Assembly: GCA_944320745.1 (NCBI GenBank)
Contig: CALUIN010000038.1
Coordinates: 1-56,996 of the forward strand
DNA length: 56,996 bases
DNA from: an uncultured Alloprevotella sp.
GTDB taxonomy: Bacteria; Bacteroidota; Bacteroidia; Bacteroidales; Bacteroidaceae
Direction of reading: 5' to 3'
In this document: piece by piece, positions 1 to 56,996 of the stretch
Numbering within the stretch: the first letter of the stretch is position 1
How the letters are laid out: each line of letters begins with the position of its first letter
Program-made: the position numbers and the translations under genes
Notes under the pieces: generated by a model
Seen by the model: only the letters and a program-made list of their open reading frames with translations
Databases searched by the model: none
Told to the model about the DNA's origin: nothing

Positions 1-182
1 CGCCTAAGCCCCGTTCAAACTCGCCTAAGCCCCGTTCAAACTCGCCTAAGCCCCGTTCAAACTCGCCTAAGCCCCGTTCAAACTCGCCTAAGCCCCGTGC
101 AAACTTGCCTAGGCCCCGTGCAAACTTGCCTAGGCCCCGTGCAAACACGCCTAAGCCCCGTTCAAACTCGCCTAAGCCCCGT
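1..182. repeat. Tandem array of 21-nt repeats (at least 8 full units plus a final core)
   Basis: Units begin at 1, 22, 43, 64, 85, 106, 127, 148 and 169. Each has a 14-nt core, CGCCTAAGCCCCGT or a close variant (the units at 106 and 127 read TGCCTAGGCCCCGT), followed by a 7-nt linker, usually TCAAACT or GCAAACT. The last unit has only its core. The array probably continues upstream of the window. The same core and period recur at five other intergenic places in this window (see 4731, 12572, 33807, 44044, 54192). The 7-nt linker is far too short for CRISPR spacers. Confidence 0.95.
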
Positions 183-443
183 CCGCAGCCTGCCGGGCCG
201 GGCGCACGCCGGGCAGCGGCTGCGGCGAAGCGGAACGGGCCTATTCCTTTTTATATACTATACAGACATCCGCGCCCGACGGTGCGACAGCCTGCTTCCG
301 CGCCGCCTGCCGGCTACAGCCTGGCCTGCCACCGGCCGGCGCGGAAGCGGGACGGCGGCGCGGATTCTCCGTGCTAAACAAATTAACCCGCAGCCGACAA
401 AAAAAAAGAAGGACGGAAATTTCGCCAAAACAAGCGGAAATTG
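183..443. other. Gene-free stretch between the repeat array and the fba promoter
   Basis: GC-rich sequence, turning AT-rich from about 370. No ORF here resembles a known protein, and the frames that run through it are continuations of the repeat array. Nothing else was recognised. Confidence 0.6.
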
Positions 444-451
444 TAATTTTG
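420..451 (+). promoter_or_regulatory. Predicted Bacteroidota promoter of fba
   Basis: TAATTTTG at 444-451 fits the -7 consensus TAnnTTTG of the primary sigma factor of Bacteroidota. A TTTC at 420-423 lies 20 nt upstream, where the -33 TTTG box is expected (one mismatch). The start codon is 38 nt downstream. Confidence 0.65.
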
Positions 452-489
452 TGTCGGAAAAAAATTCACCCTAATAAACAGTTACAATT

Positions 490-1500
490 ATGGTAAACTA
501 CAAAGACTTAGGTTTGGTGAACACCCGCGAGATGTTCAAGCGCGCCATCAACGGCGGCTATGCCATCCCTGCATTTAACTTCAACAACATGGAGCAACTG
601 CAGGCCATCATTCAGGCCGCTTCAGAGAAGAAGAGCCCGGTGATTCTCCAAGTTTCCAAGGGAGCCCGCCAGTATGCCAACCAGACGCTGCTGCGCTACA
701 TGGCTGAGGGCGCCGTGCAGTATGCCAAGGAGTTGGGCTGCAACCATCCCGAGATCGTGCTCCACCTGGACCACGGCGACTCCTTCGAGCTCTGCAAGAG
801 CTGCGTGGACATGGGCTTCAGCTCTGTCATGATCGACGGTTCCGCACTCCCCTACGACGAAAACGTTGCCCTGACCAAGAAAGTCGTTGAATACGCCCAC
901 CAGTACGACGTAACCGTAGAAGGCGAGCTCGGCGTGCTGGCCGGTGTAGAAGACGAGGTGGCACACGAGGAGTCCCACTATACGAAACCCGAGGAAGTCG
1001 TAGACTTCGTGACGAAGACCGGCGTGGACAGCTTGGCTATCTCCATCGGTACGTCGCACGGTGCCTACAAGTTCAAGCCCGAGCAGTGCACGCGCGACCC
1101 GAAGACGGGCCGTCTGATTCCTCCTCCCTTGGCTTTCGACGTGCTGGACGCCATCATGGTTCAGCTTCCCGGCTTCCCCATCGTGCTTCACGGCTCCTCC
1201 AGCGTGCCCCAGGATGAGGTCGACACGATTAACAAGTTCGGCGGCAAGCTGCCCGATGCTGTCGGCATCCCCGAGGAGCAGCTGCGCAAGGCTGCCAAGA
1301 GCGCTGTCTGCAAGATTAACATCGACTCCGACTCCCGTCTGGCCATGACCGCTGCCATTCGCCGCGTCTTCGCCGAGAAGCCGGGCGAATTTGACCCGCG
1401 CAAGTACCTCGGCCCGGCCCGCGAGGAGATGAAGAAGCTCTACGAGCACAAGATTGTCGAAGTATTGGGCTCCGAGAACAAACTGGCTCAGCTCGACTGA
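490..1500 (+). CDS. fba: Class II fructose-bisphosphate aldolase
   Basis: Zinc-dependent aldolase that splits fructose 1,6-bisphosphate into dihydroxyacetone phosphate and glyceraldehyde 3-phosphate in cytoplasmic glycolysis and gluconeogenesis. The 336-residue protein has the class II signature LHLDHGD at 91-97, with Asp94 as the likely catalytic acid and His95 as a zinc ligand. Other expected metal or substrate sites are SIGTSHG around His190 and VLHGSSSVP around His234. Its length is normal for the family. The ATG at 490 lies 38 nt after a good -7 box. The gene is monocistronic, with a terminator directly behind it, and converges on purC. The assignment is certain at family level. Confidence 0.97.
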   Translation: MVNYKDLGLVNTREMFKRAINGGYAIPAFNFNNMEQLQAIIQAASEKKSPVILQVSKGARQYANQTLLRYMAEGAVQYAKELGCNHPEIVLHLDHGDSFELCKSCVDMGFSSVMIDGSALPYDENVALTKKVVEYAHQYDVTVEGELGVLAGVEDEVAHEESHYTKPEEVVDFVTKTGVDSLAISIGTSHGAYKFKPEQCTRDPKTGRLIPPPLAFDVLDAIMVQLPGFPIVLHGSSSVPQDEVDTINKFGGKLPDAVGIPEEQLRKAAKSAVCKINIDSDSRLAMTAAIRRVFAEKPGEFDPRKYLGPAREEMKKLYEHKIVEVLGSENKLAQLD

Positions 1501-1524
1501 TCCCGGTCGCAACAGAAACTGTCG

Positions 1525-1558
1525 GCCGCCGCATCCCCAAGGGGACGCGGCGGCTTTT
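1525..1558 (+). terminator. Rho-independent terminator of fba
   Basis: A 14-bp stem (1525-1538 with 1541-1554, one mismatch) is followed by TTTT. It ends the fba transcript. Confidence 0.85.
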
Positions 1559-1577
1559 CTTTACCCCGGTGCCACGC

Positions 1578-1617
1578 AAAAAGCCCGCCCGGTCCACCGA
1601 TGGTGGCCCGGGCGGGC
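1578..1617 (-). terminator. Rho-independent terminator of purC
   Basis: The hairpin at 1583-1617 has a perfect 10-bp GC-rich outer stem. On the minus strand it is followed by five T (complement of 1578-1582). It faces the fba terminator, so the two convergent units are insulated from each other. Confidence 0.85.
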
Positions 1618-1638
1618 AAATCAGACGCACAGGCGGCC

Positions 1639-2580
1639 TCAGCGGGCCAGGTAGTCCGTCACATTCTTCTCAATGCGGACGGCCAGATCATCGTGGTCCG
1701 CGCGGACGAACTTCTCGCCGGTGATGTGCTCGTAGAGTTCGATGTAGCGGTCCGATATGCTGGCTACGATCTCGGGCGTCATCTCAGGCACCTGCTGCCC
1801 TTCTCGTCCCTGGAAACCGTTGTCCATGAGCCACTCGCGTACGAATTCCTTCGACAGCTGGCGTTGGGGTTCGCCCTTGGCAAAGCGCTCTTCGTAACCG
1901 TCCAGGTAGAAATAGCGGCTGGAGTCGGGCGTGTGGATTTCGTCCATAAGGTAGATGGTACCGTCGTGCTTGCCGAACTCGTATTTCGTATCGACCAGTA
2001 TCAGGCCGCGACGGGCAGCGATTTCCGTTCCGCGGCGGAAGAGGGCCAGGGTGTACTTCTCCAGCAAGGCGTACTCTTCGGGGGTTGCCAGGCCGCGGGC
2101 CAGGATCTCCTCCTTCGAAATGTCCGCGTCGTGCTCGCCGATCTCGGCCTTCGTCGTCGGGGTGATGATGGGTTCGGGGAAGCGCTCGTTCTCGCGCATG
2201 CCGTCGGGAATCTTCACGCCGCAGATCTCGCGCACGCCCTTCTGGTAAGCGCGCCAGGCGCTGCCGCAAAGGTAGCCGCGCACTATCATCTCGACGGGGA
2301 ATCCCTCACACATGACGCCGACGGTCACCATCGGGTCGGGCGTGGCCAGTTTCCAGTTCGGGCAGATGTCCTTCGTCGCATCGAGGAACTGTGCCGCTAT
2401 CTGGTTCAATACTTGTCCCTTGTAGGGGATACCTTCGGGGAGAATCACGTCAAAGGCGGAGATGCGGTCGGTCGCTACCATGACCAGACGGTCGCCTAAG
2501 TTGTACACATCGCGGACTTTCCCGTGATAGACGCTCTGCTGTCCGGGAAAATGAAAATCAGTTTTGGTCAGTGCATTCAT
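1639..2580 (-). CDS. purC: Phosphoribosylaminoimidazole-succinocarboxamide synthase (SAICAR synthase)
   Basis: Purine biosynthesis enzyme that joins CAIR and aspartate using ATP. The protein starts with the nucleotide-binding HGKVRDVY segment and continues with [17 protein letters not shown] and LVDTKYEFG, all typical of SAICAR synthases. The start chosen is the ATG at 2578-2580 ([11 protein letters not shown]), giving 313 residues. A longer frame exists upstream but lies inside phoH and looks unlike the family. The start overlaps the 3' end of phoH by 23 nt, so the two genes are probably co-transcribed. At 313 residues it belongs to the longer form of the family; E. coli PurC is about 237. 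Confidence 0.95.
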
Positions 2581-3559
2581 TGCTTCTGATATTGTGAATT
2601 GCGTTATTGTCGTTCGCCTCGCGGACGGCTGCCGCGCGGTCATAAGCCTCGACGATACGGGCCACGAGTTTGTGGCGCACGATGTCGTTCTTGTCCGTCT
2701 CCACAAAGGCTATGCCGGGAATGCCCCTCAGCACGCGGAGCGCGTCCAGCAGTCCGGACTGCCGGGGCGAGGGTAAGTCGATCTGCGTCTGGTCTCCGGT
2801 GACAATCATCTTAGTGTTCCAACCCATGCGGGTAAGGAACATTTTTATCTGGGCCGGCGTCGTGTTCTGCGCCTCGTCCAGAATGACGACAGCATCGCTC
2901 AGTGTCCGCCCGCGCATAAAGGCCAGCGGCGCTATCTGTATGACATTCGTCTCCATATACTCCTGGAGCTTGGCCGCAGGTATCATCTCCTGCAGCGCGT
3001 CATAGAGCGGCTGCAGGTAAGGGTCAATCTTCTCCTTCATGTCGCCGGGCAAAAATCCCAGCTTCTCCCCTGCCTCTACGGCAGGGCGGCTCAGAATGAT
3101 GCGCTTCACTTCCTTTGCCTTCAGCGCCCTTACGGCCAAGGCTATGGCCGTATAGGTCTTCCCGGACCCGGCCGGTCCCACGGCGAAGAGCATGTCGTTC
3201 TCGCGGAAGGCCTCCACCAGGCGGCGCTGGTTCTCGCTGCGCGCCACGATGGGCTTGCCGCCCGTGCTGTACACGATGACATCGCCGGACGGCTCGCTCC
3301 GGCCAGGACGGTGAGTCACTATGTCCACGAGGTGTTCCTCCGTGAGCTGGTTGAAGCGGGCGCAGTGTCGCTCCAGGGCTTGGAACGTCCGTTCAAACTC
3401 GGCCATTTCGTTCTCGTCGCCCATGACTTTCAACACATTGCCGCGCCCTATGATGCGGAGCTTGGGGCACAATGCGCGCAGCATGCGCAGATTCGCATTG
3501 TTCACGCCGAAGAACATGATGGGGTCTGCCTCTTCCAGTACGAAATGCTTCTCTATCAT
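2558..3559 (-). CDS. phoH: PhoH family ATPase (PhoH/YbeZ-like)
   Basis: Cytoplasmic P-loop ATPase of the PhoH-like group, related to the helicase fold and linked in other bacteria to RNA metabolism. The 333-residue protein has Walker A GPAGSGKT at 128-135 and Walker B VVILDEAQ at about 224-231. The roughly 90-residue N-terminal part is typical of the long PhoH form. It is first in an operon with purC (23-nt overlap), a pairing with no obvious functional reason. A -7 box TAATTTTG lies upstream on the minus strand. Confidence 0.93.
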
Positions 3560-3609
3560 TCAAATCCTTTCTTGCCGGCGCCCGGCCTCCGGGCCCGACT
3601 TATGTCATG

Positions 3610-3617
3610 CAAAATTA
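3610..3617 (-). promoter_or_regulatory. -7 box of the phoH-purC operon
   Basis: On the minus strand this reads TAATTTTG, a perfect TAnnTTTG match about 50 nt before the phoH start. It is back-to-back with the plus-strand -7 box at 3650, so the two promoters share a short divergent region. Confidence 0.6.
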
Positions 3618-3649
3618 ATGAATCTGCCGGAAAGAAGCCGATTTTTTTG

Positions 3650-3657
3650 TACTTTTG
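3650..3657 (+). promoter_or_regulatory. -7 box of the M15-like peptidase gene
   Basis: TACTTTTG matches TAnnTTTG and sits 62 nt before the ATG at 3720. No clear -33 box was seen. Confidence 0.55.
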
Positions 3658-3719
3658 TAGGGTAATCTCCCGGCCTTTCCGGGGGAAAGACTGTTAAAAC
3701 TATCCAGACAACTCTGCCC

Positions 3720-4526
3720 ATGCACTTCAACCCCAAGGCCCAGCGCCACGCGCTGCCCGGCCTGTTCGTTCTGATTGCGCTCATACTGATTGTGGCGCTT
3801 CGCTTCGGCGGTTGCGAATCCTGCCAGACGGAGCGGCGCAGAGCGACCAAGGCGATTCGGCACAACGCCGTATTAGTCCACAGCCGGAAAGTGGACGCCA
3901 TACTCTCAGCGCCGCGCCGACCGCTGCAGCTGACGGACCACGAGGACCGACCAAAGAAAAACCGGATCGTTGGCGTGAAGAACTATTCGGAGGCCTTCCC
4001 CGACCTGAACGACGTGCAGCTGCGCACGGCCCGCGTTCTGGGCATCTCCCTCATAGCCAACCGCGAAGAGGCGCACCACCACCTGCGCGACCTCGTCTAC
4101 ATAGGCGACAATCCCTACTTCCGCGTGGAGCGCCTCTCGCACTCCATCCCCTACCTCGTGCCGCGGGCGGAACGGCTGCTGACTGAGATTGCGCGCAACT
4201 TCATCGACTCGCTGCAGTCCAAGGGACTGCCTTTCTATAAAATTGTGGTGACCTCCGTGCTGCGCACACGCCAGGACGTCGACCGGCTGCGACGGGTGAA
4301 CGGCAACGCGTCCGAAAACAGCTGCCACCAATACGGGACGACTTTCGACATCTGCTACAACAGCTTCTACCGCGTCTATGACCCGGACGACCAGACGAAG
4401 CGGCAGGTTTGGTCCGGCAATCTGAAGGCCGTCCTGGCCGAAGTGCTGGCGGACCAACGCCGGCTGGGCACGTGCTACGTGCGCTACGAGGCGTTTCAGT
4501 CCTGCTTTCACATCACGGCGCGCTAA
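3720..4526 (+). CDS. Membrane-anchored M15-like peptidase (DUF5715-type)
   Basis: A 268-residue protein with a short N-terminal basic stretch, one hydrophobic segment (about 13-29) and an extracytoplasmic C-terminal domain. That domain carries ENSCHQYGTTFDI, with His203 and Asp210 in the spacing of the M15/VanY D,D-carboxypeptidase motif SxHxxGxAxD, and a final CFHITAR whose His264 could be the third zinc ligand. This suggests a zinc enzyme acting on peptidoglycan stem peptides in the periplasm. I recall this family from Bacteroidales as DUF5715; the peptidase role is inferred from the motif. Cysteines at 202, 212, 252 and 262 could form disulphides. It is transcribed alone, divergently from phoH. 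Confidence 0.75.
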   Translation: MHFNPKAQRHALPGLFVLIALILIVALRFGGCESCQTERRRATKAIRHNAVLVHSRKVDAILSAPRRPLQLTDHEDRPKKNRIVGVKNYSEAFPDLNDVQLRTARVLGISLIANREEAHHHLRDLVYIGDNPYFRVERLSHSIPYLVPRAERLLTEIARNFIDSLQSKGLPFYKIVVTSVLRTRQDVDRLRRVNGNASENSCHQYGTTFDICYNSFYRVYDPDDQTKRQVWSGNLKAVLAEVLADQRRLGTCYVRYEAFQSCFHITAR

Positions 4527-4632
4527 GTCCGCCTCACTGCCGCCGTGCCGGCCGAGGGCTGGACGCCGGGGGTCTCTTGCCGCCCGCCGCCTGCTTCCGG
4601 CGGGAAGAGGCCGCCGGAAAATTTCCCCCACT

Positions 4633-4682
4633 GCACTCCCCGCGACCTGCCCGGACTGATCCGAGCGGGCCGCGGGGAGTGC
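4633..4682. other. Long stem-loop in the intergenic region
   Basis: GCACTCCCCGCG at 4633-4644 pairs exactly with 4671-4682, with further partial pairing inside. No T-run follows on either strand, so this is not a classic terminator. It lies between two convergent genes and may end or stabilise the 3' end of the 3720-4526 transcript. Confidence 0.6.
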
Positions 4683-4722
4683 GTATCGGAAAAGGGGGAA
4701 AGAAACGACCGGCGTGGGCCAC

Positions 4723-4764
4723 AAAAAACAGTCCTTAGCCCCGTCCGGACGGGGCTAAGGACTG
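4723..4764 (-). terminator. Terminator of the penicillin-binding protein gene, a perfect 36-nt palindrome
   Basis: 4729-4764 is a perfect inverted repeat centred on CCGG with 18-nt arms. On the minus strand it is followed by six T (complement of 4723-4728), which makes a strong intrinsic terminator for the gene ending at 4837. The arms contain the core CCTTAGCCCCGT of the 21-nt repeat family, so the terminator is built from repeat units. Confidence 0.85.
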
Positions 4765-4793
4765 TCGGCACGGGGCTAAGCCCCGTGTTCACG
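4731..4793. repeat. Three units of the 21-nt repeat family
   Basis: Units are 4731-4751, 4752-4772 and 4773-4793. Their cores read GTCCTTAGCCCCGT, GGGCTAAGGACTGT and GGGCTAAGCCCCGT, with exactly 21-nt spacing. The first two units form the terminator palindrome above, and the third contains a smaller hairpin (CACGGGG with CCCCGTG). Confidence 0.85.
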
Positions 4794-4836
4794 AGAACTG
4801 ACTGGCGCCGGCCCGCGCGCAGCCCGCGTGGGATGA

Positions 4837-7413
4837 TCAGGGCTGGGCCAGCGAGTCGCGGCGGTGCGCATGGCGCTGAACCGGCTGCTCCAATGCAGGA
4901 GTTGCCGTCTCCTCGCCGCCATCTGCCTCGGCGCCTTCGTCGGAAGTTTCGTCGTCGAACGTCATTTCGTACAACGTGTTGCCATGCTCATCGTAGAGCA
5001 CGCTGTCCAGCTCGAAAGAGTCGGGCTTCTCGACGGGCGGATAGTACACGCGCTCATAAGAGGCGGGGTCTATGTCCTCGGGGGGCAGACCGTACCGCTT
5101 CATGTAGCGTGGCGCCAAAGCCGGATCCTCCAGCACGCGGTGCATGAACAGGCCGAATATGGGCAGCGCCGTGCGGCTGCCCTGTCCCAGACGGCCCGAG
5201 CGGAAATGGATGCTGCGATACTCTCCGCCGACCCATGCGCCGCCGACGAGTGCGGGCGTCACGCCGATGAACCAAGCGTCGGAATGGTTGTTGGACGTAC
5301 CGGTCTTGCCGCCGAAATCTATTTTTCCGTTGAACGTGCCCATGTACTTGGCCGCGCCAAGCGCTTGCGACGTTCCGCCGCCGTCGCGCACACCGGCCTC
5401 GAGCAACTTCTGCACGTAGAAGGCGGAGCGGCGGTCTAGCACGCGCGTCTCGGCCGGATCGGCTTCATAGACCACCTTGCCTTCGCGGTCCACGATGCGG
5501 GAGACGAGGACGGGATCCACGTGTACACCGTCGTTGGCTACCGTGGCGTAGGCGTTGACCATTTCAAAGAGGTTGACATCGCTCGATCCGAGCGCGAGCG
5601 AGGGAGTAGCATCGAGCGGCGAGAGGATGCCCATCTCGTGGGCCGTGGTGACGACATTGTCTATGCCGACCTCTTGCCCCAACTTCACGGCTATCGTATT
5701 GACACTCTGCGCAAAGGCGGAGCGGAGCGGCAGGTTGGCGTTGGAGAAGTGGCCGTTGGCATTGTGCGGCTGCCACACGGTCGTCGTGTCGCGCTTGGCG
5801 TCGTACACTTCCATGCGGATGTAGGAGTCGGTCAGGCGGGCATCGCTCGGCGTCCAGCCCTGCTTCATGGCAGTGGCATAGACAAAGAGCTTGAACGTGG
5901 ACCCGGGCTGACGCATGGCTTTTACCTTGTCGTACTTCCAGGTCTTGAAGTCGACGTCGCCCACATAGGCTTTCACGGCACCGGTGGAGGGCTCCATGAC
6001 GACAAAGCCGGCGTGCATGAAGCGTACCATGTAGCGGATGGAGTCCATGGTGCTGATGTTCTCCGTGTGGCCGCCGTCGTAGTCGAAGAGCTTCACGGGG
6101 TGCGGCATGTTCATGTAGGCCCAGACGGAATCGGGCTGCCCGGGGAAACGTGCCTCCAGCATTTTATAATAATCGGTGGTGCGGGCAATGTTCTCTATGA
6201 AGCCGGGGATAAGATTACCGCGTTCGTCGCGCCAGGGGTCGCCCAGGCCGCGCCAGTGGCTGTCGAAGTTCTGCTGCACCTGGCGCATTTGCTCGACGAG
6301 TGCTTCCTCGGCGTAGCGCTGCATTCGGCTATCGAGCGTGGTATAGATCTTCAGCCCGTCGGTATAGGGATCCAGCTCCGGGCAATTTTCCTTGATGTAG
6401 TCGGCTACAGCCTGGCGGAAATAGAGGGCTTTCCCGTCGTAGGCGCTCTCGACGTTGAAGTTCAGGACTATGGGCAGGCGCTTCAGGGAGTCAAGCTCGG
6501 CCTTGGTCGTGATGCAGGCTCTGCCGAAATGCTTGGCCAGCTCGTCGCGGTGGCTATAGATGTTGTCGAGCACCAGGTTGCGGCGGCTCAGGCTGCGGTC
6601 GGGGTTGATGCGGGGATTATAGGTAGACGTGGCTTTCAGCAGGCCGACCAGCACGGCGGCCTCTTCAATTTTCAGCTCGCTCGGCCGCTTGTTGAAGTAA
6701 GTCTTGGCGGCGGTCTTGATGCCGTAGGCGTTCGACCCGAAGTCCACGGTGTTGGCGTACATGTTGAGGATGCTGTCCTTCTCGTTGCGCATCTCCAGCT
6801 CGACGGCTATGACCATCTCCTTCGTCTTCATGATGAGTATGCCGCACCCGGGGATTTTCCCGACGAGGCCCGTTCCGTATTCCTTGTTTGTGCGAATGCG
6901 GAACATGTTCTTCACGAGCTGCTGCGAGATGGTGGAGGCGCCGCGGGCGCGGCCACGGACGGCGTCCTTCATGGCCGCAAGCAAGCCGGGGAAGTCTATG
7001 CCGTGATGGTCGAAGAAACGCTCGTCCTCCGTGGACACCAAGGCCTGGAAAAAGGCCGGGCTGATAGAATCGTAGGGGACAGACTGGCGGTTCTCGTCGA
7101 AAAACTTGCCGAGCTCCACGCCGTCGGCGGAATAGATGACAGATGCCTCCGGGTTCTGGGGATGCATGATCTCGTAGGCCGAGGGCGACTTGCCGAAGAG
7201 CCAGAACAGGTTGACCATGACGGCAAAGACGTAGAACACAATCAGCGCGACTATCGTCAGGACGACGACGAGGCACTTCATCCACCACGGGCGGTGCCGG
7301 TAAAGGCCTACGTAACCGCGCCACAAACGCCTCAGACACCGGCCGAGCAGAATGAGCAGGCGGGCAAGCCAGCCCCATATTCCCTTGGACTTTTTTCTAT
7401 TGTTTCTTTCCAT
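4837..7413 (-). CDS. Class A penicillin-binding protein (bifunctional peptidoglycan synthase)
   Basis: An 858-residue inner-membrane protein that polymerises and cross-links peptidoglycan. A basic cytoplasmic N-terminus is followed by a membrane segment (about 46-73). The GT51 glycosyltransferase domain has STEDERFFDHHG with catalytic Glu129 and RGASTISQQLVKN (158-169). The transpeptidase domain has SxxK at Ser505-Lys508 (GSTFK), SVN at 570-572 and KTG at 703-705. All catalytic motifs are present, so it should be active. The C-terminal 40 residues are acidic, then basic and low in complexity. It resembles PBP1A-type enzymes of Bacteroidales. It is transcribed alone from a -7 box at 7434 and ends at a strong terminator. 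Confidence 0.96.
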   Translation of the reverse strand: MERNNRKKSKGIWGWLARLLILLGRCLRRLWRGYVGLYRHRPWWMKCLVVVLTIVALIVFYVFAVMVNLFWLFGKSPSAYEIMHPQNPEASVIYSADGVELGKFFDENRQSVPYDSISPAFFQALVSTEDERFFDHHGIDFPGLLAAMKDAVRGRARGASTISQQLVKNMFRIRTNKEYGTGLVGKIPGCGILIMKTKEMVIAVELEMRNEKDSILNMYANTVDFGSNAYGIKTAAKTYFNKRPSELKIEEAAVLVGLLKATSTYNPRINPDRSLSRRNLVLDNIYSHRDELAKHFGRACITTKAELDSLKRLPIVLNFNVESAYDGKALYFRQAVADYIKENCPELDPYTDGLKIYTTLDSRMQRYAEEALVEQMRQVQQNFDSHWRGLGDPWRDERGNLIPGFIENIARTTDYYKMLEARFPGQPDSVWAYMNMPHPVKLFDYDGGHTENISTMDSIRYMVRFMHAGFVVMEPSTGAVKAYVGDVDFKTWKYDKVKAMRQPGSTFKLFVYATAMKQGWTPSDARLTDSYIRMEVYDAKRDTTTVWQPHNANGHFSNANLPLRSAFAQSVNTIAVKLGQEVGIDNVVTTAHEMGILSPLDATPSLALGSSDVNLFEMVNAYATVANDGVHVDPVLVSRIVDREGKVVYEADPAETRVLDRRSAFYVQKLLEAGVRDGGGTSQALGAAKYMGTFNGKIDFGGKTGTSNNHSDAWFIGVTPALVGGAWVGGEYRSIHFRSGRLGQGSRTALPIFGLFMHRVLEDPALAPRYMKRYGLPPEDIDPASYERVYYPPVEKPDSFELDSVLYDEHGNTLYEMTFDDETSDEGAEADGGEETATPALEQPVQRHAHRRDSLAQP

Positions 7414-7433
7414 TTTCCAACACTACTGTCGGG

Positions 7434-7441
7434 CAAAGGTA
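7434..7441 (-). promoter_or_regulatory. -7 box of the penicillin-binding protein gene
   Basis: Reads TACCTTTG on the minus strand, a perfect TAnnTTTG match 20 nt before the start codon. It sits in the 33-nt gap behind miaA. Confidence 0.6.
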
Positions 7442-7446
7442 AGCAT

Positions 7447-8355
7447 TTACGCTTGTGCCCAAGCCGCATTTTGTATAAAATATCTTATTTCGTCATACTG
7501 GGACGGGGAAAACCACTGCACGGCCGGGTCCTTCTTGAACCAGGTGATTTGTTTCTTTGCATACACCCGGGTGTTGCGGCGAATTTTCTCAAGGGCGAAG
7601 TCGAGCGGCCAGTCCCCGTCGAGATGGCGGAACAGCTCCTTGTAGCCCACGGTATTGAGCGAATTACAATGCCTGAAAGGCAAGACTCTCCGGGCTTCGT
7701 CGAGCCAGCCGGCGTCCATCATCTGGTCCACGCGCCGGTTGATGCGGGCGAAAAGTTCGGCTCGCTCGCGCTGAAGCCCGATCTTGACGATGCGGAACGG
7801 GCGCTCCTTGGCCTGCCGCGTGCGGAAGGAGGTGTAGGTGCGGCCGGACTGGTGACAGACCTCAAGGGCGTGGACCACGCGCTTGGGATTCTGCAAGTCG
7901 CACACGGCGGCATACTCCGGATCCAGGTCACGCAGTTCGGCCACAAGCGGGGCGAGGCCCTCGTCGCGGTAGCGGGCCCGCATCCACTCCCGCGTGGCAT
8001 CGTCGATCGTAGGTATATCGTCTATTCCCTTGCAGACGGCGTCTATATAAAGCATCGCTCCGCCACAGAGCATGACGACATCGCGCGAGCGGAACAGACT
8101 GGGCAGCAGGTGGAGCACTTCCTCCTCGTAGCGGGCGGCGCTGTAATACTCCTCGAGCCCGAGCAGCCCGACAAAGTAATGCGGCACGCGCTGCCGCTCC
8201 GCCAGCGTGGGAGCCGCGGTACCTATGGGGATGTCGCGGTAAATCTGGCGCGAATCTGCGTTGAGTATGGGCGTGCCGAACTCCTCGGCCAAACGGAGGC
8301 TGAGCTCTGTCTTGCCGATTCCGGTCGGACCTAACAGAACGACGAGGGTCTTCAT
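7447..8355 (-). CDS. miaA: tRNA dimethylallyltransferase
   Basis: Transfers a dimethylallyl group to N6 of A37 in tRNAs that read UNN codons. With the ATG at 8353-8355 the protein has 302 residues and starts [16 protein letters not shown], the P-loop at 9-16. It continues with [19 protein letters not shown], the substrate-binding DSxQxY region. A start seven codons upstream (8376) is possible but would put extra residues before the usual family start. A terminator-like hairpin at 8402-8448 separates it from the gene upstream, so it probably has its own promoter; no clear -7 box was seen. Confidence 0.95.
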
Positions 8356-8401
8356 GATAGGGATGAGATTATGCACACTGCCGCGCTAACCGGGAAGATA
8401 G

Positions 8402-8448
8402 AAAAAGTTGAAAGCCCGTCCGCGCAAAATCCGGCACGGGCCTTCAAC
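8402..8448 (-). terminator. Terminator behind the pRiA4b ORF-3-like gene
   Basis: A 13-bp stem (8407-8419 with 8436-8448, one mismatch) is followed on the minus strand by TTTTT (complement of 8402-8406). It probably ends the lpxD-lpxC-lpxA transcript. Confidence 0.75.
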
Positions 8449-8504
8449 AATGCGTCGCCGCGGGAAAGCGGAACGCGGCGCTCCGCTTCAACGGTCACGG
8501 ACAG

Positions 8505-9074
8505 TCAGTAGGAATTGCCGTCGCGTATCTCGAACCCGTCGGGATCGAAATCCTCGCTGTCGAAGTTTTCGTCGCCAAAGAAGTTCTCGCCATCAAGGTC
8601 GTCGGCCGGCACGGCGCCCTTCCCGCCCACTGCCGGCGTGGCGGGGGCCGAGAAATCAAGCTGCTGGATCTGCTGCGGCGGGTTGCCGGCTGCGCGTATC
8701 ACTTCCGGCGACGCGAGATGCTCGCCCGGAATGAATTCCTTCACCTCCAGATAGAATACGCGGTCCGAGAAGGGGTCGAAGACGAACTCCAGACGTTGCC
8801 CTTCGTCCTCTATAAAGTCGCTCAACACGGTCTCGGCCATGCAATAGAGGTCCTCGTCCACGTGGCCGTTGTCGCTCATGTCTTCGCGCGTGATTTGTTG
8901 CCCGCGCTCCCACTCCTCGTCGCAGATGTAAAAGGACGTCATCTGATCGTCCGGATACTGGCACGCTTCGAGAATGATGCGGTTCAGGTCGAGGAAGGTG
9001 GCATCGCTGTCGATGCGCAACTCGCGGAGGAAACCGCTCACCTCGTCGGATATGAATTTTATCTTGTAAAGCAT
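8505..9074 (-). CDS. pRiA4b ORF-3-like (IS1096 TnpR-like fold) protein
   Basis: A 189-residue cytoplasmic protein. The N-terminal two thirds (starting MLYKIKFISDEVSGFLREL, with FYICDEEWERGQQIT and LEFVFDPFSDRVFYLEV) match the family annotated as plasmid pRiA4b ORF-3-like or IS1096 passenger protein. This is a small alpha/beta fold widespread in Bacteroidota with no established function. The last 50 residues are an acidic tail rich in Asp, Glu, Phe and Gly. Nothing else here suggests a mobile element, so the family name should not be read as evidence of one. It lies 9 nt behind lpxA and is probably co-transcribed with the lipid A genes. Confidence 0.8.
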   Translation of the reverse strand: MLYKIKFISDEVSGFLRELRIDSDATFLDLNRIILEACQYPDDQMTSFYICDEEWERGQQITREDMSDNGHVDEDLYCMAETVLSDFIEDEGQRLEFVFDPFSDRVFYLEVKEFIPGEHLASPEVIRAAGNPPQQIQQLDFSAPATPAVGGKGAVPADDLDGENFFGDENFDSEDFDPDGFEIRDGNSY

Positions 9075-9083
9075 GTTGTTCGG

Positions 9084-9860
9084 TTATTTGATGATACCGC
9101 GCTTGGAGCTGTGTACGAAATCCAATATGTACTCGATTTCCTTGCTCATGGGGATTTCCCGGCGGATCTCGGCAAAGCACTCCTCACGCAGTTTCCCGCG
9201 CTGATAGAGCAGGCGATACGTGTTGTGGATGTTGTCGATGAGCTCGGGCGAGAATCCGCGTCGCCGCAGACCTACCAGATTGAGCCCGCAATAGGCCACC
9301 GGCTCGCGGGCCGCCATAGTGTAGGGCGGGATGTCCTGCCCCGTGCGGGTGCCGCCGCCCACCATGACGTAGCTACCGATACGGCAGAATTGATGAATCA
9401 ATACGTTGGCACTGATGATGGCAAAGTCGTCCACGACCACCTCACCTGCAATCTTCGTGGAGTTACCGATGACGCAGCCGTTGCCCAGGCAAACGTCGTG
9501 GGCGACATGCATGCCCTCCATCAGCAGATTGTTGTTGCCCACGATGGTACGCCCCTTCGCCGCGGTGCCGCGGTTGATGGTGACATTCTCGCGAATTGTG
9601 TTGTTGTCGCCTACTTCCGCCGTAGTTTCCTCACCGCGAAATTTCAGGTCCTGAGGCACGGCGCCTATCACTGCACCGGGGAAGAGCACGTTGCCCTTTC
9701 CGATTCGCGAGCCGTAGAGCACGGTGACGCTGTTCATCAGGACATTGTTGGAACCGATTACGACGTTCTTGTCAATATAGCAGAAGGGGCCTATCTCGCA
9801 ACCGTCGCCGATGACGGCTTCCGGATGAACGTAGGCTAATGGACTTATGTTGCTGCTCAT
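9084..9860 (-). CDS. lpxA: Acyl-ACP--UDP-N-acetylglucosamine O-acyltransferase
   Basis: First acyltransferase of lipid A synthesis, which adds a 3-hydroxyacyl chain to UDP-GlcNAc. The 258-residue protein is a left-handed beta-helix built of hexapeptide repeats (PEAVIGDGCEIG and many similar), followed by the helical C-terminal domain. MEGMHVAHDV holds His118 and His121, and His121 matches the catalytic His125 of E. coli LpxA. It lies 16 nt downstream of the lpxC-fabZ fusion in the operon. Confidence 0.97.
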   Translation of the reverse strand: MSSNISPLAYVHPEAVIGDGCEIGPFCYIDKNVVIGSNNVLMNSVTVLYGSRIGKGNVLFPGAVIGAVPQDLKFRGEETTAEVGDNNTIRENVTINRGTAAKGRTIVGNNNLLMEGMHVAHDVCLGNGCVIGNSTKIAGEVVVDDFAIISANVLIHQFCRIGSYVMVGGGTRTGQDIPPYTMAAREPVAYCGLNLVGLRRRGFSPELIDNIHNTYRLLYQRGKLREECFAEIRREIPMSKEIEYILDFVHSSKRGIIK

Positions 9861-9876
9861 GATGCTGGGAATCTGA

Positions 9877-11274
9877 CTATTTGTTCTTCACAATTTGTGC
9901 GGTAAACGTGGCTTCGAACGCGACCTTCTCGCCCACGAACGCGAAACCGTGCATGGAGGAGATGCCGTGGCGGATAGGGGCGAGAAGCTCTACCTTGAAG
10001 ATCAGCGTGTCCCCGGGAACGACCTTGCGGCGGAACTTCACGTCGTCGATGCGCAGGAAGTACGTGCTCCAACGCTCGGGCTCCTCCACGGAGTTGAGCA
10101 CCAGAAGGCCGCCGGCCTGGGCCATCGCCTCTATCTGAAGTACGCCGGGCATGACGGGCTCCTGCGGGAAGTGTCCTTGGAAGAACTCCTCGTTGGCCGT
10201 AACGTTCTTAATGGCCACGATATAGTTGGAACCGGTCTCCACGACCTTGTCCACCAACTGCATGGGGTAGCGGTGAGGCAGCAGTTCCCGGATGCGGTTC
10301 ACGTCCATCAAGGGCGGCTCGTTCGGGTCGTAGCTCGGCGCCTGTATCTCGTGCTGCCGGATTTCGCGCCGCATCTGGCGGGCGAACTTATTATTAATGG
10401 TATGCCCCGGCCGCGTGGCGATGATGCGTCCCTTGATAGGCCGGCCGATGAGCGCCATGTCGCCGATGATGTCGAGCAGCTTGTGGCGGGCCGGCTCGTT
10501 GCGCCAGAAAAGGGGCTGATCGTTCAGGTAGCCCAGCTTCGTGGCGTCCTTGTGCTCCACGCCCATGTAGTCCGCCAGCTTGTCCAGGTTTTCCTGCGGA
10601 ATCTGCCGTTCGTAAATCACGATGGCGTTGTCCAGATCGCCGCCGCGTATCAGTCCGGCCTTGAGCAACTGTTCTATCTCGCGGACGAATACGAACGTGC
10701 GCGCCGAGGCTATCTCGTCGGCGAAGTCGTCCATATTGTCCAGTGTGGCGAACTGACTGCTGAGGAACTCAGAGTCAAAGGAAATCATTGCCGTGATGGA
10801 GAACTGCTCGTCGGGAAGTATGAGGATAGACGAGCCCGTATTCTCATCGCGGAACTCGATTTTCTTCTTGATGACGTAGAAATCCTTCGGCGCGTTCTGT
10901 TCCTCAATGCCTACGCGCCGGATGTTTTCCACGTAGAGTTTGGAACTGCCGTCGAGAATGGGGAACTCGGGACCGTTCACCTGGATAAGGCAATTGTCGA
11001 TGCCCATCGCATAGAGCGCAGCCATGCCGTGCTCGATGGTGCTGCAACGCGCCTCGCCCTTCGCCACGACCGTACCCCGCGAGGTGTCGACCACGTTCTC
11101 AGCAATAGCCTCTATAACGGGCTGATCGGGCAAGTCGATGCGCTGAATCTTATAACCGTGGTTTTCGGGAGCGGGGTTAAAGGTCACCGTCAAGTTGAGC
11201 CCCGTATGTAGTCCTTTGCCAAACAATGAGAAGCTACCTCCCAGGGTTTTCTGCTTGGACATATTGTTTTCCAT
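9877..11274 (-). CDS. lpxC: Fusion of UDP-3-O-acyl-GlcNAc deacetylase and 3-hydroxyacyl-ACP dehydratase
   Basis: A 465-residue two-domain enzyme. Residues 1-310 are LpxC, the zinc deacetylase that commits sugar to lipid A: STIEHGMAALYAMG with zinc ligand His82, ARHKLLDIIGD with His264 and Asp268, and PGHTINN with catalytic His291. Residues 322-465 are FabZ, the dehydratase of fatty-acid elongation: LLPHRYPMQLVD and GHFPQEPVMPGVLQIEAMAQ, with active-site His369 and Glu382. The fusion is a known Bacteroidota feature and ties lipid A commitment to acyl-chain supply. Both active sites look intact. The ATG directly abuts the lpxD stop codon. Confidence 0.97.
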   Translation of the reverse strand: MENNMSKQKTLGGSFSLFGKGLHTGLNLTVTFNPAPENHGYKIQRIDLPDQPVIEAIAENVVDTSRGTVVAKGEARCSTIEHGMAALYAMGIDNCLIQVNGPEFPILDGSSKLYVENIRRVGIEEQNAPKDFYVIKKKIEFRDENTGSSILILPDEQFSITAMISFDSEFLSSQFATLDNMDDFADEIASARTFVFVREIEQLLKAGLIRGGDLDNAIVIYERQIPQENLDKLADYMGVEHKDATKLGYLNDQPLFWRNEPARHKLLDIIGDMALIGRPIKGRIIATRPGHTINNKFARQMRREIRQHEIQAPSYDPNEPPLMDVNRIRELLPHRYPMQLVDKVVETGSNYIVAIKNVTANEEFFQGHFPQEPVMPGVLQIEAMAQAGGLLVLNSVEEPERWSTYFLRIDDVKFRRKVVPGDTLIFKVELLAPIRHGISSMHGFAFVGEKVAFEATFTAQIVKNK

Positions 11275-12318
11275 TTATTGATTTAGTCTGTTACGTAATT
11301 CCTCCAGCTCCTCCTTCATGCGCTGGTAGTCTGCATACATTTCGGGCAAATACTTGAACACGACGCTGGCCCGCGCGAACTGCTTCGCGTCAATGGCGGG
11401 CGACCCCTGCACTGTGACGTTACCCTTGCGCAGGCTGCCGGCTATGCCTGCCTGCGCCCCGCAACGGGTGCGGTCGCCTATAACGGCATGGCCGGCAATG
11501 CCAACCTGGCCGCCAAACATGCACCACTGTCCGATCTTGGTGGAACCGGCCACGCCCACCTGTGCGGACATCACCGTGTGGGCACCTACGTCGCAGTTGT
11601 GTGCCACCTGCACCAGGTTGTCCAGCTTCACGCCGCGGCGCACGTAGGTGGACCCCATCGTGGAGCGGTCCACGCAGGTGTTTGCGCCGACCTCGATGTC
11701 GTCCTCCAGCGTCACGATACCGATCTGCGGTATCTTCTCATACCCCTGCGCGCCGGGGGCGAAGCCGAAGCCGTCCGCACCGATGACGCAGCCGCTATGG
11801 AGCACCACCCGGTTGCCGATGACGCAGTCGTGATAGACGGACACGCCGGGATAGAAGAGGCAATCCTCTCCCACCCGCGCGCGCTCTTCAATAACCACAT
11901 GGGGATATATCTGCGTGCCGCGGCCCACCCGCACGCCGTCTCCGATGTAGGCGAATGCACCTACGTAGCAGTCCTCGCCGACTTCGGCCGTCGGCGAGAC
12001 AAACGCCAAGGGGTGAATCCCCTTACGCTTGGCCTGGGTGCTCTCATAGAACTCCAGCAGACGGGCCACGGCCTCATAAGCGTCGGCCACACGGATCAGC
12101 GTGGCCGCGACGGGGCGGGCGGGGCGGAAGTCTTTGTTGACAAGCACAATGGACGACTGAGTGCCATATATATAGTGTTCGTAATGCGGATTGGCCAGAA
12201 AAGATATAGCCCCTGCCACGCCTTCCTCGATTTTCGCAAAAGTGCTGACCGAGACGTCCGGATTGCCTTCTATCTCACCCTGTAACAAGTCCGCAATCTG
12301 TCTTGCCGTAAATTTCAT
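11275..12318 (-). CDS. lpxD: UDP-3-O-(3-hydroxyacyl)glucosamine N-acyltransferase
   Basis: Third enzyme of lipid A synthesis; it adds the N-linked 3-hydroxyacyl chain. The 347-residue protein has an N-terminal uridine-binding domain (about 1-100), a left-handed beta-helix of hexapeptide repeats (101-310), and a C-terminal helix ending in a Leu/Glu-rich coil. His240 in [10 protein letters not shown] matches the catalytic His239 of E. coli. It is first in the operon lpxD-lpxC/fabZ-lpxA and touches lpxC without a gap. No good -7 box was found upstream. Confidence 0.96.
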
Positions 12319-12969
12319 GATTTTGTGTTACTCTTTTGTTTGGCAAATATCGTAAAAATATACGAATTGGCCGCGGCGCGAGAAACAAATTTCGTTTCCG
12401 CCGCTTTCTTTCCTGACCACGCCGGGATTTTTGGGCGTACCAGCATACATTTGTCAGCAGAAGTTTCCCGCCTGAGGCCGGATCAATGCGCCCTGGCAGA
12501 ATGCCGGGGCAACCTGCGGCAGCGACGCACGGTTACGCCACTGACACGCCCGGCCAGGCTCCGGCGTGACGCGCCTTAGCCCGGAAAATACGCGCCTTAG
12601 CCCCGTAAAAACTGGAATAGGCCCCATGAACGACGCGGTGCGCGGCCGCGCGTCGTTGTCTGAACGTATGCCCCGATGCCGCAGATTACTGGGGCAAAGG
12701 CAGGACCGGGGCAAGCTCAATCGCCAGTGAGGCGGACGAGCAGGAGGCAAATCCGTTCAGCGCATGGACAAAACGCGGATTCGGTAGCGAAGCCCGTACC
12801 ACACGAGGTGCGACACTCTCGCGGCGGTTGTTGCCGTGTCCGGTCCGCAAACCCCGCCGCCTGCCGCGAAGGACATGCGCCTGATTCCGGTTTGAGCGCA
12901 AAGTCCCGACCGAAAAATGAATAGAAAAACACGGCTCTTTACCGTCAGCTGAAAAAGGCATGTACATAT
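12319..12969. other. Long gene-free stretch upstream of lpxD
   Basis: About 650 nt between two minus-strand units. It should hold the lpxD promoter near 12330-12380. Farther out it holds three 21-nt repeat units (12572-12634) and a 9-bp stem-loop (12629-12637 with 12649-12657) without a T-run. The short frames here resemble no protein, and codon use does not favour any of them. Confidence 0.6.
12572..12634. repeat. Three units of the 21-nt repeat family
   Basis: Units start at 12572, 12593 and 12614. The cores are CGCCTTAGCCCGGA, CGCCTTAGCCCCGT and the degenerate GGAATAGGCCCCAT. The period is exactly 21 nt and the linkers are A-rich in the first two units. Confidence 0.8.
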
Positions 12970-13003
12970 AAAAAGGGGGAGAAACCCTTTGGACTTCTCC
13001 CCC
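12970..13003 (-). terminator. Terminator of the fasciclin/SusCD operon
   Basis: GGGGGAGAA at 12975-12983 pairs with 12995-13003. On the minus strand it is followed by TTTTT (complement of 12970-12974). It lies 18 nt behind the stop codon of the last gene of the eight-gene operon. Confidence 0.85.
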
Positions 13004-13021
13004 AGTGCGTCAAATCGAGAA

Positions 13022-15193
13022 TCAATATTCAGGATTCTTCAGATACCAGTTATCAATGTTAAGCAACTTGTTGTAGAGCGCGCTGTTGTAGATGTTGGGC
13101 TGCTCGTACGGCTTCAGGTTTTCCGAACGGCGGGCAATCATCCACGCGAACCACTGCGTGCCATAGTTGGCAGGCAACTCACCCCAGTTGTCGTTGTTCT
13201 TGTGACGGGCCATGCGCAACAGGTCGAAGTAGCGGAAGCCTTCGAAAGCCGTCTCCAAGGCCATTTCGTCGGCGATCAAAGTCTCAACGGCGTTGATCTG
13301 CAGACCAATATCCTCGGGCATCTTCGGTTCGTCAGCATCTTCAATGGGCCAGCCTTCGTGCGGATCATCGCTCTCGCCTTCTCCGCCTTCACCGGTCTCG
13401 CCTTCCTCTCCTTCAGCCAGGAGCTTTTTAGCATAGGCCTGTACAGTCTGGAGATTGCCGGAACGCTGAGCTTCGTCAAGCATACGCTGCGCTACCAGCG
13501 GCTCATAGTCATAGAGCGTGTCGTAGTCAGACGTTGTGCCACAGCCACCCTCGTGGATACCCATGTTCACCCAATACGTCTGGCTGAAGTCAAGGAATTC
13601 GGGATGACGCTCGGCACGACGTAGTTCGTCAACGTCAATGTAGTTGCAGCCATCGGCAACGGGCACCGTGTAGGGCACGATCTTACCCGTCTGGGTCTCC
13701 TCGTTCCAAACGATGGAATCGTTACGCACCTCGGGCATTTCCTCGTAGTTAAGACCATTGCGAAGGATGGCGAACGCATGTCGGGGATAGCCGGCACGGT
13801 TGATGGCCTCGGCAAAACGCAGCATCACCTGACGCAGACGGTAAACGGGGATCACGTAGCTGAACGAGAAACTGTTCTCGCTGACAGCATAGTTCGTGGA
13901 ACGCATGGAGGGGGTGGCAAACTTGGATACGAAGTACAGACGGCCCAGGTCCGTGTTGACTTCGTTGACGGAACCGCTCAAACGGCCGTCGCCGACATTC
14001 TCCAGATATTCTACGCCCGTAATCTGGCCTTGATCGCCATACTCGGGATCCTGCTGCAGCTGCGCGTTGCTCAGGTTGAGATACTTCTGGGAAGGACCGA
14101 TCTGGCGGTTGCGGTAGTTGGCCGTCACGGAGATCTGTCCGGTCGTGGTTGCGGTCTCGTTACCCTCGTCGTCAGTGCTACCCGTAGTGGAACTCGTCGA
14201 GGAGGGATCAAAGCCGTAAGTCTGCTGTATGCGTGTCAGCACCTGTCCGAAGCTGGAGTTTGCAGCAGAGGGGATGATCGTGATGTTCTCATTGTCGGAC
14301 GTCTGCCCGATGAAAGAACCTGCCCAGGAGGAAGCGCTGGTAGAATACGTTTCCTGACCGCCGGACATGCCGCTACGACTGAGGCTACGCATGTTCTCGC
14401 TGATACCCGAACCGCGATCCTCACATAGATCGTTGATATAAGTGTAGTAATAGGTGGCTGCACGCTCGTAGTCGGAGAGCGAGGCACCACGCAGCAGGTA
14501 GAGGTCACCCAGGACGAGGTCGCCAGGGAACGTCATGCGGCGCTGCGGGATCGACATGGAACCGTTGTTCATGCTGCCGTAGTCGGGCAGACCGTACAGT
14601 TTCTCGTAATTGTAGGCTTGCATCAACTCGTCGCCGAGCAGATCAAGGAGATTGTCGGGCGTAGCCCATGCCTCAGGATTGGTCTCCCATCCGGTGTTGG
14701 CATTGTCCACCGGCTGCGTGATAAAGGGAACGCGGCCATAGTTCTGGACCAGCTGCATGTAGGTCCATGCGCGGACCATCTCAACCTGGGCGAACTCACG
14801 GCGCATGTAATAGTTGTTGTTCTTGAGCGCCATCGTGTCCACACGGGCCAGGTAGAAATTGCACTGGTTGATGACCTTGTAGTAAGCCGCACGGTTGAGC
14901 AGACCGTTCTCGCCATCGTCCACCTGGACGAAGTTGGAAATGTCGGCTACCGTGTCGCTGACGTACATGGTCGTGTCGGCCAAGTCGCCGCGAAGGTCAC
15001 CCAGCAGGACGTTGTTCTCAATCATATCCTGAACATTACCCAGGATACCCAAATAGAAATTCACCGTATCGGTCCCATTGAAGTTCTCGACATAACGGTC
15101 CAAGTCGGGCGTCAGCATGTCCTCGCAAGAGGTGGTCGTGATGCCCAACCCCAAAAGGCCGATAAACAGACTTACTATCGATTTATTTTTCAT
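13022..15193 (-). CDS. SusD/RagB-type outer-membrane lipoprotein (second pair)
   Basis: A 723-residue substrate-binding lipoprotein that caps the SusC barrel encoded just upstream. The signal peptide ends in a lipobox with Cys23 (TTTSCEDM). Acidic residues directly after the cysteine agree with the surface-export signal of Bacteroidota lipoproteins. SusD-like alpha-helical repeats are visible (MVRAWTYMQLVQNYGRVPF, and AFEGFRYFDLLRMARHK near the C-terminus). It is longer than usual (500-650) because of two low-complexity inserts: a Ser/Thr-rich one around residues 324-347 and a Glu/Gly-rich one around 590-605. It is the last gene of the operon, 95 nt behind its SusC; the gap holds a stem-loop. 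The substrate is unknown. Confidence 0.9.
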   Translation of the reverse strand: MKNKSIVSLFIGLLGLGITTTSCEDMLTPDLDRYVENFNGTDTVNFYLGILGNVQDMIENNVLLGDLRGDLADTTMYVSDTVADISNFVQVDDGENGLLNRAAYYKVINQCNFYLARVDTMALKNNNYYMRREFAQVEMVRAWTYMQLVQNYGRVPFITQPVDNANTGWETNPEAWATPDNLLDLLGDELMQAYNYEKLYGLPDYGSMNNGSMSIPQRRMTFPGDLVLGDLYLLRGASLSDYERAATYYYTYINDLCEDRGSGISENMRSLSRSGMSGGQETYSTSASSWAGSFIGQTSDNENITIIPSAANSSFGQVLTRIQQTYGFDPSSTSSTTGSTDDEGNETATTTGQISVTANYRNRQIGPSQKYLNLSNAQLQQDPEYGDQGQITGVEYLENVGDGRLSGSVNEVNTDLGRLYFVSKFATPSMRSTNYAVSENSFSFSYVIPVYRLRQVMLRFAEAINRAGYPRHAFAILRNGLNYEEMPEVRNDSIVWNEETQTGKIVPYTVPVADGCNYIDVDELRRAERHPEFLDFSQTYWVNMGIHEGGCGTTSDYDTLYDYEPLVAQRMLDEAQRSGNLQTVQAYAKKLLAEGEEGETGEGGEGESDDPHEGWPIEDADEPKMPEDIGLQINAVETLIADEMALETAFEGFRYFDLLRMARHKNNDNWGELPANYGTQWFAWMIARRSENLKPYEQPNIYNSALYNKLLNIDNWYLKNPEY

Positions 15194-15231
15194 TGTCGTA
15201 TGTGTTACCTTATGGATGAAAGCAAACGGGC

Positions 15232-15266
15232 GGGCGGGTTCTCCGCTGAACGGGGCTGCCCCGCCC
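15232..15266 (-). other. Stem-loop between susC and susD of the second pair
   Basis: GGGCGGG at 15232-15238 pairs with 15260-15266, and a smaller hairpin (GGGGC with GCCCC) lies inside. No T-run follows. The 95-nt gap is the widest in the operon, so the structure may set the SusC:SusD ratio or protect mRNA ends; this is inference. Confidence 0.45.
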
Positions 15267-15288
15267 TCCGTTCGTCTGATTCGCAGTT

Positions 15289-18200
15289 TTACAAATTAAT
15301 CGTTACACCCAGGTTGAAGTTACGGTTCTGCGGGAGCATACCGGTATCAATGCCTTGGTAGAGAACGCCGGTGCCGCAGGAAACTTCAGGATCCTGACCC
15401 AGATACTTCGTTACGGTAAACACGTTGTTTGCTTCACCCCATACGGAGAGACCTTGCAGCCAGCTGAGGGTCAAAGGAATCTTGTAGGTGAGGCGCACCT
15501 TCTTGAGCTTCAGATAAGATCCGTCCTCAATCCAGCGGTCAGAGAAGCGCTCGTTGTTCACCCAAGCATCGTTGTCGGAAGCCATTGCACGCGGAATATC
15601 CGTCACCTGACCATTGTAACGCCACCGGTTTACGACAGCCGTAGTCTGGTTGTATATATTGTTGACACCCTCAAGCTGGGAACGCTGGTAGTTAAACACA
15701 TCATTACCCAAAGAGTACTTGAAGTTGACGTCGAGCGTGAGGTTCTTCCAAGTCAGGCTGGTATAGAAGTTACCGAAGATGTCGGGATTCGGGTCGCCGA
15801 TCTGTACCATGTCGGCCTCGGAAATCCAGCCGTCACCGTTCTGGTCGACGAAGTGAACGTCGCCGGCCATGAAGTTGCGGTAAGGATTCTGCGAGAGGCC
15901 CGTCGGGTAGCGCAGGTAACCGTACTTGCCGGCCGTAGAGGCTTCCGCATCGCTGGCGAAGACACCGGCCGTCTGATAGCCATAGAACACGCCTACAGGG
16001 CGGCCGACGGCGGTCAGGATGTTGTCCTGTCCGTAGATGGAGGAAGTGTATCCGTGCATAGTGGTGCGCGTGCCCGCTATCTCGCGGCCGTGCTCATCGA
16101 GCTGATAGCTTTCGATGTAGTTCAGGTCGGACTCGGGCAGGTCCGTCATCTCGTTCTTGTAGTGGCCGATAGTCAAGCCGCCCTCCCACTTCCAGTTGCG
16201 CGTGTTGAGGAATACGGCATGTGCGCTGAAGTCGATACCGGTGTTCTTCAAGGCACCGTCATTGGTCCACATGAAGGAAAGACCGGTAATGTCGCTGACT
16301 GCCTGACGGGTCAAGAGGTTGGTCGTCTTGGACCAGTAGTAATTCAAGCCCAAGGCCAGGCGGTTGTTGAACAGGCTGGTCTGCACGCCTACGTTCACGC
16401 GGTGGTTGGTCTCCCACTGAATCTTAGGATTCTGGATGTTGGAGAGGAAGAGACCCGTCGCGTTGTCGAGGAACTTGCCGTTCTCGAAGTAGGTACGCAC
16501 GGCATAGTAGTCCACGTTGTCGTTACCGCTCTCCTCGTAACCGGCAGAGAGTTTCAGGTAGTTGACGAAGGGCACATCGAACCAGGACTCAGAGGACATG
16601 AGCCAAGCTGCCTGCACAGAGGGGAAGAGACCCCACTTCACACCGAAGAGCTTGATGCCCTCGTCCGTCTCCGTACCGAAACGGGAAGAGGCCTCAGCCG
16701 TCACGCCGGCATTGAGGAAGTACTTGTTCATGTAGTTGTAGTCGGCATTGAAATAGTATGCCAGATTCATCCACTTGTCGCTCGTACCGCCGTAGTCCTT
16801 ATACTGGAGGCTCATCGTGATATTAGGCATCTTATCGTTGTCGTTGTTGTAGCCCGTGATGTAGCTGTCGCCATACGAATAAGAAGCCAGACGGAAACCG
16901 CCGATGAGGTTGATGAAGTGGCCGGCGTACTGACGCTTCCAGTCCACACGGAAATCGTTGAAGAGCGTGGTTTCCTTATTGAACTGTGTCTGCACAACGC
17001 TGCGCACATCGCCCAGGCCTTCTACGGGTTTGGCAGGAGTACCGTCGTTCGGCAGATAGTACTTCTCGTTGTTGCGGTTCAGGATATAGCTGAAGCGGTT
17101 GGAGATCGTGAGGTAGCGGTTGATCTGGTACTTGGGCATTACGTTGATCGCAAACTGCGTCTGCTCCTGGAAGTTCTTGTTGTCTCCCTGACCGTTGGAC
17201 AGGATCCAGAACGGGTTGACCAGACCTGCATAGCCGAAGGACTCAGCGAACCGATAGGGGTTGTTGGCATCCGTATAGTTCTTTCCGGAATAAACCTTGT
17301 CGGTATGTCCCAGGTAAAGACCATTGTCGTAAATCACGTAGTGAGAATACGGGCTGATGAACGGAGCCTGAATGAGTCCCAACACGTTAGGCGAAGAGAT
17401 ATTCCGCGTGGTATAGTCGGCTGCCCAGCCGTTGTCACGGAGATTGTAGGCATTGCGGGAGTACGAAATGTCCATCGCCGTGGTAAGATTCTTGAACAGG
17501 ACAATGTCCGTGTTGAATCGGATGTTCAGGCGATTAAAGTCGTTCTGCTCAGCCGTAGCATCTGCCTGAGAGTATCCCAGCGAAAGGTTGTACATGGCAA
17601 CATCGTCACCACCTTCTACGCTAACTTTATAGTTCTGCGTGAAGGCATCACGATAGAGGTCCTTCTGCCAGTCCGTATTATTGTGGTAAACCGGATAGAA
17701 GAAGTAGTTGGGATCCTCGTTCATGAAGGGCGGCACAGTCGTATTGTTCTTAAAATAGTCCTGAGCGGCCTGCGTCGTGCCAAGGAAGTCTGTCACGTAG
17801 TTACGGTACTGCGAGGCATTCATGACCTTGAGCAGCTCGGGCGACTGCTCGAAACCGCCGAAGGCGCGAATGTTAATGCGCGTCACCATACTCTTACCAC
17901 GCTTCGTGTTGATAAGGATCACACCGTTACCGCCACGCGCGCCATAGAGGGCCGTTCCGTTCGTCAGCACCTGTACACTCTCAATGTCCTCCGTATCAAT
18001 GATATTGAATACATTGGTAAAGAAACCGTCGTGAAGCGTCGTGCGGTCATACTGCATATCCCAGACAACTCCGTCGACTACGACCAGCGGCTGCGCATTG
18101 ATGTTCAGGGAGTTCATACCGTTGATGAACATGGCTGCGCCTTGTGCGGGGAGACCGCCGCGGGAGATGGTGCGGACAGAGGAGTTAAGCTGATTCTCCA

Positions 18201-18699
18201 CGTCGTTCTCTATGGTCAGTGCGCTGGAATTGTCCACGAGCATTTCAGTCTCGGGGAAAATAGACGTACCGTCCTTATACAGACTCTTCAGAACGCCGGA
18301 ATACAGGCTGGCATTCTGGTCCTTGTCGCCCTTGATGGCTATCTGTACCGGGTTATAGTCCGGCACTGCAATGTATAATGAGTTGACAAAAGTAGGCACC
18401 TTGATGGTGTACGCGCCATTGTCGTCGGTCAGTGCGGTATAGTAACGGTTGTTCAGTGCCTGTACCTGCACACCGGCCAAGGGCTGAAGCGTGGCTGCAT
18501 CGTAAACATGGCCAGAGACCTCCTTCATCTCGTACTCCGGCTGCGCGGACTTGCGGGCGACAACCGAAGAAGTAGACGCTGAGTCGGCTGATTCAGACGT
18601 AGTCTGAGCAGACAGGACGCAGGATCCCGACAACATTAACAGACATACGCCTGTGCGCAAAGCGCCGTGCATCAAATTGTTTCTTCTATTCTTATTCAT
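15289..18699 (-). CDS. SusC/RagA-type TonB-dependent outer-membrane transporter (second pair)
   Basis: A 1136-residue outer-membrane beta-barrel that imports a substrate with energy from TonB. From the ATG at 18697-18699 there is a signal peptide ending near VLSAQ, then a carboxypeptidase-regulatory-like domain (VSGHVYDAATLQPLAGVQVQ), then a plug domain with the SusC hallmarks PLVVVDGVVW and VLTNGTALYGARGGNGV, then a long barrel ending in NFNLGVTINL. The upstream TTG at 18721 would only add an untypical leader. It lies 30 nt behind a fasciclin gene, in the same operon as a first SusC with which it shares only family-level similarity, so the two pairs are not a recent duplication. The substrate cannot be read from the sequence. 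Confidence 0.94.
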   Translation of the reverse strand: MNKNRRNNLMHGALRTGVCLLMLSGSCVLSAQTTSESADSASTSSVVARKSAQPEYEMKEVSGHVYDAATLQPLAGVQVQALNNRYYTALTDDNGAYTIKVPTFVNSLYIAVPDYNPVQIAIKGDKDQNASLYSGVLKSLYKDGTSIFPETEMLVDNSSALTIENDVENQLNSSVRTISRGGLPAQGAAMFINGMNSLNINAQPLVVVDGVVWDMQYDRTTLHDGFFTNVFNIIDTEDIESVQVLTNGTALYGARGGNGVILINTKRGKSMVTRINIRAFGGFEQSPELLKVMNASQYRNYVTDFLGTTQAAQDYFKNNTTVPPFMNEDPNYFFYPVYHNNTDWQKDLYRDAFTQNYKVSVEGGDDVAMYNLSLGYSQADATAEQNDFNRLNIRFNTDIVLFKNLTTAMDISYSRNAYNLRDNGWAADYTTRNISSPNVLGLIQAPFISPYSHYVIYDNGLYLGHTDKVYSGKNYTDANNPYRFAESFGYAGLVNPFWILSNGQGDNKNFQEQTQFAINVMPKYQINRYLTISNRFSYILNRNNEKYYLPNDGTPAKPVEGLGDVRSVVQTQFNKETTLFNDFRVDWKRQYAGHFINLIGGFRLASYSYGDSYITGYNNDNDKMPNITMSLQYKDYGGTSDKWMNLAYYFNADYNYMNKYFLNAGVTAEASSRFGTETDEGIKLFGVKWGLFPSVQAAWLMSSESWFDVPFVNYLKLSAGYEESGNDNVDYYAVRTYFENGKFLDNATGLFLSNIQNPKIQWETNHRVNVGVQTSLFNNRLALGLNYYWSKTTNLLTRQAVSDITGLSFMWTNDGALKNTGIDFSAHAVFLNTRNWKWEGGLTIGHYKNEMTDLPESDLNYIESYQLDEHGREIAGTRTTMHGYTSSIYGQDNILTAVGRPVGVFYGYQTAGVFASDAEASTAGKYGYLRYPTGLSQNPYRNFMAGDVHFVDQNGDGWISEADMVQIGDPNPDIFGNFYTSLTWKNLTLDVNFKYSLGNDVFNYQRSQLEGVNNIYNQTTAVVNRWRYNGQVTDIPRAMASDNDAWVNNERFSDRWIEDGSYLKLKKVRLTYKIPLTLSWLQGLSVWGEANNVFTVTKYLGQDPEVSCGTGVLYQGIDTGMLPQNRNFNLGVTINL

Positions 18700-18729
18700 C
18701 TTCTTCAATTTTAAAGTTAACAAGAACGC

Positions 18730-20535
18730 TTATTCTTCATCGCGCACCGGCTCAAGTATAACCTTGGCTATACTGAGCGCATGGCAGTTACCACGGCGCT
18801 GCTGTGCATAGGTCATCGTAAGACGAAGGTAGGGGAAGCTGCTATATCCGGAGGGGAGCGAATTGTAGGATTTCTCTAACTCAATGTCGTCCCAAATCAC
18901 GATCTTGGAAATGGAATCCTGAGGTACAGATATATTGTTGACAGCTGAACCGATGCGGTCACCATCGTCGTCGAACAACTCGGCGTTGAAGATAGGCGCT
19001 TCTACCTCTTCATTGCCCTCATTGTCATATGTGATATTACCCAAGTTCACACGGTTCGGCAACATCTGAACGGAAATTTTGTAATGACCGCTATAGACGT
19101 AATCCAAACGGAAATTAATACGCAAGGGGTTGTTACCGTCGACAACGAAATACTGATAGTAGTCGTCCTCCACTTCGCCGCTAACCTCCGGATTGCGGTT
19201 GTCAGAATTTAACTCGATCATCGTACCGTAGTCAGTGGTTGCACCGGTCACGCTGGCAAGGTTATTACTGTAATAAGCCGGCAATTCGCGGCGAGTGATA
19301 AACGTATAGGCGGGATCGTAGGTGTACGTATCAACCGCGAAGATATAACCATTGGATGCGCGCACAGGAGCCTTGCCACCGAACAGCGGATTCGGCTGGC
19401 CGGTACCTGCCAACGGATTGTACAGAATCATGTTGTTCGTCGTAATCAACGAGTCGGCATAGAGCACGTAGTTGATAACCGCGGCGGAGTCAGTACGGTC
19501 AATGCTGCTGAACGTAGCCGGCGAGATGAACATAGACTGTATGATGCCACTGTACGTGGACAACTCCGTCAACGAGTCGGTATTGAAACGCAGTGCGTCA
19601 GACCCGGTGTAAAGGAAGCTGTTCGAGCTCTGCTGCCACTCGTAGTTGTAACTGTCACCATAGCGGTACAAGGACGAAACGGTCTGATAGGCACCATCCC
19701 AAGCGTTGTTGGTCGGGATAATGGCGATATACAAACTGTCCTCGTCGCTCACAGAAGCCAGAGACGGATCCAGAATCTCGTTAGACGTCGTGAACACGGA
19801 ATCCACATACTCCATCTGGCCATTATCATTCATAGCACCCTCCGTGCTGGAGCTCTCGTTGAAAATGCGGTTCTCGTGAGCGTAGATAACGCTGTAGATT
19901 TTGGTAAACATCGAGTCGTTCTCCATATAATCATAAAGATTATAGGCGAAGGGCGACATGCCGTCCAAGACATGCAGCATACCATTAGAAGCGTTGATAT
20001 TTGCCATCTGGGGATCGATAGGCACATTGTTGAACGTGCCGGCAGCTGCGTCGTAATAGCTCAGCTTGGAGTTCATCATGCGAACCTGCTGACGCGAAGC
20101 CACGGACTCGTAGTTGAAACGAGCTATGTGGTTGCGCGCAAACTGGTTGGACACTTGGAAATCAATCTCACGCGCTGCCACTGAATCTGTGAGACGCAAC
20201 GCATCTGCCTGATCGAGCAGATCGAGATAATGACGGGCGTTATACGTCCCGTTCTTGGGCGCCCAAACAGTCAATTCCTGCGGCTGGTCAAGAAGCTCGG
20301 CATAGGTCTGTTTCTGGCCTTTATCGGTCTCGTCCTTCATGACCTTTGCCCGGCTGAGAATCATTGCTAAGGAATCCAGCTGAGGCGTCTCCGCAATGTT
20401 TTGCCAAAGCGTCTTGCTGCCGGAAACCGTTCCGGTCTGGATGTCGAAGTGGTCGTCGGTACATGCGCTCAGACCAAAGAGCAAGCCTGCTCCCAGCAGA
20501 CATCCTGTAATTCTATTGTGAAATAAATTTTTCAT
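18730..20535 (-). CDS. Fasciclin-domain surface lipoprotein (fourth fasciclin gene of the operon)
   Basis: A 601-residue lipoprotein from the ATG at 20533-20535, with lipobox LSAC followed by TDD. The N-terminal 200 residues look like a divergent FAS1 domain: LTVWAPKNGTYNA stands for the H1 motif and NASNGMLHVLDGMSPF for H2. A second FAS1-like segment may follow (SLYIAIIPTNNAWDGAY and later SNGYIFAVDTY). The C-terminal part (about 440-600) is beta-rich, with FRLDYVYSGHYKISVQMLPNR, and recalls the C-terminal domain of the two fasciclin genes upstream. It lies between those genes and the second SusC. A role in surface binding is inferred from the fold and context. Confidence 0.8.
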   Translation of the reverse strand: MKNLFHNRITGCLLGAGLLFGLSACTDDHFDIQTGTVSGSKTLWQNIAETPQLDSLAMILSRAKVMKDETDKGQKQTYAELLDQPQELTVWAPKNGTYNARHYLDLLDQADALRLTDSVAAREIDFQVSNQFARNHIARFNYESVASRQQVRMMNSKLSYYDAAAGTFNNVPIDPQMANINASNGMLHVLDGMSPFAYNLYDYMENDSMFTKIYSVIYAHENRIFNESSSTEGAMNDNGQMEYVDSVFTTSNEILDPSLASVSDEDSLYIAIIPTNNAWDGAYQTVSSLYRYGDSYNYEWQQSSNSFLYTGSDALRFNTDSLTELSTYSGIIQSMFISPATFSSIDRTDSAAVINYVLYADSLITTNNMILYNPLAGTGQPNPLFGGKAPVRASNGYIFAVDTYTYDPAYTFITRRELPAYYSNNLASVTGATTDYGTMIELNSDNRNPEVSGEVEDDYYQYFVVDGNNPLRINFRLDYVYSGHYKISVQMLPNRVNLGNITYDNEGNEEVEAPIFNAELFDDDGDRIGSAVNNISVPQDSISKIVIWDDIELEKSYNSLPSGYSSFPYLRLTMTYAQQRRGNCHALSIAKVILEPVRDEE

Positions 20536-20558
20536 TTGTGTATGATAATTTTTTGATT

Positions 20559-22658
20559 TTACCATATATCTTCTGGCTGAGGACCATTATAAATCTGTGT
20601 CGGCACATATTCAAAATAGTCCATGAAGAACTGCGCGTCCGTTTTCCTCAAAGCAGACTTGAAGCGGAAATAGTACGTCTTATCCGCCTGCAAGTTGGCA
20701 ACAGTTATGATACGACGTATGGCAGCATAATCACCGCCCCGCTGGCGGACCGGCGTGTCGGCCTTGCCGTTGGTCATCATAAAATACTGTGGCCCCTTCA
20801 AGTAGCCCATGTTTCGCAAGTTCTTTTCGTTTTCTGCATTTACAGCATTGTCCTCCACATCTGCGACCCAGGGTATTTCAGGATTACTCTCGCTCACCGT
20901 TTGCCGCTGGTCAAAGGGGAGACCAACAGGCGAAAGGCGCAAGGGATCGTCGCCGAAATAAATCTGGACCATACCACGCATGCTATTCAGGCTTACACCC
21001 ATGCGCAACTCGTACGTTCCATCCTTGGGAACCGGCGGAATGCGAAGCACTATGTCATACAGACCCGTGAACATCAATTCGTCGCCTTGAAAGTCATTCC
21101 AACTGGAGCCATCCGGGGACCACGCGGATGACAGATAAAGGATCCGCGTGTCATTGGACTCGTTCAGAATGTTGTCGAAGTAACCGTTGGGAAAACGCGT
21201 ATATTCTCCGCCTCGGTTATTATTCGTAGCAAGTTCCGGCAACATGGTTGCAGCGTCAATGCGGATACGCTCTCCGCCCAATCTGGATCTCGTAGTCTCA
21301 TCATAAAGCAAAATCTTATTGATGGGATAGTAGAAACCATTCTGAGCATTGTTATCGTACTCACCATTGGCTGCGGAGATCAGGATACCGGGGTCAGTAA
21401 CTCCGACTTCCGAATAATCTCCATCCCTGCCATTATTATAGACAGAGAACCTGTTCACGTAAATCTTATGATCCAAATCGTGCTCAAAACCGGCGTCGCC
21501 GACCTGAGTAATCTTGATCAGACCGCGATACTTACCCATGGTGGTATAATAGTCCCACACATTGGTCGGCATCTGCTGCGTCTGCGGATTACGCTTGTCG
21601 CCGTACATGTAATTGTACTCATTGTAGTGACTGACAAAACGGTCGTAAGCCATTCTGCCGTACAATAAATGATAAGCGACGAAGCGATTGACCGCATTAT
21701 CAGGACTGGTCAGATCGTCGTGATCTTCAGTACCATAAACGGCCTCACAACGCTGACTGATGATTTGCATCACTTCATCCCAGTTGGATACGTTTCCTTC
21801 AGCATCTGTCGACAGCTGAATGCCCCACTCTTGTGCGTACACCTCATCGGGCTCTACGAAAGCAGTAAAGCCGATGTAACGGCGTTGAGCAACCTGGAAT
21901 GTTCCCGGTACGCCGCTCTGCGTGTACGTCTCATCATGGTCTTCCTCTTCATACTCGACATCGCGGTCCTGTACCAAGGAATCTGCCCAGCTTGTCTGCT
22001 GCAACAGATATGTCATGATTTTCATGTTGCCTGCACTGCCAATCATATCCGCCAAGCTCTCTGAAGAAGGAGCAATTACAGCATCGACCTCATGGATCAT
22101 GGCATTGGATACTTCATGGTCCGAAGACAACACGCGGGAAGTGCCGTTTATCAGATAGTAGCTATCACCTTCTTCTTCAGACTCAAAGGAGCACGACAAA
22201 AGTCGGTCGTTCAAGTTGGACAAAAGGAAAGTGCCCGGTGTCGGGAAATCGCTGGTCTCGTAAGGACTATCATCCTTGTTGTCGATGATGCAGCTGTTAG
22301 CCACCAACTGAGCCTGCTCGTAGGACATCTGGCCCACCGAGGCAAGACCTAAAGTCTGAAGATAAGCAGCGACGGCATCATTGTTCGGCGCAAAGATAGT
22401 ATAGTTTCCACGCGAGGACAACACACTTGTCAGCGATGAAGCGTTATCTGCATTTCCTAAGCGGACGCGGTCGAATATGGCTTTGATGCTGGAATATTTC
22501 TCCGGATTGTTGGCGAAATAGTCAGAAGCAGTTTCCTCTGTCGCAATGGCAAAGTTATCCGTACTGATGTCTTCCGTACAACCTGCGAAAAAGACTCCAG
22601 TCAGCAGCATCAGGAAACATCCTAACACATTATTGAAGCGGCAAATCAAGCTCTTCAT
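20559..22658 (-). CDS. Fasciclin-domain surface lipoprotein (third fasciclin gene, tandem duplicate)
   Basis: A 699-residue lipoprotein, signal peptide with lipobox FAGC followed by TED. The FAS1 domain (about 50-225) has a clear H1 motif YTIFAPNNDAVAAY and an H2-like SNAMIHEVDAVIAP. A second FAS1-like region follows (RRYIGFTAFVEPDEVYAQEW, NAVNRFVAYHLLYGRMAY). The C-terminal 230 residues form a separate beta-rich domain ending FEYVPTQIYNGPQPEDIW. It is about three quarters identical by eye to the next gene upstream (22680-24785) over its whole length, including an identical 9-residue C-terminus, so the two arose by tandem duplication. The role is unknown; surface exposed by prediction. Confidence 0.88.
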   Translation of the reverse strand: MKSLICRFNNVLGCFLMLLTGVFFAGCTEDISTDNFAIATEETASDYFANNPEKYSSIKAIFDRVRLGNADNASSLTSVLSSRGNYTIFAPNNDAVAAYLQTLGLASVGQMSYEQAQLVANSCIIDNKDDSPYETSDFPTPGTFLLSNLNDRLLSCSFESEEEGDSYYLINGTSRVLSSDHEVSNAMIHEVDAVIAPSSESLADMIGSAGNMKIMTYLLQQTSWADSLVQDRDVEYEEEDHDETYTQSGVPGTFQVAQRRYIGFTAFVEPDEVYAQEWGIQLSTDAEGNVSNWDEVMQIISQRCEAVYGTEDHDDLTSPDNAVNRFVAYHLLYGRMAYDRFVSHYNEYNYMYGDKRNPQTQQMPTNVWDYYTTMGKYRGLIKITQVGDAGFEHDLDHKIYVNRFSVYNNGRDGDYSEVGVTDPGILISAANGEYDNNAQNGFYYPINKILLYDETTRSRLGGERIRIDAATMLPELATNNNRGGEYTRFPNGYFDNILNESNDTRILYLSSAWSPDGSSWNDFQGDELMFTGLYDIVLRIPPVPKDGTYELRMGVSLNSMRGMVQIYFGDDPLRLSPVGLPFDQRQTVSESNPEIPWVADVEDNAVNAENEKNLRNMGYLKGPQYFMMTNGKADTPVRQRGGDYAAIRRIITVANLQADKTYYFRFKSALRKTDAQFFMDYFEYVPTQIYNGPQPEDIW

Positions 22659-22679
22659 ATGCGCTGATCGTTCAAGATT

Positions 22680-24785
22680 TTACCATATATCTTCCGGCTG
22701 CGGACCATTGTAAACCTGTGTGGGCACAAATTCAAAATAGTCAAGGAAGAACTGAGCATCCGTTTTTCTCAATGCAGACTTGAATCGCAGATAATACGTT
22801 TCGTCAGCCCGCATTTCCTGTACTGTAATAATTCTTCTGATCGCTGCCGCAGAACCGCCACGCATACGCACAGGCGTATCTGCCTGTCCATTCGTCATGG
22901 TAAAATACTGCGGCCCCTTGAGGTACCCGAGGTTACGCATGTTCTTGTCGTTCTCAGCATTCACAGCGTCATCCTCGACATCCGCAACCCAAGGAATATC
23001 CGGATTGCTCTCGCTCACTTGCTGGCGCTGGTCATAAGGCAAGCCGGCAGGAGCCAGACGCAAGGGATCATTGCCGAAATATATCTGGACCATCCCTCGA
23101 TTGGGATTCATAGCCACGCCCATGCGCAACTCATACGTACCGTCCTTAGGAACTGGCGGAAGACGGAGCACGAAGTCGTACAGTCCCGTAAACAGCCACT
23201 CGTCACCTTGGTAATCATTCCAAGTACCGGCAGTTCCGGACCATCCGTGAGTCAGATACAAGATATTCGTCTCGTTCGACTCGAGCATGATGTTGTCAAA
23301 GAAGCCGTTCGGATAATAGGTGTAGTGACCTCCACGTGTATTATTCGACGCAACTTCAGGCAGCATGGTACACAGATCTATACGCAAGCGCTCACTCCCC
23401 AAGTTATTCCGGGTCTCGTCCGAATAAAGAAGAATCTTATTAATCGGGTAGTAGAACCCGTTCTGAGCATTGTTGTCAAACTCCCCGTTATCCGGAGAAA
23501 TCAGGACACCCGCATCGGTCACACCCAACTCACTATAATCGCCATGACGGTCATTATCGTAAATGGACATGCGGTTGATGTAAATCTTATGGTCCAAGTC
23601 TTGCTCGAAGCCAGCGTCACCCACCTGTGTAATCTTCATCAACCCCCGGTACCGTCCCAACGTCGTGTAATAATCCCACACATTGGTCGGCATCTGTGTC
23701 GTCTGAGGATTTCTGGTATCGCCATACTTATAATTGTACTCATTGTAATGAAGTACAAATCTGTCATAGGCCATTTTTCCATACATGAGGTGATAGGCTA
23801 CGAAGCGATTGACGGCATTGTCCGGGCTCGTCAGATCGTCAACATCCTCTTGGCCATAAACGGCCTGACAATGCTGGCTGATTACCTGCATTACATCGTC
23901 CCAGTTCGTCACGTTGCCCTCAGCGTCAGTCGCCAGATTGATACCCCACTCCTGCGCATAAACCTCATCAGGTTCTACGAAGGCGGTGTAACCAATATAG
24001 CGGCGCTGCGGCACGTTGAACGGTCCGCCAACCACGCCCGTTTGATTAAAGGTCTCGTCATGCTGTATCTCCTCGTACTCAAGGTCACGATCGACCAACA
24101 TGGAGTCTGCCCATGTCGTCTGACGAAGAAGATAAGCCATGATTTTCATATTGTCGGCCGCCGCAATCATGTCAGGCAACATCTCATCAGAAGGAGCGAT
24201 GACGGTGTTGACCTCATGAATCATAGCGTTGGACACTTCTATGTCGCTCGACAATACTTTCGACTCTCCGTTAATCAAGTAATAGCTGTCTCCTCCATCT
24301 TCCGTCTCGAAAGAACACGTCAAAAGACGGTCGTTCAGGTTCGGAATGGCGAAGGACCCGGGTGTCGGGAAATCACTGGTCTCATACGGAGTCTCTTCTA
24401 TGTTGTCTATGATACAACTGTTGGCTATCAGTTGTGCCTGCTCATAAGACAACTCGTCGAGGTTCGTCACACCCAGCGACTGCATGTAAGCATTCACCGC
24501 AGAATCGTTGGGAGCGAAAATTGTATAATTACCGCGAGAAGACAGCACGCTTGTTAAGGAAGACGCATTGTCCGCATCCCCCAACCGCACGCGGTCGAAG
24601 ATGGCCTTGATGCAGGAGAACTTGTCCGGATTATTGGCAAAGTAATCTGAGGCTGTCTCCTCCGTCGCAATGGCGAAGTTGTCCTTACTAATATCCTCAG
24701 AACAAGCCGACAATCCAAAGCATGCTACCAACATCAGGAAACCACCTAACGCCGCATACACGATTTGACGAATATGTATTCTCAT
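22680..24785 (-). CDS. Fasciclin-domain surface lipoprotein (second fasciclin gene, tandem duplicate)
   Basis: A 701-residue lipoprotein from the ATG at 24783-24785 (MRIHIRQIVYAALGG), with lipobox LSAC and SED after the cysteine. An ATG at 24806 would add seven residues and is possible. The layout is the same as its downstream twin: FAS1 domain with YTIFAPNDSAVNAY and MIHEVNTVIAP, a second FAS1-like part, then a beta-rich C-terminal domain (TYELRMGVAMNPNRGMVQIYF, ending NGPQPEDIW). The two copies differ evenly along their length, so the duplication is not very recent and both appear to be under selection. It lies 26 nt behind the first SusD. Confidence 0.88.
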   Translation of the reverse strand: MRIHIRQIVYAALGGFLMLVACFGLSACSEDISKDNFAIATEETASDYFANNPDKFSCIKAIFDRVRLGDADNASSLTSVLSSRGNYTIFAPNDSAVNAYMQSLGVTNLDELSYEQAQLIANSCIIDNIEETPYETSDFPTPGSFAIPNLNDRLLTCSFETEDGGDSYYLINGESKVLSSDIEVSNAMIHEVNTVIAPSDEMLPDMIAAADNMKIMAYLLRQTTWADSMLVDRDLEYEEIQHDETFNQTGVVGGPFNVPQRRYIGYTAFVEPDEVYAQEWGINLATDAEGNVTNWDDVMQVISQHCQAVYGQEDVDDLTSPDNAVNRFVAYHLMYGKMAYDRFVLHYNEYNYKYGDTRNPQTTQMPTNVWDYYTTLGRYRGLMKITQVGDAGFEQDLDHKIYINRMSIYDNDRHGDYSELGVTDAGVLISPDNGEFDNNAQNGFYYPINKILLYSDETRNNLGSERLRIDLCTMLPEVASNNTRGGHYTYYPNGFFDNIMLESNETNILYLTHGWSGTAGTWNDYQGDEWLFTGLYDFVLRLPPVPKDGTYELRMGVAMNPNRGMVQIYFGNDPLRLAPAGLPYDQRQQVSESNPDIPWVADVEDDAVNAENDKNMRNLGYLKGPQYFTMTNGQADTPVRMRGGSAAAIRRIITVQEMRADETYYLRFKSALRKTDAQFFLDYFEFVPTQVYNGPQPEDIW

Positions 24786-24811
24786 AATCAACATAACAAG
24801 ATACATTCACA

Positions 24812-26680
24812 TTAATTGGAAGAATAACGCTCCCAAACGGGGTTCTGCTCCAACTGACCTCCATATTCAACACCATTGACGCGAAGTTCTTCGCTGTAAA
24901 TCGGGTTGTAGAGAGCCCAGATGGTACGCATGCGCCCGCGCACAGCCGAAGCAAGGGTGATGTAGTTCTGCAGCACCTCAGGCGGGTCGTTAGTAGCCTC
25001 ACACTGACGGACTATGTCGAACCAACGCTTGCCCTCGGTAACGAACTCACGCTGGCGCTCGTAGTAAACCATAGTCAGAAGTTCGCCTGCCGTATGGCCA
25101 TTACCTGCCGTAGCGTAATCTTCGTTCAGACGGTCCGAACGCAGGTCGGAGGAAACCGAAGTATTCGTAGTCGGTTCGAGTGCCGGATTGGAACGATCGA
25201 AGAGCGCGTTGCAAAGATGGAAGCCTTCGTTTACATTCTCGTCGTTCTTGGCATTGGTCGTGGAAGCGACAGAACGGGCAATTGCCTCAGCCTTAATCAA
25301 CATAATATCCGACAAGCGGTAAACCGGCCAGTTCGCATTGTTCGTACCGCTATAGTTACTGCTTGAGATACCCTCCGTCATATCCTCCAGATTGCTTATG
25401 GACAAGCTGGAAACAATGTTCTTATGCACAGGGGGTTGAGAAGCATTTGCGGTTGTGTAGTTAAACGTCTCAAGCAGACGGATGTCTACCTTACCGAAAC
25501 CGCGCTCAGGAGCGTAGGTTGCAGATGCAGAACCGGTCAAAGCATTGTTGCCCACCATATACTCGGGTACCAAACCGTTATCCACACTGCTGAGGTAAGT
25601 ACGAATCGTTGAGTTGACAGTGTTTACTCCATCATACTGCAATTCGAAAATAGACTCAGTGGAGTTCTTCGACACCCAAAGAGAATTGTAGACATTGTCG
25701 TAAACATTCTCATGTGCGAACGATGTCACGTACGTCAGATAAGGATAACGTTCATTCTCCGGTGCTGACATACCAGGATTTTCGTCCAACAGCTCGTCAT
25801 AGTCCTGCTGGAAATAGGCCAGACATGCGTCTGCACACTCAATAGAACGCTGGAAGCAGTCAGCACTCATGGTATTCAGAGAATCCGTAGCCAGAGTGTC
25901 ACCGGCGGCATTCGTCATCACGTCTCCCTTTGCCGTAGAGTTCAGCAACATACAGCCTTGCCACAAGTACATATCGGCCATGAGGGCATAAATGCTACGC
26001 TTGTTAAAGCGACCCTTATTGTCCGAATTGTTGCCATAGTCCTCTGCGGCATACGTAACGGCCTCCTCCAGCTGCGACAGCAAGTCGTTCAGAATCACGA
26101 CACCCTGGGTGGCAGCCACACGGCTGTTCATGGCCTCCGCATCAGTCGTAACTGATTTCGTAACGTAGGGTACGTTGCGGAAAGAGCGCACAAGGTAGAA
26201 ATAATAGAGCGCGCGGAGAGAAATCATCTCGGCCTTGATAGGATTCCAATCGCCGCGGCGGAAACTGGGATCTACCTCATTGCCAGGCTCAGTCATCGCT
26301 TCGCCGTGCTCCAGCACCTGGTTACAATAGTTTATGCCGGTATAGAAGGGTGCCCAGTTGAACATATCCTCCGTAGGTTGCAGGATGGCTTGCTGCAAGT
26401 GCTGGATGTTTGTCTGGGTCATGTCGTTCAACGAGAGGTTGTCCGACCGCAATTCACCCCAGATCAGGATTCTTGATGTCACATCTGCATCGGTCATTTT
26501 CTTATACGCCGCAGAACGGACATTGTCCAAGTCGTTTTTGTCCTTCCAGAAGTCGTCTTCTGTGATGCTGTTCGTCGGAAGGACGGTCAGATAGTCTTCG
26601 CAGGACGTCATACCCATGCCGAAAAGCAGGCCAACGACAAGGAACAACCGATTATAAAATTTCATATTCTTCATTTTCAT
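24812..26680 (-). CDS. SusD/RagB-type outer-membrane lipoprotein (first pair)
   Basis: A 622-residue substrate-binding lipoprotein. Signal peptide with lipobox GMTSC, then EDYLTVLPTNSITEDDFWKDKNDL, a typical SusD mature N-terminus. The helical TPR-like core shows in LRALYYFYLVRSFRNVPYVTK and KRSIYALMADMYLWQG, and the C-terminal REFVTEGKRWFDIVRQCE is a strong SusD family motif. It starts 6 nt after its SusC stop codon, as expected for a SusCD pair. It has normal length, unlike the extended SusD at the end of the operon. Confidence 0.95.
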   Translation of the reverse strand: MKMKNMKFYNRLFLVVGLLFGMGMTSCEDYLTVLPTNSITEDDFWKDKNDLDNVRSAAYKKMTDADVTSRILIWGELRSDNLSLNDMTQTNIQHLQQAILQPTEDMFNWAPFYTGINYCNQVLEHGEAMTEPGNEVDPSFRRGDWNPIKAEMISLRALYYFYLVRSFRNVPYVTKSVTTDAEAMNSRVAATQGVVILNDLLSQLEEAVTYAAEDYGNNSDNKGRFNKRSIYALMADMYLWQGCMLLNSTAKGDVMTNAAGDTLATDSLNTMSADCFQRSIECADACLAYFQQDYDELLDENPGMSAPENERYPYLTYVTSFAHENVYDNVYNSLWVSKNSTESIFELQYDGVNTVNSTIRTYLSSVDNGLVPEYMVGNNALTGSASATYAPERGFGKVDIRLLETFNYTTANASQPPVHKNIVSSLSISNLEDMTEGISSSNYSGTNNANWPVYRLSDIMLIKAEAIARSVASTTNAKNDENVNEGFHLCNALFDRSNPALEPTTNTSVSSDLRSDRLNEDYATAGNGHTAGELLTMVYYERQREFVTEGKRWFDIVRQCEATNDPPEVLQNYITLASAVRGRMRTIWALYNPIYSEELRVNGVEYGGQLEQNPVWERYSSN

Positions 26681-26686
26681 GGATGA

Positions 26687-29600
26687 TTAGAAACCAATGT
26701 TCAAGCTCAACGTAAACGAACGCGAACGCGGGGTCTGAGAGTCATCGTAGCAGGGAAAGTAGCCCGACTGGCTGTGGTCAGGATCCGTACCGGAATACTT
26801 GGACCAGAAGATCAGGTTGTTACCGGAAGCGGAGAGACGCAACGTGCTCAAACCGAACTTCTTCAGTTTCTCAGGCTGGAAGTTGTAGGACAGCTGGAAG
26901 TACTGGAAGCGGAGATAATCACCGGGCTCAACGTAACGGTCGCTGATCAAGGCATTATAGGTATTACCGTTGGATACATTCGTACTCATGGCACGCGGGA
27001 TCTCAGTCACCTGCCCGTTCGTTCTCCAACGGTGGTTAACTGCTGCGCTCTGATTTCTGTTGGTACGCATGTTCTCTGCGTTCATGCGGGCCAGGTTTAC
27101 AATCTTACCGCCGACACGGAAGTTGAAGCTCGTCTTCAGCTGCCAACGTCCATACGTCAGGTCGATACCGAAACCGCCGTTCACCTTCGGGTTGGAACCG
27201 CCGAGGTAAACAATATCGAGCTCGTTGATCTGACCATCGTGGTTAATATCTTCGTAAATGACGTCACCGCCTTCGAAGTAGTAGTTCACACCACCATAGT
27301 TGAACACCATCTGCAAGGGGTCGCCGTTCTTGTCGTAAACCACATTACCGTTGGCATCGAATACAATCGGCGCTGTCTTACCCGTAGCACGTGCCGTATT
27401 ATATATATTGCCATTGGCATCGGGTTCCGTCAGATAGTACTCATTGTCCTCCGGGTTCAGGAAGTAACCGTTGTGCTTGTAGTCATAAGCATAGACACCC
27501 TTGTAGCGGAAACCGTAGATACCGCCGAGAGAGTGGCCAATCTGGACGCGGCGAAGCAGGTCGCTGTAAGCATCGACATTCTCGTAGTTGAAGTCTGCAT
27601 TCTGCGTAGCGAGCACAGAGGCATCCATATCCGTCACCGTGTTGATGTTCTGAGCGATGTTGAAGCGGAGATTGGCATGGAACTTACCGAACTTCAGAAT
27701 GTCGCCGGTGTTCACATACAATTCCCAACCTTCATTCTCCATCGTACCGACGTTAGCCCAAGACAACGTAGAGAAACCCGTGGAAGAAGGAACGCGTACG
27801 CCGGAGTTCAACAAGTCGGACGTCTTCTTCTTGTAAATATTCAAGTCGAAGCGAATCAAGTCGTCAAACAGGTTCAAGTTGAAACCCAAGTTCCAAGACT
27901 TCGTCTTCTCCCAGCGAATCTCGGTCAGTCGGAGGTTGGACGGTGCGATGGCCGAAACACCGGCATACGAGCCAATGGAAGAATAGTTATTGTAGATCAG
28001 TCCCTCCTGGAAAGAAGAGTTACCGGTGATACCCCAACCCGGACGGAAAGCCAACATGCTGATGACCTTGCGGAGGGGACGGAAGAACTCTTCGTCGCTG
28101 ATATTCCAACGGCCGGACACGCCGGGGAAGAAACCCCACTTGTTACCGCTACCGAACTTCGTGCTACCATCGGCACGAATCGTAAAGTCGAAAGAATACT
28201 TGGAGCCGAACGAATAGTGCAACGAACCGATACCACTCATCGTGTGACCCTTACCCGTGCTGGTAGAAGCACCTGTCTGATAACCCGGAACCGTAGGATC
28301 CGTGATACCGCCACTGATACCGGACGAACTCAGGTACTGCGTCGTGTTGGAACTGGAACCCACCTCGAAACGGGCCAGCACCTGGAGGCTATGATCCGGA
28401 TTCACAAAGTACGGGCGGAACACCAAAGAGTGACGCGTCTGGAAGTCGAGCGACTTATACTCTTGGTTAGAGGTCAAGTCGATACCACCCTGCACAGACC
28501 AAGGACTGGAAGTCAATTCTGAAGGATAGTAAGAATTTTTCGTTTCGGTATAGGCATTCATGTACACCTCACCCGTATAGTTCAGCTGGGTCTCATCGTC
28601 AGCCTTTCCTAACAGCTTGTATTCCAGAGAGAACTGCGGAGTAATGGTATAGGTGGACCACTTGCGCCATGCAAGGTTACCGATGGCTACCGGGTTGCCC
28701 AAGTTAACCATGTCGCGCAGATAATAGGAAGAACGGTTACTGTTGTTGGCCAACATGCCAGCTGCCGCAGCGGCGGGGGGCATAATATAGTATTCACCCG
28801 TGTCAAAATAATAGCCGGTGCCGTCCGGACGACGGGCATACTCGTAGCGCGTCACGGACATGTTAGGCATGGCCTGGTAAGCATAGCTCAGCAGGTAGTC
28901 GTCGTAGTTCTTGTTGTTCTTCGTATAGGTCAATGCGAAGTTGGAAGAGAACTTGATACGGTCGGATACCCAATAGTCCAAAGCCAAACGTGAGGTGAAG
29001 CGGTCGAGCGACTGCTTGATCACTGTACCCGTCTCGTGGTCGTAGCTGGCAGAAACGCGGAACGTAGCTTTTTCGCCACCGCCGGAAATTGCCAGACCAT
29101 AGTTATGAGTCTGACCGAACTGCGTTACTTCGTCCACCCAGTCTGTATTCTTGTTATAGTTCTCATAATAAGCCGTATAGGTAGGCAAATACTGCAACTC
29201 GACGATGTTATCGGCAGGGTTGCTGGCCTCAGGGTTCGGGTTGTGGTATGCCTGCTTCAGCATCATGGTGTACTCGTCACCGTTCAGGAGCTTCATGCCC
29301 TCGGGCTGCCAAGAACCGGAGAAACGATAGCTGAAGTTTACGCGGGTCTTACCACGCGAACCACGGCGTGTACGGATTTCAATCACACCGTTAGAACCGC
29401 GCGCACCCCAGATAGCGGTGGCGGCAGCGTCCTTCAACACGTTAATGCTCTGAATGTCTTCGGGGTTCACCTGCAACAGCGTGGCGAACTTCTCCTCGTT
29501 CATGTCGTTGGCATCGAACTCCTCCGTGTCGTAGTCCTCCAAGATGTAGCCGTCGACAACGATCAACGGTTCTTGGCTACCATTAATGGAGGTAACACCA

Positions 29601-30130
29601 CGCAGACGCATACTCGTACCGGAACCCAGGTTACCGGAGTTGCTCACAATATCCAGACCGGCAATCTGTCCCTGAAGGGCTTCACCTGCCGTCTCGAAGG
29701 AGAGGCCCTGCATCTCGTCCATGTTCAAGGACTGCTGTGCGACGGAGATCTCTCGTTCAGGAATGGTCAAACCATTGGATTTCAACTTTCGGGTTGCCGT
29801 AACGGTAGCCTCACGGAAGGTATTCTTGTCCTTCAGCTCAATACGGAAAGTCGTCGTCGAACCGATGGTACGGCGCTCCGTCCCGTAACCGATATAGGAA
29901 ACCTGTAATACATTGTTCGGATTGCCCGTGGTCTGGAGGGAGAAGTTACCGTTGGCATCCGTCTGCGTGGCACGGACGGCACGGTTGGACTTATCCATCT
30001 CAGCCACATTAGCCATCACGATGGGTCCGTCGTTCTGACTCCAGACATGACCCGTGATTCGCTTTTGTGCCAGCGCCACCGAAAAGCAGAAGCACAAGGC
30101 TAAAGTCAATAAATATTTGATGTCCTTCAT
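26687..30130 (-). CDS. SusC/RagA-type TonB-dependent outer-membrane transporter (first pair)
   Basis: A 1147-residue transporter with a cleavable signal peptide (ending near ALAQ), a carboxypeptidase-regulatory-like domain (about 23-105: ITGHVWSQNDGPIVMANVAE), a plug domain with PLIVVDGYILEDYD and INVLKDAAATAIWGARGSNGV, and a barrel ending with LSLNIGF. It has no extra N-terminal STN signalling domain, so it should not signal to an anti-sigma factor, which fits the lack of such a regulator nearby. It lies 10 nt behind the four-domain fasciclin gene and 6 nt before its SusD. Confidence 0.96.
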   Translation of the reverse strand: MKDIKYLLTLALCFCFSVALAQKRITGHVWSQNDGPIVMANVAEMDKSNRAVRATQTDANGNFSLQTTGNPNNVLQVSYIGYGTERRTIGSTTTFRIELKDKNTFREATVTATRKLKSNGLTIPEREISVAQQSLNMDEMQGLSFETAGEALQGQIAGLDIVSNSGNLGSGTSMRLRGVTSINGSQEPLIVVDGYILEDYDTEEFDANDMNEEKFATLLQVNPEDIQSINVLKDAAATAIWGARGSNGVIEIRTRRGSRGKTRVNFSYRFSGSWQPEGMKLLNGDEYTMMLKQAYHNPNPEASNPADNIVELQYLPTYTAYYENYNKNTDWVDEVTQFGQTHNYGLAISGGGEKATFRVSASYDHETGTVIKQSLDRFTSRLALDYWVSDRIKFSSNFALTYTKNNKNYDDYLLSYAYQAMPNMSVTRYEYARRPDGTGYYFDTGEYYIMPPAAAAAGMLANNSNRSSYYLRDMVNLGNPVAIGNLAWRKWSTYTITPQFSLEYKLLGKADDETQLNYTGEVYMNAYTETKNSYYPSELTSSPWSVQGGIDLTSNQEYKSLDFQTRHSLVFRPYFVNPDHSLQVLARFEVGSSSNTTQYLSSSGISGGITDPTVPGYQTGASTSTGKGHTMSGIGSLHYSFGSKYSFDFTIRADGSTKFGSGNKWGFFPGVSGRWNISDEEFFRPLRKVISMLAFRPGWGITGNSSFQEGLIYNNYSSIGSYAGVSAIAPSNLRLTEIRWEKTKSWNLGFNLNLFDDLIRFDLNIYKKKTSDLLNSGVRVPSSTGFSTLSWANVGTMENEGWELYVNTGDILKFGKFHANLRFNIAQNINTVTDMDASVLATQNADFNYENVDAYSDLLRRVQIGHSLGGIYGFRYKGVYAYDYKHNGYFLNPEDNEYYLTEPDANGNIYNTARATGKTAPIVFDANGNVVYDKNGDPLQMVFNYGGVNYYFEGGDVIYEDINHDGQINELDIVYLGGSNPKVNGGFGIDLTYGRWQLKTSFNFRVGGKIVNLARMNAENMRTNRNQSAAVNHRWRTNGQVTEIPRAMSTNVSNGNTYNALISDRYVEPGDYLRFQYFQLSYNFQPEKLKKFGLSTLRLSASGNNLIFWSKYSGTDPDHSQSGYFPCYDDSQTPRSRSFTLSLNIGF

Positions 30131-30140
30131 GATATTATAA

Positions 30141-33100
30141 TTATTTTCTTATTCTGTACTTCGCCGTGAAAGCCTTAGCCTGTGATGTCGTTGCCCATGC
30201 GTCATCGTAGCGACCAGTGGCCGAGAGCGGCGCGAAGTCAAGCACGTGGTTCACTTGGTGAATAACGACGTAGGAAGAGTACTGGAAACTCGTCGGAATA
30301 GCACTGCCACTGCTATTAAAGTTCATGTCGCGAGCCAGGACATTATAAGGCTCTACCACATTCTGCGTCAGACCGTTATTGTCGGTTACGGCAAGCGTGT
30401 TGGGCGACTGCTTCACGTGGATGGAGAGGTAAACATTATTGACATTATCAATACATGAAGTCTGATAGTCATTCTCGTTGTCTACATCGTCCACATAGTA
30501 AGCACCATCCTGGAAGTGATACTTCAGGAAGTTTATCAGCATCGTAATCATGGCCTGTGCTTTTGCCTGATTCTCAGGAGAAAGCGTAGCGTTGCCATCC
30601 TCATCTTCGCCTAGATTGTTGGTTTCGATGAAGTTATGGATGTCGTCATACGTTGGCAGGCCGCGGGAAATGGCCTCCTGGATGGCAGCATTCGTCGGGG
30701 CATAGATTGTATAACGGTAGTTATTGAAGAAACGCACCAACTGCTCGTTGGCTGCGGGGTTCATGCCCGTAGCGGTAAAGATACGATACTTGTTCTGCTC
30801 GGAAGCCCAGTCGGCCTCATCAACGCCTTCATCCAAGCCGGCAGCCTTAAGGTCACTTTCAGAGAAAGAAGCCTGACAGAGCTGGAAGAAGTCAGAATAA
30901 TTGTCGGGATTGTTAGTAAAAACGTTCCAGACGGAACGGGTCGTAGGCTGCATGGGGCGGTCGAGCAGGTAGGTCTTACCGTTACCGTAACCGTTGCTCT
31001 CCTGCGTCATGTCATAACCTTCGGTCACCGTGCAATCGTGGTCATTATCAGGATATTGGTCCTGATTCAGTTGGATCTGGAAACCGCCGTCCACTTTCAT
31101 GCCGACGTTATTGTCTTCAATATTACCGCGATCCTTCACATAGACGGGAGCTCCGCCGCGGGAAGTGAAGTACTTGCGGCGTGCGTTTACGCCTTGGTCG
31201 TTGTCGGCGTCCTCCGTGTCGTGAACCACGATGTGCTGGTCAATCATGTCGATAAGCAACGTGCGCTTCGTCAGACCGGCACCGGTCGTCAGCGAACCCG
31301 TCGGGTCGGACTGGTTGTTATTTGTACCACCGGCCGTCTGGCGCACATCGGTCTCAGGATTCTGACCGGTCTCCATGTTGTAGCGATAAGCCTCTGCACG
31401 GATCGGGAGCACAGCACCCGGCGCGTTGCGATAGACGAAACGCCAATATTTATATTGTGAAGCTTGCGCGATGTTCTTGGAAAGTGACATCGGGTCAACG
31501 TAACCGTAAGTAGACAGACCGTCATCCGTCGGCACGAAGAACGAGAAGCGGGACTGCATGGCCTTGAGGTAGGTGCTGTAGTACTTCTTCAACGGTGCGC
31601 TGTTGTAAGAAGTACCTTCGATATAGTTATCATCCGCACGGACAACGGCACGCACGACAGTCGTATTGGCAGAATAGAGCGCCGGGGCGATAACCGAAGC
31701 GTAGTCGGCCGGGGTAATCACACGGTCAAGCACGTAAACCACACCGTTGTTGGCCAGGAGAGTCTTCACAATGTGTCCCTCATAATTCTGCTGCGTGGCA
31801 AAGTCAGCGTTCGTTGCCGGGAACATCTGGTCCTGGGCATCGTTCATGATGGTCAGGTACTTGCTGGGCACTGACTCCAAGAACGAGTCCTTCATCAGGT
31901 TGTTGATGAGGGCCTGAAGGATGTCCAGAGGAATCTGGTAGAGGTTGTACTCCAGGTTCTCCGCTGTGTTGGGCCGCTTGGCATAGCGCTCCATCAACAC
32001 GCGACCACCGCCGTTGACGAAGTACTCCTGCATGGCCTCATCCGTCGGCACAAACATGGCACCCATATCCTGCTCCTTGGGAATGGAGGAACTTACGGCG
32101 TACTCGTTCCAACCCGGATCGTAGGTCAGCAAGGGCACATTACCCAAAGAGTTGCCGTCGAAGTCGACAGACAACTGCGCATTGCCCTGCGAACGGGAGG
32201 AGAGATAACGCTTCTCGTAAACGGAGTCCATGCCAATGTCATGGAGCGCACGGTACTGATCGGTCAGCTCGGCATTGTAGTAAGGAGCACTGAAACGGTC
32301 CAGCATTTTGCTGAACAGGTTGGTCTGCCCGTTGGTACGAATCACCTCAGCCATGTTGGACGGAGTCACGAGGACGGAGTCCAGCACGTTGATGTAACCG
32401 TTCATACAGGTAATGTCCTGTTCCACAATGCGGTTCCCGTAAATGTATGCACGGTTACCACCTTCGCTACCGTCAGCCCAGGGGTCCTTGTTGCCCAAGA
32501 TGAAGCTAATGTCGGAGTGGCGGATGTCCCGCTCCTGCATCTGCTCATCCAGGAAGTGGACCATCATCGGCGACGTGGCATCGAGCGCCATGTAAATACC
32601 GCCACGGGCCGGCGTACGGAAGCGGTCCCAAAAGCGGGTGTCACCACTGACATTACCCTCAGCGTCAGTCTCCGGCTCGTTCAGGTTGTTAGGCAGTTCG
32701 TCCCAGCGCCAATAAGCCACACTGTCGACAGCCGACAGCTGCGTGCTACGACGCATCGTCAGACTTCCGCCTCCGGAGGAGTAGGGCAACATTTCGAGCA
32801 CATCCGCATTGTTCAGCATTGCGCCATACAAGAGGATGCTCTTCTGCGCCGTGGACAGCTGATCGTAGCTGCGGATCGGATTGCCGTTGCCGTCCGTCCA
32901 CGTCGTAGTGGCGAAGAACCGCGCGAAGGCATCGTCGTCCGTAACGAAAATCGTCTTACTACCAGTCTGCGACATGACATCCCGGTAGTTCAAGTCATCG
33001 ATCAACCGAATCACGGTGTTGAAATTCCTTGCCTTCAACTCGTCATAAATACTTCCGCCCAGGAAACTCGGCATCGTTTCGTCGAGGTCGTAGTCGTCTG

Positions 33101-33185
33101 AGCAAGAGTACGTAAGACCGCAAGTCGAGAGCAAGCACATTGCGCCAAGCAATGATTTCCCCATTCTGCTAAAACGGTTTTTCAT
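30141..33185 (-). CDS. Large multi-fasciclin surface lipoprotein, first gene of the operon
   Basis: A 1014-residue lipoprotein from the ATG at 33183-33185, the start that gives a compact signal peptide (MKNRFSRMGKSLLGAMCLL) ending in TYSC, followed by SDDYDLDE, a strongly acidic surface-export signal. About four FAS1-like domains can be traced: H1-like motifs SKTIFVTDDDAFARFF, GAMFVPTDEAMQEYF, FSFFVPTDDGLSTYG and YTIYAPTNAAIQEA, and H2-like NGYINVLDSVLVTP, NGVVYVLDRVITP and a last HQVNHVLDF. An in-frame ATG at 33230 would lengthen the leader by 15 residues. FAS1 domains mediate adhesion in other systems. Being first and largest in the operon suggests it is the main surface-exposed part. Confidence 0.88.
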   Translation of the reverse strand: MKNRFSRMGKSLLGAMCLLSTCGLTYSCSDDYDLDETMPSFLGGSIYDELKARNFNTVIRLIDDLNYRDVMSQTGSKTIFVTDDDAFARFFATTTWTDGNGNPIRSYDQLSTAQKSILLYGAMLNNADVLEMLPYSSGGGSLTMRRSTQLSAVDSVAYWRWDELPNNLNEPETDAEGNVSGDTRFWDRFRTPARGGIYMALDATSPMMVHFLDEQMQERDIRHSDISFILGNKDPWADGSEGGNRAYIYGNRIVEQDITCMNGYINVLDSVLVTPSNMAEVIRTNGQTNLFSKMLDRFSAPYYNAELTDQYRALHDIGMDSVYEKRYLSSRSQGNAQLSVDFDGNSLGNVPLLTYDPGWNEYAVSSSIPKEQDMGAMFVPTDEAMQEYFVNGGGRVLMERYAKRPNTAENLEYNLYQIPLDILQALINNLMKDSFLESVPSKYLTIMNDAQDQMFPATNADFATQQNYEGHIVKTLLANNGVVYVLDRVITPADYASVIAPALYSANTTVVRAVVRADDNYIEGTSYNSAPLKKYYSTYLKAMQSRFSFFVPTDDGLSTYGYVDPMSLSKNIAQASQYKYWRFVYRNAPGAVLPIRAEAYRYNMETGQNPETDVRQTAGGTNNNQSDPTGSLTTGAGLTKRTLLIDMIDQHIVVHDTEDADNDQGVNARRKYFTSRGGAPVYVKDRGNIEDNNVGMKVDGGFQIQLNQDQYPDNDHDCTVTEGYDMTQESNGYGNGKTYLLDRPMQPTTRSVWNVFTNNPDNYSDFFQLCQASFSESDLKAAGLDEGVDEADWASEQNKYRIFTATGMNPAANEQLVRFFNNYRYTIYAPTNAAIQEAISRGLPTYDDIHNFIETNNLGEDEDGNATLSPENQAKAQAMITMLINFLKYHFQDGAYYVDDVDNENDYQTSCIDNVNNVYLSIHVKQSPNTLAVTDNNGLTQNVVEPYNVLARDMNFNSSGSAIPTSFQYSSYVVIHQVNHVLDFAPLSATGRYDDAWATTSQAKAFTAKYRIRK

Positions 33186-33254
33186 ACGCATTAAATCATT
33201 TAAATATCTATTTTTTCTGTTCGATTTCATTTTACACACCCCTGTGAATAGGGA

Positions 33255-33262
33255 CAAAATTA
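33255..33262 (-). promoter_or_regulatory. -7 box of the fasciclin/SusCD operon
   Basis: Reads TAATTTTG on the minus strand, a perfect TAnnTTTG match 69 nt before the ATG at 33185. A TTG occurs 23 nt farther upstream, slightly too far for an ideal -33 box. No other strong promoter was noticed inside the eight-gene operon. Confidence 0.55.
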
Positions 33263-33806
33263 ATAGTTTTTTGTTTCCTACATTGCAAGTCGACCAAGCA
33301 AAATCCGTTCATTTATGTTTTTTTAATACTCATACCTGATATAGTGTTAAAAGCCGGAGGCGGATTATTAGGGTAATTTTGTAACAGGAATAGGGATGGG
33401 AATCGATTTTAACAGTCAAGTTGCCGGCATATCTGCAACGCGGCGCACAAAACGGAATAATTTTAACACCAAAATGTCGCCATCGCGCGCTGCAACCCGC
33501 GCCGGGAACTGCGGAAGCGGTCAGCAATCCGCCCTAAAAGGAAAGCCGCCCATGAGGCAAAGCGGACGCCGGCGGACGGGAACGGACCTGCCCGCGGGGG
33601 CCGGGAGAAGCCCTTCACGATATGCAGAACCTCATGCAAGAATATGCAGCGAGGGCATCGGGAAGCGCCATTTGCCCGGAAAATCCCGGCTTGCGGGCAC
33701 TCGGCTCATACGCAGCGCCTCAAACGCAGCAGATGAATGCACCGGAACCCTGCGACACGGCGCTGCCATACGGGAGGCGGCACGGCAGACCGCCGGCGGA
33801 GACACG
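33263..33806. other. Gene-free stretch upstream of the fasciclin operon
   Basis: AT-rich near the operon promoter, GC-rich from about 33420. Frames crossing it (for example 33396-33911) are low in complexity and unlike any protein. No operator or riboswitch was recognised. Confidence 0.5.
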
Positions 33807-33869
33807 GCAATAGGGACAGTAAAAACTGCGCCTATCCCCGTTCTTCGCGGGATAGGCGCAGTTTTTCAA
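33807..33869. repeat. Three degenerate units of the 21-nt repeat family
   Basis: Units start at 33807, 33828 and 33849 with cores GCAATAGGGACAGT, GCGCCTATCCCCGT and GGGATAGGCGCAGT. They keep the 21-nt period and the final GT of the core but diverge elsewhere. The second and third cores pair to form the terminator listed next. Confidence 0.55.
33821..33866 (-). terminator. Bidirectional terminator behind the Rid-like gene
   Basis: CTGCGCCTATCCC pairs with GGGATAGGCGCAG (33826-33861, one bulge), flanked by AAAAA before and TTTTT after, so it can work on either strand. It closes the minus-strand unit ending at 33916 and insulates the fasciclin operon. Confidence 0.85.
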
Positions 33870-33915
33870 GGGGCAGAGTCCGGAGAACACACCATATTAT
33901 TATATATATAGCCGC

Positions 33916-35001
33916 TCAAAGCCGGCGGAGCGCCACACACTCCACCTCGATCAGCCACTCGGGCCGGCAGACACGGGCCTCCACCATGAGATAGGGACAT
34001 CCCGGGAAGCGGCGGTCCAAGGCAGCACGGACGTTTCCGGCATCGGCAATGTCGCGCAGATATACCACCATATAGGCCACATCCGCCAACGAGGCGCCCC
34101 CGTCGCGCAAGAGCTGGTCGATGTTCAGAAACAAGCGCTCCGCCTGGCGCATCACGTCGCCGCAATAGAGGCATCGGCCGTAGCGGTCAATGCTGGCCGT
34201 GCCGGAAATGAAATAATGGTACGCGCCCGGCAGGCGGAGCCGCGTGCCCCGCTCAAAGGCCACGCCGTACTCGTGCGTGGGGTTGAGGTAATCCAGCGCA
34301 TGCAGGTAGCGCACCCCGTCGGCCGCCAGCCCGGCGACGGAGAGGAAATCCACACATACAGCAGCCGCAGGGTTGTCCGGATAACCGCCGATGCCGGTGG
34401 ACGCAATGAAATGCGTATCGGGCGTAAGGCCTTCACGGCCGAACACCTTGTTGCGCGCCGCCACGACGGCGGCGTAATTGCAGTCTATGTCGCGCACGAA
34501 GAGCCAAGTGCGGTGACAATTGCGCTCAAGGGTCAACCCGTCGCCGGCCAACCACTCCATGTGGCGGGCAAAAGCCATCTCGGTCTGCTCGCCGGCATCG
34601 TGCCCCGCGGCCTCGGCAGCCGTGAAGCGCACAGTGTGGAAGTATAGCGTCACCCCGTCTATCCTGACGGCCAGCCGTTCCGGCGTGCCGGTCTTCTGCA
34701 AACCGGGCGAAGCATTGAACCATAGCTGCAGGCCCACCTTCGCGCCCGAAAGCAACGGCTGCTCGACGTAGGCCACGGCACCGGACGACAGATAGTGCGT
34801 ATAGAGGGTGTCGCGCCGGAACTGCTCCCACTGGTTGGCCGCATCCGACAGATAGACACGCGTCTGGAGCAAGGCGGCCGTCGTCAGTCCGTGCTGCTCC
34901 ATCCAGCTGTGCAATTGCTCCTTCAGCTCGTGCAGCTGAGCGTCGAATGTGCCGCCGGGGGCGGCAGTCAGTGTGGTATAAAAGTCTAATCGGTTATTCA
35001 T
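33916..35001 (-). CDS. Two-domain Rid/YjgF-like protein
   Basis: A 361-residue protein related to the YjgF/YER057c/UK114 (Rid) superfamily, closest in layout to the two-lobed chorismatase-like group. The C-terminal domain (about 225-361) shows the Rid pattern AYMVVYLRDIADAGNVRAAL...PYLMVEARVCRPEWLIEVECVAL. The arginine that binds the carboxylate in RidA (in the PARSCVEV segment) is not at its place: here the sequence reads PYLMVEAR. The N-terminal half looks like a second, more divergent lobe. It may act on small enamine or chorismate-like metabolites, but the reaction is unknown. It lies 6 nt behind the radical SAM gene. Confidence 0.7.
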   Translation of the reverse strand: MNNRLDFYTTLTAAPGGTFDAQLHELKEQLHSWMEQHGLTTAALLQTRVYLSDAANQWEQFRRDTLYTHYLSSGAVAYVEQPLLSGAKVGLQLWFNASPGLQKTGTPERLAVRIDGVTLYFHTVRFTAAEAAGHDAGEQTEMAFARHMEWLAGDGLTLERNCHRTWLFVRDIDCNYAAVVAARNKVFGREGLTPDTHFIASTGIGGYPDNPAAAVCVDFLSVAGLAADGVRYLHALDYLNPTHEYGVAFERGTRLRLPGAYHYFISGTASIDRYGRCLYCGDVMRQAERLFLNIDQLLRDGGASLADVAYMVVYLRDIADAGNVRAALDRRFPGCPYLMVEARVCRPEWLIEVECVALRRL

Positions 35002-35007
35002 TGGGTG

Positions 35008-35958
35008 TCAAGTTGTTTCAGTCATTATTCGCATTTCTCCGGGGGCATAAAGCCGGCCCTGCCACGTGCGCCGCTCCTTCATGACGCGCCGGAGCACCGC
35101 CTGGAACTCCTGCCCCCGCAGCCCCCATCGCGGCGCTATCAGCCAAGGCGGCGGCGTCTGGGAAACGAAGCGATCCAGGGCTATGTCCGGCCGCAAACGT
35201 TCCAGGAAATCGGCCACCGCCTGCGCATAGCTCTCCGGCGAAAAGAGCCGCACCGCATCGGGCCGGGCCACATAGCGGCGAGCCAGCTCCGTCCCGCGCA
35301 CAACTTGCAACTGGTGCAGCTTGACCACCTCGACGGGAAGCGCCGAAAGCCGGGCGGCATGAACGGGCACAAGTTCCTGCGGCTCGCCGGGCAAACCGAG
35401 GATGAGGTGGACGCCCACATGGATGCCGCGCGCAGCGGCACGCCGCACGGCATCGGCGGCACAGGCAAAGCTGTGGCCGCGGTTCATCCGCCGCAACGTC
35501 GCGTCGTCCGTGCTTTCCACGCCCAGCTCCAGCATGACAAAGCGCCCGCCGGCCCAGCGGGGCAAGGCATCGAGCAGGACATCGGGCACGCAGTCGGGCC
35601 GCGTGGCGACGACCAACCCCTCCACACCGGGGACATCAAGCGCCTCTCGGTAAACTTGCTCCAGGCGGGCCAGAGGTGCGTAGGTGTTGGTATGCGCCTG
35701 GAAATAGGCCAGATAGGACATCCGCGGATATTTCCGCGCGAAGAACCTTTTCCCGGCCTCGAGTTGCTGGCGCACCCCGCGCAGGCCGCCGCAATAGCGC
35801 GGCGTGAAACTGACATTGTTGCAAAAGACGCAGCCGGAATGCGAAAGCGTGCCGTCGCGATTGGGGCAGGTAAAGCCCGCATCGACCGGCAACTTCTGCA
35901 CTTTCCCCATGAAATGGCGTGACAAGAAGGCGAAATAGTCAGTATAGAGCGGCGGCAT
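35008..35958 (-). CDS. TIGR01212-family radical SAM protein (YhcC-like)
   Basis: A 316-residue iron-sulphur enzyme. FTCPNRDGTLSHSGCVFCNN carries the cluster cysteines Cys31, Cys43 and Cys46 with the unusually long first gap (C-x11-C-x2-C) typical of the TIGR01212/YhcC group. Further family motifs are YFQAHTNTYAP, LELGVESTDDATLRRMNRGH and HLILGLPGE. The precise substrate is not established for this family. It is first in an operon with the Rid-like gene and has a perfect -7 box upstream. Confidence 0.92.
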   Translation of the reverse strand: MPPLYTDYFAFLSRHFMGKVQKLPVDAGFTCPNRDGTLSHSGCVFCNNVSFTPRYCGGLRGVRQQLEAGKRFFARKYPRMSYLAYFQAHTNTYAPLARLEQVYREALDVPGVEGLVVATRPDCVPDVLLDALPRWAGGRFVMLELGVESTDDATLRRMNRGHSFACAADAVRRAAARGIHVGVHLILGLPGEPQELVPVHAARLSALPVEVVKLHQLQVVRGTELARRYVARPDAVRLFSPESYAQAVADFLERLRPDIALDRFVSQTPPPWLIAPRWGLRGQEFQAVLRRVMKERRTWQGRLYAPGEMRIMTETT

Positions 35959-35975
35959 GGGCTGGCTTTTGCCGA

Positions 35976-35983
35976 CAAAATTA
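35976..35983 (-). promoter_or_regulatory. -7 box of the radical SAM / Rid operon
   Basis: Reads TAATTTTG on the minus strand, 17 nt before the ATG. Confidence 0.6.
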
Positions 35984-36183
35984 GCAATTTTAATCAGAAA
36001 ATCCCCCTATTCGCGCCCACGGTAAAGGCTCCGGGCGCAAATATACCTGCCACTGGGTAGCGCGACAGGGGGCCGGTGACTGCGCAGCGAGCGGCGCCCC
36101 GCGCAAACCGAACGAAAAGGCCCGATCACCGGTACTGCACATTTTTTTGACGTAAAGCCGGACATGATTCCAGATTTTTTCGC

Positions 36184-36191
36184 TATCTTTG
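36184..36191 (+). promoter_or_regulatory. -7 box of the ECF sigma factor gene
   Basis: TATCTTTG, a perfect TAnnTTTG match 70 nt before the start codon. It suggests transcription by the primary sigma factor rather than by the ECF factor itself. Confidence 0.6.
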
Positions 36192-36261
36192 TCTTCGCAA
36201 CCAACCCACAGCAGCTTGCCTATCGAAACATCTCTACGCTGAACCATCATCATTCCATAAC

Positions 36262-36843
36262 ATGGAGAATCTCAGTCAGCACACCGACCAAACGTTGGTG
36301 AGGATGTATATGTCGGGAATCTGCGAGGCCTTCGACACTCTCTTGGCGCGCTACCAAGACCGGTTGTACACCTATATATATTATGCCGTCCGCAATGAAG
36401 ACCTGGCAGACGACATTTTTCAGGAGACATTCGTAAAAGCCATCACGACGCTGCAACAGGGCCGCTACACAGAGAGCGGACGCTTTTATCCCTGGCTCGT
36501 GCGCATTGCGCACAACCTGATCATCGACTTCTACCGCAACGAGCGCAACGAAACGGCGCTGCGGGGCGACGAAACCGAGGAGACGGTGCGCGCAGCCGCC
36601 GCCCACTATGCAGCGGACGACTCGCCCGCCGAAGCGAAAGAGAGGCTGGAGGCCATCTGCCGGCTACTGGAATTTCTGCCGGAGAACCAGCGGGAAATCG
36701 TGCAGATGCGTTTCTATCAGAACCTGACATTCAGGGAAATCGCCGAGATCAAGAACATGAGTATCAATACGGCGCTCGGGCGAATGCGCTACGCCATCCT
36801 GAACATGCGGCGCATGGCCAGCGAGCAGCACCTGCATCCCTAA
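36262..36843 (+). CDS. ECF-type RNA polymerase sigma factor
   Basis: A 193-residue sigma-70 family protein. Region 2 (about 20-90) has the core-binding RNEDLADDIFQETFVKAI and the -10-reading FYPWLVRIAHNLIIDFYR. Region 4 (about 130-185) has LPENQREIVQMRFYQNLTFREIAEIKNMSINTALGRMRYA, a standard helix-turn-helix. The linker is Glu/Ala rich. No FecR-type or zinc-finger anti-sigma gene lies next to it, unlike the sigma factors that control many SusCD loci. It is 3 kb from the fasciclin operon and points the other way, so a link to it is not supported. A small ORF follows at 36946. Confidence 0.93.
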   Translation: MENLSQHTDQTLVRMYMSGICEAFDTLLARYQDRLYTYIYYAVRNEDLADDIFQETFVKAITTLQQGRYTESGRFYPWLVRIAHNLIIDFYRNERNETALRGDETEETVRAAAAHYAADDSPAEAKERLEAICRLLEFLPENQREIVQMRFYQNLTFREIAEIKNMSINTALGRMRYAILNMRRMASEQHLHP

Positions 36844-36945
36844 GCGAGCCAAGGGCCGGACGGCAAATATTAAGGGCGGACATATACTAAAAAGGGCTTC
36901 CCCTCGTTTTTTAGAAGTAAAGATTCCGCTGAAAATACTTTGCCT

Positions 36946-37113
36946 ATGGACGATTTTACCCCTCACCCTCCCCGCCTTCACCCTCGGCGCGAGACGCTGG
37001 ACTTCCTGCGCGCCTACGCCAGGAAAAGACTGGCGGCCGGCGCGCCTGCGCAATGCCAGGCAGACGGGCTTTCCGCTACGCCGCTCCCGGCGCAGTGGTC
37101 AGAGCCGTGCTGA
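36946..37113 (+). CDS. Small 55-residue ORF downstream of the sigma factor
   Basis: ATG at 36946, TGA at 37111. The predicted peptide starts MDDFTPHPPRLHPRRETLDFLRAYARKRL when read in pieces: a proline-rich start (residues 1-12), then an amphipathic basic helix with ETLDFLRAYARK at 16-27, then a poorly structured tail. It lies about 100 nt behind the sigma factor gene, and an AT-rich stretch ending in TACTTTGC (one base short of the -7 consensus) precedes it. Short basic peptides with a similar ETLxFLRxxAR core may follow this type of sigma factor in other Bacteroidales; I recall this only vaguely. Function unknown. Confidence 0.45.
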   Translation: MDDFTPHPPRLHPRRETLDFLRAYARKRLAAGAPAQCQADGLSATPLPAQWSEPC

Positions 37114-37165
37114 ACCGACGCGCACTTTCCCCGGACAGACAATAGCTTATGTCCGGCGAATAATG

Positions 37166-37173
37166 TAACTTTG
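37166..37173 (+). promoter_or_regulatory. -7 box of purT
   Basis: TAACTTTG, a perfect TAnnTTTG match 70 nt before the ATG. No riboswitch-like structure was recognised in the leader. Confidence 0.6.
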
Positions 37174-37243
37174 CAAGTGTCGGCGTCGCACCGCAGAGGA
37201 CCGCGGTGCCAGACATTTGTTGCATCCATTTTAATTTGCGCTT

Positions 37244-38407
37244 ATGAAAAAAATATTGTTGCTTGGCTCAGGCGAATTGGGCAAAGAATTTGTTATCGCC
37301 GCAAAACGTCTCGGCCAGTACGTCGTAGCCTGCGACGCCTACGCCGGCGCGCCGGCCATGCAGGTGGCAGACGAATGCGAGGTTTTCCCCATGCTCGACG
37401 GGGAGAAACTGGAAGCAGCCGTACGGAAACACCGCCCCGACATCATTGTACCCGAAATAGAAGCCATCCGCACGGAACGCCTGTACGAGTTCGAGAAAGA
37501 GGGCATACAGGTGACGCCGTCGGCCCGCGCCGTGAACTACACGATGAACCGCAAGGCTATCCGCGACCTGGCGGCAAAAGAACTTGGACTGAAGACGGCC
37601 AAGTATTTCTACGCCAAGACCTTCGAAGAACTGAAAGAAGCAGCCGAGACTCTGGGCTACCCCTGCATCGTAAAGCCGCTGATGTCCTCGTCCGGCAAGG
37701 GGCAGTCGCTCGTCAAAAGCGCCGACGACCTGGAACACGCCTGGGAATACGGTCTGCACGGCAGCCGCGGCGACATCCAGGAACTCATCGTAGAGGAGTT
37801 CATCCACTTCGACTGCGAAATCACCCTCCTGACCGTAACCCAGAAGAACGGCCCCACCCTCTTCTGTCCGCCCATCGGACACGTACAGAAAGGCGGCGAC
37901 TACCGTGAGAGTTTCCAGCCGGCACATATTGCCCCAGAGCATCTGGCTGAAGCCCAACAGATGGCGGAAAAGGTAACAAAAGCCCTGACGGGCGCCGGCA
38001 TCTGGGGAGTAGAGTTCTTCCTAAGCCACGAAAACGGCGTCTACTTCTCCGAACTGTCGCCGCGGCCGCACGATACGGGCATGGTGACGCTGGCCAACAC
38101 GCAAAACTTCAACGAGTTCGAGCTGCACCTGCGGGCCATGCTGGGACTCCCCATCCCCTGCATCAAGCAGTTGCGGGCCGGTGCCAGCGCCGTAATCCTC
38201 TCGCCCATCGCCAGCCAGGAGCCTCCACACTACCGCGGAATGGAGCGCACTTGCGAGGAGGACGTGGACGTGCGCATCTTCGGCAAGCCGACCACGCGCG
38301 TCAACCGCCGCATGGGCGTCGTCCTGGTAAGCGGCCCCACCGACGCGCCGCTCGATGAACTGCGCGACAAGGCAAAACGCATTGCCTCTTACGTGGAAGT
38401 TTACTAA
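37244..38407 (+). CDS. purT: Formate-dependent phosphoribosylglycinamide formyltransferase
   Basis: ATP-grasp enzyme that makes formyl-GAR from GAR, formate and ATP, the folate-independent route of purine step three. The 387-residue protein starts with the nucleotide fold [20 protein letters not shown], then [12 protein letters not shown], the ATP-grasp lysine region [15 protein letters not shown], and the metal-binding [30 protein letters not shown]. All are standard for PurT. Length is normal. It is monocistronic, with a -7 box upstream and a strong terminator downstream. Confidence 0.97.
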
Positions 38408-38538
38408 GCTCCGTTCTCCGAAGCTGCTTTCCACTTCCAGTTTGTCAAAACAAATACAGAATATCGGGAAGGAATGGAGAAACAAACACTCTCATAATCT
38501 GAACCTTTCAGATAAAGTAAGTTCAAAATTACCCACCC

Positions 38539-38571
38539 TGTGCGCGCCGAAAATCGGCGCGCACAATTTTT
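38539..38571 (+). terminator. Rho-independent terminator of purT
   Basis: TGTGCGCGCCG at 38539-38549 pairs perfectly with 38555-38565 around a 5-nt loop, followed by a run of T. Confidence 0.9.
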
Positions 38572-38663
38572 CCGAAGCCCTGTCAGAATTTGAAGCACGG
38601 GCAACGCAATATTATTTAACAGAAACTTAACATCCAGAGGCCTACTTTCCGCCACAGCCTTCG

Positions 38664-38671
38664 TAACTTTG
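38664..38671 (+). promoter_or_regulatory. -7 box of the ppk1-ppx operon
   Basis: TAACTTTG, a perfect TAnnTTTG match 82 nt before the chosen start. Confidence 0.6.
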
Positions 38672-38753
38672 CGAAAGCAGCTATCCGCGGTAAGAGAAGT
38701 TGTGTCAAGGCCGGAAAGGCGTCCCGCAGGTGGCATCAGAACAAACTTTGTCT

Positions 38754-40889
38754 ATGAAATCGAAAACAGAGAAAAATTATCTCGAACGCGACATCAGCTG
38801 GATGTATTTCAACCGCCGGATTCTGCAGGAAGCCGAAAAGGAGAACGTGCCCCTGTTGGAGCGCATGTCCTTCTTAGGCATCTACTCCAACAACCTGGAC
38901 GAGTTCTTCCGCGTCCGCATGGCCACCCACAGCCGCGTAGCCGAATGCGAAGAAAACTCCGTGAAGGCCGCACGCACGGAAGCCGTGGCGCTCCTCAAAG
39001 AGCTCAACCGGCTCAACGCCCAATACTCCAAGGAGTTCGAACAGGCCAACCAGGTCATCATCAAAGCACTACAGGAAAAAGGCATCTACCTGCTGAAGGA
39101 CACAGAGGTCGACGAGGAACAGCTCCAGTTGGTCCGGGCCTACTATGAACAAAATCTGAACGGCAGAATAATGCCCATCTGGTTCTCGGCTATCAAGATG
39201 TTCGACCTGGAGAAGGATGAAAACATCTATCTCGCCATCCGCATGCACAGAAAGAACGACGCGGGCAAGAAGGCCTATTACGCTTTCGTCGAGCTGCCCG
39301 TGAGCACGTGCGGGCGCTTTGTCCGCCTGCCGGACCGCGAGAGGAAAAGCTATCTGATGTACCTGGACGACGTCATCCGCTGCTGCCTGCCTCTGCTATT
39401 CCGCGGCCAGGACTACACGGACTTCGAGGCCTACTCCTTCAAGTTCACCCGCGACGCCGAGATGGAAATCGACAACGACCTGCGCAACGGCATGCTGCAG
39501 AAGGTGAGCAAGGGCGTAAAAAGCCGCAAGCGCGGTGCTCCCCTCCGCGTAGTCTTCGACGCCGCAATGCCTAAAGGACTGCTGCGCCAGGTCATTGACG
39601 CGCTGAACCTTGACAAGCTCGACACCGTCCTCTCCGGTGGACGCTACCACAACCACAAGGACTACATGCGCTTCCCCGACTGCGACAAGAAGCATCTGAA
39701 ATACGAGCCTTGGGAGCCTATTCACAAGTGCGAGCTGGACGGCGACGTGAGCCTGCTGAAGCAAATCCGCAACCACGACCGCTTCATTCATGTGCCCTAC
39801 CACAGTTTCGACGCCTACATCAACCTGCTGCAGGAAGCGGCCATCAGCCGCGAAGTCAAGGGCATTAAGACCACGCTGTACAGGCTTGCCAAGGATTCGA
39901 AAGTGGTCAAGGCCCTGATTTGCGCCGCCCGAAACGGTAAGAAGGTTACCGTAGTCATTGAACTGATGGCCCGTTTCGATGAAGCGTCAAACATTGACTG
40001 GTCCAAGAAGATGCAGGAAGCCGGCATCCACGTGATTTTCGGCGTAGAGGGGCTTAAGGTCCACTCCAAGCTCACCTATATCGCCATGAAGACGGGGGCA
40101 AACATCGCAGTCATCAGCACGGGCAATTTCCACGAAGGCAATGCCCGAGCCTATACCGACTGCATGCTCATGACCGCGTCCAGGCCCATCGTCAACGACG
40201 TCCTGTCCGTATTCCGCTTTATCGAGCGCCCCTACACGCCAATCCGCTTCAAGGAGTTGCTCGTCTCGCCCAACGAGATGCGCCAAAAGTTCATCCGTCT
40301 GATTAACGAGGAGATTCGGAACCGCGAAGCCGGGAAACCCGCCGGCATCACTGTCAAGATCAACCACATCACCGACCCCATCATGGTCAAGAAGCTCTAC
40401 GATGCGGCCGGACACGGCGTGCCGGTGCGTCTGCTGGTTCGCGGAAACTGCTCCCTAATCCCCACGCTCCCAGAGCTTAACGACAACATGCACATCGTCG
40501 GGATCATCGACCGCTACTTGGAGCATTCGCGCATTTTCATCTTTGAAGCCGGCGGCGAGGAGAAGGTATTCATGGGCTCGGCCGATTGGATGCCGCGCAA
40601 CCTGGACAACCGCGTTGAAGTTGTCACCCCCGTCTATTGCCCAGAAATAAAGGCCGACCTCAAGCGAGTGGTCGAGTGGGGACTCAAGGACACCTGCCAG
40701 GGACGTATCGTGGACGGCACAGGGCGGAACCTGCCGCTCGTCATTCCGGGCACGAGCCCCTTCCGCTCGCAGGAGGCCCTCTATCGCGTCTATCTCGAAG
40801 AAGAAATGCGACTCCGCGAAGCCGCAGCCCGCGTTGCCGCATCCGAAGAAGCCGCACAGGAAACACATCAAGAACCCATTACCCAGTAA
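38754..40889 (+). CDS. ppk1: Polyphosphate kinase 1
   Basis: Makes long-chain polyphosphate from ATP, reversibly. From the ATG at 38754 the protein has 711 residues and starts MKSKTEKNYLERDISWMYFNRRIL, the usual N-terminal domain (the earlier in-frame start has a TTG-type codon and an untypical leader). YSNNLDEFFRVRMA is the family N-domain motif. The phospholipase-D-like catalytic half carries KVHSK with His437, the probable phosphorylated histidine, and LEHSRIFIF with His591. The C-terminal tail is Ala/Glu rich. ppx starts 1 nt after the stop codon, so synthesis and breakdown of polyphosphate are encoded together. Confidence 0.97.
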   Translation: MKSKTEKNYLERDISWMYFNRRILQEAEKENVPLLERMSFLGIYSNNLDEFFRVRMATHSRVAECEENSVKAARTEAVALLKELNRLNAQYSKEFEQANQVIIKALQEKGIYLLKDTEVDEEQLQLVRAYYEQNLNGRIMPIWFSAIKMFDLEKDENIYLAIRMHRKNDAGKKAYYAFVELPVSTCGRFVRLPDRERKSYLMYLDDVIRCCLPLLFRGQDYTDFEAYSFKFTRDAEMEIDNDLRNGMLQKVSKGVKSRKRGAPLRVVFDAAMPKGLLRQVIDALNLDKLDTVLSGGRYHNHKDYMRFPDCDKKHLKYEPWEPIHKCELDGDVSLLKQIRNHDRFIHVPYHSFDAYINLLQEAAISREVKGIKTTLYRLAKDSKVVKALICAARNGKKVTVVIELMARFDEASNIDWSKKMQEAGIHVIFGVEGLKVHSKLTYIAMKTGANIAVISTGNFHEGNARAYTDCMLMTASRPIVNDVLSVFRFIERPYTPIRFKELLVSPNEMRQKFIRLINEEIRNREAGKPAGITVKINHITDPIMVKKLYDAAGHGVPVRLLVRGNCSLIPTLPELNDNMHIVGIIDRYLEHSRIFIFEAGGEEKVFMGSADWMPRNLDNRVEVVTPVYCPEIKADLKRVVEWGLKDTCQGRIVDGTGRNLPLVIPGTSPFRSQEALYRVYLEEEMRLREAAARVAASEEAAQETHQEPITQ

Positions 40890-40890
40890 C

Positions 40891-41985
40891 ATGAACAACA
40901 GACATTACGCAGCCATCGACATAGGCTCCAACGCCGTACGCCTGCTCATCAAGCGCGTGTCGCGCAACGTGGCCAACGGTGAAGAGAAGCTCTCAAAGGA
41001 AATCCTGCTTCGCGTCCCGCTCCGATTGGGATTTGACGTTTTCTCCAAAGGGAAAATCTCAAAGGATAAAAGCAAGAAACTGCTCCGGCTCATGAAGTCG
41101 TACCGTCAGCTAATGGAAATCTACGGCGTAACCCGCTACCGCGCCTGCGCCACTTCCGCCATGCGCGATTCGCGTAACGGCTTCAAGCTCATCCGCAGCA
41201 TCAAGAAGAAAGCCGGTATTCGCATCGACATCATCGACGGACAGGAAGAAGCCCGCATGATTTACGACAACCACCTGGAGTGTGTCGAAGACCGCAAGGG
41301 CAACTACATGTACGTCGACGTAGGCGGCGGCAGCACCGAAGTGAACTTGCTCGCCGAGGGCGAACTGGTCTACTCGCGCTCCTTCAACATCGGCACGGTC
41401 CGCCTCCTCACCGGCGGCGTCACCGAAGCCGCCTGGACCCGCATGGGCGAGGAAATCAAGGAGCAGGCCCGCCAATTCGGCACCATCAACATAATTGGCT
41501 CGGGCGGCAACATAAACAAGCTCTATAAGCTCATAGACAAGAAGGACAAGAAGCGTAAGCAGTTCAGCATCGGAGCGTTGCAGGAAATCTACGATCAGTT
41601 GGCACCCATGTCCGACCAAGCGCGCATGGACGCTTTCGACCTGAAGCCCGACCGCGCCGACGTCATCGTCCCGGCCGCCCGCATCTTCCTGTTCATCGCC
41701 CAGACCATCCACGCAGAACACATCTACGTCCCCGTCATCGGACTCTCGGACGGCATCATCGACAGCCTATACGCCGAAGACCTCGAGAAGTACAACCAGA
41801 AAGCCTGCCGCGACGCCGGGGCCGAAGCCTTGGCCACCGGCGAAGACGCCCCCTGCCAGGATTGCGGCTGCGACGCAGAGCCGGCCGATGCCCCCGTCCC
41901 GACGGCTACACAACCCGCCCCCACTGTTCCCGCCGCCGGATGCGCCGCGCCGAAACGGACGGACGAGAAGCCCGCCGCCGAATAA
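40891..41985 (+). CDS. ppx: Ppx/GppA-family exopolyphosphatase with a Cys/Pro-rich tail
   Basis: Releases phosphate from polyphosphate ends or from pppGpp. The 364-residue protein has the ASKHA-fold phosphate motifs AAIDIGSNAVRLLI, DGQEEARMIY and YVDVGGGSTEVNLL, and IIGSGGN. The enzyme domain ends at about residue 315. A 48-residue tail follows that is rich in Pro, Ala and Cys, including CQDCGCD and a later Cys. This is not usual for the family and could bind metal or simply be disordered. It follows ppk1 with a 1-nt gap and ends before a strong terminator. Confidence 0.93.
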   Translation: MNNRHYAAIDIGSNAVRLLIKRVSRNVANGEEKLSKEILLRVPLRLGFDVFSKGKISKDKSKKLLRLMKSYRQLMEIYGVTRYRACATSAMRDSRNGFKLIRSIKKKAGIRIDIIDGQEEARMIYDNHLECVEDRKGNYMYVDVGGGSTEVNLLAEGELVYSRSFNIGTVRLLTGGVTEAAWTRMGEEIKEQARQFGTINIIGSGGNINKLYKLIDKKDKKRKQFSIGALQEIYDQLAPMSDQARMDAFDLKPDRADVIVPAARIFLFIAQTIHAEHIYVPVIGLSDGIIDSLYAEDLEKYNQKACRDAGAEALATGEDAPCQDCGCDAEPADAPVPTATQPAPTVPAAGCAAPKRTDEKPAAE

Positions 41986-42008
41986 ACAATCCCCCTACCC
42001 CATACGCC

Positions 42009-42055
42009 GACATCCCGGCCGCTTCGCTCAGCGAGACGGCCGGGATGTCTTTTTT
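42009..42055 (+). terminator. Rho-independent terminator of ppk1-ppx
   Basis: GACATCCCGGCCG at 42009-42021 pairs perfectly with 42037-42049, followed by six T. Confidence 0.92.
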
Positions 42056-42070
42056 GCGGGTGCGGACGGC

Positions 42071-43927
42071 TCACAAATACTTTTCCAGGAAAGCCTCCAT
42101 GGCCCGGTAGAAGTCGAAGCGGTTCTCCTGGTTGGAGAAGCCGTGCCCTTCGTTTTCCTTCACCATGTACTCCACGGGCAGGCCTCTGCGGCGCAGCGCC
42201 TCCACCATCTGGTCGCTCTCCGCCTTGTTCACGCGCGGGTCGTTGCTGCCCTGGGCAATCAGCAGCGGCACGCGGATGCGGTCCGCGTGCAAGGCCGGCG
42301 AAGTAGCCGCCAACTGCTCGCGGTCGCGCTCCGGATGCCCCACCTGCTCGTACATCATCTCCAGCATAGGCCGCCAGTAGGGCGGTATGGTTTTCAGGAA
42401 AGTAAAAAGGTTCGACACGCCCACATAGTCCACCGCGCAAGCGTAGAGTTCGGGCGTAAAGGTCACGCCACACAGCGCAGCATACCCTCCGTAGCTCCCG
42501 CCGTAAATCGCGATGCGCTCCGGATCGGCTATGCCCTTCGCCTTGAGCCACTCCACGCCGTCCGTGATGTCGTCCTGCATGGCCAGTCCCCATTGCTTAT
42601 AGCTGGCCTCCAGAAACTTGCGTCCGTAGCCGGTGGATCCGCGGAAATTCATCTGGAACACGGCGTAACCGCGGTTGCACAGGAACTGCACCTCCGAGGA
42701 ATAGCCCCACACGTCACGAGCCCAGGGGCCGCCGTGCGGATTCACCACGACGGGCAGGCCCTTCGCGTCGTCCGGTACGTAGCCCGGCGGCAGCGACAGG
42801 TAAGCCTCGATGTCCCAGCCGTCGCGCGTGCGGTAGGTTACCGGGTGCATCTCCACCAGTTCCTCCTCGTGCAGCCAGGGCGCGGTGTCGGCTATCTTCC
42901 TGGCCTCGTCGGTCAGTGCGTTGTAGTAATAATAGGCCCCGCGCGTGCGGTCGTTGCCCACGTAGATCAGGTAGTGCTCCTCCGCTTTGTCCGTGTCCGC
43001 CACGCCGAACCGGTAGCCGGGGAAATGGCGCTTCATGCGCTCGCGCAGGGCGCGCTCCTCCTCGTCAAAGTAGTGACGCACAGGCTCCTTGTGCCCCGTG
43101 CAGTAGGCGCTGAGGAGCTTTTTGCGCTTGCGCGAATAGCCTATGCTCGACACGTCATACTGCGGATGCTCGAAGAGCAGCTCCAGCTCGCGGCAGTCCG
43201 AGGGGTCCATCAGCACCAAGGCCACCTTGTCGCGGCCGAGGTTCGTCGCGGCATAGACCAGGCGGTTGTCCGGTGTGAACTCCATGAAGCTCACCATCTC
43301 CTTGAAGTTCGTCGTCAGCACGGGGCGGAAGTCCTCGTCCTCCGTGGCGCGGTAGAGTATCTGCGTGTTCACTCCGTCCACAATCGCCGTGACGGCGCGC
43401 AGCCGCCCCTCATGGTCCGTCATCCAGCCCTGCCAGTTCCCGGGATTTTCCGCAAGTTGCGTCAGTTCCCCGGTGTCCAGGTCCAGGCGGTACGGGTCGA
43501 ACACCTCCGGGTTGCGGCGGTTCAGGCCGATGAGCACCTTCCCGGGCGTCTCCTCCAGGTCATCGATCAGCGTGGTGCGCACACCGGGAAAGTCGGTATA
43601 GGCTCTCAAGTCCGAGCCGTCCAGATTCACGCCGTAGAGGCGGTAATTCTCATCGCCGTCCGTATCCTTCATGAAGAGGAGCCGCCCGTTGTCCGCCCAC
43701 ATGTAGCCGGCCAGGCTGCGCTGCGTCTCGGACGTGACGCGCACCGCCCCGCCGCCCCCGACCGGCCGAACAAAAAGGTTCATGCGGTCGGCATAGGGTG
43801 CCAGGTATGAAAGGTGCCTGCCGTCCGGGGAAATCTGGTAGGCCGCCTCCTGCGAGTTACGGAAAAAGTCTTCCAAGGGTATCCGCCGCACCGGCCGCGC
43901 GGCGTTCGTTTGTCTGTGGTCTGTCAT
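42071..43927 (-). CDS. S9-family prolyl oligopeptidase-like peptidase
   Basis: A 618-residue serine peptidase from the ATG at 43925-43927. The N-terminal two thirds form a beta-propeller (repeats such as QISPDGRHLSYLAPYADRMNLFV), and the C-terminal third is an alpha/beta hydrolase with GGSYGGYAAL (nucleophile Ser478), SNDPRV (Asp563) and NEGHGFS (His595). The layout and NPHGGPWARD, the oxyanion region, place it with acylaminoacyl- or dipeptidyl-peptidases of subfamily S9C. No signal peptide is visible, so it is probably cytoplasmic and processes short peptides. Convergent with ppx and divergent from the GH25 gene. A weak -7 box (TTCCTTTG on the minus strand, 43963-43970) precedes it. Confidence 0.93.
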   Translation of the reverse strand: MTDHRQTNAARPVRRIPLEDFFRNSQEAAYQISPDGRHLSYLAPYADRMNLFVRPVGGGGAVRVTSETQRSLAGYMWADNGRLLFMKDTDGDENYRLYGVNLDGSDLRAYTDFPGVRTTLIDDLEETPGKVLIGLNRRNPEVFDPYRLDLDTGELTQLAENPGNWQGWMTDHEGRLRAVTAIVDGVNTQILYRATEDEDFRPVLTTNFKEMVSFMEFTPDNRLVYAATNLGRDKVALVLMDPSDCRELELLFEHPQYDVSSIGYSRKRKKLLSAYCTGHKEPVRHYFDEEERALRERMKRHFPGYRFGVADTDKAEEHYLIYVGNDRTRGAYYYYNALTDEARKIADTAPWLHEEELVEMHPVTYRTRDGWDIEAYLSLPPGYVPDDAKGLPVVVNPHGGPWARDVWGYSSEVQFLCNRGYAVFQMNFRGSTGYGRKFLEASYKQWGLAMQDDITDGVEWLKAKGIADPERIAIYGGSYGGYAALCGVTFTPELYACAVDYVGVSNLFTFLKTIPPYWRPMLEMMYEQVGHPERDREQLAATSPALHADRIRVPLLIAQGSNDPRVNKAESDQMVEALRRRGLPVEYMVKENEGHGFSNQENRFDFYRAMEAFLEKYL

Positions 43928-44043
43928 AAAGCTATGATTGTCCGTTTCTTCTAATCGTAATACAAAGGAACGCAATTTCGGCGGAACGGACAAGGCCGCC
44001 GCGTGCTTTCCGCGCGCCGACGGTGTCTGGGCCCATGAGAACG

Positions 44044-44106
44044 CGCCTTAGCCCCGTAAAAATTCGCCTAAGCCCCGTCGCTACGGGCCTAAGCCCCGTG
44101 GGCTTG
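44044..44106. repeat. Three units of the 21-nt repeat family
   Basis: Units start at 44044, 44065 and 44086; cores CGCCTTAGCCCCGT, CGCCTAAGCCCCGT and GGCCTAAGCCCCGT; linkers differ (AAAAATT, CGCTACG, GGGCTTG). A weaker unit may precede at 44023. Confidence 0.88.
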
Positions 44107-44221
44107 CCCCGCGGCCGGCTGCCGCCGCAGTGGGCGGCCATGCAGCGCCGGACGCGCTGGCAGAGTACGTGCGTCCGGCAGAAAATTCGCACGCCGGGCC
44201 ACCGGGCTCGGGGTTAATTCG

Positions 44222-44229
44222 TAATTTTG
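44222..44229 (+). promoter_or_regulatory. -7 box of the MORN/GH25 gene
   Basis: TAATTTTG, a perfect TAnnTTTG match 28 nt before the ATG at 44258. Its position rules out the in-frame TTG at 44237 as a likely start, since transcription should begin at about that point. Confidence 0.6.
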
Positions 44230-44257
44230 CGTTCGCTTGACGAATAAGCGACAAACC

Positions 44258-46486
44258 ATGCACCGCATGTCTCGAAATACTTCCTCGCGCCGCCAGCGCG
44301 TGTCCCTCCGCCAGCTCGCGGCATGGGCGCTGGCGGGTGTTTCTGTCCTGCTCATCCTGCTGATGCTCTTCCCGACCGGTCTGAGACACCAGCTCGACGG
44401 CGTCTGCCTCGTAGAGTGCCGGCCCCGCTATGCCGCGGTGCTGGCACCGGGCGACACGCTCTGGCTCTCGGCCGACGGAAGGTCCTGTGCGCCGGACGGC
44501 GACTCGCTCCGTAGCGACACGCTCGCCGCTTCGGGCTGTTTCGTCTCGAACCAAGGCCATGTGCTCACGTCGGCCGCGCTGCTCCGCTTTGCCCCGGACA
44601 CGCTCCCGGCCGACACGCTCCGCGCCTGGCTGGCGCGCGAGGAGCAGCGGCTGGAACGGCTGCTGGCCGTGAAAGAGAGGGAGATGGACGAACTGGACTA
44701 CTATGCAGCCACGCACACGGTCGTGGACGACGGATACAACGAAGTCATGGCCTACCGCAGCCAGAGCGCCGCCCGCCTGGCCCGCATCCGGCGGCTGCTC
44801 GGACAGGTGCGGCGCACCGAAGGCCGTAGCGTGAAGGCCGGGCTCAGGGAGACGTATCGCCTGACGTGCGCCTGGCCGGACGGGCGCGACAGTGTGTCGC
44901 TCCGCACCGTAGCGGCCGTGCGCCGGCAATACGCGGACTCCGTCCTGCTCCTGCAGGTCTCAGACGGACAGTTGCCGCGGCAGGCGTTCCGCTTCGTGGT
45001 CTATGCGGCCGACGTCCCGCAGTGGGGCGCACAGGTGCTGGGCTTTTTCGGCCTCGCCCCCCTGCCGGACGCGGCACGCGCGGACAGCACGCGCTGCCTC
45101 GACGCGCCGCAGCTGGAAGGCGCTCCGGCGGTCAACCTCTTCGGCCAGCTCTGCGGGCTGCGGGTGAACGGACGGCTGCGGACCATGCAAGGGGCACGGG
45201 CCGCCTACTTCGCCGAGCGAAACGGCCTAAGCTGGCTGTGGAGCAACCTGCGGATTGCCACGGCGCGCTTCTTCACCTTCGCGCCGCCGCGCGCCACACG
45301 CACCGTGGCTACGCCGGACCGGCCGCCGCGCAACGTACGCGGACTGGTCCGGACAGGCAGGGCATACGGCCGGTTCGCACGTCCTGAAGGGCTCTACTGC
45401 GGGCGGACCGACGGACCGATGCCCGAAGGCTACGGAACCATGTACTACAAGGACGGAAGCCGGTACGACGGCCTGTGGCACAGGGGGCAGCGCGAGGGCA
45501 TAGGCTGCCTGCTCACCGATTCGGCAACCTACACCGGGCGCTGGCGCGCGGACTCGCTGGCCTGCGGCACACGTCGCGACAGCACAGCCCTTTACGCCGG
45601 AGTGTTGGACCACGAGCTGCGGCCCCACGGCAGCGGCCGGCAACTGTGGGACAACGGCACCTATTATCAAGGCAACTGGCAACACGGCCGGCGAGAGGGC
45701 TTCGGCTTCGCCGTCAGCGAACGGGACATCGTGCAGGCCGGCATCTGGAAACAGGACCGCTTCCAGGGGGAACAGATCATCTACACGGCCAACCGCGTCT
45801 ACGGCATAGACATCTCGCGCTACCAGCACGAAATCCGCCGACGCGTCTACCGCATTGACTGGAAGAGCCTGCGCATCACGAGCCTGGGGACAGCCAGCCG
45901 CAAACGCATCCACGGGCAACAGGACTATCCCGTCAGCTTCATCTACATCAAATCCTCGGAAGGCATCACCGTGCGCAACCGCTACTACGCCGCGGACATC
46001 GCCGCCGCCCGGCGGCGGGGCATCCCGGCCGGGGCCTACCACTTCTTCTCGACGCGGCGCAGCGGCAAGGCCCAGGCCCGCTACTTCCTGCGACAGGCGC
46101 GGCCACGACGCGGCGACCTGCCGCCGGTGCTCGACGTGGAACCTTACGACCAGCAGATACGCGCCATGGGCGGCATCGGCGTGTTGTTCCGCGAAGTGAC
46201 GGACTGGATGCAGACCGTGGAACAGCAATGCGGCACGCGGCCCATCCTCTACGTAAGCCAGAACTTTGTGAACAAATACATGGAACACGCGCCGGCCGCA
46301 CTGGGCCGGTACCAGGTGTGGATAGCCCGCTACGGGGAATACAAGCCCTACGTGCGCCTGCTCTACTGGCAGCTGGCCGCAGACGGGCGGGTGAAGGGCA
46401 TCCGTGGCGCCGTGGACATCAACGTCTACAACGGCTCACGCGCGCAATTCGAGGAGTTCGTGCGGACCGAGTGCGTGAAGCGCTGA
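44258..46486 (+). CDS. Membrane-anchored MORN-repeat / GH25 lysozyme-like protein with a degenerate protease-like domain
   Basis: A 742-residue protein. A basic N-terminus and one membrane segment (about 20-38) anchor it. Residues about 85-300 resemble a trypsin-like serine protease: GCFVSNQGHVLTSAALL is like the usual FVSxxGxILTNAHVV and EGAPAVNLFGQLCGL is like GNSGGPVFNxxGxVIGI, but the catalytic His and Ser are missing. About 380-500 holds MORN repeats (YKDGSRYDGLWHRGQREGIG, DNGTYYQGNWQHGRREGFGF). Residues 513-735 are a GH25 lysozyme domain (YGIDISRYQ, FIYIKSSEG, GAYHFF, PPVLDVE), with the acidic catalytic residues in place. It probably cuts or senses peptidoglycan outside the inner membrane. 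Confidence 0.88.
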   Translation: MHRMSRNTSSRRQRVSLRQLAAWALAGVSVLLILLMLFPTGLRHQLDGVCLVECRPRYAAVLAPGDTLWLSADGRSCAPDGDSLRSDTLAASGCFVSNQGHVLTSAALLRFAPDTLPADTLRAWLAREEQRLERLLAVKEREMDELDYYAATHTVVDDGYNEVMAYRSQSAARLARIRRLLGQVRRTEGRSVKAGLRETYRLTCAWPDGRDSVSLRTVAAVRRQYADSVLLLQVSDGQLPRQAFRFVVYAADVPQWGAQVLGFFGLAPLPDAARADSTRCLDAPQLEGAPAVNLFGQLCGLRVNGRLRTMQGARAAYFAERNGLSWLWSNLRIATARFFTFAPPRATRTVATPDRPPRNVRGLVRTGRAYGRFARPEGLYCGRTDGPMPEGYGTMYYKDGSRYDGLWHRGQREGIGCLLTDSATYTGRWRADSLACGTRRDSTALYAGVLDHELRPHGSGRQLWDNGTYYQGNWQHGRREGFGFAVSERDIVQAGIWKQDRFQGEQIIYTANRVYGIDISRYQHEIRRRVYRIDWKSLRITSLGTASRKRIHGQQDYPVSFIYIKSSEGITVRNRYYAADIAAARRRGIPAGAYHFFSTRRSGKAQARYFLRQARPRRGDLPPVLDVEPYDQQIRAMGGIGVLFREVTDWMQTVEQQCGTRPILYVSQNFVNKYMEHAPAALGRYQVWIARYGEYKPYVRLLYWQLAADGRVKGIRGAVDINVYNGSRAQFEEFVRTECVKR

Positions 46487-46504
46487 AGCCTGCGCGACAA
46501 GGAC

Positions 46505-46536
46505 TTTGGCCAGACTGCAAAAAAATGCTAACTTTG
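46505..46536 (+). promoter_or_regulatory. Promoter of the YeiH-type transporter gene
   Basis: TTTG at 46505-46508 and TAACTTTG at 46529-46536 with exactly 20 nt between them: a full Bacteroidota -33/-7 promoter, the best in the window. The start codon lies 28 nt downstream. Confidence 0.75.
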
Positions 46537-46564
46537 CAGGCTCAAACAAAAAAACTTTTCCGAC

Positions 46565-47626
46565 ATGACAAAAAAGTACAACGGAGAGGTGCTCCATGGC
46601 ATCCTGCTCATCGTGCTGTTCTCCTTCTCTGCGTTCTATATCGCCGGCTTCGACTTCGTGAAGCGCCTGTCGTTCAGTCCGCTCATCGTGGGCATCATCC
46701 TGGGCATGCTCTACGCGAACAGTCTCCGCAACAAGCTGCCGTCTACGTGGGTGCCGGGCATCAAGTTCTGCTCGAAGACCGTGCTGCGCGCCGGCATCGT
46801 ACTCTACGGTTTCCGCCTGACATTCCAGCAAGTCGTGGCCATCGGCATACCGGCCATCACGGCGGACCTCATCATCGTGGCCGGTACGCTGCTGCTGGGC
46901 GTCGTGCTGGGCCGTGTGCTCAGAGCGGACCGCGAGACCACGCTCATGACGGCTACCGGCAGCGCCATCTGCGGCGCGGCGGCCGTGCTGGGCGCTGAGC
47001 CCATCGTGCGCTGCGAGGCGCACAAGACGGCCGTAGCCGTATCGACGGTCGTCATCTTCGGCACACTCTCCATGTTCCTCTACCCCATCATGTACCGGGC
47101 CGGCTGGCTGGACGCGCTGGGCAACCAGGGCGTGGCCATCTATACGGGAGCCACGCTCCACGAAGTGGCTCACGTGGTAGGCGCAGGCAATGCCATCGAC
47201 TCGGCCGGAGGCAGCATAGCCGACACGGCTACCATCACGAAGATGATCCGCGTCATCCTGCTGGCGCCCACGCTGCTGCTGATGAGTTTCTGCCTGAGCC
47301 GCGTGCGCCGCAAGGCCGGCGCAGAGGGAGCGACAGGCAGCGGTAAAATCACGATACCCTGGTTTGCCTTCTACTTCCTGGTGGCCATCGGCATCAATTC
47401 GCTCCTGCAGTCGGCCGTATTCATCCCGGCCGCGGCGCTGCAGTCCGCCACGGACTTCATAGAAAACGTGGACACTTTCCTGCTGACCATGGCTATGACG
47501 GCTCTGGGAGCGGAAACGAGCATTGACAAGTTCAAGCAGGCGGGAGTGAAACCGTTCCTGCTGGCTTTCGGACTGTATATCTGGCTGGTAGGCGGCGGCT
47601 ATCTGATAGCCCTGTGGCTGGCCTGA
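46565..47626 (+). CDS. YeiH-family putative sulfate/sulfonate exporter
   Basis: A 353-residue inner-membrane protein with about ten hydrophobic segments. LSFSPLIVGIILGMLYANSL, TATGSAICGAAAVLGAEP and GATLHEVAHVVGAGNAI are typical of the YeiH (UPF0324) family. Some members are annotated as sulfate exporters and one is linked to a LysR regulator; the true substrate here is unknown. It has its own strong promoter and converges on an AraC-type regulator. Confidence 0.92.
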   Translation: MTKKYNGEVLHGILLIVLFSFSAFYIAGFDFVKRLSFSPLIVGIILGMLYANSLRNKLPSTWVPGIKFCSKTVLRAGIVLYGFRLTFQQVVAIGIPAITADLIIVAGTLLLGVVLGRVLRADRETTLMTATGSAICGAAAVLGAEPIVRCEAHKTAVAVSTVVIFGTLSMFLYPIMYRAGWLDALGNQGVAIYTGATLHEVAHVVGAGNAIDSAGGSIADTATITKMIRVILLAPTLLLMSFCLSRVRRKAGAEGATGSGKITIPWFAFYFLVAIGINSLLQSAVFIPAAALQSATDFIENVDTFLLTMAMTALGAETSIDKFKQAGVKPFLLAFGLYIWLVGGGYLIALWLA

Positions 47627-47638
47627 AAAGCATGAAAC

Positions 47639-47685
47639 GGACTCGGGCCCGCCGTCACGAAAAGGTTGACGGCGGACCCGAGTCT
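47639..47685. terminator. Shared stem-loop between convergent genes
   Basis: A 19-bp stem (47639-47657 with 47667-47685, one mismatch) lies between the ends of the YeiH and AraC genes. T-runs are short on both sides, so efficiency is uncertain, but the position fits a bidirectional terminator. Confidence 0.7.
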
Positions 47686-47696
47686 GTTATGCCGGT

Positions 47697-48608
47697 TCAG
47701 TTAGCGTGTTTTCGCCACTCCGTGGGCGTAGTGCCCGTGACTTTCTTGAACAGGCGGGTGAAGTGTTGCGGATGCTGGAATCCCAGTTCGTAAGCCACCT
47801 CGCCCACCGTCTTGTCCGGCAGAAGGATGCGCTCCTTCGCCTCGCGAACAAGGCGCAGCTGAATGTGCTCCTGCGCGCTTTTGCCGGTCTCCTTTTTCAA
47901 GAGGTCGCCGAAGTAGTTGGGTGAAAGGCAGAGCTGCTCGGCGCAAAACCGCACAGTCGGCAGTCCGCCCTTGGCGGCTTTCCCTCCGGCGAAATAGTCG
48001 TCGAGCAACTGTTCGAAACGGAGCAGGATGTCGTGGTTGACGTGAGTGCGCGTAATGAACTGCCGCTCATAAAAGCGGAGGCAATAGTCGAGCAGCATCT
48101 CGATGTTGACGTTGATAAGGCGGCGGCTGTGGCGGTCGACCGGCCGCTCCACCTCATACTTGATTTTTTGCAAACAGTCCACGACAATCTCGCGCTCGCG
48201 CTCGGAAAGGTGGAGCGCCTCGTTGGACTCGTAAGAGAAAAAGGTGTAGTCCTTCATGGCGCGCCCGAGGGATGAACCGTGGATGAGGTCGGGATGAAAG
48301 AGCAGGGCCCAGCCTTTGGGCTGGAATACTTGCCCTGTGTCGACGAAGCCGACGACCTGGCCGGGAGCTATGGCCACGATGGTGCCCTCCTGATAGTCGT
48401 AGTTCTGGCGGCCGTACACGATGTCGCCGCACTTGACCTCCTTCAAGAATACGGCGTAGAAGCCGAAGACCTGGCGGCTGTGGTACATCGGGCCGCATTT
48501 CGAGAAGTCGATCACACTGACAAGCGGATTGAATGTCTCGACTCCCATTGCGCGGTTGTATTCGCAGATAGTAGAAAGGGTTGTGATTTTTTTCTCTGCC
48601 TTTTCCAT
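47697..48608 (-). CDS. AraC-family transcriptional regulator
   Basis: A 303-residue regulator from the ATG at 48606-48608. The N-terminal half is a cupin-like sensing domain (QEGTIVAIAPGQVVGFV, GWALLFHPDLIHGSSLGRAM). The C-terminal 100 residues form the double helix-turn-helix: CAEQLCLSPNYFGDLLKKETGKSAQEHIQ and VGEVAYELGFQHPQHFTRLFKKVTGTTPTEWRK. The ligand and target genes cannot be read from the sequence; the convergent YeiH gene is not an obvious target. Confidence 0.94.
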   Translation of the reverse strand: MEKAEKKITTLSTICEYNRAMGVETFNPLVSVIDFSKCGPMYHSRQVFGFYAVFLKEVKCGDIVYGRQNYDYQEGTIVAIAPGQVVGFVDTGQVFQPKGWALLFHPDLIHGSSLGRAMKDYTFFSYESNEALHLSEREREIVVDCLQKIKYEVERPVDRHSRRLINVNIEMLLDYCLRFYERQFITRTHVNHDILLRFEQLLDDYFAGGKAAKGGLPTVRFCAEQLCLSPNYFGDLLKKETGKSAQEHIQLRLVREAKERILLPDKTVGEVAYELGFQHPQHFTRLFKKVTGTTPTEWRKHAN

Positions 48609-48629
48609 TGCGTGAGGAATATTATCCTG

Positions 48630-48637
48630 CAAAAATA
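48630..48637 (-). promoter_or_regulatory. -7 box of the AraC gene, overlapping the comF terminator tail
   Basis: Reads TATTTTTG on the minus strand, a perfect TAnnTTTG match 21 nt before the ATG. Its T-run is also the tail of the hairpin at 48641-48675, so one sequence may end the comF transcript and start the AraC transcript. Confidence 0.55.
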
Positions 48638-48640
48638 ATG

Positions 48641-48675
48641 ATTCTGCCCCACAGACAAAAGCTGCGGGGCAGAAT
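48641..48675 (-). terminator. Terminator of panC-panD-comF
   Basis: ATTCTGCCCCACAG at 48641-48654 pairs with 48662-48675 with one mismatch. On the minus strand the T-run follows 3 nt later. Confidence 0.7.
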
Positions 48676-48703
48676 GCAGTAATCGTGGTAGGAGAAACCG
48701 TAA

Positions 48704-49486
48704 TCATGGTCGGGCGGGTTCGCCGTCGGGCCGCCGGGCAGGCCGCCGCGGCGTGAGGGGCACGAGGGGATGGTCCCCGGCCAGGGCGAGCGTCAGTACG
48801 CTCAGGCGGACACCGCCCGCGGCTGCTATGGTCTGCCCGCAGGAGATAAGCGAAGCGCCGGTTGTCAGCACATCGTCGACCAACAACACATGGCGGCCGC
48901 GCAAAGCCTCTGGCCGCAGCAGACGGAAAATGCCGGCTACGTTCGCCTGACGCTCCTGGCCGGTCAGGTGCGTCTGCGTAGGGTTGTCCACCGTGCGGGC
49001 AACGGATGACGTGTCGACGGGCAGTCCCGTAATCTCGCTCACGCCGCGAGCCAGTTCGGTGCTCTGGTTGTATCCGCGCCTCTTTTCGCGCCGGCGGGAC
49101 AACGGCAGGGGGAGAATCAAGTCCACCCCGTCGAAGAAATCGCTGTCCGCCAGGTCGGCCGCCATGGCCCGGCCCATGTAGCGCCCCACCTGAGGCCGGC
49201 TGTAGTACTTCAGGCTCCAGAAAAGCCTGCGGCTATCCGCCCCGGCATAATAATGTATGTATGCATTGGCCCGCACTATCGGCAGTTTTCCCCAGAATAT
49301 CCGCTCCACCACGTTGCCCCGCTCACCGTGCAGCCGGGTAAAGGGCAAAGCCTGATAGCAGGGGACACAGACGCAGTGCTCCGCCGCGCAAAGCCGGCGG
49401 CCACACACGGCACACCGCTCGGGAAACACGAGCCGGAGGGCGTCGCGCCCCGAGCCGGCAATGTCCCGCAGCCAACCGGGCAGCAT
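48704..49486 (-). CDS. ComF-family phosphoribosyltransferase-like protein
   Basis: A 260-residue protein with an N-terminal zinc-finger-like Cys cluster (CAVCGRRLC, CVPC) and a C-terminal PRTase domain with VLLVDDVLTTGAS, the PRPP-binding loop. ComF homologues assist DNA uptake in competent bacteria, but many Bacteroidota have the gene without known competence. The C-terminal 25 residues are rich in Pro and Arg. Third in the panC-panD-comF run, 4 nt behind panD. Confidence 0.92.
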   Translation of the reverse strand: MLPGWLRDIAGSGRDALRLVFPERCAVCGRRLCAAEHCVCVPCYQALPFTRLHGERGNVVERIFWGKLPIVRANAYIHYYAGADSRRLFWSLKYYSRPQVGRYMGRAMAADLADSDFFDGVDLILPLPLSRRREKRRGYNQSTELARGVSEITGLPVDTSSVARTVDNPTQTHLTGQERQANVAGIFRLLRPEALRGRHVLLVDDVLTTGASLISCGQTIAAAGGVRLSVLTLALAGDHPLVPLTPRRPARRPDGEPARP

Positions 49487-49490
49487 ATAT

Positions 49491-49844
49491 TCAGACTAAA
49501 CGGTTCCCGCGGGCACCGTCCGGGAAAATCACTTTCGGGCGGAACGTCCGGGCTTCGTCGGGCGTCATCGCGGCATAGCTCATGACTATCACCTCGTCGC
49601 CCACCTGGAACTTACGCGCGGCTGCGCCGTTCAGGCAGATGCAGCCCGTGCCGCGGGGGCCAGTGATGACATACGTTTCCACCCTTTCGCCGTTGTTATT
49701 GTTCACCACGTGGACATGCTCGCCCGCCACGATTCCGGCAGCCTCCATGAGGTCCTCGTCTATCGTGATGCTGCCCATGTAGTGCAGATTGGCTTCTGTG
49801 ACACGCGCACAGTGGATTTTCGACTTCAGAATACTCAAGAACAT
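49491..49844 (-). CDS. panD: Aspartate 1-decarboxylase
   Basis: Makes beta-alanine from aspartate for pantothenate and coenzyme A. The 117-residue proenzyme has YMGSIT with Gly24-Ser25, the self-cleavage site that creates the pyruvoyl group. Lys9, Tyr22 and the [17 protein letters not shown] region are conserved. It lies 13 nt behind panC, the enzyme that uses its product, and the two are clearly one operon. Confidence 0.97.
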
Positions 49845-49857
49845 GGATGCAGGATGC

Positions 49858-50706
49858 TTAGCGGTAACGGATGTTGTCGATAAGCCGCACAGGCTGGCTG
49901 CCGCAATAAACGGTGATGCAGCCGACTATACCCGACGCGGCAGTCCAGGAGTCCACGGGCTGGAGCGTCGTATCGTCAACAATCTGGTAATACTCCACCT
50001 CAAGGCCGCTGATAGCGTTGAGACTGTTTACTACGTAATCGTGCGTCTCCGCAACGGTGTGACCGGCCGCGAAGGTCTGGCTATCTTTCAGGACGCGGAA
50101 GATGTTGGCCGCCGTGACCTTTTCCGCAGGGGTCAGCAAGGCGTTTCGGCTGCTCAGGGCAAGGCCGCTCTCCTCGCGGACTATGGGGCAAGGACAGATG
50201 GTGACGGGCAACCGTAAGTCATTCACCATGGCGCGCACCACGGCTATTTGCTGGAAATCCTTCTCGCCGAAATAGGCGTTATCCGGCTCTACCCAAAGAA
50301 AGAGCTTGCTGACAATCTGGCACACGCCGTTGAAGTGGCCGGGACGATGTGCGCCCTCCATGACCGTGTCAATAGGCGGGTAGCTGAAGCGGCGCGTATC
50401 GGGTTCGGGATATACCTCCTCGGGGGCCGGGGCAAAAACCAAGTCGGCACCGAGCGTCTCAAGCAGCTTGCAGTCCGCCCCCAACGTCCGCGGGTAATGC
50501 TGCAAATCGTTCTTGTCATTAAATTGTGTGGGATTGACAAAGACACTGACCGCAGTCGCGCCGTTCTCAGCCACACTGCGACGCACCAGCGAGGCATGAC
50601 CCGCATGCAACGCGCCCATGGTAGGCACCAAGCCTATACTCTTCCCTTCAACGCGGAGCTTGCGCAGCTCCGCCTTCAGTCCTTCAATAGTCGTAACAAC
50701 TTGCAT
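49858..50706 (-). CDS. panC: Pantothenate synthetase (pantoate--beta-alanine ligase)
   Basis: Joins pantoate and beta-alanine with ATP. From the ATG at 50704-50706 the protein has 282 residues. [15 protein letters not shown] (27-41) carries the HxGH nucleotide motif at 34-37. [14 protein letters not shown] and SSRNALL (the KMSKS-like loop) are all present. A longer frame upstream adds a leader with no homology to the family. A near-consensus -7 box (TTATTTTG on the minus strand, 50733-50740) precedes it. Confidence 0.97.
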
Positions 50707-50846
50707 TGTACTTCGTAGATAAATTAACGGTGCAAAATAACAGAATCCTTGCCACATATTTGCCACTCTCCCCGGACAAATTGCGGTTTTTAACATTCTG
50801 GCGGATTCAAAGCCTGCCCGTCCGCGGCCGAATCCTATTTTTTTCG

Positions 50847-50854
50847 TACCTTTG
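50847..50854 (+). promoter_or_regulatory. -7 box of the GT5-like gene
   Basis: TACCTTTG, a perfect TAnnTTTG match 26 nt before the ATG. Confidence 0.6.
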
Positions 50855-50880
50855 CAGTAAACAAACAGTCCACATCCATA

Positions 50881-51714
50881 ATGAAGGCGAAGAAGGTTTT
50901 ATTTATAACCCAAGAACTTATTCCCTACGTACCAGAAAGCCCCATGGCCACCATAGGCCGTAAGTTGCCCCAATCCATTCAAGACAGCGGCTACGAAATC
51001 CGAACTTTCATGCCCAAGTGGGGCAACATCAACGAGCGGCGAAACCAATTGCACGAAGTCATCCGGCTATCGGGGATGAACATTATCATTGACGACACGG
51101 ATCATCCCCTTATCATAAAAGTGGCTTCCATACAGGCCGCGCGGATGCAGGTCTATTTCATCGACAACGAGGAATATTTCCACAAGCGGGCCATGCTCGC
51201 CGACGAAAACGGAAACGAGTATGAGGACAATGCGGAACGGGCTATCTTCTACGCCCGCGGCGTCCTGGAGACGCTGAAGAAACTCCGCTGGTGTCCGGAC
51301 ATTATTCACTGCCACGGCTGGATGTCCGCCATCGCTCCCCTCTATATCAAGACTGCCTACAAGGAAGAGCCGCCTTTCCTCAACACCAAGGTGATCTTCT
51401 CCGCCTACAACGAAATGCCGAAGCTCGCTCCCGTGCCAAATTTCGCAGAGTGTCTGAAGTTTCGCGACGCCAATGAAGAAGTGCTCCAGGCTACGGGCAT
51501 CGACCTCGGATGTCCAGACGCCTACGGACAATTGGCGATAGCCTTCTCCGACGGATACGTACAAAGCGAACAGAACGCCCACCCCGAGTTGCTCGACTTC
51601 GCCCGTCAGCACGGAGTCCAGACGCTCGAATGGCCGGGCGATGACAACTTGAGTGAGAATTACAGCAAATTCTACCAACAAATCACTGGCGAAACGGCCG
51701 AAGAAGGAGAATAA
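50881..51714 (+). CDS. GT5-like half protein (annotated glycogen/starch synthase in relatives)
   Basis: A 277-residue protein that matches only the N-terminal Rossmann half of GT5 glycogen synthases. A full enzyme has about 480 residues. The ADP-glucose-binding KxGGL motif near the start is replaced by ESPMATIG, and the whole C-terminal nucleotide-sugar-binding lobe is absent. [17 protein letters not shown], the part most like GT5 enzymes, remains. The same short form, next to panC and a DUF4270 lipoprotein, occurs in other Bacteroidales as I recall, so it is not a local truncation. It probably does not make glycogen; its real role is unknown. Confidence 0.8.
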
Positions 51715-51718
51715 TCCG

Positions 51719-51726
51719 TACCTTTG
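51719..51726 (+). promoter_or_regulatory. -7 box of the DUF4270 gene
   Basis: TACCTTTG, a perfect TAnnTTTG match in the gap after the GT5-like gene, 29 nt before the GTG start. Confidence 0.6.
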
Positions 51727-51755
51727 ACCCCGCATCACCAAACCCCGACACTGAC

Positions 51756-53255
51756 GTGAAAAAGCTACATCTCCCCGCCATCGGCTCACTGCTGCTTTGG
51801 GCGGCAACGCTCTGCGCGTTTACTTCCTGCGACGACGACACGGCTACGATAGGGACCAGCATTATGCCCGACTTCGACAATGTCTCCACATCGCAGGCCA
51901 TCTATACCGTCCACTCTAAGGCGGTCAAGGTAGACTCCGTCCTGGCCAACACCAGCGACTGCTACCTGGGCCGTATCGTTGACCCGGAAACGCGCGCTCA
52001 GACCACGTGTAACTTCCTCGCCCAGTTCCACGTCCTCGAAGACTACGCGTTCCCGACGCGAGAGGAGATCGTCTGCGATGACAACGGCGATCCCATAGCA
52101 GACTCCTGCGTGCTGCGCATCTTCTTTGACCGTTACTACGGAGACTCGCTTACTACGATGACGCTACACGTCCAGGAACTCGACACGGCCAAGGTGATGG
52201 AGGAAAACGTGTCTTACTACACCAACCTGGATGCCGCCGACTACCTCAGCACGACATCGCCCATCCGCACGGACGTTTCCTATGCCGTAAAGGACTTGAG
52301 CCGCCCGGACTCAGTCACCGACGGCTCCACCTACCTGCGTAGCGTCGTCATCAAGCTCCCTGCCAGCTACGGCCAGCACCTGCTGAAGAAATACTACGAG
52401 AATCCCGCCAACTACCAGGACTCCTATCAATTCATCCACCACGTGTGCCCCGGATTCTACTTCCAGACCACGGGCGGAACCGGCGTCATGCTCAACGCCG
52501 AGGTGACGACGCTCGACGTACACTTCCGCTACAAGAGCAAGACGGCCCTACTGCGCGACACCATCGTGAGCGGCATGCAGCGCATGGCCGCTACCGAAGA
52601 AGTCATTCAAAACACGCAAGTGAGCAACTCCGTGCCCGGCTACATGCTCGACGAGAACAACTCATACACCTACGTCAAATCGCCGACCGGCATCTTTACG
52701 GAAGTCACCCTCCCCGTCGGGGAAATCGTGGCCGGCGAGCACTATACGGACACCATCAACTCCGCGCGCCTTTCCCTCCGCCGGTACAACAACACCGTGG
52801 AAAGCCCCTACAACCTCGACCCGCCCCAGACGCTGCTCATGGTGCGCAAGTCTGAGGCCACAAAGTTCTTTGAAGAAGAACAGCTCTCAGACGAACGGAC
52901 GAGCTTCCTGAGCGACTTCGTAACCTCGAACAACGCCTACACGTTCGACAATATCAGCAGCCTGATTACGCTCCTCAAGAACGAACGCGACGCCGGATCC
53001 GGCTGCTCGCCCGACGAGGACGAAGCGGTACGCGCCGCAAAATACGCCGCCTGGGAGGCAGAACACCCGGACTGGAACAAAGTCTGGCTCATCCCGGTCA
53101 AGGCCGAATACAGCACGACGACGAACATGTGGGGACAGACTACGCGGACCCTGCTCCGCATAAGGCACGACATGAGCCTGTCCAGTGCGCGGCTCGAGGG
53201 CGGCACTTCCGACGATTTGGAAATCAATATCATTTACAGTCGATTCAATCAATAA
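51756..53255 (+). CDS. DUF4270 lipoprotein
   Basis: A 499-residue lipoprotein beginning with GTG, supported by the -7 box just upstream and by a clean signal peptide (MKKLHLPAIGSLLLW) with lipobox FTSC followed by DDD, a good surface-export signal. The mature part is beta-rich with Tyr and Thr, as in DUF4270 proteins of Bacteroidota, whose function is unknown. It follows the GT5-like gene, a gene order that I recall as conserved in Bacteroides, so the two may work together. It ends at a strong terminator. Confidence 0.88.
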   Translation: MKKLHLPAIGSLLLWAATLCAFTSCDDDTATIGTSIMPDFDNVSTSQAIYTVHSKAVKVDSVLANTSDCYLGRIVDPETRAQTTCNFLAQFHVLEDYAFPTREEIVCDDNGDPIADSCVLRIFFDRYYGDSLTTMTLHVQELDTAKVMEENVSYYTNLDAADYLSTTSPIRTDVSYAVKDLSRPDSVTDGSTYLRSVVIKLPASYGQHLLKKYYENPANYQDSYQFIHHVCPGFYFQTTGGTGVMLNAEVTTLDVHFRYKSKTALLRDTIVSGMQRMAATEEVIQNTQVSNSVPGYMLDENNSYTYVKSPTGIFTEVTLPVGEIVAGEHYTDTINSARLSLRRYNNTVESPYNLDPPQTLLMVRKSEATKFFEEEQLSDERTSFLSDFVTSNNAYTFDNISSLITLLKNERDAGSGCSPDEDEAVRAAKYAAWEAEHPDWNKVWLIPVKAEYSTTTNMWGQTTRTLLRIRHDMSLSSARLEGGTSDDLEINIIYSRFNQ

Positions 53256-53270
53256 GCTTTATCAAACCAA

Positions 53271-53299
53271 GTGACAGGCCGCATGCCTGTCACTTTTTT
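53271..53299 (+). terminator. Rho-independent terminator of the DUF4270 gene
   Basis: GTGACAGGC at 53271-53279 pairs perfectly with 53285-53293 around a 5-nt loop, then six T. The next gene begins only 12 nt later. Confidence 0.92.
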
Positions 53300-53310
53300 C
53301 TTATCCCGAC

Positions 53311-54045
53311 ATGAACGCCATGCTCTTCGCCGCAGGGATGGGGACACGCCTCAAGCCCCTGACGGACACAATGCCCAAAGCTCTCGTACAGATCGGAGGC
53401 AAACCGCTCATTGATATTGCGCTTCACCGGCTGAAAAAGGCCGGCGCGGAGCGGGTCGTCGTCAACGTGCACCACTTCGCCGACCAGATTGAACGCCACT
53501 TGGCGGGCCGTGACTACGGACTCGACATCGTCCTGTCCGACGAGCGCGCAAAACTGCTCGACACGGGCGGCGGACTGCGGCACGCAGCCACGCTGCTGGC
53601 CGCGCCGGGAGACGAACGCCCTATCCTGATCCACAATGTGGACATCCTCAGCAACGCGGACCTGGCCGCTTTCTACGGTGCCCACATGCACGATGCGGCG
53701 GCTCTGCTCGTCTCTTCGCGCTCCACCAGCCGCTACCTGCTGTTCGACGACGCGCTCTGCCTGAAGGGGTGGCTCAACGTGCAGACCGGCGAAGTGCGCA
53801 GTCCCTTCCCCGGGATTTGCCCGGAGCGGTTGCACCGTTTCGCCTTCGCCGGCATCCACACTTTCTCGCCGCGCCTGTTCCCCTTGCTCGACGACTTCCC
53901 TGAAAAATTCTCCATCACGGACTTCTACCTGTCCGTATGTGCCCGCGTGCCCATCCGCGCCCATGTCGCCACGGACCTCCGGCTACTGGATGTAGGAAAA
54001 CTCGACACCCTGCAAAAGGCCGATGACTTTCTGCACCTGCAGTGA
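53311..54045 (+). CDS. Sugar-1-phosphate nucleotidyltransferase-like protein
   Basis: A 244-residue NTP-transferase fold protein. AMLFAAGMGTRLKPLTDTMPKALV is the nucleotide-binding signature (residues 3-26). DTGGGLRHA and ILIHNVDILSN (with the metal-binding Asp) follow, and the last part has FSITDFYLSV. It has no left-handed-helix acyltransferase domain. Size and motifs are close to the MurU/HddC group, which makes UDP- or GDP-activated sugars from sugar 1-phosphates; the sugar is not known. No promoter was found in the 12 nt after the terminator, so read-through may feed it. Confidence 0.88.
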   Translation: MNAMLFAAGMGTRLKPLTDTMPKALVQIGGKPLIDIALHRLKKAGAERVVVNVHHFADQIERHLAGRDYGLDIVLSDERAKLLDTGGGLRHAATLLAAPGDERPILIHNVDILSNADLAAFYGAHMHDAAALLVSSRSTSRYLLFDDALCLKGWLNVQTGEVRSPFPGICPERLHRFAFAGIHTFSPRLFPLLDDFPEKFSITDFYLSVCARVPIRAHVATDLRLLDVGKLDTLQKADDFLHLQ

Positions 54046-54131
54046 GGCACGGATTGGATCCACAGCCGCTCTCAGTCGCCGCACAGGCTATACGACGACA
54101 TCCCAGCAGGCAGACACTGCCGGCAAGACTT

Positions 54132-54177
54132 GTGCCGCCATTCGCGCCAACGATGTGCCGCCATTCGCGCCAACGAT
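54132..54177. repeat. Exact 23-bp tandem duplication
   Basis: 54132-54154 and 54155-54177 are identical, beginning GTGCCGCCATTCGCG. The period (23) differs from the neighbouring 21-nt family and the sequence is unrelated. Confidence 0.9.
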
Positions 54178-54191
54178 GCGCCGCCCCACGC

Positions 54192-54254
54192 GGCCTATCC
54201 CCGTAACTTCTGGGCTAAGGCCCGTCGCTCCTGTCCTTAGCCCCGTTAGCGGCG
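54192..54254. repeat. Three units of the 21-nt repeat family
   Basis: Units start at 54192, 54213 and 54234 with cores GGCCTATCCCCGTA, GGCTAAGGCCCGTC and TCCTTAGCCCCGTT. The first lacks one base of the usual core. The second and third can pair in part (GGGCTAAGG with CCTTAGCCC). Confidence 0.75.
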
Positions 54255-54378
54255 GCAGTAAGCGCGACTGCACCAATCCGGCTTCACGAGCGAAACAAGC
54301 TGTCCCGCTGCGTGGGAGAAACGCAACGGAACAGCCTGCACACGGGGACATCGCCCCTCAAGAAGAATAAACGGAGTG

Positions 54379-55431
54379 TCAGTCGGCTGTCGCTCCGTGA
54401 GAGATTACGACCGACACATCGGGCATTTCGAACGAATAACGCTTCGTCCCAGGCACGGACCCTTCGGACACGGGCAACTCCGTCAGCTCCGGGTTGTCGT
54501 CGTCGGCAGCCCGCACCAGGACCGTCTGCCCGGACTGCGCCTCGCCATCAGGAATGAGCGTCAGCGTGATGGTCTGCCCGCTTTTGCCGTACAGCTGGCC
54601 GGCATTGACCGTGATGTTATCATCCACCTGCACACGGCAGTCATACCCAGCCACATCTGTATTGATGGCGTACCAGGCCGGCGACTTCAGGTGGCCGACC
54701 GTATCGGAAGGGCAATAAATCGTACTCGAGGTTATTTTCCCCTTCCCTAAGATGCGTCCGCCCTTCACCATGACTTCGCCATCCGTCGTACAGCTGATGA
54801 TGTCGCCGTCACCACAATTGGCCACCGTGCCGCCATCGACCGTCACCAGCGACGCCCGTACCACTCCGGCACGGTCATTATTCGCGTTGTCGTTGCAACT
54901 GATGAGTTCGGCCCCGCTGCCTATTGTGACAAAGCCCTTAGGCAGATTGATGACCGAATTTCCCTGCCCGCCATGAAGCATCACCGCACCCGTAATCAGC
55001 AAGGTGGAGTTTGTCCCGTCGGACAGGACGCTGCCTATGCCATAGTTGAAAAGCGTGCCCGGGCCCGAGATCTTAAAATCGAAAGACTGCGATTCGTTGA
55101 CCAGCAGCGCCGTGGAGCTTCCCCCCGCGATTGAGTAGCCGTTCAGGTCGAGCGTCACCTCGCAGTTAGCACCGCCGGGCGACAGCTTAACCTGCCCTTC
55201 GCTCAAATCCACGCTGCTCTCAAGCCGCACGACAGCCTTCTGCCCGTCGGTGATACTGGAAAAAGCCTTAGACAGATCGGAGTACTTTCCTACTATTTTT
55301 CCATCTATCAAAACGACAAACTTTTCATTCGCAGTCTGGCGCACGGCCCCTGCCTTTACATCGGGCACATGCGCTGCGAGGGAAACGGTGAACAGGCAGA
55401 AACAGAAAAGGGTCAGAATCTTGTCCTTCAT
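54379..55431 (-). CDS. Secreted protein of unknown function with beta-helix-like repeats
   Basis: A 350-residue exported protein with a clear signal peptide (MKDKILTLFCFCLFTVSLAAH) and no lipobox. After a segment resembling KFVVLIDGKIVGKYSDLSKAF it shows a run of short beta-strand repeats with Gly, Asn and Thr at turns (VTLDLNGYSIAGG, FDFKISGPGTLFNYG, LLITGAVMLHGG, VTIGSGAELISC, VTVDGGTVANCG, VMVKGGRILGKG). This spacing is like a right-handed beta-helix of the pectate-lyase type. No catalytic motif was recognised. The C-terminal 70 residues are another beta-rich part. It stands alone behind a perfect -7 box. Confidence 0.8.
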   Translation of the reverse strand: MKDKILTLFCFCLFTVSLAAHVPDVKAGAVRQTANEKFVVLIDGKIVGKYSDLSKAFSSITDGQKAVVRLESSVDLSEGQVKLSPGGANCEVTLDLNGYSIAGGSSTALLVNESQSFDFKISGPGTLFNYGIGSVLSDGTNSTLLITGAVMLHGGQGNSVINLPKGFVTIGSGAELISCNDNANNDRAGVVRASLVTVDGGTVANCGDGDIISCTTDGEVMVKGGRILGKGKITSSTIYCPSDTVGHLKSPAWYAINTDVAGYDCRVQVDDNITVNAGQLYGKSGQTITLTLIPDGEAQSGQTVLVRAADDDNPELTELPVSEGSVPGTKRYSFEMPDVSVVISHGATAD

Positions 55432-55468
55432 CTTCTTGCTGGTTTGAAAGGGTAATACAAATTTTCCA

Positions 55469-55476
55469 CAAAGTTA
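55469..55476 (-). promoter_or_regulatory. -7 box of the secreted protein gene
   Basis: Reads TAACTTTG on the minus strand, 37 nt before the ATG. Confidence 0.6.
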
Positions 55477-55668
55477 CGAGTTTCCTGGGAAATGGCGCAC
55501 CGAGGGAACTGCAAAATCAAAAATCAAGCGTTCAGAAAAGAAGCGGCCATCCCTTACACCGTTCCGGTATGAAAAGGAACAGCGGCAGGGAGGGCTACGC
55601 GTGCATGCGCAAGCCTCAGAGACGCCCGATTCCTCACTAAGAAAAGACAGCTATTTCTAATATTTTTA

Positions 55669-55676
55669 TAACTTCG
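55669..55676 (+). promoter_or_regulatory. Near-consensus -7 box of the SpoU methyltransferase gene
   Basis: TAACTTCG differs from TAnnTTTG at one base and lies 45 nt before the ATG. Confidence 0.4.
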
Positions 55677-55721
55677 CAGAGCGAGCGTATATACGCCACA
55701 AGAAATTAAGATCTCACGCTT

Positions 55722-56528
55722 ATGCCCATTATAGAAATATCTTCTCTCGACCATCCCGGACTGGAACTGTTCCGTAGCCTGACAGAGGCGCAACTACGCA
55801 AGAGACTGGAACCCGAAAAGGGCATCTTCATTGCAGAAAGCCCGAAGGTGATCCGCGTGGCGCTACAGGCCGGAATGCGGCCTGTGGCTTTGCTCTGCGA
55901 GAAAAAGCACCTGACAGGCGACGCGAAAGACATTGTGGCACATTGCCCGGACATACCCATCTACACAGGCAGCCGGGCACTGCTGTCGCAACTGACAGGC
56001 TACGTGCTGACACGCGGCGTGCTCTGCGCCATGCAGCGCCCTCAACTGCCCGAAGCGGCCGATGTTTGCCGCGAGGCGCGCCGCATAGTCGTGATAGACG
56101 GCGTGGTGGAAGCGACAAATATCGGTGCGATATTCCGCTCAGCCGCTGCTCTGGGCATGGATGCCGTACTTCTGACTCAAAATACGTGCGACCCGTTGAA
56201 CCGCCGTGCCGTCCGTGTGTCCATGGGATCTGTTTTTCTAATATCTTGGACTTGGCTGCAGGGACCAGTCACAGAACTGCACACCTTGGGATTCCGCACC
56301 GCAGCCATGGCCCTAAACGATAGCGCCATTTCGCTCAATGCACCGCAGTTAAAACAGGAACCGAAACTGGCATTGGTCATGGGAACAGAAGGCGACGGAC
56401 TGCCTTCGGCCACAATCTCCAGTTGCGACTACGTCGTACGCATACCAATGGCCCACGGCGTGGACTCTCTCAACGTAGCCGCAGCATCAGCCGTCGCATT
56501 TTGGGAACTCGCGCAAAAAGTAGAATAA
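55722..56528 (+). CDS. SpoU/TrmH-family RNA 2'-O-methyltransferase
   Basis: A 268-residue SAM-dependent enzyme that methylates ribose 2'-OH in tRNA or rRNA. The N-terminal 100 residues form a substrate-binding domain (FIAESPKVIRVAL). The C-terminal SPOUT domain has the three family motifs: EATNIGAIFRSAAALG, LALVMGTEGDGLP and IPMAHGVDSLNVAAASAVAFWEL. These form the knotted SAM site. Which nucleotide is modified cannot be told from sequence. Monocistronic. Confidence 0.95.
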   Translation: MPIIEISSLDHPGLELFRSLTEAQLRKRLEPEKGIFIAESPKVIRVALQAGMRPVALLCEKKHLTGDAKDIVAHCPDIPIYTGSRALLSQLTGYVLTRGVLCAMQRPQLPEAADVCREARRIVVIDGVVEATNIGAIFRSAAALGMDAVLLTQNTCDPLNRRAVRVSMGSVFLISWTWLQGPVTELHTLGFRTAAMALNDSAISLNAPQLKQEPKLALVMGTEGDGLPSATISSCDYVVRIPMAHGVDSLNVAAASAVAFWELAQKVE

Positions 56529-56996
56529 CTTCTGGTGCCTGGCAGAAATTCCTCCGCCTTAATCCCACACAATCCACGACCGGACATGGATGACTTTAAT
56601 CCGCAATACAAAAGACGCTGAACCATCTCCAGCACGCCCGACACGCCGCCTAACAACTTACCGTCCCGCAGAAACGCCACCCGCCAGCGCACTGCCGTAT
56701 CCTTCCTCACGTAGGAAGGCACACATATCGTAAGCAGAGCGCTACATCGCTTACAAACCTCAAATTCGCCGCACTGACGAGGGGCTGGCTGAACAGCCCC
56801 GACATGATTCGCTTCACCATCACGGCAAGGAGTGCACTCCCCTATGATGGAGCTCACTGAGACTCAACTACCGCTAAGACCTCCTCTCTCCCTCGCCCAA
56901 CAAAAATGCGCGTGACGGAGCGAACGGATCCACCCTCTCCTGATAATTGCTACCGAGAACAGGTTATCATCAAGATGGAGGTTTATTTTGTACGGC
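56529..56996. other. Gene-free end of the window with clustered hairpins
   Basis: No frame here resembles a protein; a minus-strand frame at 56429-56857 runs through it but overlaps the SpoU gene and has no homology. Four short inverted repeats lie within 140 nt: 56701-56719 (7-bp stem), 56730-56754 (6-bp), 56781-56800 (7-bp) and the palindrome GGAGTGCACTCC at 56829-56840. The stretch may hold a structured RNA or a promoter for a gene beyond the window. Confidence 0.45.

Follow-up and report, generated by a model that had tools for sequence, protein, structure and literature searches.

A conserved FAS1–SusCD module of Alloprevotella, enzyme-free and probably devoted to glycan capture and import

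What could a set of fasciclin-domain lipoproteins do beside two outer-membrane transporters when no enzyme accompanies them? The question is raised by eight minus-strand genes of the window, i.e. the whole analysed stretch of 56,996 nucleotides from an uncultured Alloprevotella sp. (contig CALUIN010000038.1). The first-pass annotation had proposed their order, and it is borne out: all eight ORFs are present, their families were checked with Pfam and NCBIfam, and they read 5' to 3' FASbig, SusC1, SusD1, FASa, FASb, FASc, SusC2 and SusD2 (Table 1).

Table 1. Coordinates of the block and of its boundaries in the window
Feature	Position	Strand	Basis
-7 promoter box TAATTTTG	33255..33262	-	motif 70-120 nt upstream in 15/18 distinct genus loci
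FASbig, large lipoprotein with probably four FAS1 domains, one of them firm	30141..33185	-	Pfam, family alignment
SusC1, TonB-dependent transporter	26687..30130	-	Pfam, NCBIfam TIGR04056
SusD1 lipoprotein	24812..26680	-	Pfam cut-off
FASa, two FAS1 domains and predicted C-terminal CBM-like domain	22680..24806	-	Pfam, predicted structure
FASb, tandem copy of FASa, 76% identical	20559..22658	-	Pfam
FASc, two FAS1 domains and predicted C-terminal CBM-like domain	18730..20565	-	profile comparison, predicted structure
SusC2, TonB-dependent transporter	15289..18723	-	Pfam, NCBIfam TIGR04056
SusD2 lipoprotein, divergent	13022..15193	-	Pfam cut-off
Intrinsic terminator, 13-pair stem and T tail	12975..13003	-	sequence

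The block keeps the limits first given to it, a -7 box and a terminator, the latter strong and lying at 13003-12975. The box swallows the TTG start of FASbig in the ORF list (33257), the family alignment pointing to the ATG at 33185 as the start of this gene. Starts at 18699 rather than 18723 for SusC2, and at 20535 rather than 20565 for FASc, also appear more likely. The box follows TAnnTTTG, which we take to be the -7 promoter motif. Its count in Table 1 concerns 18 distinct loci of the genus (one duplicate of 19 rows was removed), the genus meaning throughout Alloprevotella/Prevotellamassilia. As a control, the motif occurred anywhere in 17% of mononucleotide-shuffled 300-nt upstreams, and it is absent from the 150 nt upstream of each of the seven internal genes. 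The close spacing noted earlier (6-95 nt) also stands, the gaps going from 5 to 95 nt in the ORF list, with a 7-nt overlap of FASb and FASc when the latter begins at its first ATG. As judged from the DNA, the reading of the eight genes as one operon-like unit is supported.

Both SusC pass the TIGR04056 cut-off of NCBIfam (654.5 and 558.1 bits), both SusD pass Pfam cut-offs, and FASa, FASb and FASbig pass the Pfam Fasciclin cut-off. FASc gave no Pfam match up to E 0.1; the profile of its family matches that of the FASab family (98%, E 2e-13) and its predicted structure shows the FAS1 fold, so that by profile comparison and predicted fold we assign FASc to the FAS1 (fasciclin) family. The first gene had been described as a four-FAS1 lipoprotein: one domain is firm, the three others being supported by weak profile matches and motif pairs. 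Searches of the PDB with FASab and FASc relatives returned FAS1 proteins and a few weak unrelated chains, and with FASbig weak FAS1 matches only.

Structures were predicted for two FAS1 proteins, FASa and FASc, and the fold-search lists of both contain FAS1 proteins and beta-sandwich domains. In each model the C-terminal domain is a beta-sandwich matching carbohydrate-binding modules (CBM84/CBM35-like), among them a xanthan lyase domain (6f2p), MiXBM (7ehg), BT0996-C (7zvo) and CBM35; these matches are numerous and tied. FASa and FASc are thus predicted to terminate in a CBM-like domain, a putative glycan binder by its fold.

The lipoprotein signals are conserved across relatives of the module, and at least two acidic residues follow the cysteine in 46/52 FASab, 47/52 FASc, 36/52 SusD1 and 40/52 SusD2; the figure for FASbig, 28/51, is an undercount, the script having picked an earlier cysteine in some sequences. 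These signals and counts agree with the lipoproteins carrying acidic residues that had been predicted here, and the FAS1 proteins would be displayed on the cell surface.

We call module the seven-gene series FASbig-SusC-SusD-FASab-FASc-SusC-SusD, in which the window has FASab twice. The full order was found in 16 of 20 fetched regions, all 16 from the genus and two of them with an end gene cut; the remaining four are FAS1 loci without SusCD, or the third SusC locus. It was also found in 17 of 20 regions from other genera, picked from high-scoring FAS1 matches; in this set SusC is split into two ORFs in three regions, and the FASc slot was assigned in three regions by homology, plus a Pfam match in one. 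Among loci chosen because FASbig had been found there, the order is present in 11/11 from a genus with large genomes that we read as Bacteroides, called Bacteroides-like below (the one in L249 with broken frames), and in 7/7 from six genomes of other families. Among the best 80 named loci, 24 carry the whole module (two with a doubled FASab), 7 are cut by contig ends, and 49 have FASab without SusC. The synteny of FAS1 and SusC/SusD genes, whose loss elsewhere would have spoken against a dedicated set, thus extends over many genera. FASbig itself occurs in 45 of 58 genomes of the genus—18 of the 19 that are at least 90% complete, the exception being G043—and in 22 of 158 genomes of the Bacteroides-like genus. 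Of 395 genomes sampled across the class, 9 carry it, three of these being members of the window's family. FASbig is thus almost universal in the genus and of scattered occurrence elsewhere.

A tree was built from seven joined protein alignments of 64 modules, omitting duplicate genomes and the modules with split or cut genes (including L089, which has PL11, L091 and L092). All 18 modules of the genus form one clade (support 0.998). The seven genes have correlated pairwise distances over the 64 modules (r 0.85-0.98); genes that move as a set should give such a result, though species history alone raises these values too. The earlier proposal that the two transporters share one FAS1 set is likewise supported. 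Genome G338 has, on a single contig, a tyrosine-recombinase-type integrase gene (L253:17957-19132 and L254:157-1332) between two divergent modules; DNA switching between the modules is possible.

The host genome (2.15 Mb, 84% complete), whose near named matches are Alloprevotella rava, Prevotellamassilia timonensis and uncultured Alloprevotella, has three SusC genes above the family cut-off, two of them in the block. Pfam detects no carbohydrate-active enzyme among the eight genes, nor one beside the operon in 19 scanned flank ORFs, and 27.8 kb of flank gave no match to the reference carbohydrate enzymes or HTCS; the lack of a local enzyme and sensor, remarked from the start, is thereby confirmed over this distance. 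Downstream lie lpxD, lpxC/fabZ and lpxA-like genes. LpxD follows the module in the window (11275-13022) and, within 4 kb, in 11 of 17 other genomes of the genus; it was not found near the L073 module in 12 kb of flank, and the other negatives had little flank. This adjacency gives the module a fixed location on the chromosome, next to genes for lipid A. Upstream are Rid/chorismatase-like, radical-SAM, ECF sigma and ATP-grasp (purine type) genes. The ECF sigma factor gene (36262-36843), 3 kb upstream of the operon, is a possible candidate regulator; its scanned neighbours show no anti-sigma family match. We also observe, just upstream of the operon (33916-35958), a 361-aa Rid-domain protein with weak chorismatase similarity beside the radical-SAM gene, and, 11 kb away, a protein of 749 aa (44237-46486) in which a GH25 domain is accompanied by a weak MORN match.

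Is the absence of enzymes a trait of the module itself? Sixteen reference proteins, most of them annotated by Pfam, were searched for by BLAST in the flanks of 39 modules (each flank set 11.7 to 39.8 kb), a match to PL1, PL9, PL11, GH28 or GH105 counting as pectin-backbone. Outside the genus, such a match lies near 22 of 34 modules and is lacking near the other 12; an HTCS match lies near 17 of the 34, and four have no reference enzyme or HTCS match at all. None of the 16 references was matched in the flanks of the five genus modules, the window's among them. When 78 unlabelled flank proteins (280-1150 aa, within 11 kb of modules) were tallied with Pfam, GH28 appeared in 13, GH88/105 in 10 and a BT_4170-like C-terminus in 3. 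In L253 the last SusD is followed at 4 nt by a gene whose product aligns over 512 residues (1139 bits) with PDB entry 5olq, "Rhamnogalacturonan lyase". A pectin-type match occurs in one of 49 solo-FASab loci (833 kb), which come mostly from other genera, so that we speak of an association of pectin enzymes with the module and not of a strict enrichment. The enzyme-free state is a property of the genus and of some relatives, not of the module.

These solo FASab genes (49 of the best 80 loci, L104-L183) have neighbours that include CotH-type, GH2 and 1,480-1,800-aa proteins, none of them constant by eye; eight scanned neighbours belong to CotH, GH2, lamin-tail, metallophosphatase or other families, or to none. 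The host genome also has a FASab-type gene without SusCD (L082:7743-9854, contig C15). The products of solo genes may serve the same importer as a reserve of capture proteins. In another genome (G064), two adjoining FAS1-type proteins away from SusCD (L081:3448-8170) have signal-peptide-like N-termini without lipobox.

We consider it probable that the block is a conserved two-channel outer-membrane module for glycan capture and import, enzyme-free here. A single set of surface lipoproteins, namely the large multi-FAS1 protein and the FASab and FASc proteins with their FAS1 and CBM-like domains, would work for two SusC channels, both closed by a SusD lid of their own; these lipoproteins would catch a polymer or oligosaccharide and pass it to the two SusCD pairs, import being driven by TonB energy. 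Pectin-degradation loci would often be the setting of the module in Bacteroides-like genomes and in other families, and Alloprevotella would have fixed an enzyme-free version relying on enzymes from other loci or on fragments that neighbours release. Surface display, binding, import, the physical complex and the substrate are all deduced here from genes and models. Several points weigh against the glycan module: the absence near 12 of the 34 outside modules of any pectin enzyme, and near four of any reference enzyme or HTCS, the origin of the solo-locus control, and the fact that fold likeness to CBMs does not by itself establish binding, to which the enzyme content of the genus and of the window's part of the tree, given below, must be added.

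The window sits in the Prevotella-like half of the tree, where six flanked modules lie outside the genus; L099 alone has a pectin-type match (GH105), five of the six having none. In the same half are found HTCS (L096, L098, L090, L103), an alginate-lyase-family protein (L096, L098), GH31 (L098) and a GH95 match (L103), and both MiXBM and the xanthan lyase domain are among the top CBM-like matches. For this half of the tree, a substrate other than pectin is possible: a tentative yet plausible account is that the window's subfamily switched to another acidic, host or microbial glycan whose enzymes lie elsewhere in the genome. However, just six flanked modules represent this half, and no enzyme is constant among them.

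That the Alloprevotella module imports pectic fragments (RG-I or homogalacturonan) released by other bacteria is a rather doubtful alternative. The genus has neither PL1 nor PL11 (0/58 genomes each) and few GH28 (5/58) or GH88/105-type genes (9/58), counts that also burden the glycan module as a whole; the host genome has no GH28, an absence that is not firm at 84% completeness, and a weak GH88/105-type match (E 1.3e-7). Most of the tree half that includes the window lacks a pectin link, and tied CBM-like matches do not single out a pectic ligand. Pectin as the window's own substrate is weakened both by these genus searches and by the tree.

Uptake of protein or peptides in the manner of RagAB, with peptides passing through the SusCD pairs and FAS1 proteins catching protein, seems unlikely: SusC-type transporters can take up peptides, according to PMC7661554, and the window locus has no glycan enzyme, but none of the eight genes encodes a peptidase, while the CBM-like domains and the relatives in glycan loci point elsewhere. 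Least probable is an adhesion complex or surface layer with import secondary, as first proposed, since adhesion alone hardly accounts for the presence of two complete TonB-dependent SusC. From that first proposal the operon-like unit and the shared FAS1 set are retained; the emphasis on adhesion or a layer is not, because FASa and FASc have CBM-like ends and module relatives sit in pectin-degradation loci, which makes the FAS1 proteins point more to glycan capture.

Going beyond this two-channel glycan importer, we offer as a speculation that the seven-gene set is an old self-contained importer of Bacteroidia, in which FAS1 lipoproteins would hold two different SusCD channels together as one complex; a lyase-free form, dedicated to scavenging glycans that others make or free, would persist in Alloprevotella and its relatives. 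The module joins FAS1 "adhesion" domains and SusCD glycan import, which are usually treated apart. If our reading is true, a widespread importer with two channels would use FAS1 proteins as its standard subunits for glycan capture, a testable role would open for many lipoproteins now annotated "fasciclin", and Alloprevotella, whose genome here has three SusC genes above the family cut-off, would gain a concrete feeding candidate.

The general kind is known: SusCD import with surface glycan-binding proteins. Like polysaccharide utilization loci (PULs), the block groups SusC and SusD with surface lipoproteins; unlike them it has no adjoining enzyme or HTCS, and two SusCD pairs share its FAS1 set. 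SusC and SusD are adjacent, as in a PUL, but we do not file the block as a classical one because no carbohydrate-active enzyme was found among its genes or in the 27.8 kb of flank. Compared with the FAS1 adhesion proteins TGFBIp, periostin and fasciclin I, those of the window are bacterial lipoproteins with a predicted CBM-like domain, encoded with SusCD; and while FASa and FASc would share their C-terminal fold with the xanthan lyase domain, MiXBM, BT0996-C and CBM35, their partner in the same protein is a pair of FAS1 domains instead of an enzyme. A literature search covering few subscription papers found, with the terms tried, none linking FAS1 proteins to this SusCD set, and none that recognises these proteins as FAS1 or names the widespread module or its enzyme-free form; one FAS1 protein is marked in a cellulose/hemicellulose-like PUL of Flavobacteriaceae in a figure legend of PMC4891872.

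Among the closest known systems is the RG-I locus of Bacteroides thetaiotaomicron (BT4145-4183). According to the review PMC8002723, two SusCD pairs, BT4164/65 and BT4168/69, surround BT4167, which binds RG-I at the surface, beside the lyase BT4170; BT_4163-4165 decrease together in one mutant, as stated in PMC13088901. The L253 module and its near-identical BT_4170-type lyase match this gene order, whereas the window has neither lyase nor HTCS. The likeness is positional, and the FAS1 nature of BT4163, BT4166 and BT4167 is presumed. By gene position the module most likely corresponds to BT4163-4169, so that a pectin-linked relative has probably already been studied as the RG-I locus; the two-channel reading, if true, would explain why two SusCD pairs stand there around one lipoprotein set.
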